From: Leucosporidium creatinivorum
Lineage: Eukaryota; Basidiomycota; Microbotryomycetes; Leucosporidiales; Leucosporidiaceae
Direction: 5' to 3'
NCBI GenBank assembly: GCA_001600635.1
Contig: BCKL01000002.1
Span: 50,458-114,457 of the forward strand
DNA: 64,000 nt
Every line of letters starts with the position of its first letter. Position 1 is the stretch's first letter. Below are positions 1 through 64,000 of the stretch, piece after piece. A program made the position numbers and the translations under genes. A model generated the notes under the pieces. It worked only from the letters and a program-made list of their open reading frames with translations. It ran no database searches and was not told where the DNA came from.

Positions 1-418
1 GACCTCCCTCGCCTCGATCGCACCTCAGCTGTACACGCTTAAAGCCGTCTTCGAGTTCGCCAGCTGGAGGGTGAGGACCTACACTCCATCCGATGTGCTC
101 ACCCCGATGTTGAGTGCCCTGAGGGATGTCGAATCTCTTTCACTGGGGGTCCTCGGCTTNGATCTCTCGGCGATCCTTCCTCTCCTTCAACCTCTTCTCC
201 GCCTTCGCACCCTCTCCATCGGCCAATTTAAGCTCGACGAGACTCAGGCTGCTTTTCACCAGATCACCTCGCAGGCGACAATCCACTTCATCAACGGCGC
301 CGTCGCTGTCAAGGCCCTCACCCTCCCTCGCCAGCTCGAGCAGGTCTGGACGAAGAATGATCTCGAGCTAGTCAAGGGTGTCGCTGAGCAGAAGGGTGTG
401 TGCTTCATGCTTGGATGA
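1..418 (+). CDS. F-box/LRR-like family paralogue A, C-terminal part only
   Basis: The reading frame is open from the window edge to a TGA at 416-418, so only the last ~138 residues are present. They align along their length with the C-terminal half of paralogue R (34937-36321): both have the core LSLGVLG, then ILPLLQPL/TLPLLQPL, then LPRQL.(E/Q)VWT, then VAEQK.V.F. This is the LRR-like half of a family whose N-terminus carries an F-box, so a role as substrate receptor of an SCF ubiquitin ligase is inferred, not shown. One ambiguous base (N at 160 or nearby) lies in the core motif. The stop codon is followed within a few bases by a strong donor, and a 3'-UTR intron runs about 422-494. The copy belongs to an A-B tandem pair matching the R-Q pair in inverted orientation. 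Confidence 0.75.
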   Translation, partial: TSLASIAPQLYTLKAVFEFASWRVRTYTPSDVLTPMLSALRDVESLSLGVLGXDLSAILPLLQPLLRLRTLSIGQFKLDETQAAFHQITSQATIHFINGAVAVKALTLPRQLEQVWTKNDLELVKGVAEQKGVCFMLG

Positions 419-421
419 GAG

Positions 422-494
422 GTGAGTTTTCGGCCTGCTCGCAGCTTGGTCGGCGACGAGGCGACGACGCTGACTCCTTTCTCGATTCTCGCAG
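422..494 (+). other. 3'-UTR intron directly after the stop of paralogue A
   Basis: The segment starts GTGAGTTTT a few bases after the TGA, has a CGCTGAC branch-like site and ends TCTCGCAG. The same position carries an intron in every family member that can be checked. Confidence 0.6.
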
Positions 495-775
495 AGCCCT
501 GCGCCGGAGACAGATGAGACCAGCTCGCTACTGTGAGACGCTGCTGTAATCTCGCTTGATGTGCCGCTTCGACGACGAGAGAGCAGCGAGTCTGCCTTCG
601 ATTTGAGACGAGCTCGGCGAGGAAGCGAAAGATGAAAGGCGAGGGAAGCGCTGATGTCGGCTCGTGTCGGCCCGGAGTAAGAGAGCCATGGATGAGAGGT
701 TCTTCAAGCTGCCTCTGGCCATTCCGAAGAAGTACTTCGCTCGCTTCTGGGCTGGCTCCGAGCTTGAAATCGGCG

Positions 776-787
776 CCGAGCTCGGTC
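776..787 (+). promoter_or_regulatory. palindromic CCGAGCTCGG box upstream of paralogue B
   Basis: CCGAGCTCGGTC lies about 226 nt before the ATG of B. The same word sits 215-232 nt upstream of paralogues Q, R and T, with a near match before X, always in the same orientation relative to the gene. The flanking sequence, GAGCTGAGGGCG, is also shared. It may be a real control site or simply part of a duplicated promoter. Confidence 0.4.
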
Positions 788-1012
788 AAGGAGCTGAGGG
801 CGAAGAAGCCGCTGCAGCTTCCTCTCGAGGGTACAGAGAAGTGGAGAGAACTCGAGCCTATCTCTCTATATCTCTGCAACTCACTTTCTGCATTACCACC
901 ACCCCGAGGGACGGTCCGTGCTCAATCCCTTCTCCGAGCTCGAGCCGTGTTTCCCTCTTTCCCTCCCACTTCTCACTCGTCTCAGCTCTCGACTCGTCGA
1001 CTACAGCTCAGC

Positions 1013-2390
1013 ATGGAAGCACAGCAGGATCAACAAACTACCAGCTCGACTCTGACCCGCCCTCAAAAGCCTACAGACTCGCACGCCGCCTCGCTTCCAA
1101 CAGAGATGCTCGCTCAAATCCTCGACGCCTCCGTCCAAGGACTCGAAGGCTGGGAGCGGCACCAGACGAGGATGGCGTTCGCTCGCGTATCTGTAGCGTG
1201 GTATGGCCTTGTTGGAGTAGGGAGGGAGATCGCCGTCAAAGACACGAAGATGGCCGAGCGCCTCGCCCGAGACCTCAAAGGACGACAAGGCGCCGAACGG
1301 AGGTCGAGGATCCGCTCGCTGTGCGTCGTAGTTGAGGGTGAAGGAGCAGGGAGGAGCAAGCGTGCCGCCAGCGTCATATCACAATGCCCTCATCTGGACA
1401 CTCTCGGACTCATCGCGGCCGGCGACACGCGCATCGGCTCGGCAGGCTGCCCGCTGGGCCAGCCCCTCGCTCAGGCGTTGCAGAAGCTCTCGCACAAAAG
1501 TTTCGTTTTGAGGAGCGAGGTCGACATGATGAAGTGGATGACCAGCGCGCAGTTCCTCGAGTGAGTTGCAGATCGACTTTCGCCGAGCACCGAGCGCTGA
1601 ACTCCTCCTGATCATCAGGTACTGCAGCAATTGGCCACGACTGCAGTCCCTCGCACTGGAAAACGTCTTGATGTCGCACTCCAACCGCGCTCTCCCTGCC
1701 CTGCCCGCCCTTCCGCTCACTCGCCTTCAACTACCGACCCCTACCCGATCGGAGAGCCAAGAGCTGGCCCCATTGTTCGCCGCCGCATCAGCAACCCTTC
1801 GCCATCTTCACTTTACACACAGCGTTGAGCGCCTTCCCTCCCGCCCATCCCGTTTACCGCAAGCCCCCCTCGCTCCGATTGTCGCCGTCGCTCATCAGCC
1901 CCTCAGCTTATCAACGGTCAGCGACACTAGATACCGGATGAGAGCGCCGGACGATCTCTGGTGGCCGACATTCAGCGCTCTGCGCGACGTGAAGGATCTT
2001 CGGCTCGGCTGCGCCGGCTACAAACTGGACCAAATCCTCCCTCTCCTCCAACGACTGCAGCACCTCGCGACCCTCTCCATCACGGACGCAAGTTCTTCTT
2101 CCCCAACCCACTCAAGGCAACCTCGGTTTGCCAAACTCACTCCTACCGCCGTCCTCGACTTCCTCGCCGAGGCGCCCGCTCTCCGGTCGCTGGCACTTCC
2201 CCACCACCTTCGCATTATCTGGACGGCCGAAGAGCTCGGTGAAGTGGCCGAGGCTGCTCTGAGGGGACAAGTGTTCTTCAAGCTGGACTGTGAGGTGAGC
2301 TCTAAGCTTTCAGTCCGGATAGAGACGCGCCAAAACTGACCGAAGCTCGTGCTCTTTCCGTAGCCTCCCTTCCCGAATAACATAATGTGA
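1013..2390 (+). CDS. F-box/LRR-like family paralogue B, apparently intact
   Basis: Predicted exons are 1013-1560, 1619-2294 and 2364-2390, giving 416 residues. Residues ~25-75 form an F-box-like segment (LPTEMLAQIL, then FARVSVAWYG). Next comes the family signature VKDTKMAERLA, and after the first intron the LRR-like repeats with WWPTFSALRDVKDLRLG and LPHHLRIIWTAEEL. The start at 1013 is chosen because the preceding CTACAGCTCAGC and following EAQQDQQ are identical in X and R, although the frame stays open upstream to about 632. The last intron replaces a stop by nine more codons (PPFPNNIM, then TGA). An SCF substrate-receptor role is inferred from the F-box. Together with R it is one of two full-length copies with no visible lesion. 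Neighbour A lies upstream in tandem. Confidence 0.8.
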
Positions 2391-2710
2391 AGGGCGATAG
2401 GCTGGACGGATCAGATAGCTTTTGATTAGTGTGCTTTCTTACACTGCCTGTGGATCATTTGGCAAGGGCAAGGCTCGGCAAGCGAGTTCGGCGATCTCGG
2501 TCGAGAGACTCTGGTGGCAGATTCGCTTGGTTTGACTCAAATGCGGTCGAGCACTGCGCTGTACATGTCTCCCCATCTTAGATGGCTTACGGCTCTTCGA
2601 CTGCCAGATCTTCCCTCGCCTCCGCCCTTCCAACTTCGGCGCGCCTGCCTGCGAACTCGCTCTCCCTCCTGCTATCACCTCGTCTCTCGCCTCACCTCAG
2701 CAGCAGTAGG
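2391..2710. other. intergenic, no gene seen
   Basis: This is 320 bases between paralogue B and the CENP-X gene. It holds only short unsupported frames and presumably the 3' end of B and the promoter of the next gene. Confidence 0.5.
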
Positions 2711-3212
2711 ATGGCAGGATCGGACGACGAGACTGAGACGCCCGTCTTCAAGAACGTGAGTCCTGCTACTCGACTGCAGCGCTACAGCTCGCGTCGAGAG
2801 CTGACCTCGCCTCTCTTCGCGCAGGATCTCATCAAGGAGATCTTCAAGCTCAGCCAAAACTCCAATACTCGAGGTGAGCTTTCTCCTGTTATCCTGTAGC
2901 TCATCTACTGACGTGCAGCTCATCATTCTTGCTCAAACCAGTCTCCCCCGCCGCTCTCCACCTCTCAGCCGAGTACCTGCGCCTTTTCGCCACTGAAGCT
3001 CTGCACCGAAGTGCTGAAGTCGCTGCTAAGGAGCGTGAGGAGCGTGGAGCTGCTGCAGCGAGTGGACCGTCGTTGCTCGAGGTAAGCTGCTGCCTCGCGA
3101 TGAGACGCGTCGAGCCTTCGAGAGCTGCAGGGCGCTGAGAGCTGACTTTGACACTTCGCTACAGGTCAGGCATCTTGAGAAGATTGTAGCGGGGCTGCTG
3201 CTCGATTTCTAG
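2711..3212 (+). CDS. mhf2: CENP-X / MHF2 histone-fold protein
   Basis: Four exons (2711-2755, 2825-2873, 2942-3081, 3165-3212) give a 93-residue protein, the usual size of the family. Residues ~16-30 (DLIKEIFKLS) form the first helix. The central helix contains VSPAALHLSAEYLRLFATEA, and the C-terminus VRHLEKIVAGLLLDF closely resembles the end of human CENP-X. In other organisms CENP-X pairs with CENP-S (MHF1) as a histone-fold tetramer that binds DNA at the inner kinetochore and with the FANCM/Mph1 helicase at stalled forks. The short acidic N-terminus (DDETE) is variable between species. All four exons join in frame at good splice sites, and the product ends exactly where the family ends. 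I am confident of the family; the role in this fungus is by homology. Confidence 0.88.
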
Positions 3213-3416
3213 CTGTAACGGACCAGTCGGCGCTCAATCGCTGGAGGAGGAGCGCGCTCGCCAGCAGTCATTCGGCGACTCGGAGCACGGAACTCGTCGA
3301 GGTGTATGTACCACTATTGCACTGCACAGAAGTATATCGTCGTCCAATCCACCGCCGTTCCCTGCCCTCGCCGAATCTCCGCTCCCTTTGCTTCTCCGCG
3401 CCGACTCTCGCTCTTC

Positions 3417-3860
3417 TCATCTCAGCATCACCATTCCCGCTATTACGACCAAACCCAAACCAACATATTCTACTGCTACGCGACCGATGCTCGATGCAGG
3501 CGCACTGCTTCCCGCCGGCGCCGAACTCGAGGTGGAGCTCGCCGCGACCGACGACGAATTGCTGCTCGTGGAGCTGGCCATGCTGGACGAGGTGGCAGCA
3601 GACTCGGTTCCCGAGTTGGCCGAGCTACTGCCTCTCATGCTGCTCGTCGATAGCGCCGAATGGAACGGAGGGTTTTGAAGCGGGGATGTGAACCTCGTGC
3701 TCGCATCGCTGGTTGCGAGGGTACTGCTGTTCGATGCAGAGGTCTCCGTGGGAAGGGGGAGCAGCGAGGATTGCTTGAGAGGATTAAAGGTGGTGACAGC
3801 TTGTGCTGGGGCTACTGCGATGCTCCAAACGAGGAGGAGGGTCGCCGAAGGGAGCTGCAT
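3417..3860 (-). CDS. small Ser-rich secreted protein, probably GPI-anchored
   Basis: A single exon of 147 residues starts at an ATG at 3860-3858. Residues 1-21 form a clear signal peptide (hydrophobic LLLVWSIAVAPAQA). Residues ~35-120 are very rich in Ser, Thr and Ala, as expected for a heavily O-mannosylated wall stalk. The last ~20 residues (VEYVGLGLVVIAGMVMLR) are hydrophobic with no charged tail to speak of, the usual shape of a GPI-attachment signal, and small residues precede it. It is likely anchored at the plasma membrane or cell wall. No enzymatic domain is visible. It diverges from the tripeptidyl peptidase gene across a 321-base spacer and converges on the CENP-X gene. An alternative is a single-pass membrane protein rather than a GPI protein. 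Confidence 0.65.
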   Translation of the reverse strand: MQLPSATLLLVWSIAVAPAQAVTTFNPLKQSSLLPLPTETSASNSSTLATSDASTRFTSPLQNPPFHSALSTSSMRGSSSANSGTESAATSSSMASSTSSNSSSVAASSTSSSAPAGSSAPASSIGRVAVEYVGLGLVVIAGMVMLR

Positions 3861-4181
3861 CTTGGGCGGCTGGGAGAGAAGCAGCGTGGTGGTGGATGGT
3901 CAAAGACAGTCTCGGCACTCTCACAAGAGGCAGCTGTCTCCCCGCACGGCCTTGATACCAACTGATTGCTCGCTAGCTCGGCCCCGACCATGCGGTTCCC
4001 CTCCGCCGAAAGATCGAGGGCTATTACTGACCTCTTTAGCTCGCTTTCCTCAGAGTTGCGGGAGGCAGGTCAACGCATGGTCTCACGACTGGCCGTGCAC
4101 TTATCTCGCTGCTTCCTTCCCTCTCTTCTTCCTCTCCATCGCCTCGCAGCTCAGCCCAGCGCCGAGCTCTCCTCCTTCGCG
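3861..4181. promoter_or_regulatory. divergent intergenic region between the GPI-type gene and the peptidase
   Basis: 321 bases separate two divergent starts. The half next to the peptidase is pyrimidine-rich (TCCTTCCCTCTCTTC), typical of promoters here. No specific factor site is recognised. Confidence 0.4.
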
Positions 4182-6858
4182 ATGAAGCTCCTTCTGCCCC
4201 TTCTACTCGCTCCACTCGCTCTCGCCGCTCCTCTCTCCATCTTTGAGCGTCGTGATGCTCCTCCTTCGACCTGGTCGCTCTCCCCTCGCGCCCCTCACCC
4301 GGAGTCGATTCTCCCCCTTCGCATCGGCCTCGCCCAATCCAACATCCACCAACTCGAGGCGTCGCTTCTTGAGGTCTCTGACCCCGAGAGCGAGCATTAC
4401 GGCAAGCACTGGAGTGCCGAGAAGGTCGCCGACTTCTTTGCTCCTGCCGAGGAGGCCGTTGCCGGCGTTCGGGCGTGGTTGGCCGAGCACGGATTGGAGA
4501 AGGAAAAGGTCAAGCTCAGCAAGAGCAAGACTTGGTTGATGGTAGATGTTACCGTTGAGCAGGCGGAGAAGATGCTGGCTGCCAAGTATGAGACTTATGA
4601 GCATGTCTCGGGGTCGAAGCGCCTCGGTGAGTCGGATCTGCTCATCGTCGAGTTCTCGGGCCGAGCTGACCTTCTGCCTCGGGAACAGCCTGCAGCTCCT
4701 ACTCGGTCCCTTCGCACCTTCGCGAGCACATCGAGATCATCACGCCTACCCTTCACTTGTACGTCGTCTCTCGTCTCCGAGCGCCGAACCTTGCTGACCG
4801 CCCTCTCTCGCAGCGACCAGCCCGATGGTCGCCCTTCGCCTTCGCCCTCGCACTACAAGCGCGACACCACTGCAGCCGCCATCAACCCCGTCAAGTCCTC
4901 CGCCGTCCCCGGCATCGCTCGCAAGCTCGGCTCGCCTTCATCCGGCACGATTCCCAAGACCGCCCCTGCTGGCTTCCGCAACTCGTTCCTCAACGTCATC
5001 CACGAGCTTCAGGATTGCTCCAAAGTTACTACCCTCAACTGCTTGAGGGTCATGTACAACTTTGCGCTGTACAAGCCCGTCACCAAGGGCAAGAACAGCT
5101 ACGGCATCGGTCAGTGCCTGCTGCCTCTTCTCCACTTCAGAGCCTCAGCTGACATCCGTCATTATCTCCAACAGTCGAGTACACCCCTCAAGCCTACGTC
5201 CCCTCCGACCTCGACTTCTTCTTCGCCAACTACTCGCCATCCGCGGTCGGGTCGAGGCCAATCCTCTACGCCATTGATGGAGGCGTAGTCCAGCACACCG
5301 ACATGGGCTTCGGCACCAACGGAGAGAGCAACCTTGACTTGCAGTGTGAGTCTCCCGTCCACCCTCTCGCTCGCTCGACGCTGACCTTCTCGCCCGGCGC
5401 AGATGCGATGGGCTTGGTCTACCCTCAGCCGGTCGGGCTCTACCAGGTCGGCGACGAGGTTCAGGGAGCTTCCTTCAACAACCTTCTCGACGCTCTAGAT
5501 GGATCGTACTGCACCTACCAAGGCGGTGACGACCCTACGCAGGGTGGGCTCGATCTCGGCTGACTTCGCCGGGCACTAAATTAACACTCTTATCTCATAC
5601 AGACGGTATCTACCCTGCCAGCGAGAACTGTGGATCCGCGCCGCTCAGCAACGTCATCTCGACTTCCTACGGCTACAATGAGGGTGAGCCGTCGATCCTC
5701 TGTCAACGCCGAGTTTGCCTCCTCATCTGCTCCGAAGCTGGCTCATTCGGGCTCAACACGCTGACCACTCTTCGTTTCCTCTACAGCCGACCTCACCCCC
5801 ATCTACGAACAACGCCAATGCAACGAATACGCCAAGCTCGGCCTCATGGGCGTGACGATGGTCTTCTCGTCGGGCGACTACGGCGTCGCAGGCAACTCGA
5901 ACGAGTGCATCAACCCCGCCGACGGAAGCTACACTACTACTCCCGCTGGAACGGTCTTTAACCCCGCTTTCCCTTCGACGTGCCCTTATATCACTTCGGT
6001 CGGAGCGACTCAGCTGCCGAAGGGTGGGAATGTGCTCAGTCGCGAGCAGGCGTGCGAGACGGTCATCTACTCGTGAGTGGTGTTCGTTTGATCTGTAGAG
6101 CAGACTTGTATGTCGAGCTGAGAGGATGGAAGCTGACCCTCCTCTCTCCTCGCAGCGGCGGGGGCTTCTCCAACGTCTTCTCCATGCCGAGTTACCAAAA
6201 GTCGGCGGTCGCCTCCTACTTCAAGAACCACAAGCCTTCCTACACTGGAGCGCAGTACAACAACTCGATGCAGACGCGAGGATTCCCCGACGTCGCAGCC
6301 AACGGGTGAGCTTCTTCGCCTTCGCCGAGCTTGAGGTTCGGCGGCTGACTCCCCCTCGAGCAGAGCGAACTACAACGTCGCTATTGGTGGTAAATTAGGC
6401 CTCGTGTTTGGTACCAGCGCTTCAGCACCTACGTTTGGATCCATCATCACTCTCATCAACGACGCCCGTCTCGCCATCGGCAAGAAGCCCGTGGGCTTCA
6501 TCAACCCTACAATGTGAGCCTGCAGTCCGCCTCGCTCTCTCTACCACTCTACTACACTTCATCTATACCCTCATACATCCCTCGACCGCCTGCTTCTCCC
6601 CCATCGACCGCTAGAGCTGACTCTCGCACCTCGGCGCAGCTACTCGCCCCTCTTCAAAGCCGGCTTCCACGACATCATCGCCGGTGGGAACCAAGGGTGC
6701 GGTACCCCTGGGTTCTCCGCCGTATCAGGCTGGGATCCCGTCACTGTCAGTCTCTCTCCGCGGGCGATTTGGCTCTCGCTGACCCTCTCGGCGTTCAAAG
6801 GGACTCGGAACTCCCAACTTTGGCGTCCTCCTGCCTCTGTGGTTGGCTCTTCCCTAGC
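4182..6858 (+). CDS. sedolisin-type tripeptidyl peptidase (S53), secreted
   Basis: Eleven predicted exons give ~650 residues. Residues 1-16 are a signal peptide (MKLLLPLLLAPLALAA), which sets the start even though the frame runs further up. Residues ~20-165 match the pro-kumamolisin activation domain (LPLRIGLAQSN, YGKHWS, then YSVPSHLREHI). The catalytic domain shows the Glu/Asp pair in GESNLDLQYA, the oxyanion Asp in SSGDYGVAG and the nucleophile in FGTSASAP. The sequence CTYQGGDDPTQDG and the C-terminal WDPVTGLGTPNF are also typical of fungal members. The enzyme is made as a zymogen, self-activates at acid pH and cuts tripeptides from N-termini outside the cell. The last intron appears to end AAAG rather than CAG. 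All catalytic residues are present, so it should be active. Confidence 0.9.
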
Positions 6859-7199
6859 TTCTCTTGTTCCTTCACAAGCAAGCAAATCAGTATGCAATTC
6901 TCAAGCCTTCCGTATCGGCCCACAGCTCTTCCTCGCCCGCGAACCAATTTCGGCGATCCTGAGCTCGGCGAGGAGGGGCCCTTTGGCGCCTGGCGCCTGT
7001 TCACCCACACACTCGGTGTGATAGATGGCTTGGCAGCGCTGTACGACGAGTACTGCTGCTCAGGAAACACTTGCGAAAGGCGAAAGAGAGGAGCCGAACT
7101 CGGTCACAAACGGCGGAGCTGAAGAGGGAAGGTCAAAACGAGCAAGTCGAAGGGTTGGCTCTGACCGAATCGCTCGCTTCAACACTCGACTACAGCGCC
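6859..7199. other. intergenic, no gene seen
   Basis: 341 bases lie between the peptidase stop and the methyltransferase start. Nothing beyond presumed terminator and promoter sequence is seen. Confidence 0.5.
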
Positions 7200-8437
7200 A
7201 TGTCTACATTCGCCAAGAAATCATTCGATGCTGTAGCCTATGCAGCCTCCCGCCCGTGCGCCCTTTCTACCTCTCTACAACCCTCGAAAGGCGGGCCCCA
7301 CTAACGCATCTCCCTCTCTCGCAGCTCCTACCCCCCCGCTCTCTACCAACATGTCCTCTCCTACGCTGCTGCGCCAGCAGCAGGCAGTCCAAAACTACTA
7401 CTAGACCTCGGCTGCGGCCCCGGCTTGTCGACCTTCGCGTTCATCCCCTCGTTCGAGAGGGTGCTGGGGTTGGATCCCTCGGAGGGGATGGTCAGGGCTG
7501 CAAGGGGGGTGCTGCAGCAGAGGGTGGGAAAGGGTGAGGTGGATTTGGAAGGAGGGACGAGGGAGGCGAGGTTTGAGAAGGGGAAGGGGGAGGATTTGAA
7601 GGGCGTGGTCGGGGATGGGACCGTCGACTTGGTGGTGGCTGGTGAGTCGTTCTTGGGGCTTAAGTGGAGAAAGAGAGACTAATTTGAGGTATGATACAGG
7701 TCAAGCGGCACATTGGTTCGACCCTCCAAAGGTGTACAATGAGCTTCGCCGAGTATTGAAGCCGGGGGGAGCGTTCGCTTTCTGGGTACGTAAGGGCGGC
7801 ACCGAAGTCCTCTTCCGAGAAAGCTCTAGCTGATTCGGTTAAGAATAACAGGGCTACGGCGAGTTCTTTTTCCCCCACCATCCCGAGCTCAACAAGCTCA
7901 TTCCGGCCTACTCGGCGGGCATCCTCGGTGCGCTGCGCTCGGCTTTTGCTTCTTTGTCACTCGCTGCAGCTCCAAACTGATTTAAACCATCTTCTCGAAT
8001 GCATCTCACCTCGCGCTCACACCCCCAAAGGTCCCTACTGGCAACAACCCGGCCGCTCGATCGTCGAATCGCTCCTCACTCCCTTCCCCTTTCCCTCTCC
8101 CTCTCCTTCCTCTTCCCCCGACTTCGACCCAACCACCTTCCACCGCTCCTTCTACCTTCGCCCTCACGGCTCTCCTCCGCCTCTCGCCCAGCCCGACCCT
8201 CAGGCGAGCACCACCTCCGTCCACCCACTCCTCCTCACCCACCATTGGACATTGAAGGAGATTGAAGCTTATTTGAGGACTTGGTCCAGCGCTAGTACAT
8301 ACAAGGAGGAACATCCGGGAGAGGAGGATGTCGTCAAGGCTATGGTCGGGAGGTTGAGGGAAGGAGGGTTGAGCGAGGGGGAGAAGGTCGAGGTGGCGTG
8401 GGAGATGGGGCTGGTAATGGGAAAGTTGGGCAAGTAG
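7200..8437 (+). CDS. SAM-dependent methyltransferase (class I, Tmt1/Crg1-like)
   Basis: Five exons (7200-7255, 7325-7641, 7700-7785, 7852-7927, 8031-8437) join in frame to 313 residues. After MSTFAKKSFDAVAYAASRPSY comes motif I LLLDLGCGPGLSTF with its glycine-rich SAM loop. GLDPSEGMVRAAR (motif II acidic residue), AAHWFDPPKVYNELRRVL and KPGGAFAFWGYGE (motif post-III) follow. The order AHWFD, L.RVLKPGG and W is characteristic of the trans-aconitate methyltransferase-like and Crg1-like fungal enzymes. The protein is small, lacks a signal peptide and is probably cytosolic. The fourth intron ends CAAAG. The substrate cannot be told from sequence. Confidence in the fold is high and in the subfamily moderate. 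Confidence 0.82.
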
Positions 8438-9458
8438 TGGATTTCTACTGTAAGGCTCTGCTGTGCGACTCTCGTGCTTTGAGGGCGCGGGAGATGGATT
8501 GAGGGTGCTCGGCGAAGGGTCGGGTTCGGCGTTTGCTCGTTTGAGAGGTTGAGGCTCTATGGCGTACCGGCCGAGCTTCGGCTTATCATCCCATATATTC
8601 TCCTACATCTTTGCCCTCCTTCCTCGCCTCCGAATGCACATCCCGTCACTTCTCGGCGCTCGCCAAGTTCACCTCAAGTACATCTTGCTCCGCTCTCACT
8701 TCGCGGTCACGGAAGCCAAGGCTTCCCCCGGGCCCCGATTTCATCAACGCGAGCTTCATCTGGCGCGCGAGAAGGCTCACGCGAAGGAGGGGAACAAGCA
8801 TTCCTCGACCGGTCGCGTTGCTTCGCAGCAATGAAGAGGGTGGGAGCTCGGCGCAAGGGGGCAGAGGTCGCTCCGGGAGAGCTCGAGTTTTGACAGCTGT
8901 AGCACATCGCCGTCTGTCCTGTCATTCAACGCAGGCCGTGCTGAACCCTTCGAGAGCGAAGTTGAACGACACAAACAAGCGTCACGACGGTTTAGCTCGA
9001 CGCGTCGTCGCGTCGGCCGAGTTGCAAGATTTCTGCTGCTGTAGGCTACCAGTTGTGCCGAGCTCGCCTCGGAGTGTACCTTGTCATACAATGTACATCA
9101 CAGGCCTGCAAACCGGAGCGCACGCACCTCGCTACAGAGACAAAGGGCGTGCACGAACCGCGCCCTTGGGTGCCCAGGCCGACCGTTGCGAGGATTCCCA
9201 AGTCCTCTTCGTTCGAGCTCGCCTTTCTTCTTCCTTCCTTACCCTCGTCTCTTCTTCTCCTACAGCAGCTTGCTTCGCCCGTCCTCTTACAGCTCGCCAG
9301 TCGACCTACAGGACCCGCTCCCTCCCTTCGAAGCTCAGCTCCCCCTCCCCCTTTCTCCTCGTCTCTCTCGCCCAACACCCACAGCCCCGCGCCGGTTCGC
9401 CTGTCTTTTCTCTCCCTCTTTACCAACTCAATTCCCCCCTACAGCAAATCAATCAGCA
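8438..9458. other. 1 kb intergenic stretch, no supported gene
   Basis: Around 8550-8700 there are F-box-reminiscent words (VPAELRLII, then in another frame TSRHFSALAKF), but no frame holds together and no start or splice site supports a gene. From about 9200 the sequence becomes strongly pyrimidine-rich (CTTCTTCC and CTCTCTC runs), which fits the promoter and leader of the LysM gene. Confidence 0.45.
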
Positions 9459-9552
9459 GTAAGTAGCTCGCTTTCACTACAGCTTTGCTCCAACGGCCGA
9501 GCGCGCGAACCGAACAACAGCCCCGAACTGACGCGCACGCTCCCTTCCGCAG
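9459..9552 (+). other. 5'-UTR intron ending immediately before the LysM gene ATG
   Basis: GTAAGTAGC at 9459, a GAACTGAC branch-like site and TTCCGCAG ending at 9552 put the acceptor directly against the start codon. Confidence 0.55.
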
Positions 9553-11528
9553 ATGCTCACCACCTCGACCCTCCCTCTGGCGCTCCTGGCCACCACTCTG
9601 TCCACCGTCACGGCCCACTCGTTCAACTCGCCTCACGGACACCAAGCCATCCGCCGCGCCCCTTCGCACCACTGGAATCGCTCCAACCTGCCCGGCTCCT
9701 CGCGGCCTCGTATGGCCCGCCGCGGTTCCTCCGACGAGCCTTCCACTCTCTCCGAGGGTTCCTTGTCGGCCGCTGAGGGATGCACCCAATGGTACCATGT
9801 CAACGCCGGCGATTCGTGCTATTCGGCCATCGCTACCGTCAATGGAGGACTGCCCCTCGAGAGCTTTTATGCCATGAACCCTCAGATCAATGAGGATTGC
9901 TTCAACTTGTGGGCGGGGTTCGATTACTGCGTTGCTAGGAGTGAGTTTCGATACCCTTCACCGTGGTGGGATGCTATCGCCGAGATTCTCGCTCGCCGGG
10001 AGACGATTTTCTCGGTCGCCGCCCGGTTCGTCCGTCGAACATGCTCGCTGACCCATCGTTCGTGTTCGTCCATACAGCTACCACCTCGTCCTCGTCCTCC
10101 TCGACCACCGCCAAGGCCGTCGCCAACAACGCCGTTGTCCACGCCGTCAAGACGACGACCACCTCGCAAGCTCCCGCACCGACTACCACCGCCGCTCCTA
10201 CATCTTCGGCCGTCGATGATGAGGAGGACTGCGATGCTGAGGATGAGGAGTGGGCTTCGAGCACCTCGGCCGCTCCCGTCCGCGCCAACGTCGCGCAGAC
10301 TACCACCGCTGCGCCTGCTACTTCGACCGACGATTCCGCTGCCAAGGCTGGTGAGCTACAGAGGTCTTACTCTTCGCACCTCTCGGACTCGAGCTGACCC
10401 TCTGCACCTTAACAGCCGCCTCCAAGGCTTCGGCCGACGCCGCTTGGGCTTCCTCCTCCAAGGCCTCCGCCGACGCCGCCTGGGCCTCCTCCTCCAAGGC
10501 TTCGGCCGATGCTGCATGGGCTTCTTCCTCCAAGGCCGCCGCTGCCGCTGCTCAGACTACCTCGTCCGCCCCCGCCGAGACTACCAAGGTCGCCGATGTC
10601 GGAGGAAACGCCAATGCCAAGCTCGCTGCTATGGGAATCTCGACCTTCTTGGGAGAGCAGACTAACGGTATCGCTTCGTGAGTTGTTGGACAGCTCGTGT
10701 GGTGTGGAGATCGTAGAGCGAACGCTGACTTCGCTCTCGACCCTTCCCCTTCTCGCCGCCGTTCCCTTTTGCCCTCGCCCTCGCCCTCGCCCTCTCTTTG
10801 CTCCCTTTCCACGACATTAGCTGGTTCCACACCAACTCTGCTACCGACTCGACCAACGGTAACTCCTGGTGGTGAGTGTCTTCTTCAAGCGATTGGCCGC
10901 TGAGCGCCGGTTTCCGGCGCCCTTCGGTGCTCTCCTCTCCCTCAAATCTCCCCACTGACTCGCTCCACTCTGTACAAAATCAGTTTCCGACCCTACGACG
11001 ACTCTTTGGTCGGATTCGCGCCCTCGCTCAAAACCATGACTGCCAGTTTCGGAGGAGGTGAGCAATCCCGACTTCGGCGCCAATTCGACGGCCCAAACTG
11101 ACTCGGCTTCGTTCTCGCTCGCTCTAGACGCCATCGCCGCTGCCAAGGCCTTCTGCGGTCTCTACGCCGATGTCACCACCCCCGACGGCAAGACCGTTAA
11201 GATGATGATCCTCGACGCCTTTGACGATTCGTGGGTCCTTACGCCCAGCTCGATCGACGTTACTTACGGCTCGGTGAGTCGCTACGCCGTCTTCTCTATC
11301 TCGTTACATGACGCTGACTCGTCGATAACTACAGTTCCACCTCCTCTACGGATCGACCACCGACAACAAGAACGACGTCGTCCAGGGCGTCTCGTGGAAG
11401 CTCACTGGCGAGAGGAACCCCGAGTGAGTATCCCTCGTCTCCTCTTCCTCTTCCCTCCGCGCAGTCGCTCACCTCCTTCTTCCTCCTCTTCTCGCAGCTA
11501 CGTCTTCAACAACGGCAACCCCGTCTAA
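9553..11528 (+). CDS. secreted LysM protein with C-terminal double-psi beta-barrel domain
   Basis: Eight exons give 437 residues. A signal peptide (LPLALLATTLSTVTA) is followed by basic pairs suitable for Kex2. Residues ~76-128 form one LysM domain (WYHVNAGDSCYSAIA, then MNPQINEDCFNLWAG.DYCV), which binds chitin-type glycans. A Thr/Ser-rich linker and a 12-residue repeat containing ASADAAWASSSK come next. The last ~160 residues form a barwin/RlpA-like double-psi beta-barrel (IASWFHTNSATDSTNG, CGLYADVTTPDGK, DAFDDSWVLTPSSID, WKLTGER). The DPBB half is shared with the gene at 14560-16036 and with a relic at 12528-12687. Most likely it is a wall-associated or effector-type glycan-binding protein. 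It could also be a structural wall protein; no hydrolase catalytic pair is recognised. Confidence 0.8.
10425..10541 (+). repeat. in-frame 36-nt tandem repeat in the LysM gene
   Basis: About three copies of a 36-nt unit encode ASADAAW(A)SSSK. They lie between the Ser/Thr linker and the DPBB domain. Copies differ mostly at third codon positions, so the protein repeat is being kept. Confidence 0.7.
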
Positions 11529-12527
11529 GAAGCTTCTTCTCAGCGCTCCTTCTATCGGCCTCCGTACCATCGTCTCTCGTCGTTTCCCCTCCCCCATCAT
11601 CGTAGCATAGCACCCCCCTCTCGTCGTTCTTCGCAAACCCCTCCCCAATCCTCGAGCTCGACGTGTCGAGCGAATCTCGGCCTCGACGGCACCTTCTTCT
11701 TCTTAGTTCTACTGGCCGCCTCATTGATTGAGCGCCCCTTTTCTTCTTTCTTGTATTGAAACGACTCACGCTGGTTTTTACTCGGGACTTCGTTAATGGC
11801 CGCGGCGACGGCGGCGATGGAGAGATTTTCAGCGAGCGAAGAAAGAGCTCGTCGAGCGGCGAAGAGGGTTCGAATGAGCGTCGAGATGCTGCACTGCAGC
11901 ACGGCGAGCTCGGGAGCGATTAGTGCTGCACAGCTGAGCGTCGTCTGCTTTTTCAGTCAGCAGCTTCTCGTCTTCAGATCTCACTGCAGGACGACGGGCT
12001 GTCCTCCGGCTTCACCGACTCGGCCGAGCGACTGCCACTCCTCCGCTCCTCGCCTGTCCACTGCGCGGCCGCTGATTCTTGACATGCCGGCTAGCAACCT
12101 TTCCTCCCTCCCAGCACGACCGATCGAAAGCCTACAGAATCGGAGAGAGACGACAAGCCTTCGGCGCCGGCTTCGAAGGAGAGTTTTACGGGGGACGCTG
12201 GGTAGACGACGGGCGGAATCGAGGCGCTTTCTCATTGTTTGCACGTCTTTGGAGCTCCGAGTCGCCGACAGCTCCGCTCTGGTGGGCTCCTGCGAGCAAG
12301 AAGTCGTCCGCCGCTGCTCGGCGCTCGGAACTTGAGCTCGAGAGGCTCAGTGAGCCCAGCTCTGCGATACAGCACTCGGTCCATCTGATCAGCAAGAACT
12401 TCATCTACCCTCATCAGCTGTTCAGGGCGTTGCTGGAGGTCAAGCACCCGCGAAAAACCACGACTTCGGCGATGGCTTGCACTCCGACTCCCAGCTTCTA
12501 TCCACCCCAAACCTTCCCCCCACCTCC
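11529..12527. other. 1 kb stretch, no supported gene
   Basis: Only frames without start context, splice sites or recognisable domains occur here. The left end is probably the 3' UTR of the LysM gene. The right end leads into the DPBB relic. Confidence 0.5.
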
Positions 12528-12687
12528 TCCACTCTGTACACAATTAGCTATCGACCTTACGACGTCGGCCTGGTCGGAGTCACGCCCTCGCTTGAGACCA
12601 TGACGGCCAGTTTCGGCGTAGGTGAGCATTCCAGACTTCGGCGCCGAGTCGAGTTGAAGGCTTAAACTGAGTCGGCTTCGCTGTAGT
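12528..12687 (+). pseudogene. relic of a DPBB-domain exon with flanking intron pieces
   Basis: 12528-12687 matches 10963-11127 of the LysM gene: the intron end CCACTCTGTACA.AAT.AG, an exon (12548-12621) reading YRPYDVGLVGVTPSLETMTA, and the following intron start and TGACTCGGCTTCG-like part. Because both introns are copied, this arose by DNA duplication, not through mRNA. No other exons of the gene can be seen around it, so it is a fragment. Confidence 0.75.
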
Positions 12688-12973
12688 TGAGCTTGCTGCT
12701 GCGGTTGTACATTCCTGTGTAGTGTTGAGTCTCCCGTGGGATACCTTACCTTGGAAGCCTACAGATTCGGCGAAGATGGCCTGAGATGAGTTCGGCGCCG
12801 AGGGGCTTGTTGCTACACCTCACTCGCAATGCAGCTCTCCAACGAACGATACTTCTCGTACTCTTTTATTAGAGTCCTACAGCCTAGGAGCCCGACTCCA
12901 CACCGCGCCTAAAGAAGCTGCCTCTTCGCGCATCATCTCTTTCTCCCTCCTCCCGCATCTCTCGCCGAAAGCC

Positions 12974-13471
12974 ATGTCCAGCGTAACGTCCTACACCAAC
13001 TTCCCCTCGGTTTCGCAAAGCGCCCCTAGCCTTACCAGAATCATCCCCACTACGACCGCTTCGCTCGACTCGAGCTACGCCCCTCCCGTCGCTTCGGCCA
13101 CTCGCTTTCTCATCACCCCAGAGGCCACCAACAGCGATGGCAATGGAGTCGATATGAAGCTTGCTCTAGGACTCGGGCTGGGATTGGGACTCAGTGCGCT
13201 GCTGGCTATCCTGGTGAGCCCTTCCCCACTCCGACCAGCCCTCTCTCTCGCAGAGCGGGGGCTCCACCGCCGATTGAGCTGCACGATAGCAGCGGCGGGC
13301 TAACAAGCTCTTTGCGCATTACAGGGAGCGTTCTTCGTCCTCCGCCAGCGCAGGGCAGAGCGAGCGTCCTTCGAGCAAAGGACGGCCCAACTGCGTCATC
13401 GCAAGGCTGTCGTCGGCGATGAGGGAGCGAGGGAGGAGGGACCGCAGATGGCGCAGAAGAGTGTAGTCTAG
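12974..13471 (+). CDS. small single-pass membrane protein, Ser/Thr-rich ectodomain
   Basis: Two exons (12974-13213 and 13325-13471) give 128 residues. The first ~55 residues are rich in Ser, Thr and Pro (PSVSQSAPSLTRIIPTTT). Residues ~62-85 form a glycine-patterned transmembrane helix (LALGLGLGLGLSALLAIL, then GAFFVL). A short basic tail (RQRRAER) follows, giving a predicted outside-in topology without a cleaved signal. Right after the stop there is a second strong donor and an intron to about 13542. Downstream, the phase-0 frame reads QPESVELPAYN, typical of membrane-protein tails, so the annotated stop may be bypassed by an alternative splice using GTAGTC at ~13463. No domain of known function is visible. 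It could be a sensor-like or wall-linked protein. Confidence 0.5.
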
Positions 13472-14559
13472 TGGTGAGTAGGGTTTGGGCTTGCTCCCTG
13501 CTCTGTGAGAACTCCTGAGCTGACTCGGCGTTCGTCTCACAGGTCCAACCCGAGTCGGTCGAACTCCCTGCTTACAACACTACATTGGCCGCCACATCGA
13601 CCCTCGACGAGCTTATAACACCCTGCACTTACCCCTACCCACCCATCGCTGTCCCATGCCCACTTACACTCGACTTCGGCTCTCGAGCTCCCCTCCGCCT
13701 TACTTTCCCTTTCGCCCTTTCCTCGCTCGGCCGTGTCGTACATGTTGCCCTCTTTCGTTCTGTAATCTAGCTCGACTCACTGCCGACACCGATGACCCCG
13801 CCTCGTCCGTCAAGAGCTTCTCATCTGCGCCGAGCTGCCGCCGAACGCCGCCGAAGGTCAATTTCGGTGAGCGATGGGGGAGGACGGAGGTAGAGAGCTA
13901 GGTAGAGCTGGGATGGGACAAGCTCTGACAGCATTGGCCGAGGTGTAGAGCTTAATCCAGCCGCCTCCGTGTCGTTACAGCCCAGTCAGTGGCGTCTGCG
14001 CCGAGAGCGAAGGGTCCGAAGTCGCCGGTCAATTGGCCACGCTGCTCCAACTCCAGGCAGCGAGCAAACCCGACGACATCTCGACTCGTATTGTAAGCTG
14101 CACCCGGCGTCACCTTCACCGTCGACAGCCGAGGAAGAGGTGAAGAAGCAGCTTCCAAATGGCTCCGGCCCTGCTTGTTCGTATGCAGCTCGATTGTAGT
14201 GACGTTGCTATTCAGCAGTAAGCTCACGTTTCTATTGTTCAATTACAGGCCGGCTTCCAGAACGATTTGAAAGCTAGGAACTCGACGATTCGGGAAAGGC
14301 GTCGTTCCTCTCGCCGAGATTGCTTCGCTTCCTCCCTTCTTCGACTCCCTCGCTCATCGGGGTCTGCTTGGACGACGTCTTCTTGACTCTTGTGCTCGTT
14401 TCTCTCTCTCTCTCCTTCCCACCACTTCCAGCTCAGCGCCTGTCGCCAGCCTTTCCTTTCTCTTCTCGCGGCGCAGGATCGCACTTTACTCGCGCCGGTC
14501 GCCTTTTCACACCCACCCGCTTCGCCTACCGACAAGCTCTTCCCTTTCGCTTCGCCACT
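13472..14559. other. about 1.1 kb without a supported gene
   Basis: The stretch holds the likely 3'-UTR intron and possible alternative tail of the preceding gene (to ~13770). From about 14380 it holds the CT-rich promoter of the next secreted protein. No domain or consistent frame is seen between. Confidence 0.45.
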
Positions 14560-16036
14560 ATGTATCTCGCTACCTCCACCAGTCTTATCGCGGTCCTCTT
14601 CGCCCTTCCAGCAGCTCTCGCAGCGCCGACTGGCCCAGTCGCTACAGGACTCGCTCGCATCGTGAAGCTCTCTGCCGACTCGAACGTCTTCCCTGGTGCG
14701 TACTGCTCTACCACTGACGACTCGCCCTCGCTCTGTCTGCCCTCGGAGCCCACTGGTGCCGTCGCCGAGGCTGACCTCCCCCTCTTTCTCCTCGACAGGC
14801 TCGCTCGAGAAGCGCGCCATCACTTGCACCACCACAGCCGCATGCAACGGTCTCAGTGGCGTTCCTTCTGCAGCTCATCCGTACTGCAATCCCAGTACCA
14901 AGACCTGCACCTGGCGTAAGTTCGGCGTTTTGCTTTCTCTCGTTTTCCGAGCACTCGCTCGAGCTATGAGCTTCAGGCAGAGCTGAGCTGACTTACGCTA
15001 CATCTTGAATACTTAGTGTGCAACACTGGCTACACCAAAAGCGCTGGCAAGTGCGTGAAGAACCTCAACACACCCAGACCTGGGCCAGCTTCGGCGACGG
15101 TTCTTCCCACCACGACCGTCAAAACGACGACGACCACAGCCAGTACCACACCTCGCGTATGCTACTGCTCGTGCTCAAGTCGTCTGAGCCAGATCTGACC
15201 CTCCCTCGCCTTCACAGCCAACTGCCACCGACTGGCTCGTCAACGCCGAGATCGCCAAGAACAACATTACGGGCTTCAAGGCGCCCACTCTCGGCGTCAA
15301 CACCAATGCAATCGCTTCCTGGTTCCACACCAACTCCACGGCGGATAGCACTAACGGTACGTGGGCCTCAGAAAGCGGAAAAGAAGCTCGGCTGATCCTT
15401 CTTCTCTTCTCCTACATCATTCTATCACCTCATCTTGCACGCCCACAGGCAACAGCTGGTGTCTCTACCCCTACGACGACACCGTCCCGGGCGTGGCCAT
15501 CTCCCTGGCGCAGATGCGAGCGAACTTCGGCGGGAACGATGATCTCGCTCGCGAGGCCTACTGCGGCTTGGAGGCTGTTGTTACTACGCCGGCGGGACAG
15601 CATGTCTTGTATGTGACGGATGCGTTTGATGATCTCTGGGTTCGGTACGTTCTTTCAGCTGGAAGTCGAGGAACACCGAACGTCGAGCTGACCTTTACCT
15701 CCCTCTGCTCTTCCCCCTTATCACCTCTCGCGCTGTGCTCTCCCTGCCCATCTCTCAATGTACTTGTAACTTCGCCGCAGCACCCCCACTTCAATCGACG
15801 TCGTCTACGGCAGCGTGAGTCGACTTCTCTCGGCGATGCGCCTGGCGCGCTGTCTAGCATCTTGAGACGTGAAGCTGTCTTTCGACACGAAGCTGAGTCT
15901 CCCTCTTCAACAGTTTGCCAAGCTCTTCGGCCGAGTGACAAACGACAAGAATGATGTAGTCGTTGGAGCGAGTTGGAAGTTCACCGGACGCCGAAACTAC
16001 AAGTACCGGGCTCGCGGACGTGGTGCGACCAAGTAG
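14560..16036 (+). CDS. secreted Cys-rich protein with C-terminal double-psi beta-barrel domain
   Basis: Seven exons give 294 residues. Residues 1-21 are a signal peptide (LIAVLFALPAALA). A Kex2 site (SLEKR) precedes a small six-cysteine module (C-x5-C-x13-C-x6-C-x3-C-x10-C, from ITCTTTAAC to SAGKC), then a Thr-rich linker. From ~residue 140 the protein is a DPBB domain clearly homologous to the LysM gene 3 kb upstream: IASWFHTNSTADSTNGNSWC, YPYDD, AYCGLEAVVTTP, DAFDDLWVRTPTSIDVVYGS and NDKNDVV. Splice positions within the DPBB part also correspond, which shows gene duplication with replacement of the N-terminal module. The tail ends in a basic KYRARGRG stretch. It is secreted and possibly wall-binding; no enzyme activity is evident. 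Confidence 0.78.
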
Positions 16037-16570
16037 AGTGTATAGAGTGTAGCGTTACCTGAAGCTGGTTGCTGGATATATCAAGCTCAAGGTTGGGCGA
16101 GCCGTCTGAGCGACGACTTCTGATGCTCGGCGATGGCTCGGACTCGGAAGGTTGGCGGGATTTTGATCTGGGCAGGAGCTACACCCGAGGCTCGGGAAGT
16201 ACTACCGCACCATACTCTGAATGCTTCGCAGTCCTGAAGACTCGCCTTACGTCCACCGAAGCTCCCTTCGGCTCGAGTTTCGGCGATGAAGGAGGTCAGC
16301 CAGTCGAGACTCGAGCTGCTGAGGCCCCACCGAGACTGTCGAAGCACTTCTCGAGGCTTCTATATCCGACTCATATCCTCTTGGAAATACTGAAGCTTCC
16401 CAGTCGACTCTATAGCCACGCTCGGCGCAGTGACTCCTTCGCCGTCCTCCTTGCGCTTGGCCGAAAGCTCCGAATCGGCTCTACAAAAGCTCGGGTCGAC
16501 TCTGTCTTTCGCTTCTCTCTCTTCCGTATTCATCCACTTCGTTTCCCTTTCATTCCCCTTCCCCATCACC
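16037..16570. other. 534-base intergenic region
   Basis: No supported gene is seen. The right half, with TCTCTCTTCC and CCTTTCATTCCCC runs, is the likely promoter of the nucleotidyltransferase-like gene. Confidence 0.5.
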
Positions 16571-18202
16571 ATGCCTCCTCGCGTTCACACCACCGCTGCA
16601 CTCCCCGCCCATCACGCTACCGCCGACGAGGCCGACGACTGGACTCTCTCCAATGCAATCACTGCTGCTGTCGCTCTTGACCAAGCTCTCAAAGCTCAGA
16701 ACATTCCTTACGCCATTGTTGGAGGAGTCGCCATCGCAGCCCTGCTCGGGATCGCTCTCGACGTCGAAAAGCATCACACGGTCTTCCACGGCACTCGACT
16801 GCCAGTCGGTGGAGCCCCGATCAACTTCAATCTTTACAACATCGCACGAGTGACCAAAGTAAGCTACACGCGGGCCTCTTCACAATTACAGCGCCGCTGA
16901 CTGTTTCTCGGCGATGAGCAGGACCTCGACTTTGATTGGCATCTGGCGACCAACGCGGATCAGATGCGGATCTGGCAGAATGTACAGAACATGGGTCTGC
17001 TTCCCTCGCCAGTACGCCACCAGCGAATCCCAGGCCACATCGGACAGACGGTGAGTTCGAATTGCTTGTACTTGAGGGGGGGAAGGTTCCCGGCGAGCAA
17101 CTCCCTGACAGCTTCTCCTCACCCAGATCCCGCATGCACAAGGTCGTTTTCATGCTGCTGCTCCTTCTCCATCCGATGTGAAAGTTCACTGGGTCCCGCA
17201 GCAGGGTCAAGGGTGAGCGCCGAGCCCAGCGCCGAGATGAGCTGTGGTCGCTTCTGCTGCTCCCAGACACTGAACTTGACTGTCATCAGGCATAGCATCT
17301 CGTGTGATGCACACCCAAGTACGCGACTGGCCACCCTCCTCAATTTCCAGCACGTCCAGTCGCTCTACGCCCTGAGCAACAACCTCATCCGCCGACAAGT
17401 CCCCGTCGCCGATGTTCACCACAACGTGCTGGGTCACATTGACGTCTGGCGTAAGTAGATGTCATGGAGTACTTACCTCAGGTGCTGAACGCTGGGGGGA
17501 AGCGGGTGTATCGAGTCAGACAAGCTAACTCGGCGCTCGCTTTCGGCGTTTCACAGAACCCTGGGTCCTCTTCCTCCTCAAGCTCGTTTCCTGGGGTCAG
17601 CGCGGGGCTGATGCATCGAAAGATCTCTTCGATTGCTTCCTGCTCCTCGAAGCTGCCGCACAGGACCCGACTCTCGAGCTCTCGGTCCAAGCCATTCGCG
17701 ACCAGTTCAGTCAGCACCTCAGCGCGGCGGGTCGGGCGGCGGTAGATGAGGCTCGGCGTAGAGTCGGCAACAGAGCCAACGAACCTCGTTTGATCCAAGC
17801 TATGAATCAGTGGGTGATGGCTCCCGGCCGTCTCTACGCTCGACGACAACTCGGTCGCCATGCAATCGACCCTCAGGTCGTTCGTCGAACTGGTATCGCG
17901 CGCTGGCAGGCGTTCTTCACAAAATTAGACCGGATTCTCGCGGTGAGTGATCCAGATACTGCCCTCTGCTTTCTGTGATTCCTCCGAAGCCGATCTCCGA
18001 GTGGGCGTTTGCTGTTGAGCCCTTCTGCCCCAGAGGCAGCGACCGAGCCTCTTGAAGAGATGCGAGAAATGCCACTGACCGGGGGGTCCCTCTACAGGCC
18101 GAGATTACCCCCGCCACCGCCCACAGTCTGGCCAAATCCCCCTTCCTTCCTCAGCCGAGGGGCGCGCACCGAGTCGTTGTAGGTCAAAGGTGGATTCTGT
18201 GA
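16571..18202 (+). CDS. nucleotidyltransferase-fold protein (fungal, function unknown)
   Basis: Six exons (16571-16858, 16922-17050, 17127-17212, 17290-17450, 17557-17942, 18098-18202) join in frame to 384 residues. Residues ~38-55 (NIPYAIVGGVAIAALLG) match the helix-turn of minimal nucleotidyltransferase folds, in which the GG turn precedes the metal-binding acidic residues. The second exon opens with DLDFDW, a candidate D-x-D pair. VKVHWV follows, then an all-helical C-terminal half. Families of this shape transfer nucleotides to proteins or RNA, or are inactive relatives. The position of the acidic pair after T-K fits the usual R-x-T-x-D-x-D layout. No signal peptide is present. It converges with the lipase gene across 222 bases. 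The fold call is moderate, and the reaction is unknown. Confidence 0.6.
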
Positions 18203-18424
18203 GGGACCGGTGTCTTTCATAGAGTATGGTAATGCAGCGTTCGCGTTCTGGGTTCTCGAAGAGCAGCTCAAAGCGAATCTGCGACTAGTGTCTCGCTCGG
18301 TCTCTCGCTTTCGCAGTGGCACTCGCCGAGCGCCAAAACGAGCGAAAATGGTAAAGTAGTGCACTGCGCCAATGCGAAAAGTATATACACTCCCTCCGAT
18401 TAGACCGAACGTCCCTCATGTCCA

Positions 18425-21400
18425 TCACTTCTTGCCCTTCTCCCCCGCCGAATCCTCATCATCCGACGGCACGGCGCTGCTGCTCGTGCTGATACCAAAG
18501 ATAGCCTCCTCCCTCCTCCTCCTCAGCAAATCCTTGGCATCAACAAAGTTGGCTGGTAGCGGCGCAGGTAGCGATCCAGCCGAGCCCGACCTGCCCGTCA
18601 TTTTCGCCGCCGAAGAGGGGTCGAGTAATGCCGCCGCCGAGGGCGTCAATCCTCCCTCCACCACCGCTACATCCTCATCGCTCGTCACTTCGACGTTCCC
18701 AGTAGTGCTGTTGACCCCCAGAGTAGCTACGCTATCGCCCAAGAAGCGTTTGGCGCTGGAGGGGCGACTGGGAACGGCGGAGGGGAGCTCATCGCGGAGA
18801 GCACGTTCGTGTGGAGAGATGATGTGGGCGGGAAAAGTGGCGGGAGAAGGTGTAGAGAGGAAGGGGAAGTCGGAAGGGGAGCCCTTGGTGGGGTTTGGGA
18901 CGGGGGGAGGCGAGAGGCGGTTATCGGGCGTGCGAGGGTTCGAGCGGGATTGGGTGGTGGTCGAGTTGGTGGACGCCTCGTCGGAAGAGGACATACTGGT
19001 AGGGCGACGAGGGAACTCGATGGAAGGAGGAGAGGTCGAGTCGGTGAGGTAGCTGCCTGAGGCGGGCGACTCACCCCGAGAGCAAGTGGCTGAGGGGCGT
19101 CGCTTCTTGGGCGTGAAGGAGAGGACGTTGTTGTCGTCGTCTCGGTCGCTTTCGGAGGTGAAGCCAGCCTTGGAAGGAGGAACTGGAGGCGCAGGAGTGG
19201 ACTTGGTGGAGCGAAGTGGAGGGGTGCCGAAGCGGCTGGGCAAGGCGGTAGCGGTGGGTGTCCCAGTCTTGCGTTGCGCCCTCTCCTCGTGCTTGTCGAA
19301 CGACTGAGCGATCCAGTCGGCCATCATGTCGATCGCGTGGACGGCCTCGGGGAGGAGAGCGATCATCTGCGAAGGGAGAAGCGGTAAGATTCGGCGGGGT
19401 TGAGGAGAAGCAAAGCCACAACTCACTTGAAGATAACCATGACTCCATCCACCGAGGATCTTGGTCTCAACCCAGTCCTCCTCGAACTCGTCGAGGATCG
19501 GATCGCGTCCAGCGGCAGGCCCCGACATGCGAAGGCCCTCGCCGAACTTGGTCTCGCGACCGAGGAGCTCGAGTTTGCGCGCCTCCTTCGCTTCGCGTAG
19601 CTTGCCAGCGAAGATGACGGTCTGTAGATTCGAGTCGGTGAGTAGGCGATCGCAAGTCAGGGAGAGCAGCTACTCACATCGTCGACGAAAGGATCGCGCT
19701 CGCCGCAGGAGAGGTAGACTGGAGGGAACTGAGCGAGCAGGGCCGCTGGGGTGAAGACGGGCGAGATATGGTAGTCCGAGTGCATGTCGGGGGCGTTGCG
19801 AGGGCCGATGTAGAGGAGAGCCATCGCGCGGCACTGCCAAAAATGAGAGGGTGAGCGGGAGTCGACGCGAGGTTGAAGCGACACGAAGGCTCACCATTGG
19901 CGGCGAGATGATTCGATCTGAGAAAGCAAGTCGTCAGCTCAGCTCTGACTTAGCGAGCTCCGCCACAAGCTCACCATTGAAGAATGCCGTTCGGCTCGTC
20001 ATGGCCAACCTCGTCTCCAGCGGTCCCTTCGACACACTTTCCAGCACCTTCTTGCCGACCTGATCCGCTTTCTCCTGCAACTCCGCCTGCTTGGCCACAT
20101 GCTCCTCATCCCAGAAGACGACCCTCTCGCTCACGCTCTTGTCCTCCTCCCTCCTCGGCTCGCGCTCCACACCTTCCTCCTCATCATCTCCATCCTCCTC
20201 CGTTCCATCGCCAAATCCCATACCCGTAGTAAACAGCCTCGCCGGCGAGTTCGACAGCTTGCTCGAGAACGACTTGCCCCAACTGGTCGTCCTCCTTCGG
20301 CGCAGTCTCGGTCGCTCAACGTCGTCGATGACGGAGAGAGGGGAGCGATGCTCGAGATGCTCCTTGCCACGGAGGAGGCCAGCGATGTTGGAGGAGGACT
20401 CTTGACGGAGGACGCGGAGGTCGGAGGAGGGCATCCAGGAGGTGAAGTGGAAGGAGAGGGCGGCGTATGCGAAGACGAGGGAGACGGGGGCGGGAAGACG
20501 AGGACGGGTCTCGAGGATCTTGATCATCATGGCTGCTGCGATGTTGGCTCCGCTGTAGGTGGTGAGAGGTCAGCTTCGAGGCAAGGAGTCGGTTCAGCGT
20601 GAAACGGGGACTAACGCCGAGTCGCCCGTGATCACGACGTTCAAAGTCTTGCCGCTCATGCCGATGCACTTGCCCTTGGTCTCGTGCAGAAGCTTGTAGG
20701 CGTCGTAGACCTCGTCGATGGCGAAGGGGTAGGGGTACTCGGGAGCCTGCAGAAGCGAAGAATGAAGGTCAGGCAAGGGAGATCATCTACGTTCGGAGTT
20801 GGGCGATCGACTCACCTTTCCGTAGTCGAATGCGATGACTGGCCGACCGGTGCGGATCGTCCAGCGCAAGGTCCGCTCCTCGTGATGCTCAGGTCCCATA
20901 CATATGAAGCCACCGCCGGGGAGGTCGAAGATGAGGTCCGTTTGCTGCGAAAGCTCGAGCTCGGTGCCGACAAAGTAGATCCAGGCGACTATCGGTTTAC
21001 TGTGGTATGGTAGCTTTAAAGAGATCAGCATTTTTGAAGGAGATGAGCGAGGGGAGTAAAATCGCACGTGTAAGACGAGCCGTTCGGCCGAGGGAGGAGG
21101 ATGCGACGCTTGATGCTGACTTCTGGGCGGTCCTTGCTGGTGAGGAAGCGGATGTAGGGGTTGCTCGTCTTCTCCCAAGTCGCCCGGAGCATCTCGACGG
21201 TGCACATCGCTCGATACTTGCGAAGCTGACGGAGCGGAAGCGCCAAAGCCGAGGAGGGTCAGCGCCGCGATGAGGCTCAGAGGGGCAGGGAGAACTCACC
21301 TTCTCATCAGCCTCGTGCGCGAAGAAGAGGTAGTAGCCCGAGAAGGCGAGCGAGGAGATGTCGCGAAGCCATTTCCACCGGATCGTCATGGCCGTCGCGA

Positions 21401-21833
21401 AGCCGGCGTCCAAGGCCGTAGCGATCCATGTAGCTCTGCGAGAGCAGTGGTCAGCTACTAGACACATCTTTAGGCTCCCAGCATGCGTGACTCACCGATA
21501 GTAGTTCCTCGAGTACAGACGAGCGAGCGGTTCCGGAGCGTGGAGCCCGAGCAGGGCGTCGCTGTTCTTGATGGCGTAGATTGCGGTGAGGGTCGAGACG
21601 ACAATCTGCCATGGTGTGAAGCGCGATAGAGCTCGGTTGAGCCTGCGAAAGAAGGGCAAAGGCGGGCCATCTCGATTTCCTCTGGCGACCCGGCTGATCC
21701 AAAACAGCAGGATGAGGAACACCTGAAATCATGTACTACATCAGCAGTCGCACGGGAAGCAAGAGTACTGCTTGAAGCTCACCTGCGACCTCCTCCAACT
21801 GGTGCTGGGCTTGCCGTACAGCTGGTCGAGCAT
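18425..21833 (-). CDS. hormone-sensitive-lipase-like alpha/beta hydrolase with long disordered tail
   Basis: Eleven exons from ATG 21833 to the stop at 18425 give about 926 residues. The hallmarks appear in order: oxyanion segment DLPGGGFICMGPEHHEERT (~aa 215), nucleophile elbow TGDSAGANIAAAM (~295), acid SCGERDPFVDD (~545) and histidine GGWSHGYLQM (~610). Between nucleophile and acid there is an unusually long charged insert of ~150 residues (DGDDEEEGVEREPRREED). After the histidine there is a ~300-residue Ser/Pro-rich tail. Residues ~18-40 (FLILLFWISRVA) form a probable membrane anchor. HSL-type enzymes hydrolyse acyl or sterol esters, often at the ER or lipid droplets. An upstream in-frame segment (PYKSTPLQQLPPL) runs to a possible acceptor near 21907, so a further 5' exon may exist. 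Confidence 0.82.
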
Positions 21834-22295
21834 CTCGTACGGCGAGGCGAGGCGGGCGAACGAACCGCTCAAAGGCGGGAGTTGCTGAAGCGGTGTGCTC
21901 TTGTAGGGGAGCTAGGGCGAGTGCGCGATGTACTGTAGGTGCTGTGAATGTGCTCTGCTACAAGCCTGCAGCGACGAGAAGGAAGGCTGAACGATGCGAA
22001 CGGAGGTCAAGAGCGAAACTTGCGCGTGAACGGCGAGACGGGCGGGGGCTGGGCCTTAACGACCGAGCAGTGAAGCGAGCCAGTGAGATGCTGTGCAGAG
22101 TTATGTGAAGCTCTTAAAGGAGCTCCTACGACTTTCGCGAACCTCTTACAGCGAAGCCTCCTGAGGGCACGCCTCTTCGCCGAGCAGCCATCTCCGAGCC
22201 TGTGCAGCAAAGCGATGTACACGAATACAGGGCTACAACTCGTACAGGAGCGGTCGACTATGTACACACCATCAAGCAATGTCCAAGCACCCGAA
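21834..22295. other. intergenic between lipase and seven-TM genes
   Basis: 462 bases. The right part is the 3' end of the seven-TM gene and the left part the leader of the lipase gene, possibly with an unassigned first exon around 22100-22190. Nothing else is seen. Confidence 0.4.
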
Positions 22296-24170
22296 TCATC
22301 CCCTAGCCACTCCAATCTCCTCAATCCCAAACTCCTTCGGCGCTCCACCTCCCTCGTGACCAACTGCCTTGCCAGCCTCCCTTCCAAAAGGGTGCGGCGC
22401 GCCCATACCCAGCTGAGCAGCCTTGGACTGAGTAGGGAAGATGGAAGGAGCCGTAGCGGACCTGCGCGACTGAGCTCGAGGAGGCGGGACGGGGAAAGGT
22501 GGGAGGGGAGGGTAGGAAAGGGAGCGACGACGAGCGGTTCGAGGAGGGGTTGTGGGAAGGAGGTGGTCTCTGGGAGAGGAAGGGTGAGGTTGGGGAGAGT
22601 AGGGCTGGGAAGGGGAGAGACGTCCGGTAGGAGGAGGAGGAGGGTAGCGGCCGAAGTCGACGCCGAACTGGAACGGCTGGGTCTGAGGCGAGAGAGCGGC
22701 GGTCGTCCAGTCTGGCGAGGTGGGACTTCCTTCGGCGGGAGGTTGCTTGATAGAGAGGGTCGAGTCGCTACCGATCGAGCCGAAAGGAGGGCGTCGAAGA
22801 GGTCCCGTCCTGCCCATGAACCATCCTCCCCCTCCTCCCTCCTCCGACGAGCCAAAGCTGAGGCTCTCGTGTCCATCCATAGACCCCAGAGGGGTACCCT
22901 TCCCACCCTTGAACATGCTGTGGAACCTCCTACGATCGTCGGTATCGGTCGACCAGCGTGAGGAAGGGTCGTCGAGGCCTTGCACCTGGATTTGCTCGCC
23001 CGTCGACGGCGACTTCTTGCCGAGAGTCGAAAGCTTGAGCATGCTGCTGCGAGTGTTGGTGGTGCTGATGGAAGTGCGCCTTTGAGGTGCGAGAAGGATG
23101 AGGAGGTATATGACCTGAGAGGAGAGCTCGGCGATGGTCAGCTCGAGGCTCGGCGCAAGCAGAAAGCGTCACCTACGATGAAAAGGTTCGTGATGGGGAT
23201 CCTCTGCGTGTCGAGAGGAAACCACATCAGCTCGTAATCGCTCTCGGGTACTCAGAATGACCCACGTAGAGCCAAACCCAGCTATGCTCGACGAACGAGG
23301 TAGCGACAACCAAGCTCTGCACCGAAACGACGAGGCCCATAGCGGAGAGGACAGGCTTGCTGGACGAAGCGCGGTAGAAGATGACGAGAGATGCGATGAG
23401 GACGAGCTGTAGCGAAGAGAGTCGTCAGCGTTCGAGTTGAGGCTGTCCGAGCGCTGCGCCGAACTCACCAAGGTGCAAGCTGCGCCAGCGAAACCCTCGA
23501 CTTGAACGTCCGCCTCGCTACCAATGTGGAGAATGATGCGCTGTATGACCCGAGGTCAGCTAGCGACCGGATAGACCTGCTCTGCAGCCCACCTTGTAGG
23601 TCGAGTTGACGCTGACCGCATCGCCGACGATAGCCATCGAAGCAGCTCCAACTGTGAACGCTGTTGTCGCTTTCGAGCCTCGGATGAGCCTTTGCTGGTG
23701 GATGTAGTAGATGATGTAGAGTTTGACGAGTAGGCGAGTTGCGAGGGCGCAGGAGAGGACGATGAAGAGGAGGAGAGAGGACGTCTCGGCTTCGACCAGG
23801 TGCTCGCTGTTGGAGGCGAGAAAGCAGCATCAACTTCGACGTAATCAACCAGGGTAGCTCAGGCGACCAGCTCACCAGACGAAGAAGAGCAAGGTCGTCG
23901 CTACGCTCTGGACGACCAGGAGAGCTGTGGCCTGTACAGCTCCACTCGGGGGTCAGCTCTGCCCCTCGCCATCACACTCCAGAGTCCCTTCAGCCAGCTT
24001 TAACTCACCAGTCCGCACTCCCAGCGCCCTACACCGCTTCCCGAGCTCCTCGACGACGCCGGCTGCCAGATCAAGATCGAGAAGAGGGCGAGGCAGATTC
24101 CCAGGAAGACGGCGGCGAGGAAGGTGCCTGCAGCTACGTAGTGCAGAGGATGCGAAGGCGGCGAGCTCAT
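22296..24170 (-). CDS. seven-transmembrane orphan protein with Pro/Ser-rich tail (L)
   Basis: Seven exons (24170-24009, 23931-23876, 23806-23593, 23540-23469, 23406-23266, 23203-23177, 23114-22296) give 496 residues. Seven hydrophobic helices can be followed: YVAAGTFLAAVFLGICLAL, ATALLVVQSVATTLLFFV, LLLFIVLSCALATRLLV, TTAFTVGAASMAIVGDAV, AACTLLVLIASLVIFY, VLSAMGLVVSVQSLVVA and ITNLFIVIYLLILL. The C-terminal ~240 residues are disordered, rich in Pro and Ser with SP sites, and cytosolic if the N-terminus is outside. This layout resembles the DUF6534-type or other 7-TM proteins frequent in basidiomycetes, but I cannot assign a Pfam family by eye. It could be a receptor or scaffold. The gene at 29022-31047 has the same plan. 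Confidence 0.7.
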
Positions 24171-24415
24171 CTTGAGGTGGTCGCGAGAGGAAGACGAGGT
24201 GGTGGCAGGAAGGAGAGAGGCGAGATCAGGTGGGCCGAGCCGTTGAGCTCTGCCCGAGCTGGATATCCAATCGGCGGTGTCATCCCAAAAGCTCGGCTGT
24301 AGGTCAAGCAGGTCCACCAGATCTTGACCGGCGCTTCCCACCTCTCAGCGCCGAGCTGCAGCGATACGGAACGAACAGAAAGGGGCTCCAAGTTACTCTG
24401 ACATCACCGAGCTGC

Positions 24416-27400
24416 TCAACCTCGCTTCAAGCGAGCCAACATGCTCCTAATCCTCTCCGCCACATCTCCCTCACCCTTCTCCCTCTCCAACTCCTCCCCA
24501 TCCTCATCCATCACCGTCCCCTGACTAACCCCTCCCTCCTCCTCCGCGCCGAGCCGCTCCTCCCTCTCGGCCTTCTCAACCTTCTCCTTCTCCTGATGCA
24601 GCGTCGCGAAATCCTGCATCGCTTCCACGAGACGCTGCTTGGCTTCGGGGTCGGCGGAGAGGGCTGAGGTGACGATGTCTTGGTTCGGAGGGTTGTCGAG
24701 CATGAGAAGGCCGAGGAGGATGCCCGAGTAGCCGTTGACGAAGGCGCGGTTGACCTGTCAGCGATCCGTCGAGGTTAGCGAAAGGCTTGAGAGATATGAG
24801 GGGAGAGGAAGCGAACCTCGTTGGGACTGTCCTCGAGTGGGTCGAGGTAGAGGGCCGTCAAGCGAAGGATGGCACTCGTTCGACCGGCGCAGTGGCACGT
24901 TCGTACGCACTTGCGATGCTCTTTGCAGTTGGGGTCGCTGACTGTTAAGCCGAGGGAGAGAGAGAAGTCAGCTTCTGGTCAATGAGAGAGCGAAGAGATG
25001 ATCGCCGAAACTCACGCGTCTCCCTCAGCAAGTTCTTAGTCTCCTCCACCGACTCGACGAGGTTGGTCAAAACGCCGAGCGCCAGACAGAGCAAGTCGAA
25101 CCTCGCGTCCTGCCTCGCCTGCTTCTTCCCCTGCGCCTCCACCCCCTTCATCTCGCCCTCCCCATCCTCCTCCTCCATCTCACTCTCCGCCTCCTCCGGC
25201 GCAGGGCTACTGACCTCCCTGAACCTCGCTCCAACGGCCTCATCCCCCGACCTCGCAGCGACGATGAGCTTGATAAGCACAGAAGTGACGCCGGGCACCT
25301 CAGCGACAAGAGGGCACCACTCGGGATCGTTGGTGGTCATGTCGATGAGCATCCTCAGTCCGCTGAGTAGGCAATCCATCGCTGCTGAGGCGGTGGCTTT
25401 CCTTTGCTCCTCGGGGATGAGGGATTGGGAGTCGGGCTCGAGGGCGAGGATGTGAGAGGCGTGGATGAGGTGGATGAGGGAGGGCGCGAGGGCGGCGGAG
25501 TGGGAAGTGAGGATCGAGTTGGCGTAGGGTGTGGCTGAGGTGCTGGCTTCAAAGACGTGGAGGCAGAGGTCGATGAAGCGGAGGTTGATGGAGCCGTCTG
25601 GAGGGAGGAGAGCCTGCGAAGAGAGGAAAGTCAGCCATGGAGTCGAGAGGGCGAGTCGAGCGCAACGCACCAAGCCGCTTTCGTAGCGTGTCACCCGAGC
25701 GTCTATCCCTTTAGTCTCGGCTACCAGAGCAGCTACGACGGCGTCGAGAGCGCCTGACGTGCAGAGTAGGTGCTGAGGCCGGAAGATGGCGCGCGGGGAG
25801 AGGGAGGAGATGATGGAGATGGCGAGGAGGCTCAGAGAGCGGAGGTTAGTCTATAGAATGGAATAAAAGGCGTCAGCAGACCTGCAGCGGCGAGCGAGGT
25901 TGGTGCTAAAGGACTCACCGGCAGCGAGCTGCCCTCGAGAAGCTCGGCTTGATCGATGACCTCGCGCAGAGTGAGGAGCTGTCGAGAATCGAGGGTGTCA
26001 GCTAGAGCGCTATAGTCTGAGGAGGCACCACTCACCGTCCTCACATCCCCCTTGCTCAACCCCTTGACCTCCTTCGCCCCGATCTCCTCTCCCGCCCAGC
26101 TCCTACTCAGCATCGCACCCAGAACATTCAGCACATCGCACGTAGGCTCGTCGTAGATCGCCTCATCGTCGACGCGGGCTCCTGAGACAGTAGAGCCGAA
26201 GGTCGAGGTGGTGATGCGACAGAGGGCCTCGGCGATGCGCTGATCGCGAGCGAGGACGGCGACGAGGAAGGCGAGGGCGGGGTCGAGGACCTGTTGCAGA
26301 AGAAAAGTTCAGCAATCGTGGGTGGTCACACGTTGCGTGTAGACGCAGGAACGCACTCGGTCTCCCTCTCCAGCCTCAGCCTTGCGAAACTCGGTGTACG
26401 CCCGCTCGTCGAACCCTGAAGCCTTGAGCCTTCGTACAAAATCCTTGCTGAGCATCTTGCGAAGGACCTCGATGGCGCTGGAACCCGAACGCCAATGATC
26501 AGCTTCCCTCTGCATCGCCTGGGATAGCCGTGAGCAAGAACTCACGTCGCCCTCCTCCCTCCCAAGCTCTCTCCACTCTGCAACCCCTCAACCAAATAAT
26601 TAAACTCGTCCACAAACCTCGAATTCTCCCCCTTAGCCCTGAGCTGTGTAATACTCTTCAGCACGCTCGGTCCCTGACTCTCCTCCTCCATCTCCTCCTC
26701 ATCAACGCCCAACGCCGTGCGCATAGCCGCGTATGATCGACGCTCTTGTGGTGGTCGAGGGAGGGTCGGAAGGAGGAGTTTGCGCGCGCTGCTGTGAGGA
26801 TGAGCAGAGGCGGAGGCGGGGGAGCTGCGAGAGGTGGTTGGGGCGGGCGCTGGAGTTGCTGGAACCCCGCCAACGCCGGCGGGGGGGCCAGCGTAGATCC
26901 TCTCCTCCTCTACATCCCGCTTGAAGCTCCTTGCTCCTCCATACGTCTTCCTCGCTCCTCCTACACCTCTCGGGCCAAGCGCCGAAGCGTCGACTGCGCC
27001 CGCCGAGGCGTTCATCGAGGCCATAGTATTGTTACGGCTGAGGGGACGGCTGCTAGGTTTGATGGGTGTCGGAGGACGAGAGGGAGAGCCGATTTGGGGG
27101 AAGGAGGAGGAGGCGCCGAGTGGGCGTGCGGGGGAGGCGGGACGGGAGGATTGGGAGATGGGCGAGAGGTTCGGTTGCGAGTGAGGGCGTTCGGGGGAGG
27201 AGTTGGTCGAGCTGGCGCGGGAGAAGGAGCCTGTGGAACGAAGAAGGGGTGAGCACAAGCCCGAGGCAGAGACTCGATCGAGCTCACCTGGACTCTTTGC
27301 TCGGTCGGTCGAACGACCAGTCATAGCTGCTACCGCACTCTTCGTCCTCTTGACTCCCGGCTTCGTCGGCACCGTAGGCTGAAGGCTGCTCCCACTAGCC

Positions 27401-28452
27401 TCTCCCGCCTTGAACAGCTCGAAGACCTTGCTGAGGTCCTTGGCTGGGCTCTTGAGCGGTGAAGGCGAGGCAGGACGACTGCCGGGGCCTGAGACGGATG
27501 GCTCGGGCGTTCGAGGTCGTTGCTGACCCGGCGATGAAGGCGTAGCAGGGTGCAGCTTGACGGCGGTGGTGGTTTTGGAGGTCGGCGAGCTGGCGGCGCC
27601 GGCGAGGGGAGCTGAGGGCACGACTGGAGGAGGGGCCGGGCGAGCCTGACTAGCTGAAGGAACAGTTTCGGGTACAGAGGGCCGTGTGCGAGCTCGCTTC
27701 CGCCGTGGAGGCGAATCGGGAACCTCGAGCTCGGTCGAAGCGGCGGTCTTGCTCGCCGGCGGTGCTGCTGCTGGGGACGGAGCGGCGACCGCTGGAGGTG
27801 GGTCGACGTCCATAGGGTGATCGCGTGGTTTGAGAGGTGAAGGCTGCTTCGGCTTGACGGGAGAAGCGCGAGTACGAGAAGGAGGAGGGGTCGTCCGGGT
27901 CGAAGTCGAAGCGAGGGACGTTCGAGCCCGTTTCGGCGGCGAGGGGGAGGATACAGCAGCTTCGACTGTAGGATTGGGTGCTGATGTCCTCCTTGTTGGC
28001 CTGGACGATCCTGCGCTGCTCCGCTTGGCCGCCATCGCCGTCTCCTCGTCCCAGTCCGTTGCCGCTCCAGCTTTCGTTCCTGCTGCTGCAGCCTTTGAGC
28101 TGGACGCCTCTGTTGCCCCTGATGCCCTCCGCGCCGCCATCGACTTGACTACAGAACCGCTCGAGGCTCTAGGATTCGAGATGCCAGAGCTTGTTTGAGC
28201 GCGTCGAGTTGGCGGGGCCGCTGTAGGCGACTCCTTGGCCTTTCCCTTACCCTTGTCGGCTGCAGGCGCTGTAGTCGATTTGCTCAAGAGCGAAGCAGCG
28301 ACGGCATCGTCCGAGTCCGAGTCTGAGCTGGCGGAGAGCGCTGGGCGAGCTGAAGGTGATGGGAGCGTCGAGGAGCGCCTGGCGGCCTTCTTGCCGTACA
28401 GTTTACTGTTGGTAGGTCGTCGCTGAAAAGGTACATCGCCCGGTCGGCTCAT
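24416..28452 (-). CDS. wpl1: WAPL cohesin release factor homologue
   Basis: Nine exons give ~1175 residues. The N-terminal ~600 residues are low-complexity (Ser, Pro, Ala, basic patches). Then comes the WAPL region: YGGARSFKRDVEEERIY, VLKSITQLRAKGENSRFVDE, FNYLVEGLQSG and IEVLRKMLSKDFVRRLKASG, followed by helical repeats to the C-terminus. There is a Cys/His stretch (NCKEHRKCVRTCHCAG) and a terminal segment NRAFVNGYSGILLGLLML of the kind that ends WAPL proteins. WAPL binds Pds5 and cohesin and opens the Smc3-Scc1 gate to release cohesin from chromatin. The start at 28452 (MSRPGDVPFQRR) is the first ATG giving no extra domain, although the frame extends upstream. A 57-nt intron (27231-27287) is a multiple of three and could be retained without frameshift. 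Confidence 0.8.
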
Positions 28453-29021
28453 CGCTGCAGGAGAGTGTGGTGGCAAGAGGGAGAAAGGGCTGACAGAGAC
28501 GGCGAACGAGATGGGTTTGAAGAGCTCCTCTGCTGCAGGACGTCTGACAGCGTATCGTCTCTCCTCAGAGCTACTGAGGTCTGTCACAGCGGCTCTGCTC
28601 CTCTTCGACAAGTCCGCCGAACTCCGACCCCCTCCTAGCTCGGCGATGGTAGGTCCAGCTCGGCGAAGGCGTGGAAGCGCTGCAATTGACCTCAGAATGA
28701 CTAGTAATATCTCCGATAGATTGCTGTACCTCATCTGAAACGCGAGACCTACTAGTCGTCAAGCGGAGCGCTCACTCGGCGGTCTCGACCTCTCGCTTCT
28801 CCTCCCTCGATCCACTCACAGCAGCCGGCCTGCTCTTGCACTCACTCGCTCCGACTATACAGCTACACACACTCTTTACTCGCTATTTCCTTCACTCGTA
28901 ACTCGCCTACAACCTCCTACGCCGGGCTGCAGCGCACTGAATTAGCCTCGCCCGAGCGGCCTTCGTTCTGTAGCTCGTCTTTGACGCTTCTCGTCGTCTG
29001 CGCTCAGAGCCACACACTACT
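28453..29021. promoter_or_regulatory. divergent promoter region, WAPL (-) / seven-TM (+)
   Basis: 569 bases between divergent genes. It includes TCTCGCTTCTCCTCCC pyrimidine runs and an ACTATACAGC TATA-like word near 28853. No other gene is seen. Confidence 0.4.
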
Positions 29022-31047
29022 ATGAGCTCCCCCGACAGCCCTCCTGCAGCCAAACCCGACTGGTTTTCGCTCGCCAACCTCGTTTCGACGCTGCTGCTCG
29101 GGAGCTCGCTGGTCCTCGTGGCGCAGATTACGGTCTCGCGGTGGGGCAGGGAAGCGGTAAAGAGGAGGGACAGACAAGTAGTGAGTCTTTGTCTGCTCTC
29201 CTGCTCGTTGCCGGGCTCAAGGGGGCTGTAGGCGATCGGAGCTGACTCGGCTTCCACGCTGCTGCCCCAGATCCTGCTTCTTACGGCGGTTCGACTGGGC
29301 AACACAGCTCTCAACGCCTTCCTGAGGTATCTAGTATCGTTTCAAACACCATATCAACGGCTAACAACCCTGAGCGACCCACAGCGACCGCACCTCCACC
29401 CGCTCCCCCTCCCTCCTCTTCGCAACCCGCTGTCTCGCCGGCGTCACACGCACCGCCGTCCTCCTCTTCCTCGTCCAGCACATCTCGAGCATGGCGGTCC
29501 TTCGCTTCAAGTGGCAAGCAGTCTTTGCAAGTAGTATGGCCGCGCTCGTTGCTTTCGCCGGCGGTCTCCCGATCTGGGCGGGGTGGCAAGTGAGCTGCAC
29601 GAGGAGACGTAGAGGGGAGCAGGGGAAGCTGATCTTGTTATCCGATAGATGATCATGCAAGGCCAAGGAGAGGAGATGATTGTTGAGCTGGAGGGACTCG
29701 CTGGAGTCGCTGCCGCAGCGGTGAGCTATCGCCGAGCTGGCTTCTCCTCTGCTCAGCGTGCATCGAGCTGAGATCTTGAGTTCGCAGATCGTCCTACTCG
29801 TTTTCACCGTGGTCCTCTTCCGTGCTGCGGCTAGCAAGCTCGTCTACATGTCGATGGCGACGCTGCTCGTTCTGCAAGGCGCCGAGTCGCCGTTCTGGAC
29901 GGTCCAGGATGATTGGACTTGGGTGTTGGTGAGTGAACAGAGGGTCATCGAAGTTATGAGACTTATAGACTGACCTCGACTACTTCGCTTCCCAGTCTCT
30001 ACCGCTCGGCAACGCCTACCTCGTGAGCGCTTTCTCGCCGAGCTCTCCAACTGGCCGAAGCTGACAATGTGCTCTCTCCTATAGCTGGTGCTCCTACTCG
30101 TCACTCTCCCACCGATATCTTCTGCACCTATTCCACTTCCCTCCTTCCCCACCATCGACACCTACACCACCCGTCCCTCGCCCAAGTGCTCTCCTCGCTC
30201 CAAAACGGCGACCCTCCCCTCCGCGTCTCCTCCTTTACAAGAGCAAGAAGGACTCTCCACTCTCCACTCTCGCTGGTCGATCGAAACGGACAAGAAGAAG
30301 GGACTCAAGACGATCCTCAAGAATGCTACGCCGGCTGCGAGACGAGGAGGACATCGCCGAGGGGGTGCTGGAGGGGAGAGTGCGGTGGTCATGCTTGACT
30401 TGCAGGGACTGGAGGAGGCGCAGCAAGAGAGGGTACACTTTGCTCCTCCGGCCCAGTCGGAGGCATACCCTCAGAAGCAGCAGCCTGCGCCCCTCGCGCC
30501 GAAACCATCCTTTCGCTCCCTCCTTCGTTCGCCCTCCGCCACCGTCGCTGCCAGTCTCGCTCCTTCGCCCGCCTCCTCCTTCTCATCGGATGGCGCTACC
30601 GCTTTCCCGCCCTCTCAGCCTCAAGCTCAGCCACATGTCCACCCTCAGCAGCACCGAGCCCCGCCATCCCGCTCGCAGACCTACCCTCCAATGCCACTCC
30701 TGCCTACCCCACCTCCTCTCGCGCCTCCTCTTCCGACCCAGCAGCACCAGAACTATCATTTCCCTCGGCACCCCACGCTCGAAGACATCTCAAGCAGCCT
30801 CTACACCAGCAACGCCTCCCACCCTCAGCCTCGCAACCAGCTCTACCCCGCTCCTCCACCAACCCGTCTCCTCAACCCCTACTCACCTGTCCTTCCCTAC
30901 CTCACTCCCGCGTCCGGAGATGAAAGATCAGGAGCAGCAGGAGCAGACCTCGATCGAGCAGCTTCCTCGGCGTCGAGTTTGATTGATCCTGCGGTGCAGA
31001 GTCGGCAGAAGGGGAGGAAGAAGGTCGCTTGGAAGAGGCCTGAGTGA
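29022..31047 (+). CDS. seven-transmembrane orphan protein with Pro/Ser-rich tail (N)
   Basis: The start is ATG 29022, with exons ~29022-29180, 29271-29326, 29385-29589 and further short exons; the last exon runs to the TGA at 31045-31047. Helices seen: FSLANLVSTLLLGSSLVLVA, ILLLTAVRLGNTALNAFL, LAGVTRTAVLLFLVQHI, AVFASSMAALVAFAGGLPI, AGVAAAAIVLLVFTVVLF, LVYMSMATLLVLQG and LLVLLLVTLPP. A ~300-residue tail rich in Pro, Gln and Ser follows, with the basic segment KKKGLKTILKNATPAARRG. The count, loop lengths and tail match the gene at 22296-24170, although identity is too low to see duplication. It is divergent from WAPL. Function is unknown; a receptor-like role is only a guess. Some acceptor choices in the middle are uncertain. 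Confidence 0.65.
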
Positions 31048-31339
31048 AGGAAGGGACGAATCTTGGTTCAGTGTGTATTCAAGACGCTTGCTATCGTGAT
31101 CGGACGTACTGGTGGACGCTCAAGAGGGAGGAGCAAGCCGAGAGCTATCGCCTAGCTTCGCTGTCGGACTCGGCGTCTAGGCGAGATCAGCAGAGCTGTG
31201 CGCACCTCATCCGAACCCTCAATGCGCTCAGTAGTAGTCTTCTATCGGCGTCACGAAATGCCGCTCGGAGCCAACTCGCGCATCTTCACGCGCCGAGCTC
31301 TCAGAGCAGGCTTGCTTTCCCGCCTCACAACACATCACC

Positions 31340-31894
31340 ATGAGCTCCGCTGGCCTCACTCCATCGCAGAAGTGTGATGTACTGCTCGACATGATGAAGC
31401 AGATGGTCGGCCAGCTGCCTGAAATTCACGCAGCGTTGGATGGTATCAGCGACACGCTCGCCTATATGCACGCTCACCAGCCCCGGAGGCGTCAGCTCTA
31501 GAGACAGGATGATCTACTCGCAGCTCAACGCTCAAGGAAGGGTGAGTAACAGGTTTGTCAATCATGCTGCTCCGCTGATCCCTTGGCACTGCTCGCAGAG
31601 GAAGAACATCCGCCTGCGCCGAGCAGGGTTGAGTGAGCTCGTGGTCGTTCCTTCGCCGTTCACAGGACAATCTAGTCCTCCGGTGAGGCTCCAGAGCGTT
31701 ACTTTAGGCTTAATTTGTGCTCACCTGCACTTCTGCCTCCGTCGCAGAGGCTTCGACCGCTCCGAAACGTCGCCGATGTGCTTGCTTTGCGGGCGTGGCA
31801 GGTCCAGCGCTGGTTGGAGTTCTACAACCTTCAGGTTGTGGCGGTGGAAGGAACTGGAAAGAGAGCGCTGTTGAAGTATCTGAGGTCGCTGTGA
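31340..31894 (+). CDS. small protein with a Mug135-like C-terminal block (exon joins uncertain)
   Basis: ATG 31340 opens a helical 35-residue segment (SPSQ-type start, then KCDVLLDMMKQMVGQLPEIH). A second segment reads SSRDRMIYSQLNAQGR. After an intron (31539-31599) it continues RKNIRLRRAGLSELVVVP and SPFTGQSSPP. After another intron (~31682-31746) comes LRPLRNVADVLALRAWQVQR, then WLEFYNLQ, ending KRALLKYLRSL with TGA at 31892. The pattern 'VPF...LPPLR...L.ALT..Q...(L/Y).FY.L...KR..L...(L/I)G' is one I associate with small fungal Mug135-like proteins. The join between the first and second segments needs a frame change that no strong splice pair explains. The gene may contain an unrecognised intron or a sequence error. 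Confidence in a real gene is moderate; the family call is tentative. Confidence 0.4.
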
Positions 31895-32153
31895 TGGAAG
31901 CTTTCGCTCGACCCTTCTCCCGAGCATGCTTCGGCGATCACGACCGAAAGGCTGGCTGGTGGCACAGCGGTGTGCAGGCAGTCTCTGCTACAAGCGAGCT
32001 CCTGTTCAACAGCAAAACGAGTCAGGAGAGCATCTGGCGCGAGCAACACGCTCCAAATCCCTCGTCCGTCCGCTTCTCGGCGTTCGTCTTTCAACCTCAA
32101 CGTCTCGTCGCTCTGTCTCTTGCCTCTTCTTCCACCACTTTCCATCTCCAAGG

Positions 32154-32876
32154 ATGCTCTCACGATTCTCGACTCTCACCCGCCGTGCTCTCGTACACCG
32201 GCAACATGCATTCGCTGCACGGGCCAACTCCTCGCTCACTGCCGTTGAGGAGCCCGTCACCGACTCGCTGGAGCTATACCTCTTCTGACCGACTGCTCAA
32301 GTGGTGGAACTAGGAGGAGGACCTCTGGCTGCTATCGAAGACGCCGTAGAAGCTCTCAGTCCTGTAAGATTCTACCGTCGAGCTCTTCATTGTGCCCCTC
32401 GAGCTGACCTCTTCTTCTCGCTCTCACCTCGCGCCGTAACAAAGCTCAATTTTCCCCACTACATCGTCATCACCAGTCCTCGCATCACCCTGGAGCTCAC
32501 CCACACTCCCTGGCTCGCTGGCGGCCGTCGCTTCGATCTCCTCGCTTCGGACCAGCAGAATGGGTTCACTCGCGAGGAGCTGATGAGGCTTATTGCGGGA
32601 GTCTATGAAGGTGAATGGGCCCTTGCAAGGCAGTGGAGGGAGGTGGATGATGCGGAGAGGGCGGGGAAGTGGAGGGTACGTCTCGGCGATGGCGGTTCTT
32701 CCTTGCGATTCGGACGGTGGCTGATTCTCGAGCTTCCACAGAACATCTTAAAGGCGCAGAAGCCGATTCCCGACGTCTCCATATCCATGTTCGAGTCCCT
32801 GCGCCTCGATTCGAGTGCCGAGTACGATCCCCAGTCGAGGGTGTTGAGGCCGAGGGTGGTGTTGGAGGTGGAGTGA
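32154..32876 (+). CDS. unknown protein with mitochondrial-type presequence
   Basis: ATG 32154 starts a basic, acid-free leader (LSRFSTLTRRALVHRQHAF, then AARANSS), typical of mitochondrial import. The body, in the same frame, reads VELGGGPLAAIEDAVEAL, then after a likely 81-nt intron LNFPHYIVITSPRITLELTH, EELMRLIAGVYEGEWALARQ and, after a 66-nt intron (GTACGT...CACAG), ILKAQKPIPDVSISMFESLR to the TGA at 32876. An in-frame TGA at 32286-32288 separates leader and body. A branch-like CTGAC and a possible AAG acceptor just after it suggest an intron whose donor I could not fix. No known domain is recognised. Confidence 0.45.
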
Positions 32877-33183
32877 GGGGTTAAGAGGTCGGAGAGCAAC
32901 GTTGATTGATGAAGATGCAGTGCAGAGTAATTCGCCGGCTACTCTGGAGCTGAAACAGCAGTGAGCGTGGCGCGGTAGGCGGCGCTTTCTCGACCGAGCT
33001 CGCCGAGTAGCGACTAGATGCCTTCGCCTCGCTCGTAAGCCCTCGAGCAGGAATATTCAGTAAGCAATACAGACGCTTCTATCGAGGTCGCCATTCTATG
33101 GAGCTTTTGACTGCGTGAAGTGGGCTTGACAGCGATGGTCAGCGAGCGCCTCTACGCCTCGGAAGAAGCCAGTAGCTCACCTT
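32877..33183. other. intergenic, holds the 3'-UTR intron of paralogue Q
   Basis: About 307 bases between convergent genes. The part next to 33183 contains the donor (GTGAGC on the minus strand) that follows the stop of paralogue Q. No other feature is seen. Confidence 0.45.
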
Positions 33184-34477
33184 TCACTCCAGCTTGAACC
33201 TGACACCCTTCTCCTCACCAGCGGCTTTAACCTCGGCGAGCTCCTCGGCAGTCCAGATGGGGCGAAGCTGATGAGGAAGGGCGAAGGATCGGAGAGTGGG
33301 CGCTTCGGCGATGAGGTCGAGGGCGGCGGTGGAGGTGAGCTTGTCGAAAGAGAGCGCTCTTGGCGGTTCGCCCGCAGAGCGAGGAGTCGGGTCGGAGATG
33401 GAGAGGGTTTCGAGGTGTCGAAGGGATTGGAGAAGCGGGAGGATCTGCTCGGGTTCATACCCGACGCAGCCGATTCGAAGGTCTCGGACATCGCGCAGAG
33501 CACTGAGCGTTGGCCACCAGTGCTCCATGTCGGCGAAGAAGCCCTTCTCGCTGATGGCGACTAGGCTTAGGAGTTGAGGGGCGACCGCAACGATGGGTGC
33601 GAAGGGCGCTGACGGGTTTGCCGTGTCCCACGCCACGTCGTAGATCGTCTGCCCGAGGTGGAGGTGGCGAAGTGTGCTTGAGGCAGCACGAGTGAGCGGT
33701 GCCAGCTCCGGTCGTTCGACAGGTCTCGGGGTCGGGAGCTGAAGTCGGACGAGTGGACACGAGGGTAGCGCTGGGTTCGGGGCATTGTCGAAGTTTTGAG
33801 TGCGCATATCGTCGAGCGTGAGAGCTTGCAAGTCCGGCCAGCAGGCGCAGAGTCTGGAGGGCAGAGGTCAGTCTTCGGCGCTCGGCTGAGGGAGAGCGAG
33901 CCTCCAACTCACTCGAGGGACTCGACCATGTTGAGCCAAGGGGTATGGGAGCTCCCAGCGGAGTTGATGATGGCGAATCCTTCAAGTGACAGCTTCTGTA
34001 GCGCCTGGGTGAGAGGCTTGCCCAGCTGGCTGCGCCTGTTGCCGAAGTGAAGTCCTCCGTTGCCCTCTGGGACCAGCTCGAACGTCTTGAGTCCAGGGCA
34101 TAGCGATACGAGAGCAGCTGCCCGTTTGCTTCTGCCCCCCCCCCTGCCATTTCGATGCCTACGCTAAGCGAGCGAATCTTCGACCTCCGCTCGGCGCCTT
34201 GTCGTCCTCTGAGCGTCCGGGCGAGGCGCTCCGCCATCTTGGTGTCCTTGACTGCGAATTCTTTGCTGAAGTCGACGGCTCCGTACCACGCTGCACAGAC
34301 TCCCGCAAAGCTCAGCCTCGCCTGCTGCCTCTCCCAACTATTCGAGTCCTCGAGCGACGCGACAAGAATTTGGGCGAGCGTTTCCGTAGGGAAAGAAGCG
34401 ACTAGCGAGTCTGTAGGTTGCTGGAGGCGGCGGGCCGTAGCTGAGTCCGTAAGTCCCTGCTCCTGCTGTTCGGCCAT
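33184..34477 (-). CDS. F-box/LRR-like family paralogue Q, frame broken at a poly-C run
   Basis: Exon 1 is 34477-33913 and exon 2 is 33853-33184. The F-box-like part reads FPTETLAQILVASLED, then FAGVCAAWYG and VKDTKMAERLA. Exon 2 has the full LRR-like half (HWWPTLSALRDVRDLRIG, LPHQLRPIWTAEELAEV, GVRFKLE). Within exon 1 a run of ten C (34135-34144; G on the coding strand) breaks the frame; downstream the family frame resumes (SKRAAALVSLCPGLKTFELV, LGKPLTQALQKLSLEGF). A run of eight or eleven would stay in frame, so this is either a young mutation or a homopolymer base-calling error. Everything else is intact, including splice sites and the stop-plus-donor arrangement. Q lies in tandem behind R, and the pair mirrors A-B. 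Confidence 0.65.
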
Positions 34478-34687
34478 GCCGAGGTGTAGTCGACGGGGCG
34501 AGCGCGGGAAAGCAACGAGAAGCGGAAGAGAGAGAAGGCAACGCGAATCTCGACGTTGAACAAGGAGCAGACGGGGTGAGATGCAGTAAGTGAATCGTTA
34601 GTGATAAAAAGCGGGGGTCGGAAGACTTCTCAGATGTTCTGAGTCTTTGCAGAAGGACTACAGTGCTCCCTTCACCCTCAGCTGCTT

Positions 34688-34699
34688 GACCGAGCTCGG
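34688..34699 (-). promoter_or_regulatory. palindromic CCGAGCTCGG box upstream of paralogue Q
   Basis: On the minus strand CCGAGCTCGGTC lies ~215 nt before the ATG of Q. About 90 surrounding bases match the region upstream of paralogue B (CTCGCTTCTGGGCTGGCTC before, AGCTGAGGG after). Confidence 0.4.
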
Positions 34700-34936
34700 C
34701 GCCGTGCCAAGCTGAGAGCCAGCCCAGAAGCGAGCGATGTGGGTCTTTGAGAACCCGACGTCCCTTGTAGAGCTTTCGTGCTATAGCTCAAGCCGCCTTC
34801 GACAAAAGAGCCGCCATCAGCGCTTCATTCGCCCTTGCTCATCCTTCGCTTCCTCGCCGAGCTCGACTCAAGTCGACTGCAGACTCACTGCTCTCACGTC
34901 GGCAAGCGGCGAGTCCAGCGATATTACAGCAGCTCT

Positions 34937-36321
34937 TTAAGCCAGCAGGCTCAGTATGGACTCCGCGGCACGGTCCTGCGAAGCGCGAAGGAGAAGAGGT
35001 CAGCGACATCGCCGAGTTGTCAGCCCACGATCGTACGAAAATTTACCTCGCGTTCAAGAGCGAAGCGCACATTCTTCTGTTCAGCAACAGCTTTGACGCG
35101 CACCAGCTCATGTTCCGTCCAGACCTCACCGAGCTGACGAGGCAGGGTGAGAGCTTCGAGGGCGACGGCGCCGCCGAGGAAGTCGATAGCCGACTGCGAA
35201 GTAAGCCGATGAAAGGGAGCTTCGGTAGCTCCGAGCTTGGAGTGGCCTAGCGAGAGGGTGTGGAGGTGAGCGAGCGGCTGAAGGAGAGGGAGAGTGGTCG
35301 CAAAGTCGAAGCCGAGGACACCGAGCGAGAGCGCCTCAATGTCCCTCAAAGCCGTAAGCATGGAGGTCAGGGCGTCTGAAGAGGTGTAGGTCCCGTTTCC
35401 CCAGAGCGAGCAATCGAAGTCCGCCTTGAGGGTGATGAGTCGAGGTGCAATCGTTTCGAGGGAGCGGCTGAGCGCGGTGAGAATCCAGGTTAGGTTTCCT
35501 CCCGTCGTAGCAAATGCTCCTAGGTGCAGGTGGCGAAGAGTCGATTCGCTGGATTCCAAGAGCTCGATGTAAGTGGCGACCGAGCCAGAGGGCCAAAGAG
35601 GAAGATGGAGCTCCGAAAGTCGAGGGGTTGCCGTCTCCCAGGGGAGGTGGTGTGGCCAAGGGTTAAGCTTGACATCGGGGAGGCTGAGAGCAGTGAGCCC
35701 GGGCCACCTCATGAGGATTCTGCGGGCAGGAGGGGATCAGTTTAAGCACTCAATCTTGACGCCGCTCGGCGAGAGTCCTACGCACCGCATCAAATCGCCG
35801 CCGGAGATGCCCAAGTGGTCACGCGGAGACATCTTGAAGTGCTCGATCTTGGTGAGGTCTTTCAAAGCTTGAGTCAGGGGAGCGCCCAGCGACACCTCGC
35901 GTGTCCCAAGGTAGCAGAAGCCGAGCAGCTCCAACGTCTCCAGCTTTGGGCAGGCTTTGACGACGCTGGCAACGCGCTGACTCCGTCCAGCACCTTTCTT
36001 TTCGATCTGTACACTGAGCGAGCGAATGCTGGCCCTCTGCTCGGCGCTCGTCTTGGCGAGCGTGCTGGCGCAGCGCTCAGCCATGTTGCTGTCCTTGACG
36101 GCGAGCTCTCTGTACATATCGACAGCTCCGTACCAGCCTACACACGTTTTGGCGAAGCTGATCCTCGCCTGCTGTCTCTCCCAGGGGTTCAACCCCTCGA
36201 ACGACGACTTGAGGATCTGAGCGAGCGTTTCCGTTGGAAGGGAGGCGCCGGGAGCGTCTGTAGGTTGTTGAGGGCGGGCTGTAGTCGAGCTGGTAGCTTG
36301 TTGATCCTGCTGTGCTGCCAT
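34937..36321 (-). CDS. F-box/LRR-like family paralogue R, apparently intact
   Basis: Three exons (36321-35786, 35719-35047, 34975-34937) give 415 residues, almost the same as B. The N-terminus is MAAQQDQQATSSTTARPQ. The F-box-like part is LPTETLAQILKSSFEGL, then FAKTCVGWYG, and VKDSNMAER follows. The second exon holds the LRR-like half (ALSLGVLGFDFATTLPLLQP, LPRQLGEVWTEHEL). If the final intron (donor GTAAAT) is retained the protein ends at 35020 instead; spliced, it ends DRAAESILSLLA. It is the closest relative of A. The HMMR-like gene ends 385 bases upstream, and that gene's tail plus this promoter and gene were copied to 43.6-45.9 kb. The SCF receptor role is inferred. Confidence 0.78.
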
Positions 36322-36540
36322 GCTGAGCTGTAGTCGACGAGTCGAGAGCGAGAACAAAGTGAGAAGTGGGAGGGAAAGTGAGAAACACAGCTCGAGCTCG
36401 AGAAAGGGTCGAGAGCGGACGATCATTGGTGAGGTGCAGAAATCGAAGATCCGGGGCCTTTCAGCTGATGCATAATGCTGAGCGAGCTTTCCTGTATCCT
36501 CACGAAAGTGCTGCTCCCTCTGCTCCGCCCTCAGCTCGCC

Positions 36541-36552
36541 GACCGAGCTCGG
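36541..36552 (-). promoter_or_regulatory. palindromic CCGAGCTCGG box upstream of paralogue R
   Basis: CCGAGCTCGGTC on the minus strand, ~220 nt before the ATG of R. It is followed by GCGAGCTGAGGGCGGAG, as in paralogue B. Confidence 0.4.
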
Positions 36553-36705
36553 CGAACTCTCGCTCTCGTTCTCCATCCCCACCTCAGCACTGCTAAACGC
36601 TCAACAGTTACATCCCATCAACTCCACAAATCTAAGCTAAGACAACAATTCGACCACTACCCTCACCCTCCCACTCCTCATCTCCCTCCTCGCCTCCGGC
36701 TCGGC

Positions 36706-39301
36706 TCACTCGAACAGCTCATCGACCGTCATCCTCCCCGACATCCTCACCGCCGGGCTCGACACACTGCGCTTCTTCATCATCGGCAGCGGAGGTTGGT
36801 GAACACCACTCGCCCGACCTGCTTTCCTCGAGCCGAGGCCGATGGACGAGGAGAAGCCCGAGGTGGAGCGATTGAACGCGGGCGCTGAGGATTGGAGAGT
36901 AGGGTGGGAGGTGCTGGTGGAGGGGAAGATGCGGTCGGGGTCCTGTTCGTCCTCGTCGGCGTGCTCGTGGATGACAAACCTCGGCACCTGGCCTTGGCTC
37001 GCGGAGACGCTGCGACTCGGCGCTGTCGCTGGCGGGGCTGGTCGAGCTGAGACCGAGGGTGTGAAGACGTCGTCCAAGACTGGTCTGGAGACGCGGGAGC
37101 GGGATGGGATGGTAGATGGTGGGCCCATGAGCGTGGTGGTCGGGAGGGGAGAGACGGAGCGGTATGCGGAGAGTTCGGCGCGGAGGGCGGTGAGCTCGGA
37201 TTCGGCCGAGGCGAGGGTTGAGGTGGTGGTGAGGTGTTTCTGTTGTCGTTCACACTCATAAGCGTACATCCCGATAACACAAGAAGCACGAACAACTCAC
37301 CCTGCGCGACTCGGCTAACTCCTCGCGAATCTGGGCGACATGGCGGATCTTCTGATGAGGGTTGCCATGCGAGATGAGCTCTGTGTTCTGCTCTGCGAGT
37401 TGGCGGTTGTCAAGCTCGGTGGCGGCGTTTTGACGGGCAAGTTGGTCGAGGGTGCGGCAGAGGTCTTCGTGCTGGGAGCCGACTTGCTCCAGGTCGGCGA
37501 TGCGGGCGAGGGCGCTGAGGGAGGGGATGGGTCAGCGAGGAGGGAGAGAGGGATGAGAGAGACGACTCACAGATCCAATTCTTCGCGCAGACCATCCTGA
37601 GCAGCCCTCGACTGCCCCAACAACCCAGCAACCCTCTTCTTCTCGCTCCTCTCCTTCTCCACTCCCTTCTCCTTCTCCCCGACCTTCCTCCTCTGCTCCT
37701 CCATCTCTCCCTCGAACCTCTCCAACTCGCTCACCGCCCTCTCCTGCAGCTCGTTGACATCTCCCTCCGCGACCGCCAGCGCCTCATGCAACTCCGACGC
37801 CCTCTCCCGCACCTCGTCGCGCTCCTCCGTGAGCGATGCGACCTGCTCCTCCAACCCTGGGATCTCCTCGTTAACAGCGAGGTCCAACTCTCCCTCCGCG
37901 ACTTCCAACTCCTTCTCCAACCTCTCCAACTCCCGCCTCGTTTCCTCCCTCCTCTCCCCCTCAACCCACTTCGAATCCCTCTCCACCTCCCTCCCAACGC
38001 TCACCCACCCCTCCAAGAACGCCACCTCCTCCCTCAGCCCGACCATCTCCCTTTGATCGCTCCTCGCCCGCTGCCTCCACTCCTTCTCGCCCCTCCGGTC
38101 CTCCCTCTCCTTCCTCCACTCTCCTAACGCCCACTCCCTCTCCTCCTCCGTCCGACCGAGCTCCTCCCTCAGCGCATCCGCCTCTTCTCCAACCTGAGCG
38201 GAGTACTCTCCCAACGCCTGTACCTGCGCCGTCCGGTCCTCCAATTGCCGTTCGAGGCGAGCGATCCGAAGCTCAGCGGCGGCGAGGTCGACTGTCCTGA
38301 CTTCCTTGACCTGGCCCCTCAGCTCCCTAACCATCTTCTCCGCTACCTCTACCACCTCTTTCCTCGCCCTCCCCTCCTCCCTAGCCTCCTTCCTCGCCCT
38401 CCGCCCCTCATTCTCAAGCTCGGCGATCCTCTCCTCCCTCCTCTCCACCCTCTCCTTCAATTCCGCGATCTCCACATCTCGGCGTTTGCGAGAGGCGTCG
38501 TGTGATTTGGTGAGCTCCTCGAGTTTGGATTGGAGCAGAGGGACCGTGGCGACGCGTTTGGAAAGGGAGGTTTCGGATTTGGTGAGCTTGGTGGTGAGGG
38601 CCGTTTGGTGGGAGGTGAGGTTTCCTGTGGGGTCAGAGCGGGTTAGCGAGGGTGGCAGAGAGACTAGAGCAAGGAGAGCGACTCGCGAACTTCAGCTTTG
38701 AGCGACAACAGCTCCTTCGCCGTCTCCCCTTTCTCGCGAACCGACTCGTCGCGAGCAGCTTCCAGACGAGTAATCTTGCTCAGGAGCTTGGCCGTCTCCT
38801 TCTCATGTTGGAGTTGTAATCGATGTTTGAGGTCGTCCATCTGTCACACGCTAATCGTCAGCTCGGCTCGCACAGAAAGCGGAGCGAGAGAGCTGACCTG
38901 CTGCCTTGCTCGTTCGGCTGCACCGATAGACACGAGTCCATTAGAAGCGCGAGGGCGTTTATTCTCCTTGGACTCGGGTTCATACAGACCGAACGTGTCT
39001 GCGCGGTTAGAATGTAGAGGATCAGCTCTCTCTGTTCGGCGCTTTCGGGGCTCGTTCAACATGCACTCACCTGGCCCTCCTTCCTTCTCTACAAACCTGC
39101 CCGCCTTCTCCAGCATAGCTCCTCTCTTATAGATGGGATCAGGTAAGCCGAGCGGGACATCGTAAGCTCCTACAGGCGGGATGTCGGCATTGGCTGAGTT
39201 GTTGTTTGATGAGGGAGGGTCAGCGCGTCTGAGAAGCTAGAGCTGTGAGAAAGGTGTAGCGTACTAGGTTCTATGAATCGCTTTGAGCGAGGGAATTGCA
39301 T
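36706..39301 (-). CDS. HMMR/RHAMM-like coiled-coil spindle protein
   Basis: ATG 39301 begins MQFPRSKRFIEP, then (after an intron) DIPPVGAYDVPLGLPDPIYK and AMLEKAGRFVEK. This 'FP.SKRF...PGAYD....K.....F.K..RF' pattern is the N-terminal signature of hyaluronan-mediated motility receptor proteins. The next exon has KENKRPRASNG. From ~residue 95 on the protein is almost continuous coiled coil (LQHEKETAKLLSKITRLEA, ELKERVERREERIAELENE and long E/R/L heptads). The C-terminal ~150 residues are disordered (VPRFVIHEHADEDEQDPD) and end SGRMTVDELFE. In animals these proteins bind microtubules and organise spindles; a like role here is inferred. The C-terminal exon and 3' flank are duplicated at 43625-44198. 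It diverges from the Tpz1-like gene across only 205 bases. Confidence 0.7.
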
Positions 39302-39506
39302 CCCCTACAGAATCTGAATTGGCGACTTAGAAACGAGAAACGAGCAGGACAGCGTAAGAGCTCAAGAGGGAGATTCGACGCGTCGAGAGGTTGCCTCTTC
39401 CCAAATCGCTCGACATCTCATTACAACACTAGCGCGACTGCTCATAGCTTCGAATCGACTACAGGACAGCTCTAGTAGCGCGCGCTGTACCTCAACAGTC
39501 GCCAGC
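39302..39506. promoter_or_regulatory. short bidirectional promoter, HMMR-like (-) / Tpz1-like (+)
   Basis: The 205 bases between the two start codons must serve both genes. No clear TATA word or factor site is recognised. Confidence 0.45.
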
Positions 39507-42482
39507 ATGTCCAAGAACAGCGGGCTGACGGCCTGGCTCGAAGCCAAGGCTTTGAACCACAAGAAGTACCATCACGACATGTTGGGAGAGCAAGTCTACT
39601 CGGGGCCGAGGCTGATGATGCTCAAGGTATGTTCTCTGCTGTCCTACAGCTCCTCGGCGGCGCCAGCTGACTCTCCGGCTCGCTGCGCGCTCGACAGACC
39701 ATCGGCGCGTTCGAAGTCAAGGGCGACAGGCAAAAGATGTGGTACGAAATGGCCGACATGTCCCACCGCATCAACGTCATGATCCCCGGCTCTGTAGTCA
39801 AAGAGTTCAACCAGTCCGTCGTCTCCTTCCTCTCTTCTCGGCGCGGGCTGACCGTCGTCTCCTCACATCAGAACACACCACGAAGCCGCTCCGCTTCACG
39901 CCCGTCGCCACGAACTCCTCTCCATCGAAGAATTCCACTTCATTGTCCTCGCTCCCCCCATCGACGCTCCCCGCGCAGGCCAACCCGCCTCTCGCAAGTC
40001 CGAGCCGACATTCGGGATCAAGGTGCTCAAGCTGCGTGAATTCGGAGGAGGGGGAAAGGATGTGATTAGGGGTGTTAAGACGCTGAGGGAGGGTGGAGGC
40101 AAGGAGGTCAGAGGGTGGATTGAGGAGTTGGAGAGAAAGGCGAGGGGGGAGGTGGCTTTTGCGAGTGAATTGGGGGTGGAGAAACAGAGGAGGGAGATGG
40201 GGTCTGTGGAGCAGCAGATGGGGATGGTGGAACCGGTGAAGAGGATGTTTAAGGCGGTGGATAAAGGGAAGGGAGTCGACCGACCGGAGATGGAGGGGCC
40301 GCCGAAGAAGCTCGCGGCGCCGAGGAAGCTAGAGGAGAAGAAAAGGACGTTCAGCTATGATGGCTTTGAGGCTGTGAGTGGACCTCCCTCCCTTCACTAG
40401 GACTCGCACTGATTCAAGGATCTCTCAACAGCCTCGCAGCCTCTCCGCCGCTCTTAAAGGCTGCGCCCCCCGTCAGCTCCTCCCCCTTCGCTCTCTCGAA
40501 GGCGCTCACTCACATTCTTACTCCTCCACAGACGTCCAAGAGCGCCTCAGCTCCGCCTGGGGTATCGATCACGTCGTCAAAGCTGAACCTTCCGACCTCC
40601 AGCCACAAGCCTCCACCTCGAAGCTCCCTCCTCCACCCATCATCGCCGAGCTCTCTCCCCCTCCTCTTCGCATCTCCTCCACTCGACCCGAGGACCTCGG
40701 TCCGCCGAAGAAGCTTCCTCGTCTCGCCTCAGTCGCTCTCGCTCCCTCTCCTCAGCCTCAAGCTCAGCCTCAACCACCGGAACCGCGACCAGAGCAGCTC
40801 GGCCCGCCCCAGAAGCTCCCCTCGGATCTTTCAGCTCAGTTCCGTCCTCCACGTCTCGAGGAGCAAGTCCCTCTACCTCCCTCTCCCCCTCCTGCTGCTG
40901 CTGCGGCGCCGAAACCTCAACCTCCACCTCCCCGTCCGGAAGATGAAGGCCCTCCTCGCAAACTCCCTCGACTCGCTCCTCCCCCTACCATCACCACCGC
41001 CGCCGCTCTTCTCTCCACAAATGATCTTGGAACCCTCACGCAAGCTCCAGCCGACGCCGACCGACCCAGCTCGCCTTCCCCTCAGTTCACCAAGGTAGAT
41101 CTGAGCTCGTCGGATCTGAGGAGATTGGAGGCGGCCGAGGCGGCGGCAGCGCTCGATGCTCCTCCTGCTGCAAGGGTGACGGCCCAGCAGCAGTCGAGAT
41201 CTTCCTCTCCGGGAGAGATGATCGAATGGCCTTCCTCCCCTCCCCGCCCTCCTGCCTACCCTCTCACCCTCCCCGCCGATGCCGACCTCGAGCCCGACGA
41301 CTCCCTCTCCCAACCCTTCCCCTTCCCCTCCTCGACCGGCCCGCCCCTCCCGACACTACAAGCAGGCCAACACCCCGCCTCCTCGATTCACTACTCCCAA
41401 TTCCCTCAGGAGTCGATATCGGTGGAGGTCAGCGCCGTGTTGAGCGTTAGGAGTCAGGTGAAGGGGCAGCCGATGGCGGGGCAGAGGATTGCGGAGGATG
41501 AGGGAGAGGTGGATGGCGAGGATGAGGATGCGGAGCTGCCGCCTTCGAGGCAGGAGAGCTCGGGCTCGCAGGGGAGGAAGGCGTGGGAGCTGGCGGAGGA
41601 GGCGCCGAGCAGTGGGGGCGTTGAGGTCAAGGAGGAGGAGATAGAGAATGTCGAGATGCAGGATGAGGATTTGGAGAGCGATGAGGAGGAGGAGGGGAGC
41701 GTGATGGATGTCTTCGGCGTTGCTGCTGGAGGAGGGAGGAAGAGGGCTCGGTGCGCTTGCTCTCACTTTGCTTGCTCTCCTTTGTGCTAGAGCTGACTCC
41801 TTTTCTCCGCTTGCACAGATCCATCGACGACGACGACGACGACGACGATCAAGAGTCCGAGCACGACGGCGACCTTCCCCCTTCCTCCTCTTCGCAGTCC
41901 AGCGATCACCTCGCCCCTCGTCCTCGCACCCAAGCCTCCGCTCCGCCCGTCAACTTCCTCACTACCTCCTCTCCTCCCCACTCGCGACGCCCCTCGCAAG
42001 CTCTTACGCACATCCCGAACTCCCAGCCCTCGCGTTCGGCCACTCAGGCTGAGCAGTCGCAGCCCGAGCAGGCCGAGGTGGTGATGGAGGAGGGAGCGAG
42101 CTCGAGTGGAAGGAAGAGGAGGTGGGATGGGGAGAAGCAGAGGGAGCAGTTGAGGACGCTGAATGGCGAGAGGGAGAGGGAGAAGGAGGGGCAGCCGAAG
42201 AAAAGGCTCCAGACCGCCTCTGCCTCTCCCTCGAAGACCATCGCCCAGCCTCGTGGTTCCTCAACCCTCGCTCCCTCGCAACCTCTCCCTACTTCCCAAC
42301 CTCCCCCGACCTCCCACTCCCACTCCCTGCCCGACAGCTCCCCACCCTTCACTTTTCTCGACCCCTCGCAACAGGCCCACTTCCTCGCCGAACAAGAGTA
42401 CTGGAGTAGACATATGGAGTTACAGCCGATGGGGGTGGTGGAGCTGCCGCCGATGTTGTGGGGGGAGAGCGAGAAGGTGTGA
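39507..42482 (+). CDS. candidate shelterin TPP1/Tpz1 protein with repeated linear motif
   Basis: Five exons (39507-39626, 39698-39813, 39872-40373, 40432-41750, 41819-42482) give about 906 residues. Residues ~1-150 look like the OB fold of TPP1/Tpz1/Est3 proteins: QVYSGPRLMMLKTIGAFEVK, then KMWYEMADMSHRINVMIP, ELLSIEEFHFIV and FGIKVLKLREFGG. That fold recruits telomerase in known members. The rest is disordered and carries four copies of RPE-x-x-GPP-(K/Q/R)-KL, coded from about 40281, 40684, 40786 and 40933, spaced between Pro-rich stretches. It ends in acidic segments including a run of eight aspartates after the last intron. The family call rests on the pattern of the OB fold only and is tentative; it could be another OB-fold nuclear protein. 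Confidence 0.5.
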
Positions 42483-42782
42483 TTGGATGGTTGAGATGCG
42501 GAGAGAGAGGAGGAGCTCGGCGCCGAGCGAAGGGCGAGGGGACGCGCTTGCTTGTGATGTGTGAGGTGACGGGTGTTCAAGATACGCTTGTAGTGCTTGT
42601 GTATGTACCTTAGTCGCTTGCGCTTGATCCGTCGAGTTCGAGAGCTGTACAGAGAGATGAAGCTGCTCGGCGCCCGATCTCAGAAAGGCCAAGTCCGAAA
42701 GTCGGCTTGCTCGTTTCTTGCTCTCCTTTATCGCTACTCGTCACATTCTCCAACACTCGGCTGTACTGCCCTACAGAAGCAC

Positions 42783-43586
42783 ATGCTGCCCCCACCACCA
42801 GCCTACAGCTCTCTCAGCTCGCCTCACCCCACCTCTGAGCTCTCGGGGCTGCTCTCCTTACCCCAGCATCTACTCCTCTGTATCTTATCATCCCTCCCTC
42901 TTTCCTCCCTCATTTTCTCCCTTCGCCCAAGCTGTAGGACATTACACCTCCTCAGCACCGCCCTCTCCCGTCAACAGGTGCTCGCTTCCTTCCGCGCTAG
43001 AATCAAGCAGAGGGGCAACACTACAGCAGCCGGCGGTCCCTGGCAACCTTCTCACTCCGCCGCTGCTGGGACGGGAGGAGGGAATGTACTACAGAGCAGA
43101 AGCAGGGAGACGGTGGTGCTCGACTTGTGGGCATCGACGCTCGCTCTTTCTCAGCTGAGGAAGGGCGAGTCTACACTGCTACAGCAAGCCTCCGAGGAAG
43201 ATAGCTCGGCCGAGCAGGACCTCTTCGACTTCCTTCAGCCCAAGGCGAGGGTGGAGGATTTGGTCGTCCAGTGGGGGAGGGAGGATAGGGTCATTTATTC
43301 GGAGGGAGATGCTGCTGGCGAGGGAGGGGGGACAGTACTCGCTACAGATGTTACCGTACAGCTCGGCCGAAGTAGCGCCAAGCTACTGCTGCCGTTTCGG
43401 AGCTCGAGTTCGGCGGAAAGGTCGGCGGCGGGCAGGGTGAGGACGGTGGAGAGAGCTGTAGTTGAGGTTGGGAGAGGAGAGGGAGAGACGTTGGAGATAG
43501 TGGCAGATCGGTTGGTCCAGGGGTTGAAGAGCGTGAGGGCCTGGAGAGAGGAAGAGAGGGGAGTGGGGTGGTATGAGTCGGGTTAG
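42783..43586 (+). CDS. F-box-like protein, unrelated to the expanded family
   Basis: A single exon of 267 residues starts at ATG 42783. Residues ~20-65 (LLSLPQHLLLCILSSLPLSS, then LRPSCRTLHLLSTALSRQQV) have the spacing of an F-box: LP, a helix, then a conserved C-R-x-L. The remainder (ETVVLDLWASTLALSQLRKG, DLFDFLQPKARVEDLVVQWG) contains no LRR signature and does not align with the eight paralogues. It ends just before the duplicated HMMR tail; a GTGAGTTG donor and an ATAG acceptor in the spacer suggest that the transcript may splice into it. The predicted function is as an SCF adaptor, weakly supported. Confidence 0.55.
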   Translation: MLPPPPAYSSLSSPHPTSELSGLLSLPQHLLLCILSSLPLSSLIFSLRPSCRTLHLLSTALSRQQVLASFRARIKQRGNTTAAGGPWQPSHSAAAGTGGGNVLQSRSRETVVLDLWASTLALSQLRKGESTLLQQASEEDSSAEQDLFDFLQPKARVEDLVVQWGREDRVIYSEGDAAGEGGGTVLATDVTVQLGRSSAKLLLPFRSSSSAERSAAGRVRTVERAVVEVGRGEGETLEIVADRLVQGLKSVRAWREEERGVGWYESG

Positions 43587-43624
43587 TGGGCGCCGAGATG
43601 AGGGAAGAGGAGCTGATTGGGGTA

Positions 43625-44198
43625 CAGAGTGAGTTGTTTGATAATTCTGGAGGATTCTCGAAGCTGCGCTGATGCTCTGACAATCTATAGCGCCACTCGA
43701 CACCCCTCGCCTTCGCCGAACCTTCAAACGTCGAACTCTCTGCCTACCGGTCCATCTCTCCCCTCCCACTACCACGCTCATGGGCCACCATCCATCGGCC
43801 CCTCCCTCATCCTCCTCTCCTGCTCAGCCCCCGACGACGCCTTCACTCTGTCCGTCTCAGCTCGCCCAGCTCCTACCCTTCCAGCCACAGCGCCGAGTAG
43901 GAGCTTCTCAGCAAACCAGCTGCCGAGGTTCGTCATCCACGAGCACGCCGATGAGGAAGAGGAGGACCTCGGTCGGATCTTCCTCTCCAGCACTTCCCAC
44001 CCGACCCTCCAATCCTCCGCACCCGCCTACAACCGCTCCACCTCGGGCTTCTCCTCCTCCATCGGCCACGGCTCGAGGAAAGCAGGTCCAGCAAGCGAAG
44101 TGCACCAACCTCAAACACCGACGATAAAGGAGAGGACCGTCTCCAACCCAGCGGTGAGGATGCCGGGGAGGATGACAGTGGATGAGCTTTTCGAGTAA
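43625..44198 (+). pseudogene. duplicated C-terminal exon of the HMMR-like gene
   Basis: From about 43690 the sequence matches the last exon of the HMMR-like gene (minus strand, 37240-36706): CTCATGGGCC near 43780, then protein VPRFVIHEHADE-like LPRFVIHEHADEEEEDLGRI, HPTLQSSAPAYNRSTSGFSS and GRMTVDELFE followed by a stop. The match begins near an intron copy at 43625 (GTGAGTTGTT at both loci). It continues past the stop into the intergenic DNA up to paralogue T. None of the coiled coil is present. The reading frame is still open, so a chimeric product with the upstream F-box-like gene is possible. Confidence 0.75.
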
Positions 44199-44353
44199 GG
44201 TTTGGTTCGCCGTGCTAAAGCCTGAGTGGAGGGGTGAGGGGTGAAGGGACTGGTCGAACTGTTGTGTTAGCTTAGATATGTGGTGGTGATGGCTTGTAGT
44301 TGTTAGGCGTTTATCAGTGCTGAGGTGCGGAGGGAGAACGAGAGCGAGAGTTC

Positions 44354-44365
44354 GCCGAGCTCGGT
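44354..44365 (+). promoter_or_regulatory. palindromic CCGAGCTCGG box upstream of paralogue T
   Basis: CCGAGCTCGGTC ~230 nt before the ATG of T. It is preceded by AACGAGAGCGAGAGTTCG, identical to the region upstream of R. Confidence 0.4.
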
Positions 44366-44592
44366 CGAGCAGTTGACGGCGAGAGAGCAGCTGCAGGTTG
44401 CTCTTGAGGGTAGAGACAGGTAGTCAAGACTCTACTCAATTGCTGTGCGACTTTGCTTTCTCGTGTGCTGCACCTCAGCACCATCGACCCCCGTCCGCTC
44501 TCGACCCTTTCTCCGAGCTCGAGCCGTGTTTCCCTCTTTCTCTCCCGCTTCTCACTTTGTTCTCGCTCTCGACTCATCGGCTACAGCTCAGC

Positions 44593-45893
44593 ATGGCAAG
44601 AAAAGGCGGACAACAAGCTACCAGCTCGACTACAGCCCGCCCTCCACAACCCACAGCCGCGCCCGCTCCTTCGCTTCCAACGGAAACGCTCGCTCAGATC
44701 CTCGCCTCGTTGTTCGAAGGCTTAGACGCCTGGGAGAGGCAGAAGGCGAGAATACCCTTCGCTCGAGTCTCTGTAGCCTGGTACGGCGTCAGTGAGATAG
44801 GCAAGGATCTCGCTGTCAAGGACACCTACATGGGCAAACGTCTCGCTCGGACGTGGAGCGAGCGAGGTGTAGGCGCCGCACGGAGGGCAAGAGTCCGGTC
44901 GCTCACTGTGGGCATTGAGACAGCTGGAGGAGGAAGGAGTCAACGGATCGCTAGCCTTCTATTAGCCTGTCGGGGCATCGACACGCTGGAGCTAGTCGCA
45001 GAAGACGGAGTCAACCTCGGCTCTAGACATTGCCAGCTAGGGAAACCGCTCATGCAGGCGCTACAGCAGCTTTCACTCAAGAGCGTCGCCATTACTAGCC
45101 TCGCGGCTGAAGCGCCCACCTTGGACTACGTAGAGGTCCTACAGTGAGCATCCACCATTTCCGCCGAGCGCCGAGCTGCCGAAACTGACGACCTGCTCTG
45201 CTCAGACTCTGCGCTGTCTGGCCTCGCCTACAAGGCTTCTCGCTCAGCAACGTCGAGACCTGGGACCGTGACGGGACACCCCTGCCGACCCTTCCAACTC
45301 TCCCCCTCACTCGCGTTTCACTCCCAATCCCTATAGGCTCGGGCAGGCTAGAGCTCGAGCCCCTCCTCATCGCTGGATCGCACACCATCCGGCACCTCGA
45401 ATTTTCTCCCGGAACCCCTTCCAGCTTCCACAGTCCCCAACGCCAGCCAGCAGAACCCTTCGCTCCCATCATTGCCGTCGCTCCTCGACTCCTCACCTTG
45501 TTCGCCATCGGGCAGGCAACCTGGCACGCCGAACTGGAGTTCGAGGATTACTGGTGGCCGACCTTCAGCGCTCTGCGTGATGTCCAAACCCTCCGAATCG
45601 GCTGCGTAGGCTACAACCTCGCCGAGATCCTCTCCCTCTTCCAGCAGCTGCAACATCTCGTCACCCTCGCCATCTCCGATCCAGGCCCTCGCTCCACATA
45701 CCGCTTCGACGTCCAGAACCGCCCCAGCTTCAACAAGCTCACGTCCACTGCCGCCCTCGACTTCATCGCCGAAGCTCCCGTTCTCCGGTCCCTCGCCCTC
45801 CCTTATCAACTACGACCGATCTGAACCGACGAGGAGCTCGCCAAGGTGGAAGTCGCTGCTGAGAAGAAGGGTGTGAGGTTCAGGTTGAAGTGA
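44593..45893 (+). CDS. F-box/LRR-like family paralogue T, premature TGA near the end
   Basis: Exons 44593-45143 and 45206-45893 give 413 codons. F-box-like part: LPTETLAQILASLFEGL, then FARVSVAWYG. Signature: VKDTYMGKRLAR. LRR-like half: YWWPTFSALRDVQTLRIG and LPYQLRPI. At 45822-45824 the conserved Trp codon of the motif 'IWT(A/D)EEL' is TGA; the frame then continues TDEELAKVEVAAEKKGVRFRLK to TGA 45891-45893, followed after a few bases by the family's 3' intron. The protein would lose only ~23 residues, so it may still work. T sits behind the duplicated HMMR tail, so the block was copied from the HMMR-R locus; the N-terminus MARKGGQQATSSTTARP is like R. Confidence 0.65.
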
Positions 45894-46592
45894 TAGGTGA
45901 GTCTGAAGGCTCTTGAGAACTATTTCGGCTATCGACGCTGATCTCGTCTCCCTCTGTCTCAGCGTAGAACGGCGCTCAACTAGAAGAGATGGTGTGGGAG
46001 GCTGAAGCGAACATACATTGATGCACGGGCATTGCTATCAGAGTCCAGCTACGTCTGAAGAGCGAGCGCGAAGCGACTCGGCGCTCGACGAGCTCGGCGA
46101 AGTGTCGAATCAGGCCCGCCAGCTCATTTGTCGAGCTCGCAGCTCTACTGCCGGATCCCGCTGCTGGCTTGACGTTTTTCTAGGTCGGTGCAGAAGGTAG
46201 CGCAGGAGTTGAAGGCGCGACGACGGGGAACAGAGCGCCCGCCGAACGGAGGATGATGCCGCTGGGACGGGAGAGGATGAGTACACCTATGACGTCTGTA
46301 GGCGAATATTTTTAGCGGGGAATCGGCGCTGTAAGCCGAATCGTCGAGCTTACTCTTGTGAGCTGTGAGGCGAGTGAGCGTCGCGTCAACCTCGGGCGGC
46401 GTTTCGAGCGGTGCGATAGGTGCAGAGGCCTGTAGAGGTGTAGCAGGATATCAGCTCGAGCTCGTATTCACTGCTAACCGACGACTCGCCATCTTCTTGG
46501 TGAAACGAAGGAGACGAAAGGGCGCGACGACTCCGCTCGTTTCTTGTCCTCCTCCAAATCGCTGCTCGCTGGACGACACTCGCTCTGCTAGC
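45894..46592. other. 699-base intergenic region
   Basis: It begins with the 3'-UTR intron of paralogue T (to ~45962). The rest holds no supported gene and ends at the EZH2-like start. Confidence 0.5.
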
Positions 46593-49500
46593 ATGTCAGA
46601 CTCGGACATCGAAGTGAGCCTACTACCTGCTGCTCTGCAGTCTACCACAGCTGACCCTGCTATCCTCGAGCAGATGGTCGACGTCAAGGCGGAAGCTGGG
46701 CCCTCGTCCGGCAACTGCATCACTTTGAGCGACTCGGACGACGAAGCCAAATCTGAGATCAAGCCTATGCGACCAGCTCATTCAGCCAGGAAGAGCGCGC
46801 CGAGCCAATACGTCCCCTCCCTTGCAGCCAGAGCGGCGCGGAAGAGCGCGCCGAGCACTCATATACAGGCGGGACTCAGCCAGCGTGCTCTTGCGAGAGA
46901 GGTACATGGCAGTCGTCCCTCCCGCAAGGACGCGAGCTTGAGGCCTGACTTGCCTGGCTCGGGGTGGTCGGACAGGTCGGCGANTCGAGACAGCTCGGCG
47001 GCAGTGGAGGAGCTTGGAAACAGGCTCAGGGCTATCGAGATGTACGCTCTTCTCTTACNACTGCTTCGATACATACANCTAACCCGCTTACGGCTNGCAG
47101 CATTCGACCGGATCAGCTCACCCTCTCCGTCGAAATCACCGAGCTCCGCCTACCCAGTTCCTCCCTCCCAGCCAGCTCCCCTTCGACCAACGAAACCATC
47201 TTGCTCGTCGAGACAAAGCTTACTATCGCCTGCACCGATTCGCTTCAGTACCTTGACCTCAACGACGCCAAACGCGACTCGGACACNAAGCTNTCGCACA
47301 GCCTTTGGCGCCCTCGACTCAAGTCGACCCANCGCTCGCCAGCCACTTCTTACTCTAGCCTCGTTCCTTGTACACCTTTCTCTCTCTCGTTCGACCTCGC
47401 AGCACCGTCCTGCGATGCCAGCGACAATACGCCGTTACTCGACGCGACTCTGACTCTCAGCATCATCGATCCCAGCTCAAAAGCCCTCATCTTCAACGAG
47501 AAGATCCAACTCGTCGAGAATCTGCAGCTCGTGCTAGGAGAGACGAGACATCTCCGCCCTCTCNACGAGCCGGAGGCGTACGCCGAGCTGACTTGGAGGT
47601 GGAAAGTGCCGAGGTCTGCGACGACGATTGGCGTTATGGCGCGCGAGTCAGGCGGTCAGAAGGCTGGGCAAGGGAANCTGACTGGACAGAAGATGGAGAA
47701 GATTTTGGAGAGGGCCTTGGAAGNGGAGGATAGGAAGGTCAAGCTGGAGATGCTGAGCTCGACCGAGGTGAGCGCTTGAGCCNGTTCTGAACCGTCTTCT
47801 CGTCTACGATCCTCCAAGCTAACCTCTAGATTCACTCTATTACCACAGGCCCTCTCCGAACTGGACGGCAGCACCCTCNAAGCTCTCCAGAACCACACTA
47901 AGCGTTCGGCGTTCCGCCAACGAGGCAGCTCTTCCCGCTTCCATCCTCTCCCTCGGCGCCCTATCGCTCTCGAACCCGCTATCAACTCTACTCGTGCTTA
48001 TCTCGACACTATNCCCTTTCCTCGCTCCAGTCACGTGGCTTTCACAACGCTCGGCACACCCCACCCTTCCGCCGACCTCGAGCTCCCTCCCAGCGTCGCC
48101 CACCCCTCGGCCAAAACTCTCGAAGATCGCTCGCTGGAGTCGGAAGTCAAAGAAGAGAATGTCGCCACGACCATGTTCGAAGAGTTGCTCTACGTCGAGG
48201 AGCCGAAGAGAGCGCCAGAAGCGAGGGAGCCTGAGGAGCGTGGAGTCGGTCTCAGGAAGGTCGGTGTAGATGGGAGGGTCAAGATTTTGCAGCAAGCGGA
48301 AGTGGCGACCATTTTCGACTCGGACAGCTTCTCGCCGCGGGAGCAGCTTCGTGAGTGCTTGTCGCCCTCCCTGTTCGGCTGGTCGAGCCTCTACTCACCA
48401 TCTTTGATCTGATGCAGATACCATCCGCGACTTCTCCGGCCTCTTCACGCTCGTATCACACCTCGCTGTCGACTCCGCTAGGCTCAAATCGCCCGAGCTT
48501 GCCGGTCACGTCGATGCCATCGACTTCGAGCGCTTCTTGGCCGAAAACGACGTCGAGGTCGGACGCGAGCTGAGGACCGCGTTCGATGTCTTTGCGAAGA
48601 GAGTGGGGAGGACTGCTTACGAGGTGCAGAGAGCGTGAGTTGGCCGCTCGGCGTAACGACTCGGCTCGAGCGTCGGCTGACCCCTTCGCTCTCACAGCCA
48701 CCGTGCTTTCAGCTTCGAGGAGGTCGTTTCCGAGTGCGTTTAGATTCCACTTGCGTTGCACACGGTACATCCCGGCGCCTCCGGACTCGAGCTGACGAAT
48801 CTCGCTTCGCAGTCCTTGCCGCCCACCGATGTGCGCGATGTGCGGTGCTCGCTCTTGCAGCGTGCATCTGCGTAAGTTTATAGTCGTCCACTCGATATCG
48901 TCTCATCTTCGCAAGCTCTTGTGCTAACCCTCGTCTGCGCAGCCGACACCTCGGCCGACAACGTCCCGACGTCGACCTCGTACGCCAACAAGCACAAGCA
49001 GCATCAAAAGAACGTCTCACCGTCTTTCACCGAGACTGTCTGCCTGCCCGGATGCGGCTACCAGAAGCAGGCGCCGTCAGTGAGTCGTCAGTCGTCCTCG
49101 CCTCCTCGGCTCTGGCTGACCTTCGCTCACTGCGTTCGCAGACTGCACCCTGGACCAACGAGGAGAAGTCAGAATGCGACGCTCTGATGCAAGCCATGCC
49201 GGAGCTCATCGCCTGCCAGATGGCGTTGATGGTCCGCAAGCATTGCGCCGAGGTGAGTCCGAGCGCCCGTCCGCGATCTTCGAGGAAACGGCGCTGATGA
49301 TCCCTCGCCTTCTTCGTAGGTCAGCGCCTACTTCCAAGCTCGCGGTCACTCTCCTACGCCTCTTCAACCTCTCGCCAGCTCCTCACCTACCATCCAATCT
49401 CGCAACTTACCCGACTCGCTCGCCTTCCCGGTCTCTCTCTCGCAAGGCTACGACCCCTGCACTTGCGGAGGGCATTGTTCGACTGCTCAAATGCAGGAAG

Positions 49501-50593
49501 GAGCGGCGTGTCTTTGCTTGAGATACGGCTCGTGGTGCGATCACTACTGTGGCTGCGCCGCTGATTGTGAGTTCGCCGAACAGCTCCCACAATCGCCGAG
49601 CTGACCTTTCTCCGACTTGAATAGGTCCGCGCCGCTTCCGGGGATGCAACTGCAGCTCGTCCGACAATGCCTGCAGGTCGGAGTCATGCCCTTGCTGGCT
49701 CGCCGCACGCGAATGCGACCCTCTTCTGTGCGCCTGCTCGACTCGTGAGTGCTGTTGCTCTCTCGCTCGACCTGGAACTAACAGCCTCCATCTCATTTGC
49801 CTATAGCCGATTGTCGCAGCAGCCAAATCCGCCGCCGCGATCTCAAGCGCACCATCGTCGTCGAGTCGATCAACCCCGAAGCTGGATACGGGTGAGCCTT
49901 TTCTCGTCCCTCCTCCCATCTCAGTTTGACAATAGCTAACGTTCCCTCTCCGCAGTCTCACCATGCTCGAATCTGCCAGGACGGGCGACTTGATCGGCCT
50001 GTACGGCGGCGAGGCGTTCGACCTCGGCGATCCCTTTGGACGTCTCGCTTCGTACGTTCGCCCTGCTCTGGCTCTTCTCGAGTCGAGAGAAATCGTGCTG
50101 ACCTTCTGGTACATTTGCTGCCATCGCCATCAGCGAGACTACCATCGCCGTAAAGACCGTGAGTGACGGTCGCGCATTGCTCGCTCATGTCGCAGCCCAC
50201 TGACGTGCTGTGGCCGACAGAGCTACTGGTACGATCTCGACTCGGAACACGCCATCGATTCACAGCAATATGGAAACGCCATTCGATACATAAACGACCT
50301 CGGCAACCACAACTGCGACGCTCGGCGTTCGTACTTGTCTCCTCTGGGCTCTTCTCCGGTAGACGCCTCGCTAACGCTCTTATTGAACAGTGACCTATAT
50401 CGACGGTGTTCACCAAATGGCTCTCTGTGAGCCTGCATTCCTCTCACTCGAAGAGAGCAACCGCTGACCTACCGCCGACACCTCCCTCGCAGACGCCTCC
50501 AAAGACTTTAAGGCCCGCGATGAACTCTCGCTCGACTACGGCAAAGGGTACTGGCATAATTGCGTTGGCGTACAGCGTGGAATCGATGCTTGA
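46593..50593 (+). CDS. EZH2/KMT6-like SET-domain histone methyltransferase
   Basis: ATG 46593 opens a long multi-exon gene. The N-terminal half is divergent (acidic TLSDSDDEAKSE, then KSAPSQYVPSLAARAARKSA). The diagnostic part is C-terminal. The CXC-type Cys-rich region reads DPCTCGGHCSTAQMQEGAAC, then CLRYGSWCDHYCGCAADC, CNCSSSDNACRSESCPC and CDPLLCACSTR. The SET domain reads VVESINPEAGYGLTMLESAR, TGDLIGLYGGEAFDLGDP, SYWYDLDSEHAIDSQQYGNA and ELSLDYGKGYWHN, with TGA at 50591-50593. CXC followed by SET is the order of H3K27 methyltransferases of Polycomb complex PRC2. The usual NHS-x-x-PNC motif reads INDLGNHNCDA. Thirteen isolated ambiguous bases fall in 46984-48013. Exon borders in the middle are approximate. 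Confidence 0.8.
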
Positions 50594-50629
50594 GATTGCT
50601 TGACCAGCTTCGTGAGCGCCGAGAGCGGC

Positions 50630-50641
50630 CCAAGCTCGGTC
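50630..50641 (+). promoter_or_regulatory. near-palindromic CCAAGCTCGGTC box upstream of paralogue X
   Basis: It lies ~230 nt before the ATG of X, at the same place as the CCGAGCTCGG box of B, Q, R and T, with one base changed. It is followed by GAG-rich sequence as in the others. Confidence 0.3.
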
Positions 50642-50867
50642 GAGAGGTTGAGCGAGAAGCAGAGCCTGCATCAGTCCACCGAAGGTACTCATGAGCTCGA
50701 GAGAGTTCGTTCTATACGCCTATCCCTCAGGCATCTCGACTTTTGCACCTCACCACTCCCGCTCGACGTCCGCTCTCGACCCTTTCTCCGAGCTCGAGCC
50801 GTGTTTCGCTCTTTCCCTCCGCTTTTTCACTTCGTTCTCGCTGTCGACTCATCGACTACAGCTCAGC

Positions 50868-52146
50868 ATGGAAGCACAGCAGGATCAACAAGCTACCAGC
50901 TCTTCTACAGCTCGCCCTCAACAACCTACAGACTCCCTCGTCGCCTCGCTTCCAACGGAAACGCTCGCTCAAATCCTCGAATCGTCGCTCGAAGGACTCG
51001 ACGCTTGGGAGAGGCAGCAGACGAGGACCACCTTTGCTCGGGTCTGTGTCGCCTGGTACGGAGCGGTCAACCTGGGAAGGGAGGTGGCCGTCAAGGACAC
51101 CAAGATGGCGGAGCGCCTGGCCAAGCAGCTCAGAGCGGGGGAGCGCTCGAGGAGGAATAGCGTGCGCTCGCTCAGCATGTACATCGAGTCGGACGGAGCG
51201 GGCCGCAGCAAACGAGCGAGTCGTTTGCTCTCGGCGTGCCCACACCTGGAGTCGCTGGAGATGCAAGCTAGAGGACAGATCTACCTCGGCGCCAGCAGCA
51301 TGACCGACTTCGGCAAACCCCTTTGACAGGCGCTGCTGAAGCTGCCGAGCCTCAAGAGATTCCAATACAGCACTGTAGAGATCGCTTTGATCCCCACGCA
51401 CGATTTCCTGCCGTACGTTTGATTCGCTCCGAAGCCTGCGCCGAGCCGAGCTGATCTACTGTCGGCGACTCCCCAGATTCTTCGCCAGCTGTACTCAACT
51501 CCGGTCAATCACCCTCGATAACGTCTCCTTGGTTTCGGGCCGCGGAGTCGACGAGCCGCTTCCGCTGGCACTCCTCCCAGCGCTCACCCGACTTGAACTG
51601 GCCCTCTCGGACGTGCCAAAAATTCTCCCCTGCGCCCGCAACACACTCCGACACCTCGTCCTCACCAAAGCACCCATCTACCCGTATCCAACAGCCATCG
51701 AAGCCACCTCGGAGCACCCTCTCGCGCCAATCACCGCCGTAGCTCCTCAGCTTCTCTCCCTCGTTGCCGTCGCCCAGCGGCAGCAGAACACCTACCACCA
51801 CACCGAGCTGGGTGATTACTGGTGGTCAACGCTCTGCGCTCTCCGAGAAGTCCAGACACTCCGTATCGGAGTTACAGGCTACCGACTCGAAGCCCTCCTT
51901 CCCCTTCTCCAGCAACTCCAACACCTCGCCATCCTCGCCATCTCCGACCCGAAGCAGATCTGGTACGAGATCTTCCCTCCGCTCCAACTCCTCACCTCCA
52001 CCGCGACCCTCTACTTCATCGCCGAGGCTCCCGCTCTCCAGTCTCTCACCCTGCCTCATCAACTTCGCAAGGTCTGGAACAAGGAGCAGCTGGCAAGCGT
52101 GACAGCTGCTGCTGATGAGCAACGTGTGCGCTTCGAGCTCATATGA
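50868..52146 (+). pseudogene. F-box/LRR-like family paralogue X with an in-frame TGA in exon 1
   Basis: Exons 50868-51412 and 51477-52146 give 405 codons. The start MEAQQDQQATSSSTARPQQP and the F-box-like LPTETLAQILESSLEGL are nearly identical to B. The signature VKDTKMAERLA and exon 2 (YWWSTLCALREVQTLRIG, LPHQLRKVWNKEQLASV, RVRFELI) are complete. TGA at 51324-51326 interrupts the conserved segment GKPL-(T)-QAL; the frame continues normally afterwards. The stop would remove the whole LRR-like half. The 3' TGA is followed at once by the family's intron (GTGAGCTGA...TTGCAG). No other lesion is seen, so the loss is recent or the base is in error. The gene lies in tandem before Y. Confidence 0.65.
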
Positions 52147-52536
52147 TGGAGGTGAGCTGATAGCTCGCTCGGCCGTGGCTCGGAATCGAATTCGGCGATG
52201 AAGCTGATCATGACTTCCTTCGTCCCTCTCGACTTGCAGGATTGTACGCTGGAGCCTTGTAGGTTGGAAGAGCCCGCGGGCGTGTAAATCTGCTGTAACT
52301 ATGCTCGTGAAGCTGCTGCAAGAAGTAGTGCGGCTGAGGTCGAAGTCGCTTATGCTCGGTAAAGGCGGCGGGAGAGTGCTCATCACGGCCCGACTTTTGT
52401 ACAAAAGCGCGGTAGGCCAGAATCTTTGAGCTCTGTAGCTCAATGCATAAAAAGGAGGTCTTTGTCACTGCACGTCGCCGGCGCGCTTTCGCTCCTCCTC
52501 CTCGTCGCGTTCTCGACTCATAGCTTTTCGCTCAGC
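52147..52536. promoter_or_regulatory. 3'-UTR intron of X and promoter of Y
   Basis: 390 bases. The left part is the family's 3' intron (to ~52240). GCATAAAAAGG at 52445-52455 is a TATA-like word ~85 nt before the ATG of Y. The leader keeps the family end GCTCAGC before ATG. Confidence 0.45.
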
Positions 52537-53840
52537 ATGGCCGAGCTAATGGGATCAGTATCTACGACCCCGACTGCACCCCGCCTCCATCAAGCTCCCA
52601 ATGCGCCCGCCGCCGCCCTTCCAACAGAAACGCTCGCTCAAGTCTTCAATCTTGCGCTGCAGGGATTGGGAGCCTGGGACCGTCAGAAGGCGAGGTTGGA
52701 GCTCCCCAAGACCTGCGTACAATGGTACACAGTCGCCGAGCTGGGTCGGGAACTGTCGGTCAAGGACACCAAGATGGGAGAAGCCGTCGCCAAGTCGCTC
52801 AACAATCAAAGCGCCGAACGACGAGCGCGAGTTCGCTCGCTGAGCATGGGCATCGAGGAGGCGAAAGGACCAAAGATGAGACCAGCCAGGAGCACAAGAG
52901 CGGCTGCTCTCTTGTCCGCCTGCCCCAATCTGGATTTGATTGAGCTTGTCGCGGCTGGCAACCTCTACCTCGGCTTTGTCGGCAAGGAAGGGCCCCAGCT
53001 AGGCAACCCGCTCAGCCAGGCGCTTCGAGAACTCTCGCCTAGGGAGTTCACCATCTCCAGCACTAGAGAAGGAGCGGACACGCCTTGGCGGGACACTAGG
53101 GAGCTTCTCGAGTGAGTCGGTACCGCTTGCGCCGAGCTTCAAGCTTCGCAGTCTGAGTCGCTTTGCCCCCAGACTGTGCGCCATTTGGACTCGCCTTCAA
53201 TCCCTCACCCTCGAGAACGTCCGCACTCAGACCTTCTCCCGCGCCACCCCCCCTACCAACCCTTCCACCCCTCCCACTCACTCGAATTCAACTTCCCGTC
53301 TCCATCGGCAAAGGTCGACCAGAGCTGGCACCACTGCTGGGCGCTTCATGTACTGCGATCCGACACCTCCACCTCACCGGAACGCTCGACCACTCCAACT
53401 GCTTCAAACACCCCTTCGCGCCCTTCGCCTCCAGCATCGCCATCGCTCCTCAGCTCCTCACGTTGGTGGCCATCAGCGAGAACAAACTCTACAGCGATAT
53501 CCTTGACGAGCACTGGTGGCCGACACTGTGTGCTCTGCGAGACGTCCGCGAGCTTCGCATCGGGACCTTCGGCTACCGACTCGACGACGTCCTCCCTCTT
53601 CTCCAACGACTCCAGCACCTTGAAACCCTCTCCATCTCCGACAATAGCTCGATGTATGCCTCCACTCGCGCCATATATAGCCGCCTCACCGCCACCGCCG
53701 TACAAGGCTTCATCGCCGAAGCGCCGGCGCTCCAATTGCTCGCTCTGCCTCATCAAATGCGCTCGATGTGGACCATGGAGGAGCGGGCTAGCGTCAATAA
53801 AGCTGCCGTGAGGAGGGGCTTGAGCTTCTCATACGAGTGA
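52537..53840 (+). CDS. F-box/LRR-like family paralogue Y, frame broken at a poly-C run
   Basis: Exons 52537-53111 and 53173-53840. It is the most divergent full-length copy: the N-terminus is MAELMGSVSTTPTAP rather than the EAQQDQQ type. The F-box-like part is LPTETLAQVFNLALQGLG, then LPKTCVQWYT, and VKDTKMGEAVAKS follows. Exon 2 begins LCAIWTRLQSLTLENV in the family frame. After a run of seven C near 53257-53263 it continues in another frame (LPTLPPLPLTRIQLPV, HWWPTLCALRDVRELRIG, LPHQMRSMWTMEERASV, GLSFSYE). Total exon length leaves one surplus base, which confirms a single frame change at the run. It is either a fresh mutation or a homopolymer error. The stop and the following GTGAGT donor keep the family arrangement. 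Confidence 0.6.
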
Positions 53841-54219
53841 GAGGTGAGTTTCCCCGTACTTGACTGCCCTTCTCGGACAACGAAGCCGACCTCGCCCTCA
53901 CAGTTGGCCAGCTTCGAGGCTTTAGGGGAAGCGAGGAAAGTGAGGAAAGGGTAGATATCACCACTGTTTATCGCTCAGCTATCTGCTTCAAAGCGTAAAG
54001 CGTTCCGACAGCGAAACGAGAGCGCCAGTCGCGAGAGCTCGGCGATAGTGTGGCTCGCTGCTTTCGCCCAAGATCAAGCTAGAGTCCACCCGGGAGCTCG
54101 TTACATGCACATGCAAAGAGTTACTGATTCTATCTACAGCCAATACTGCCCGAAATCCTTCATAAGCCGATGCAAAAGTGTCCGTTCGAGTCTCCACCTC
54201 GCTGCCCCTCCTCACTCGC
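53841..54219. other. intergenic between convergent genes
   Basis: 379 bases. The left end is the 3'-UTR intron of Y (to ~53902). No gene is recognised in the rest. Confidence 0.5.
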
Positions 54220-57200
54220 TCACATCCCCTCCTCCCTATACAACACGTTCGTCATCCACAGCACACCATCCTCTCTTCCGATCGCAATCCTCTTGCCCTC
54301 AGCAACTCCCCTGGGCAGGGGCGTAGAGGGCACATCTCTCGGCGGAGGAGGGATGAGAATGACCGAGGAGGAGCGGAGGATGTACGAGGGGGAGCGGTAG
54401 GTCGAGAACCAGATGGAGAGGTTGGAGGAGAAGTTCTTGCCGTAGAGAGCTGTCAGGACGAGGGGTCGGTCAGCGGAAGAAGACGTTGAGCGAAAGACGG
54501 CGAAAAACGAACTGATCCAAGGGCTGGAGGCGGTGGGGACGTCGTACTCGAAGATGGTGGGGATGGCAGGGCCGAGAGATGTAGCAGGGAGTATCGCCGA
54601 AGATCTCGTGGAATGCTTGGCGCTGTAGAGAGAAAGCGGTCAGCTCAACGCCGAGATGGGCGGCGCGAAGAGGGGAGGCGAGACTGACTTCGAGAACACG
54701 ATATCGACGGGACGGGGCTGGAGGATGGACTGGGGGATGAAGAAGGTATGGCGGGCGACGTCGACGGGGACGATGCTCCAGATGCAGCTATCTGCGAGTC
54801 GAGGCGTTTAGTCAGCTCGGGCGTCGTTGCTCGGCGAGCGACTCACCTCCACAGTCGATCATCCAAGTATCCCGCTCTTTCTCGCCCGAGGGAGAATCGT
54901 CGCTCTTCTCCCCCATCACTGGCACGCAGCTGCTCATCGACTGCACCCTCCTCCTCGCTCCCTCCCCTCCTCCACCCGCCGGACCTCCCACTCTCGCTGC
55001 CGAATCGAGAGCCGCCCTCGCACCCGGCTGCGCCCCAATCGATCCTCTCGAGTACATACTCGTCGGTCCTCCACCTCCAGCCAGCGGCTGACTCGCCGAA
55101 GGTCCCAACGCCCTCGAGCGCCGAACCTGCGCCAAAGTCGTCGGCGCCGTGACTGGCTCCGCTTCCTCGGGGTCGACATAGATCCTCCCTCCTATAGCTT
55201 GACGATGGGCGACGATACCCTCCATACCTTCGAGGAAGGTGTCGGCCCCTCCAAGGCCGCCGCCGTTTGGGTCGGCGAGGAATTCGAAAGCGAGAGGCAG
55301 GTGGGAGGAGACGGGCACGCCGAGGGTCTCGCTTGGGCGATGAGGGAGGCTGGAAGTTGAGGAGTGCGAGGGGAGGTCGTGTGAGGCGAGAGAGCCGCCG
55401 CCAATGACGAGGGATTGGGAGTGGTGTCGGCGGATGATGAGGACGGGCTGTCGAGAGAGGGAGAGGTTAGCTGGAGAGCTCGAAGGGAGAGAGGAGATGT
55501 AAAGACCACGAACTGAGACGACAGTAGTGCTCATGCACTGCAAGACGATCTGCGAGGGGGCGGGAGATCAGCTCGGCGTTCGTCAACCGACGCTTCAAAG
55601 TCGACTCGAGCTTACAGGCTGATTATAGTGCATCGCACTCGGCGCCATCGGATCAAACGGCAGCGCACCAGGCGGCGGCGCTGGATATCCCGCTCTAACA
55701 GCCCTCATCTTCTCCCTCTCCACTCCTCCACTCTCCTCCCTCTCCTTTCTCTCCGGATCAACCGCATACACGACGAACGAGTCCCAAGCGTTCGATCTGG
55801 TGGTAAACTCGGATCGAGCGAGTTTGTAAGGACGAGGTGTCCCGCCCGTCTTGGCGCGCCAGTCGATCGCAGGGCAGGTCGAAGCTGAGCCAGAGACGGC
55901 GAGGAAACGGGGGAAGCCGGTGGAGGATTTCATGCGGTTCGAGATGGCAATGAGGGAGCCGTGATGGATGATCTCTCCTGTTAAAACAGAGCTGTCAGCG
56001 AGCTGGCGAACGAAAAAAGCGAGAGAGAGACGACGTACCGCCCTCCTCGGCGCCTTGGAACTTCATTTCCGACCCAGGAAACACGCCCAACAACCTCTCC
56101 TCCAACCCCGCTACCCCATCAAGCACCACCGCAACATTCACCCTCTTCTTCTCCTCTCCGCCTTCCCACGCCGCCTCGACCTTCCTCCCCATGACCCTCC
56201 CAGCAAGGATCGGCATCCCCTTCGCGCAGTCTTCCCCTACGTCCGCTTCATGGAGAAGCTCGCCATCTTCTGCCATCCACTTGGAGGGAGTGCGCGGTTT
56301 GAGAAGAATCCCGCGGAGGGTGGTGGAGAGATAGAGATGAGGAGGAGTGAGGAGAGGCGACTCCCGAGCGGCGGGGTTTTGGGAGGAGGCGGGAGTGGGC
56401 CAGGGGAGGCCGAGAAGGAGGCAGGTGGGTTGGGGGAAGAGTGTGCTGTTCGAAGACAGAAATCGAGGTGAGCGAAGAGAGGAAAGAGAAGAAGGGAGAA
56501 CACGTACGTAGGCTCGCCCGAGCTTGAGGGGTGGATGAGCTTCGGCGAAAAAATGAGGACGGAGCGTTCGCCCATAGCGAGCTTGTTGGGCGCGGCGAGG
56601 AAGGCTAGAGTATCCTCACTATAATCGTACACGTTGATCAGCTCATCAACTCGGCCTGCCAGCGAGCGAGCGAACGAGAGCAACTCACAGCAGCTCCTCG
56701 TCCATCGGCGGAGCGTACGACCACTCCATCCTCTCCTCCTCACTCTGCTTCTCCTGCGACTCTCCACTCACATCCTCACTCAACCCACCCATCTCCATCC
56801 CCAACCCAACCGTCTCCCTCGACAAGACCTCCTCAGGCCTCTGATTCCCTCCCCCTCTCGCTCCTCCTCCAAACCTCCTCACCAACGGCGCATCAAACAT
56901 CGAGCAAGGAGGAGGCGGTTTCTCCCTGATCGTCTCGGGAGGGAAGGTCGTCCTCGCCGCGTTCGCCGAGGGAGGGAACGGCGAAGGCGAGGGAGCGAAG
57001 CGAGAGGTGATGGGCGAGGAGGAGAGCGAGGCGGAGGGACGACGCATTGCTGGTGCAGCGGGGTAAGTGGCGATAGAGAGAGAAGGCTGAGAAGCCCGAC
57101 GGCGGGGATGGCGGACGAGGGAAGGGGACGTCGCTCGCTGTTGCTGCTGGTGGGAGGAGGAGGGGCGAGGACCGAGGCTGGCTGCGGAGCCACGACGGGA

Positions 57201-58268
57201 GTTGGGGAGGGAGGAAGCCGAGCGGGAGGAGGTGAGAGTTGGTCTTCCCGGTGGAGGAGGCGCGTAGGGATGAGGATAAGGTGCGAACGGCCGACTGCTC
57301 GCGCCGGATTGCGAAAGTCGGCGAAGGGGCTGAGGTCGACCCGAAGCTGAAGGAGGGGCTGAGTCGAGTGAGTGTTGGCGGGAGCGGGATTTTGGGAACT
57401 GTGAGTAGGCGGGGGAGGTAGGGTTCGAAGAGTAGGCGAAGGAGGAGAGGGACGAGGAGGGCGTATGGAGGCTGAGCGAGGAGGTCGAAGTGGGTGAGAG
57501 GATCGGAGCTGCTGGGGTGTAAGCGTATTGCTCATATTGGTGGTGGTAGGGTACAGAATGATCATCGACGGGGAAGCCTTGATGATGCGGCGAGTGGTCG
57601 TAGGACTGCTGAGCTCGACGAACGCCGAAAACGAACTGATCGTTCGGCGATGAAGCCACGCTCGTGTGGCCTGCATCTGCTGGTGCCGTGTCCATGGGAT
57701 AGTAGTCCCAAGCAGTAACATACTGCTCATCACCAGTCCATCCTTCGGAGTCCATCCCTTCCATTCGCTGCCCCTCCTCGGCCAAGGCCGTCTGCGAGAA
57801 CGGGTCCGTGTCGAGGTGCTGTGAAAGGAAGCGAGGATCGTCGGCGAGAACGTGGGAGGAGTGGTGAGATGTAGGGTGATAGGAAGGAGTGGATTCTTGA
57901 GTGTGTTGGTGGTGCTCGGCGTAAGGGAGAGGCAGGCCGAGGGACTCGACGGGCGCCGGAGCAAACGCGTTTGTTCCTGCAGCCGACGACGCGAGGTGTT
58001 GACCATGGCTCTGGGTCGAGTAGGAGGATGTCCACTGCTGTTGCTGAGTCCATGGCGAGAAATTCTCCATACCCTGCTCGTCGGCGATCCACGCCTGCTC
58101 GGTCGAGCTGTCCTGGCCCTCCCACTGCATCGAGTAGTCGTGGAACGGCAGCGAAGTCGTCCACTGTTGTTGCTGAGCTTGTTGCGGTACCGGTTGAGCA
58201 GGTCGAGGCGGTGACCAATGCTCGTACACGACTTGGCCGTCGAGCACCTCCGGAGCTGGTTCAGCCAT
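54220..58268 (-). CDS. CSL-family transcription factor (CBF1/Su(H)/Lag-1 type)
   Basis: ATG 58268 (MAEPAPEVLDGQVVYE) opens a ~530-residue Gln/Ser/Pro-rich region. The DNA-binding core follows in several exons: VYDYSEDTLAFLAAPNKLAM, then RSVLIFSPKLIHPSSSGEPT (the place of the 'H.KVAQKSYG.EKRF' strand) and PPP-W. The beta-trefoil part reads GSLIAISNRMKSSTGFPRFL, AVSGS, WDSFVVYAVD, AVRAGYP and IVLQCMSTTVVSVRGL, with QPVLIIRRH. The C-terminal part has ALYGKNFSSNLSIWFSTYRS, a TIG-type beta-sandwich, and ends REEGM. CSL factors bind GTG(G/A)GAA sites; fungal Cbf11/Cbf12 types act in cell adhesion and lipid control. The N-terminal extension and long disordered inserts are usual in fungi. It is divergent from the CDCA7-like gene. 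Confidence 0.75.
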
Positions 58269-58657
58269 CGGTGTCGAGGCGATTGTGGTGGAAGCAAGAG
58301 AGTAGAAAAGCAAGCTTTACTCGGACGCTGTAGCGATCACCGTAGGAGTCAAGTTTGAATAGCTACCGAGCAGAACCGTGAGAGGAGAGGCTGCCGCAGT
58401 CGGGCAGGCGCAGGTGACGAGGAAGAGAGTCACCCTGTTCTGCTCTACGCCGAGCGCCGAGCTCTTCTTGAAGATCTAGAAAGCTACATGAGAGCAGATC
58501 CTAGAAGCAGCAAAGCCGAAGACGGTCAGCGCCGAAGCGAGAGCGTCGCGTTCAAGCCTGGAAGCGCGACCAACGGCTCTCGTTCCTTCTCCTCACTGCT
58601 GCAGAGGCTCGCAGCTCGCTCGCTCTCTCCGACTCGTTTGTAGTGCTACAGAACATC
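58269..58657. promoter_or_regulatory. divergent promoter, CSL (-) / CDCA7-like (+)
   Basis: 389 bases between two start codons. No clear TATA word or factor site is seen, and no CSL-type GTGGGAA site is recognised. Confidence 0.4.
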
Positions 58658-61473
58658 ATGGCCAGTGAGTACATAGCCCGCCCTGCCCTTACTGGCCTCG
58701 GCGCCGAGCTGACCACTCTCATCTCAACAGAAGCAGGCAGTTCACCGCTCTCTTCGGCCGCTCCCGCTTCCGACGTCGAGATGGCAGACGGGGCTTCTAG
58801 TCCTCAACAGAATGGCTCTACTAGGAAGCCTAGGGAAGCTACCAAGAAGCGACCCGCTGTCGACGCTGCTGGCTCGGACTCGAGCGGCGACGACGACGAT
58901 GAGGCGACGGCAATCTCGAGGGCCAAGGCCAAGGCTGTAGCCGCTTCCAACTCGAGCAAGGCGGGACAATTGTACTGTCATCAAGGTGAGCATTTTACTC
59001 CCCTACAGCCTCTCCGCCCCGAGCAGTCAAGCGCGACCGTGATGAACGCGTCGAGAGGGCGGAAGAGCGGGCCTTTAGTGGCTGGTTCTCGTACGAGGGC
59101 TGCTGGAAGGTACACCGGGCTGACCCGTATCCTCTACTACAGATCACACGGGACACGATGCGGCCAAGGAGATCCTCCTGCGCTGCACCGGCAGCAAGCC
59201 CGTCTCGACCAAGCCGGGAGCGCCGCACAAGGCGTGCATCCTCATGTACTGCGAGAAGTGCCTCAAGAAGCACTACGACGAGGACGCTCGCAAGACTATC
59301 GCTCAAGGGGAACAGGACGAGTGGAAGTGCCCCAGCTGCCGCAACATCTGTAAGTCGGCCGCTTCGGAGAGGGCTGCCCAGAGAGGGTCGAGACGCGTGT
59401 TGGGGGCGAGCAAGGAACTGACTTGATACTCCGCATTCGACTACAGGCTCTTGCTCGGTCTGTCGCAGGTGAGTATTGATCTACATCTACAGTCGTATGA
59501 GCCGACCGCTGACCCTCCGCTGCTCGGCCGTTTCCAGGAAGTCGGCGATCGCAGCTGGCGAGGCTCCTCCTCCCAAGCGCGCTCCTCCCGGCCAAGGCAA
59601 GAGCATCCAGTACTCTCGCGCTGAAGGAGCCAAGGGCAAGAAGAAGCGCGTCAAGAATGCCGTCTTCCACGGCGACGACAGCGACTCGTCCCTCTCCTCG
59701 CTCGACTCGGATGGTGAGCGCCGCGGCGGAGGACTTGCCAAGCGCAACGCCCCTCGCGTCAAGCAGCCCGCCACCATCAACATCAAGCGTGCTTCCCCTC
59801 CTCCTCGTCCCCCCAAGGCCGTCACCCCTCCCAAGACCTTCCCCCTCGCCTCGCTCGGCTCCACCCCTTCGACTTCCTCCATCCTCGCCCGCCTTCACCT
59901 CCGCGCCTTCGTCCTCCGCTTCCTGCCCCTCATGCCCTCCCTCCAAGGCTCGAGCCAGAAGGTCACCACAGTCCTCACCTACCTCTCGGACGACCTCCTC
60001 TGGATGTGGTCCCGCCGCGACGCCGAATACGCCCAACGCCTCCTCCTTCGCGGGCTCCTCGAGCTCATCGAGAAGGAGCACGAGGTCGACATTTTCGCCG
60101 AGCGCGCCAGTCGTCGTTCCATGGTCGATTTGGTGGACAATCAGATGAAGAGGGCCCTGTCGAGCAGCAGTCGCGAGGAGGTGGTCAAGCCTTGGGTGAC
60201 TTTGAGGGAGATTGTCGAGGCTGAGGAGGTGTGGGGCAGTTGGGGAGATAGGGTCGCGGAGTGGGAGGCGGAGCGCGAGGAGGTCGAGGGTCCCGAGAGC
60301 GAGTTGAGGGGCAGGAAGGGCGAGCCGAGCCCGGATGAGAAGCTCGCGCTCTTGTGCTCGCTCATTGAGCTGACGTACAACGCTGAGTGCGTCAGGCAGG
60401 CCTTGGTCGAGGTGAGTCCTCTTGCGCTTGGGCTTCTCCTCGTCGCGATAGCTGACCCATCTCTCGTTGTCGCGCACAGGGAGTCGAAGCCGAGAAGCAA
60501 ACGATGGTCATGCTCAACAAGAAGAAGTTCAAGCAGCGCCACGACTGGAACGAGACCAAGCAGACCATCCTCGCCAAGAAGCCGCCAAAGCCTACCGCCC
60601 CGAGCAAGGGAACGACTCTCGTCAAGCTCGCCGAGGTTTGGAGATCCGAGGTGCAGGAGATTGATGATGAGGTCGCTGAGGCTGAGAAGGAGTCGCAGAA
60701 GGAGACTTTCGAGATTCGTAAGTCCTTCGCTCGCTCCCTCGCTTCGCCTACTGACCCCTCCCCCTCCTACAGAGCGCTACATCTACCTCGCTCAAAGCAC
60801 CAACCGCATCCGCTTCTCCGCGTCCGGCAAGGACGCCAAAGGCAACACCTACTACCTCCTCTCGCCCTGCAACCACTCGTCCTTCCCCTCCTCCTCCACC
60901 CTCGGCGTCAACGACGACTACCCTCTGAGCTGGGCCATCCTCGTCCACGGAACGCCTTTCGACCTCTCTCCCGTCGGCGAGACCGCCAAGAGCGCCACCA
61001 AGAAGGTCGCTAACGGCAAGAGCAACGGCGCCGCGATGGAGGAGGAGGAGGAGAAGCCCACCGTCGTCCCCGCTGCCATCGGCTCGGTCGAGGAGAGGGA
61101 GCAAGCCCGCGCCAAGAATGGCGATGCGTGGTTCCTCGTCGACCCGGAGAGGGAGGGCGACCTGATGATTGAGTGGATCGAGTACGCCGCCAAGTGGGTC
61201 ACCTACGAGCGCAAGAAGGTGGCCTACGAGCGTCAGAAGGAGGGCAAGCCCGAGCTGCCGGAGGATGCGGTGGACGCCAAGGAGGAGTCAAGTGACCTGC
61301 TCAACCAGATGAGGGTGTACGTCGAGTATGTCAAGGCGGCGAGGGAGCTGGCTAAGGTCGAGGCGAAGAACAAGGGCAAGGGGAGGGCGGCGGCGATGAA
61401 GGATAAGACGTACACCGTGGAGAGCGATGAGGATGAGTTGGAGGATGATGAGGACGAGCTGGATAGCGATTGA
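58658..61473 (+). CDS. CDCA7-like zf-4CXXC_R1 protein with helical C-terminal region
   Basis: The gene has a tiny first exon (ATG GCC A, then GTGAGT) followed by several exons. An acidic, basic and Ser-rich segment leads to the zinc region: QLYCHQ, DHTGHDAAKEILLRCTG, CILMYCEKCLKKHYDEDARK, EWKCPSCRNICSCSVCRRKS. This is the CHQ...C..C...YCE.CL..RY.ED...W.CP.CR..C.CS.CR order of the CDCA7 C-terminal zinc domain. The remaining ~500 residues hold a helical block (FVLRFLPLMPSLQ, DDLLWMWSRRDAEYAQRLLL), a segment YIYLAQSTNRIRFSASG and an acidic end. Animal CDCA7 activates the HELLS remodeller to maintain DNA methylation. Fungal relatives with extra C-terminal regions exist, but their roles are less clear. 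All four C-x-x-C pairs can be traced. Confidence 0.75.
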
Positions 61474-61681
61474 GGAGACGAGACGACGTGCTTGAGCTTG
61501 ATGCTTTGTTCGATAGATCCCCCACGAAACGATGTGCTTGTAGTCTTTCCCAATAGCCAGACTTCGCGTTTGACACTCCCTTGACGAATCGACTGCGAGC
61601 GAATGAGAGTAATGCAAAATGACTATACGGCTACAGATGCGAGGGGTGTGAAGGAGGAGATGGGAGCGCCGAGCTCTCACT

Positions 61682-62697
61682 TCACCCGCTGAGGGAGAGG
61701 AGCAAGTCGGCGACATGTTGCTTGGTAGAGAGGTCGTCCTCGAGCTCAATAGCACGATCTACGACGCGAGGGTCGTTGCCGTGTCTGCGAACGAAAATGC
61801 AAGGTCAGCCAAGGTTCGACTTGAGGAGAGGGCGACCCGATAACTCACTCTGCAGCAAGTTGACGAGCTACACGAGCGTCCGTGATACCAGCCTTTTGAT
61901 AATAGGCTTCTCGAGTGAGGGCTTTCCAGATGAGGTACACGGCCGCCGAGTTGCCTTGCTGAGCCTCGGCTTTGAGTCGTTCTGCTCGGCGCGCAAAGGT
62001 CAGCCAGCGGCTCACAGAGATCGTCCATACGGGGGAAGGAGGACTCACCCATGCTCCTGATACTCATTTCATCCTCCCCCGCGCGCACCCAGACGATATG
62101 CTCCTCCCCATAGCACTCGGCGTTCTCCTCCAATAGAGCGTACCATCCCCCTCCGCTCCTTCCCGCCCACCTCTGCTCATCCGCCAGCCTCTCCTGCGCC
62201 TCCCACGCCGCTGACCTGCTCCTTCCTCCCTCCCACCCTACGGGCGAAGTCCTCCCCGACTTGCTCGGACTACTCCTCGCGCTTCGGTTCGGCGATGGCT
62301 TGACCGGGCTGACACTCGCTCCTCGGTTCTCCTTGCCCGCCGAGTTGGCCCTCCTCCTCTGCGCCGCAATTTCTTGCGCTTCCCTGAACCTCCGCTCTCC
62401 CTCCAGCCGCCGGTTTTGGACTTTTTCATCCTCTTCAGCTGCGTCGTCCGGTCTCGTCACGCCCGCCGAGTGCTGAGCTGGATTTTGCCCCTGCTGGCTT
62501 GGGGGAAAGTCGAGGGTAGCAGGTGATGAAAGAGCTTGGTGCTGTAGGTCGTTGGAGCTGAGTGGGAGTAGGTGAGGTCCTCGTGGAAGGGGCGGCGGCA
62601 GGGCGAAAGGCGAGAGCAACGCATCTTGGAGCATCGGGCCTGTAGAGGAGGAGAGGAAGGAAGAAGGTGCAGGAAGGTCGAGGGTGAGGTGTGTCAT
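61682..62697 (-). CDS. unknown protein, basic Ser/Pro-rich with helical C-terminus
   Basis: ATG 62697 (MTHLTLDLPAPSSFLSS). The first exon encodes ~215 residues: a Pro/Ser-rich head, a charged helix (GERRFREAQEIAAQRRRANS) and SP/SPxK-type sites (KPSPNRSARSSPSKSGRTSP) that could be kinase targets. It ends with GWYALLEENAECYGEEHIVW. Two further exons give ERLKAEAQQGNSAAVYLIWK, LTREAYYQKAGITDARVARQ and, to the stop at 61682, NDPRVVDRAIELEDDLSTKQ with VADLLLSLSG. The C-terminal helices resemble a small protein-protein module. I do not recognise the family. It converges with the CDCA7-like gene across 208 bases. Confidence 0.6.
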
Positions 62698-63164
62698 GTT
62701 GGACTACAGATTGGTGCTGAGTTGGAGGCCAAAGGTTGGAGAGGAAAGGAAATCCTTGCTGAGCGCTGACGAAGAAAGACGGCGAGCGGGCGAAGAGCAA
62801 CGTCCGTCTGGATTTTGTAGTCGGAGACACGGAGCTTGGGCCACCGCGGGAAGCTGGGAGGGTAGTTTTCCAGCCCTAGTATCCCTACAGCACTAGCAGG
62901 ATACAGGAAGGTTGAGGGTGCAGGCGAGAGACGTTGGCGAACTCGCGAGTCGCTCGACCGAGCAGCGAAGGAGCCCCACATTCGAATCGTAGAGCGGTTT
63001 CGATGGTCTTGTTGCAGTCCAGTCAACGTAAGGCAAGCATTCGTATCATCTCATCATTGAGCGAGCTTGTATGTCGTTCCCTCCCCCTTCGGCATTTATC
63101 TGAGCGAGCGCAGGTAAGCTTCGCCGAGACTCGGGCGAGAGGCCAGCGACTCACCTCTCACCGC
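62698..63164. other. 467-base intergenic region
   Basis: No supported gene is seen. It should hold the promoter of the preceding minus-strand gene and the 3' end of the broken F-box copy. Confidence 0.5.
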
Positions 63165-63990
63165 AAACATCACGCCGGTCTCTTCAGCAGCAAGCTCTAC
63201 TCCACCTAGCTCTCCCGGCGTCCAAATCGAATGTAATTGGCGCGGCAGGACGAGCGAGCGAAGAGCGGGCGCCTCGGTGATGAAGTCGATCGCTGCGTTG
63301 GCGGTGATCTCGTGAGAAGACGAGGAGCGGTCGAAAAAGTCGACTCCAGAGATTGAGAGGGTGACGAGGTGCTGAAGCGACTCGAGGAGTGGGATGTTGG
63401 GTGGAAGAGGCGCGCAGGGGCGAGCGCGAGTGGACCGAGTTGATGATGTAGGGATGTTGGAAGCGAGGGGGTGAGAAGAAAGGATTGGTGTTGGATGTGA
63501 GGAGTGTTAGGAGGTTCGGATGGATTTGTTCTAGATCACTTTGGCCGTAGAAAGACTTCGGCGCCGCGCAGGGACTCTCTTCTTCATCGAGTCCCGCTCA
63601 TCTCAGTCGCGCGCCAGGTTAGTACACTTCATTGCAAGATAGATCGAGTCCCGCTCATCTCAGTCGCGCGCCAGTATTATCACATGGGAGAATGGCGCTG
63701 CTGTCGTAGCCGACAAGACCGAGTCGGAGGGATTGAACGTCTCGAAGCGCGCAGAGAGTCGGCCACCAGTGATCCGCTAGCTCGGTGGAGTGTTTGGTAG
63801 CAGTGATGGGAGTGAGCGAAAGAAGTTGAGGGGCCATCGCGGCCACCGGATCGACACTTGAAGTTGAGCGCGCCGAGGGCGGGTACTGCTCGCCGCCGCT
63901 CGTCGCTCGAGCTCGTCTTGACACAACGCCGTCTCCCTGCCCCTCGCATCGTCAAAGCCGCAAACCGAGCGAAGTCACAGTAGCACTTCA
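63165..63990 (-). pseudogene. F-box/LRR-like family paralogue, eighth copy, interrupted
   Basis: On the minus strand the LRR-like half is recognisable: MAPQLLSLTPITATKHSTEL, then HWWPTLCALRDVQSLRLG and LVGYDSSAILP down to 63685. Then, after a ~290-base foreign stretch, IPLLESLQHLVTLSISG, IDFITEAPALRSLVLPRQLH and IWTPGELG run from 63391 downward, with a donor after GVMFAVRG as in the family. The interruption does not begin and end with GT/AG at the homology borders, so it is not an ordinary intron. Beyond 63850 the match fades and the window ends before any F-box exon. Confidence 0.7.
63586..63674 (+). repeat. 32-nt direct repeat, two copies 57 bases apart, inside the insertion
   Basis: Copies at 63586-63617 and 63643-63674 share ATCGAGTCCCGCTCATCTCA and the following GTCGCGCGCCAG without mismatch. 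The second copy ends 11 bases from the border where F-box homology resumes. Confidence 0.8.
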
Positions 63991-64000
63991 ACGCTCTCCG

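Follow-up and report, generated by a model that had tools for sequence, protein, structure and literature searches.

A genome-wide F-box/LRR gene family in a basidiomycete yeast lineage, probably of SCF receptor type, with signs of duplication, loss and gene conversion

The 64,000-nucleotide stretch of DNA analysed here (C2:50458-114457, hereafter the window; genome of 27.7 Mb in 63 contigs) holds eight related loci, which raises the question of what these genes encode, how the family has grown and whether its members are changing towards new targets. We favour the reading, with a probability of about 0.7, that they belong to a lineage-enlarged family of FBXL-type SCF receptors that undergoes birth, death and conversion and is held under purifying selection as a partly functional, drifting repertoire.

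All eight loci matched family profiles built from the copies, with best-piece E values from 3.5e-27 (copy 8) to 1.8e-82 (copy 3), far beyond chance. An earlier note had described eight paralogues here, and their places hold, but some ends differ: the true stop of copy 2 is at 2339 rather than 2390, and that of copy 4, which runs from 36321 to 35020, is at 35020 rather than 34937 (Table 1). Intact family genes have two exons, divided near codon 180 by a GT-AG intron of 54-72 nt. Only two of the eight window copies, 2 and 4, are intact in this assembly. Four others (copies 3, 5, 6 and 7) carry a stop or frameshift, two of these lesions lying in homopolymer runs; copy 8 is a fragment, and copy 1 is apparently a 3' end with its gene start beyond a gap. 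The note had also ascribed an F-box-like head and a common set of motifs to every copy. The head was found in the window in six of the eight, but not in copies 1 and 8, and WWPTL and LPHQL mark a single subfamily, copies 1 and 4 belonging to another with LTxMLxALRD and LPRQL.

Table 1. Family copies in the window, numbered from its first base
Copy	Position	Strand	Structure
1	2..418	+	3' part of exon 2, second half of LRRs
2	1013..2339	+	intact; exon 1 1013-1560, intron 58 nt, exon 2 1619-2339, 422 aa
3	33184..34477	-	exon 1 34477-33913 with frameshift at G10 run 34135-34144; intron 59 nt; exon 2 open
4	35020..36321	-	intact; exon 1 36321-35786, intron 66 nt, exon 2 35719-35020, 411 aa
5	44593..45890	+	exon 1 44593-45143, intron 62 nt, premature stop 45822-45824 in exon 2, replacing a tryptophan that relatives have near the C-end
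6	50868..52146	+	in-frame TGA 51324-51326 in exon 1, intron 51413-51476, exon 2 open
7	52537..53840	+	exon 1 open 52537-53111, intron 61 nt, exon 2 with frameshift at C7 run 53247-53253
8	63162..63876	-	headless exon 2 fragment, pieces 63685-63876 and 63162-63395

The gene to which copy 1 would supply the 3' end seems to start at C2:46777, across an N run of 2,835 bases that ends exactly at the window start. This join is suggested by the profile, whose positions 81-217 in copy 1 follow on from positions 1-80 at C2:47375-47614, and by an inverted repeat that goes on past the gap: the block before the N run is a 99.3% inverted copy of C2:28553-31996, and the continuation beyond it is 92-100% alike. 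Copy 1 is a near-identical inverted duplicate of the gene at C2:28141-29400. The two pieces of copy 8 are parted by 289 bp that hold two 32-bp direct repeats (63643-63674 and 63586-63617), 57 bp apart from start to start.

The broken copies could all be assembly artefacts in an intact array. The frameshifts at the G10 run of copy 3 and the C7 run of copy 7 could be sequencing errors, the window has 14 ambiguous bases and the N run lies just upstream. However, three lesions lie outside homopolymers, namely the stops of copies 5 and 6 and the truncation that left copy 8, and other window ORFs of 543 to 738 codons are open, which makes the artefact explanation improbable. Thirteen of the 14 ambiguous bases fall at 46984-48013, inside a 3.8 kb block (46117-49896) that recurs inverted and 88.5% alike at C2:152927-156728; their concentration there suggests that the block is a partly merged repeat.

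The surroundings had been described as conserved genes. This is shown for part of them: of 20 chosen non-family ORF pieces, two matched WAPL and one matched pro-kumamolisin in Pfam at E<=1e-3, and the rest had no match at that threshold. One ORF without such a match, at 42594-43583, contains a stretch, LPQHLLLCILSSLPLSSLIFSLRPSC, that is F-box-like by eye. A GCCGAG motif seen in window introns was dropped as a candidate signal, being present in 3 of 19 intact introns against a chance of 0.09 per random 58-nt stretch.

The earlier note had proposed a search of the genome with an HMM of the copies, and the family indeed proved to be genome-wide, with at least 73 head loci on nine contigs. The heads of copy 2 and of a member at C5:444k served as census queries and gave 74 and 76 places at E<=1e-3, merged into the 73 loci; all census counts are lower bounds. 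Forty loci lie on C5 (18-716 kb), 15 on C2 (27-142 kb), 6 on C17, 5 on C50, 2 each on C30 and C62, and 1 each on C3, C18 and C52, of which the weakest (C18, C30 and C3) could belong to other F-box relatives. A query with exon 2 of copy 2 found at least 33 places. Neighbours no more than 2.5 kb apart were on the same strand in 19 of 20 pairs, which together hold 38 of the 73 loci; on four contigs there were 17 same-strand pairs, where 5,000 random draws averaged 5.6 and never exceeded 13. Contig C62 begins with telomere-type repeats and has two copies 10.8-13.9 kb inside; the retrieved parts of C2 and C50 showed no telomere-type repeat. A 4.1 kb block, 98.3% alike between C2:13612-17698 (just past the first N run of C2) and C50:42862-46946 (the end of C50), is possibly a subtelomeric repeat.

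Thirty-three loci were modelled, 22 on C2, C50 and C62 and 11 on C5 and C17, with copy 8 left out, and 19 were accepted as intact. The other 14 comprised eight with a broken frame, two cut by a contig or locus end, one across a gap, and three set aside for want of a clear splice (C2:26k, C5:83k and C5:205k). Duplications can carry pieces of flanking genes, as in a 1.1 kb tract that is 77% alike between copies 5 and 4 (43729-44833 and 36081-37180) and that includes the end of the neighbouring coding region, where ORFs ending in MTVDELFE stop at 44198 and 36706. This carried gene piece, the six window copies that are not intact and the share of modelled loci accepted would all fit a largely neutral genomic drift, in which ectopic recombination makes duplicates of which few are functional. 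Against it, intact copies stand near dS 1 from one another and 220 of 399 codons are constrained among 12 of them. We consider mostly neutral drift possible, although on the unlikely side.

Selection was examined in pairs and by codon. Among the 25 closest of 171 pairs of the 19 intact genes, dN/dS was 0.27-0.52 and dS 0.12-1.9. Since dS was near 1 in most close pairs, most of the expansion is, on these distances, not recent, and the family is old. The codon test, our own grid implementation in the style of FUBAR with a cut-off of 0.9, was run on the 12 intact copies of C2, C50 and C62. Only three of the 399 codons exceeded the cut-off for beta over alpha, compared to one in each of three null simulations; these weakly positive codons correspond to residues 3, 24 and 87 of copy 2, the last (0.952) lying in the first helix after the F-box. 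The earlier note had expected sites with dN/dS above 1 in the LRR half, and no codon of exon 2 passed 0.9; diversifying selection on the LRR face was therefore rejected as a candidate explanation. By region, beta/alpha was 0.22 in the F-box, 0.23 in the WWPTL part and 0.24 in the C-terminal part, placing the head among the most constrained parts. Among structural elements it rose from 0.24 in the LRR strands (0.14 at hydrophobic-core positions by our own classification, 0.31 elsewhere) through 0.27 in helices to 0.43 in loops, and it peaked at 0.46 in the first half of exon 2. These ratios suggest weaker constraint on the variable part, with no visible drive. The rapid change towards new or foreign targets that had been proposed finds no match in the pairwise ratios or the constrained codons, with power limited at these high dS values (near 1-1.5).

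The case for an F-box rests on homology and predicted fold, which agree with the head and LRR half that the earlier note described. The window heads fall below the Pfam cut-off (best F-box-like E 0.034, in one of five heads), whereas the member at C5:444k passes Pfam F-box-like with 29.6 bits against a cut-off of 24.3. Its match covers residues 26-72, the same residues as in the window heads, to which it is homologous. The N-terminal F-box that defines FBXL-type receptors, absence of which from profile searches was to count against the proposal, is thus found in the window copies through their homology with C5:444k. The second defining feature, C-terminal leucine-rich repeats, is present. A predicted model of copy 4 placed FBXL17 of the FBXL17-SKP1 structure first by Z, tied with RanGAP, FBXL2 and NLRC4. 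The model has three helices at 30-65, and the FBXL17 and FBXL2 match ranges begin at 22-28, with a similar range for NLRC4. Folded in isolation, the head was of low confidence (pTM 0.38). A fungal NLR-type receptor would carry a NACHT or NB-ARC domain, and neither was among the five Pfam families that seven full-length members hit at E<=1; NCBIfam gave no families for seven members.

Skp1 has a single match in the genome, in two pieces at C30:225470-225695. Two weak relatives of the family head lie at C30:213958-216068, about 9 kb from it. We infer that a divergent F-box at residues ~27-70 would dock on this single Skp1, and that the LRR solenoid making up the rest of the protein would hold the target that SCF ubiquitinates; Skp1 binding, SCF function and diverse targets are thus predictions. 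The members might instead be LRR proteins without an SCF function, their heads still F-box-like and Skp1 binding lost, as the sub-threshold window heads and the RanGAP and NLR LRRs, which match about as well as FBXL proteins, would allow. The strong constraint on the head and the one member above the Pfam cut-off argue against this loss, and we doubt it. The proposal of SCF substrate receptors with changing targets is supported in its F-box/LRR architecture but not in its fast target change.

Standard domain scans miss nearly all of the family. PF12937 (F-box-like) had at least 128 places in the genome (150 of 330 candidates scored), and by list comparison only one of them overlaps the 73 family loci, suggesting that published F-box counts for related fungi may be too low. 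PF00646 had 32 places, compared to 7-18 in three Microbotryomycetes in the part of the source available to us (PMC4469406), so the F-box set here looks larger than that of its relatives, with the methods of the two counts differing.

Several copies are mosaics. A run test on variable third positions passed Bonferroni correction in 2 of 91 and 4 of 21 pairs, and these six pairs have significant identity tracts, of the kind that gene conversion would leave. Copy 5 is 95-100% identical to C2:116k over its 5' part, 57-85% in the middle and 97-100% toward the C-end, and 120 nt of its middle are 92% like C2:140k. C2:119k is nearest C2:28k from +40 to ~+280 and nearest copy 4 over most of the remainder (no separate test). 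Pooled dS among the 12 copies was 0.67-0.69 in codons 1-40 and up to 1.27-1.52 past codon 104, a rise that was weak in a subgroup of six. Scanning 30 loci with a true start in 120-nt windows found a paralogue for 21 of 30 at -140, for all 30 at -20 and +40, for 8 at +520 to +640 and for 24 at +940. By these comparisons, the middle LRRs (roughly codons 115-290) appear private to each copy in most copies. A trio on C5 is reversed, with similar LRRs and different heads (C5:269k and C5:240k are nearly identical in codons 181-390 and differ earlier), suggesting that conversion does not, as a rule, spare the middle.

In the reading we favour, the gene set would grow by tandem and block DNA duplication with introns kept, and members would be lost to stops, frameshifts and truncation. 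Ectopic gene conversion would reshuffle the copies and make them alike in places, most often, it is probable, across the F-box, the 5' end and the region upstream of it; the middle LRRs would stay private in most copies. The conversion tracts between named copies offer a way to test how receptor families diversify.

The explanations weighed here are not all mutually exclusive, nor all exclusive of the favoured one. One of them holds that the private middle LRRs bind viral, transposon or incompatible-partner proteins and that selection keeps their diversity. A large family with a common head and a mostly private middle would suit this, as would the two copies on the telomere-bearing C62 and the beta/alpha peak in exon 2. 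On the other side, exon 2 has no diversifying codon above 0.9 (power being limited at dS near 1-1.5), exposed strand positions (0.31) are more constrained than loops, and STE3 and a homeodomain gene lie on other contigs (C25 and C24), so that a link to mating type was discarded. Such recognition therefore seems unlikely, and the link to foreign or self proteins in the earlier note is still a guess. Broader still, the ~200 F-box loci (73 of the family and 127 others) might form one SCF recognition repertoire against foreign or selfish proteins, conversion keeping the promoter region and Skp1-docking head common and the middle LRRs serving as the private surface; we regard this as a long shot.

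The nearest named proteins are direct homologues annotated in Leucosporidium creatinivorum: BCR35DRAFT_303263 (50% identical to C2:140k), _300866 (58% to C17:311k) and the shorter model _192229 (42%), with the UniRef name 'F-box domain-conta...'. These identities suggest that the genome analysed here is probably that of a relative of this yeast. One further homologue came from a jgi and one from an lgn source; the first two protein searches covered the 7,993 and 7,995 candidates with the greatest word overlap, and a third its 386 candidates. In a tree of 28 rows, which left out the jgi protein, the lgn protein grouped with copy 7 (100/100), one L. creatinivorum protein fell among the WWPTL-type copies and two with C17:311k. 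These placements inside the family tree indicate that part of the expansion is older than the species split. Only three annotated members were found in L. creatinivorum, in contrast to at least 73 loci here, and limits of annotation or search may hide others. One paper bears on Leucosporidium and F-box (PMC10662464) and one on Microbotryomycetes and F-box (PMC4469406); the other searches of the literature available to us listed no title on this family.

Like the SCF substrate receptors of the FBXL type (SKP2, FBXL2, FBXL17 and plant D3), which are among the best structural matches of the copy 4 model, the family joins an F-box-like head at the N-terminus to an RI-type LRR solenoid. It differs in that the heads of the window copies are too divergent for Pfam and that one genome holds at least 73 loci. 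Plant and Caenorhabditis F-box expansions proceed by birth and death. The present family resembles them in kind; it belongs to a basidiomycete yeast lineage, has visible conversion tracts and lacks a diversifying signal in exon 2. In those lineage-specific expansions copy number is large and unequal among relatives, according to the portions consulted of PMC3030570 and PMC8665587. As a gene expansion the family is notable without being unprecedented. Birth, death and conversion in an expanded F-box/LRR family are ordinary in kind; its size and near-invisibility to Pfam are unusual.
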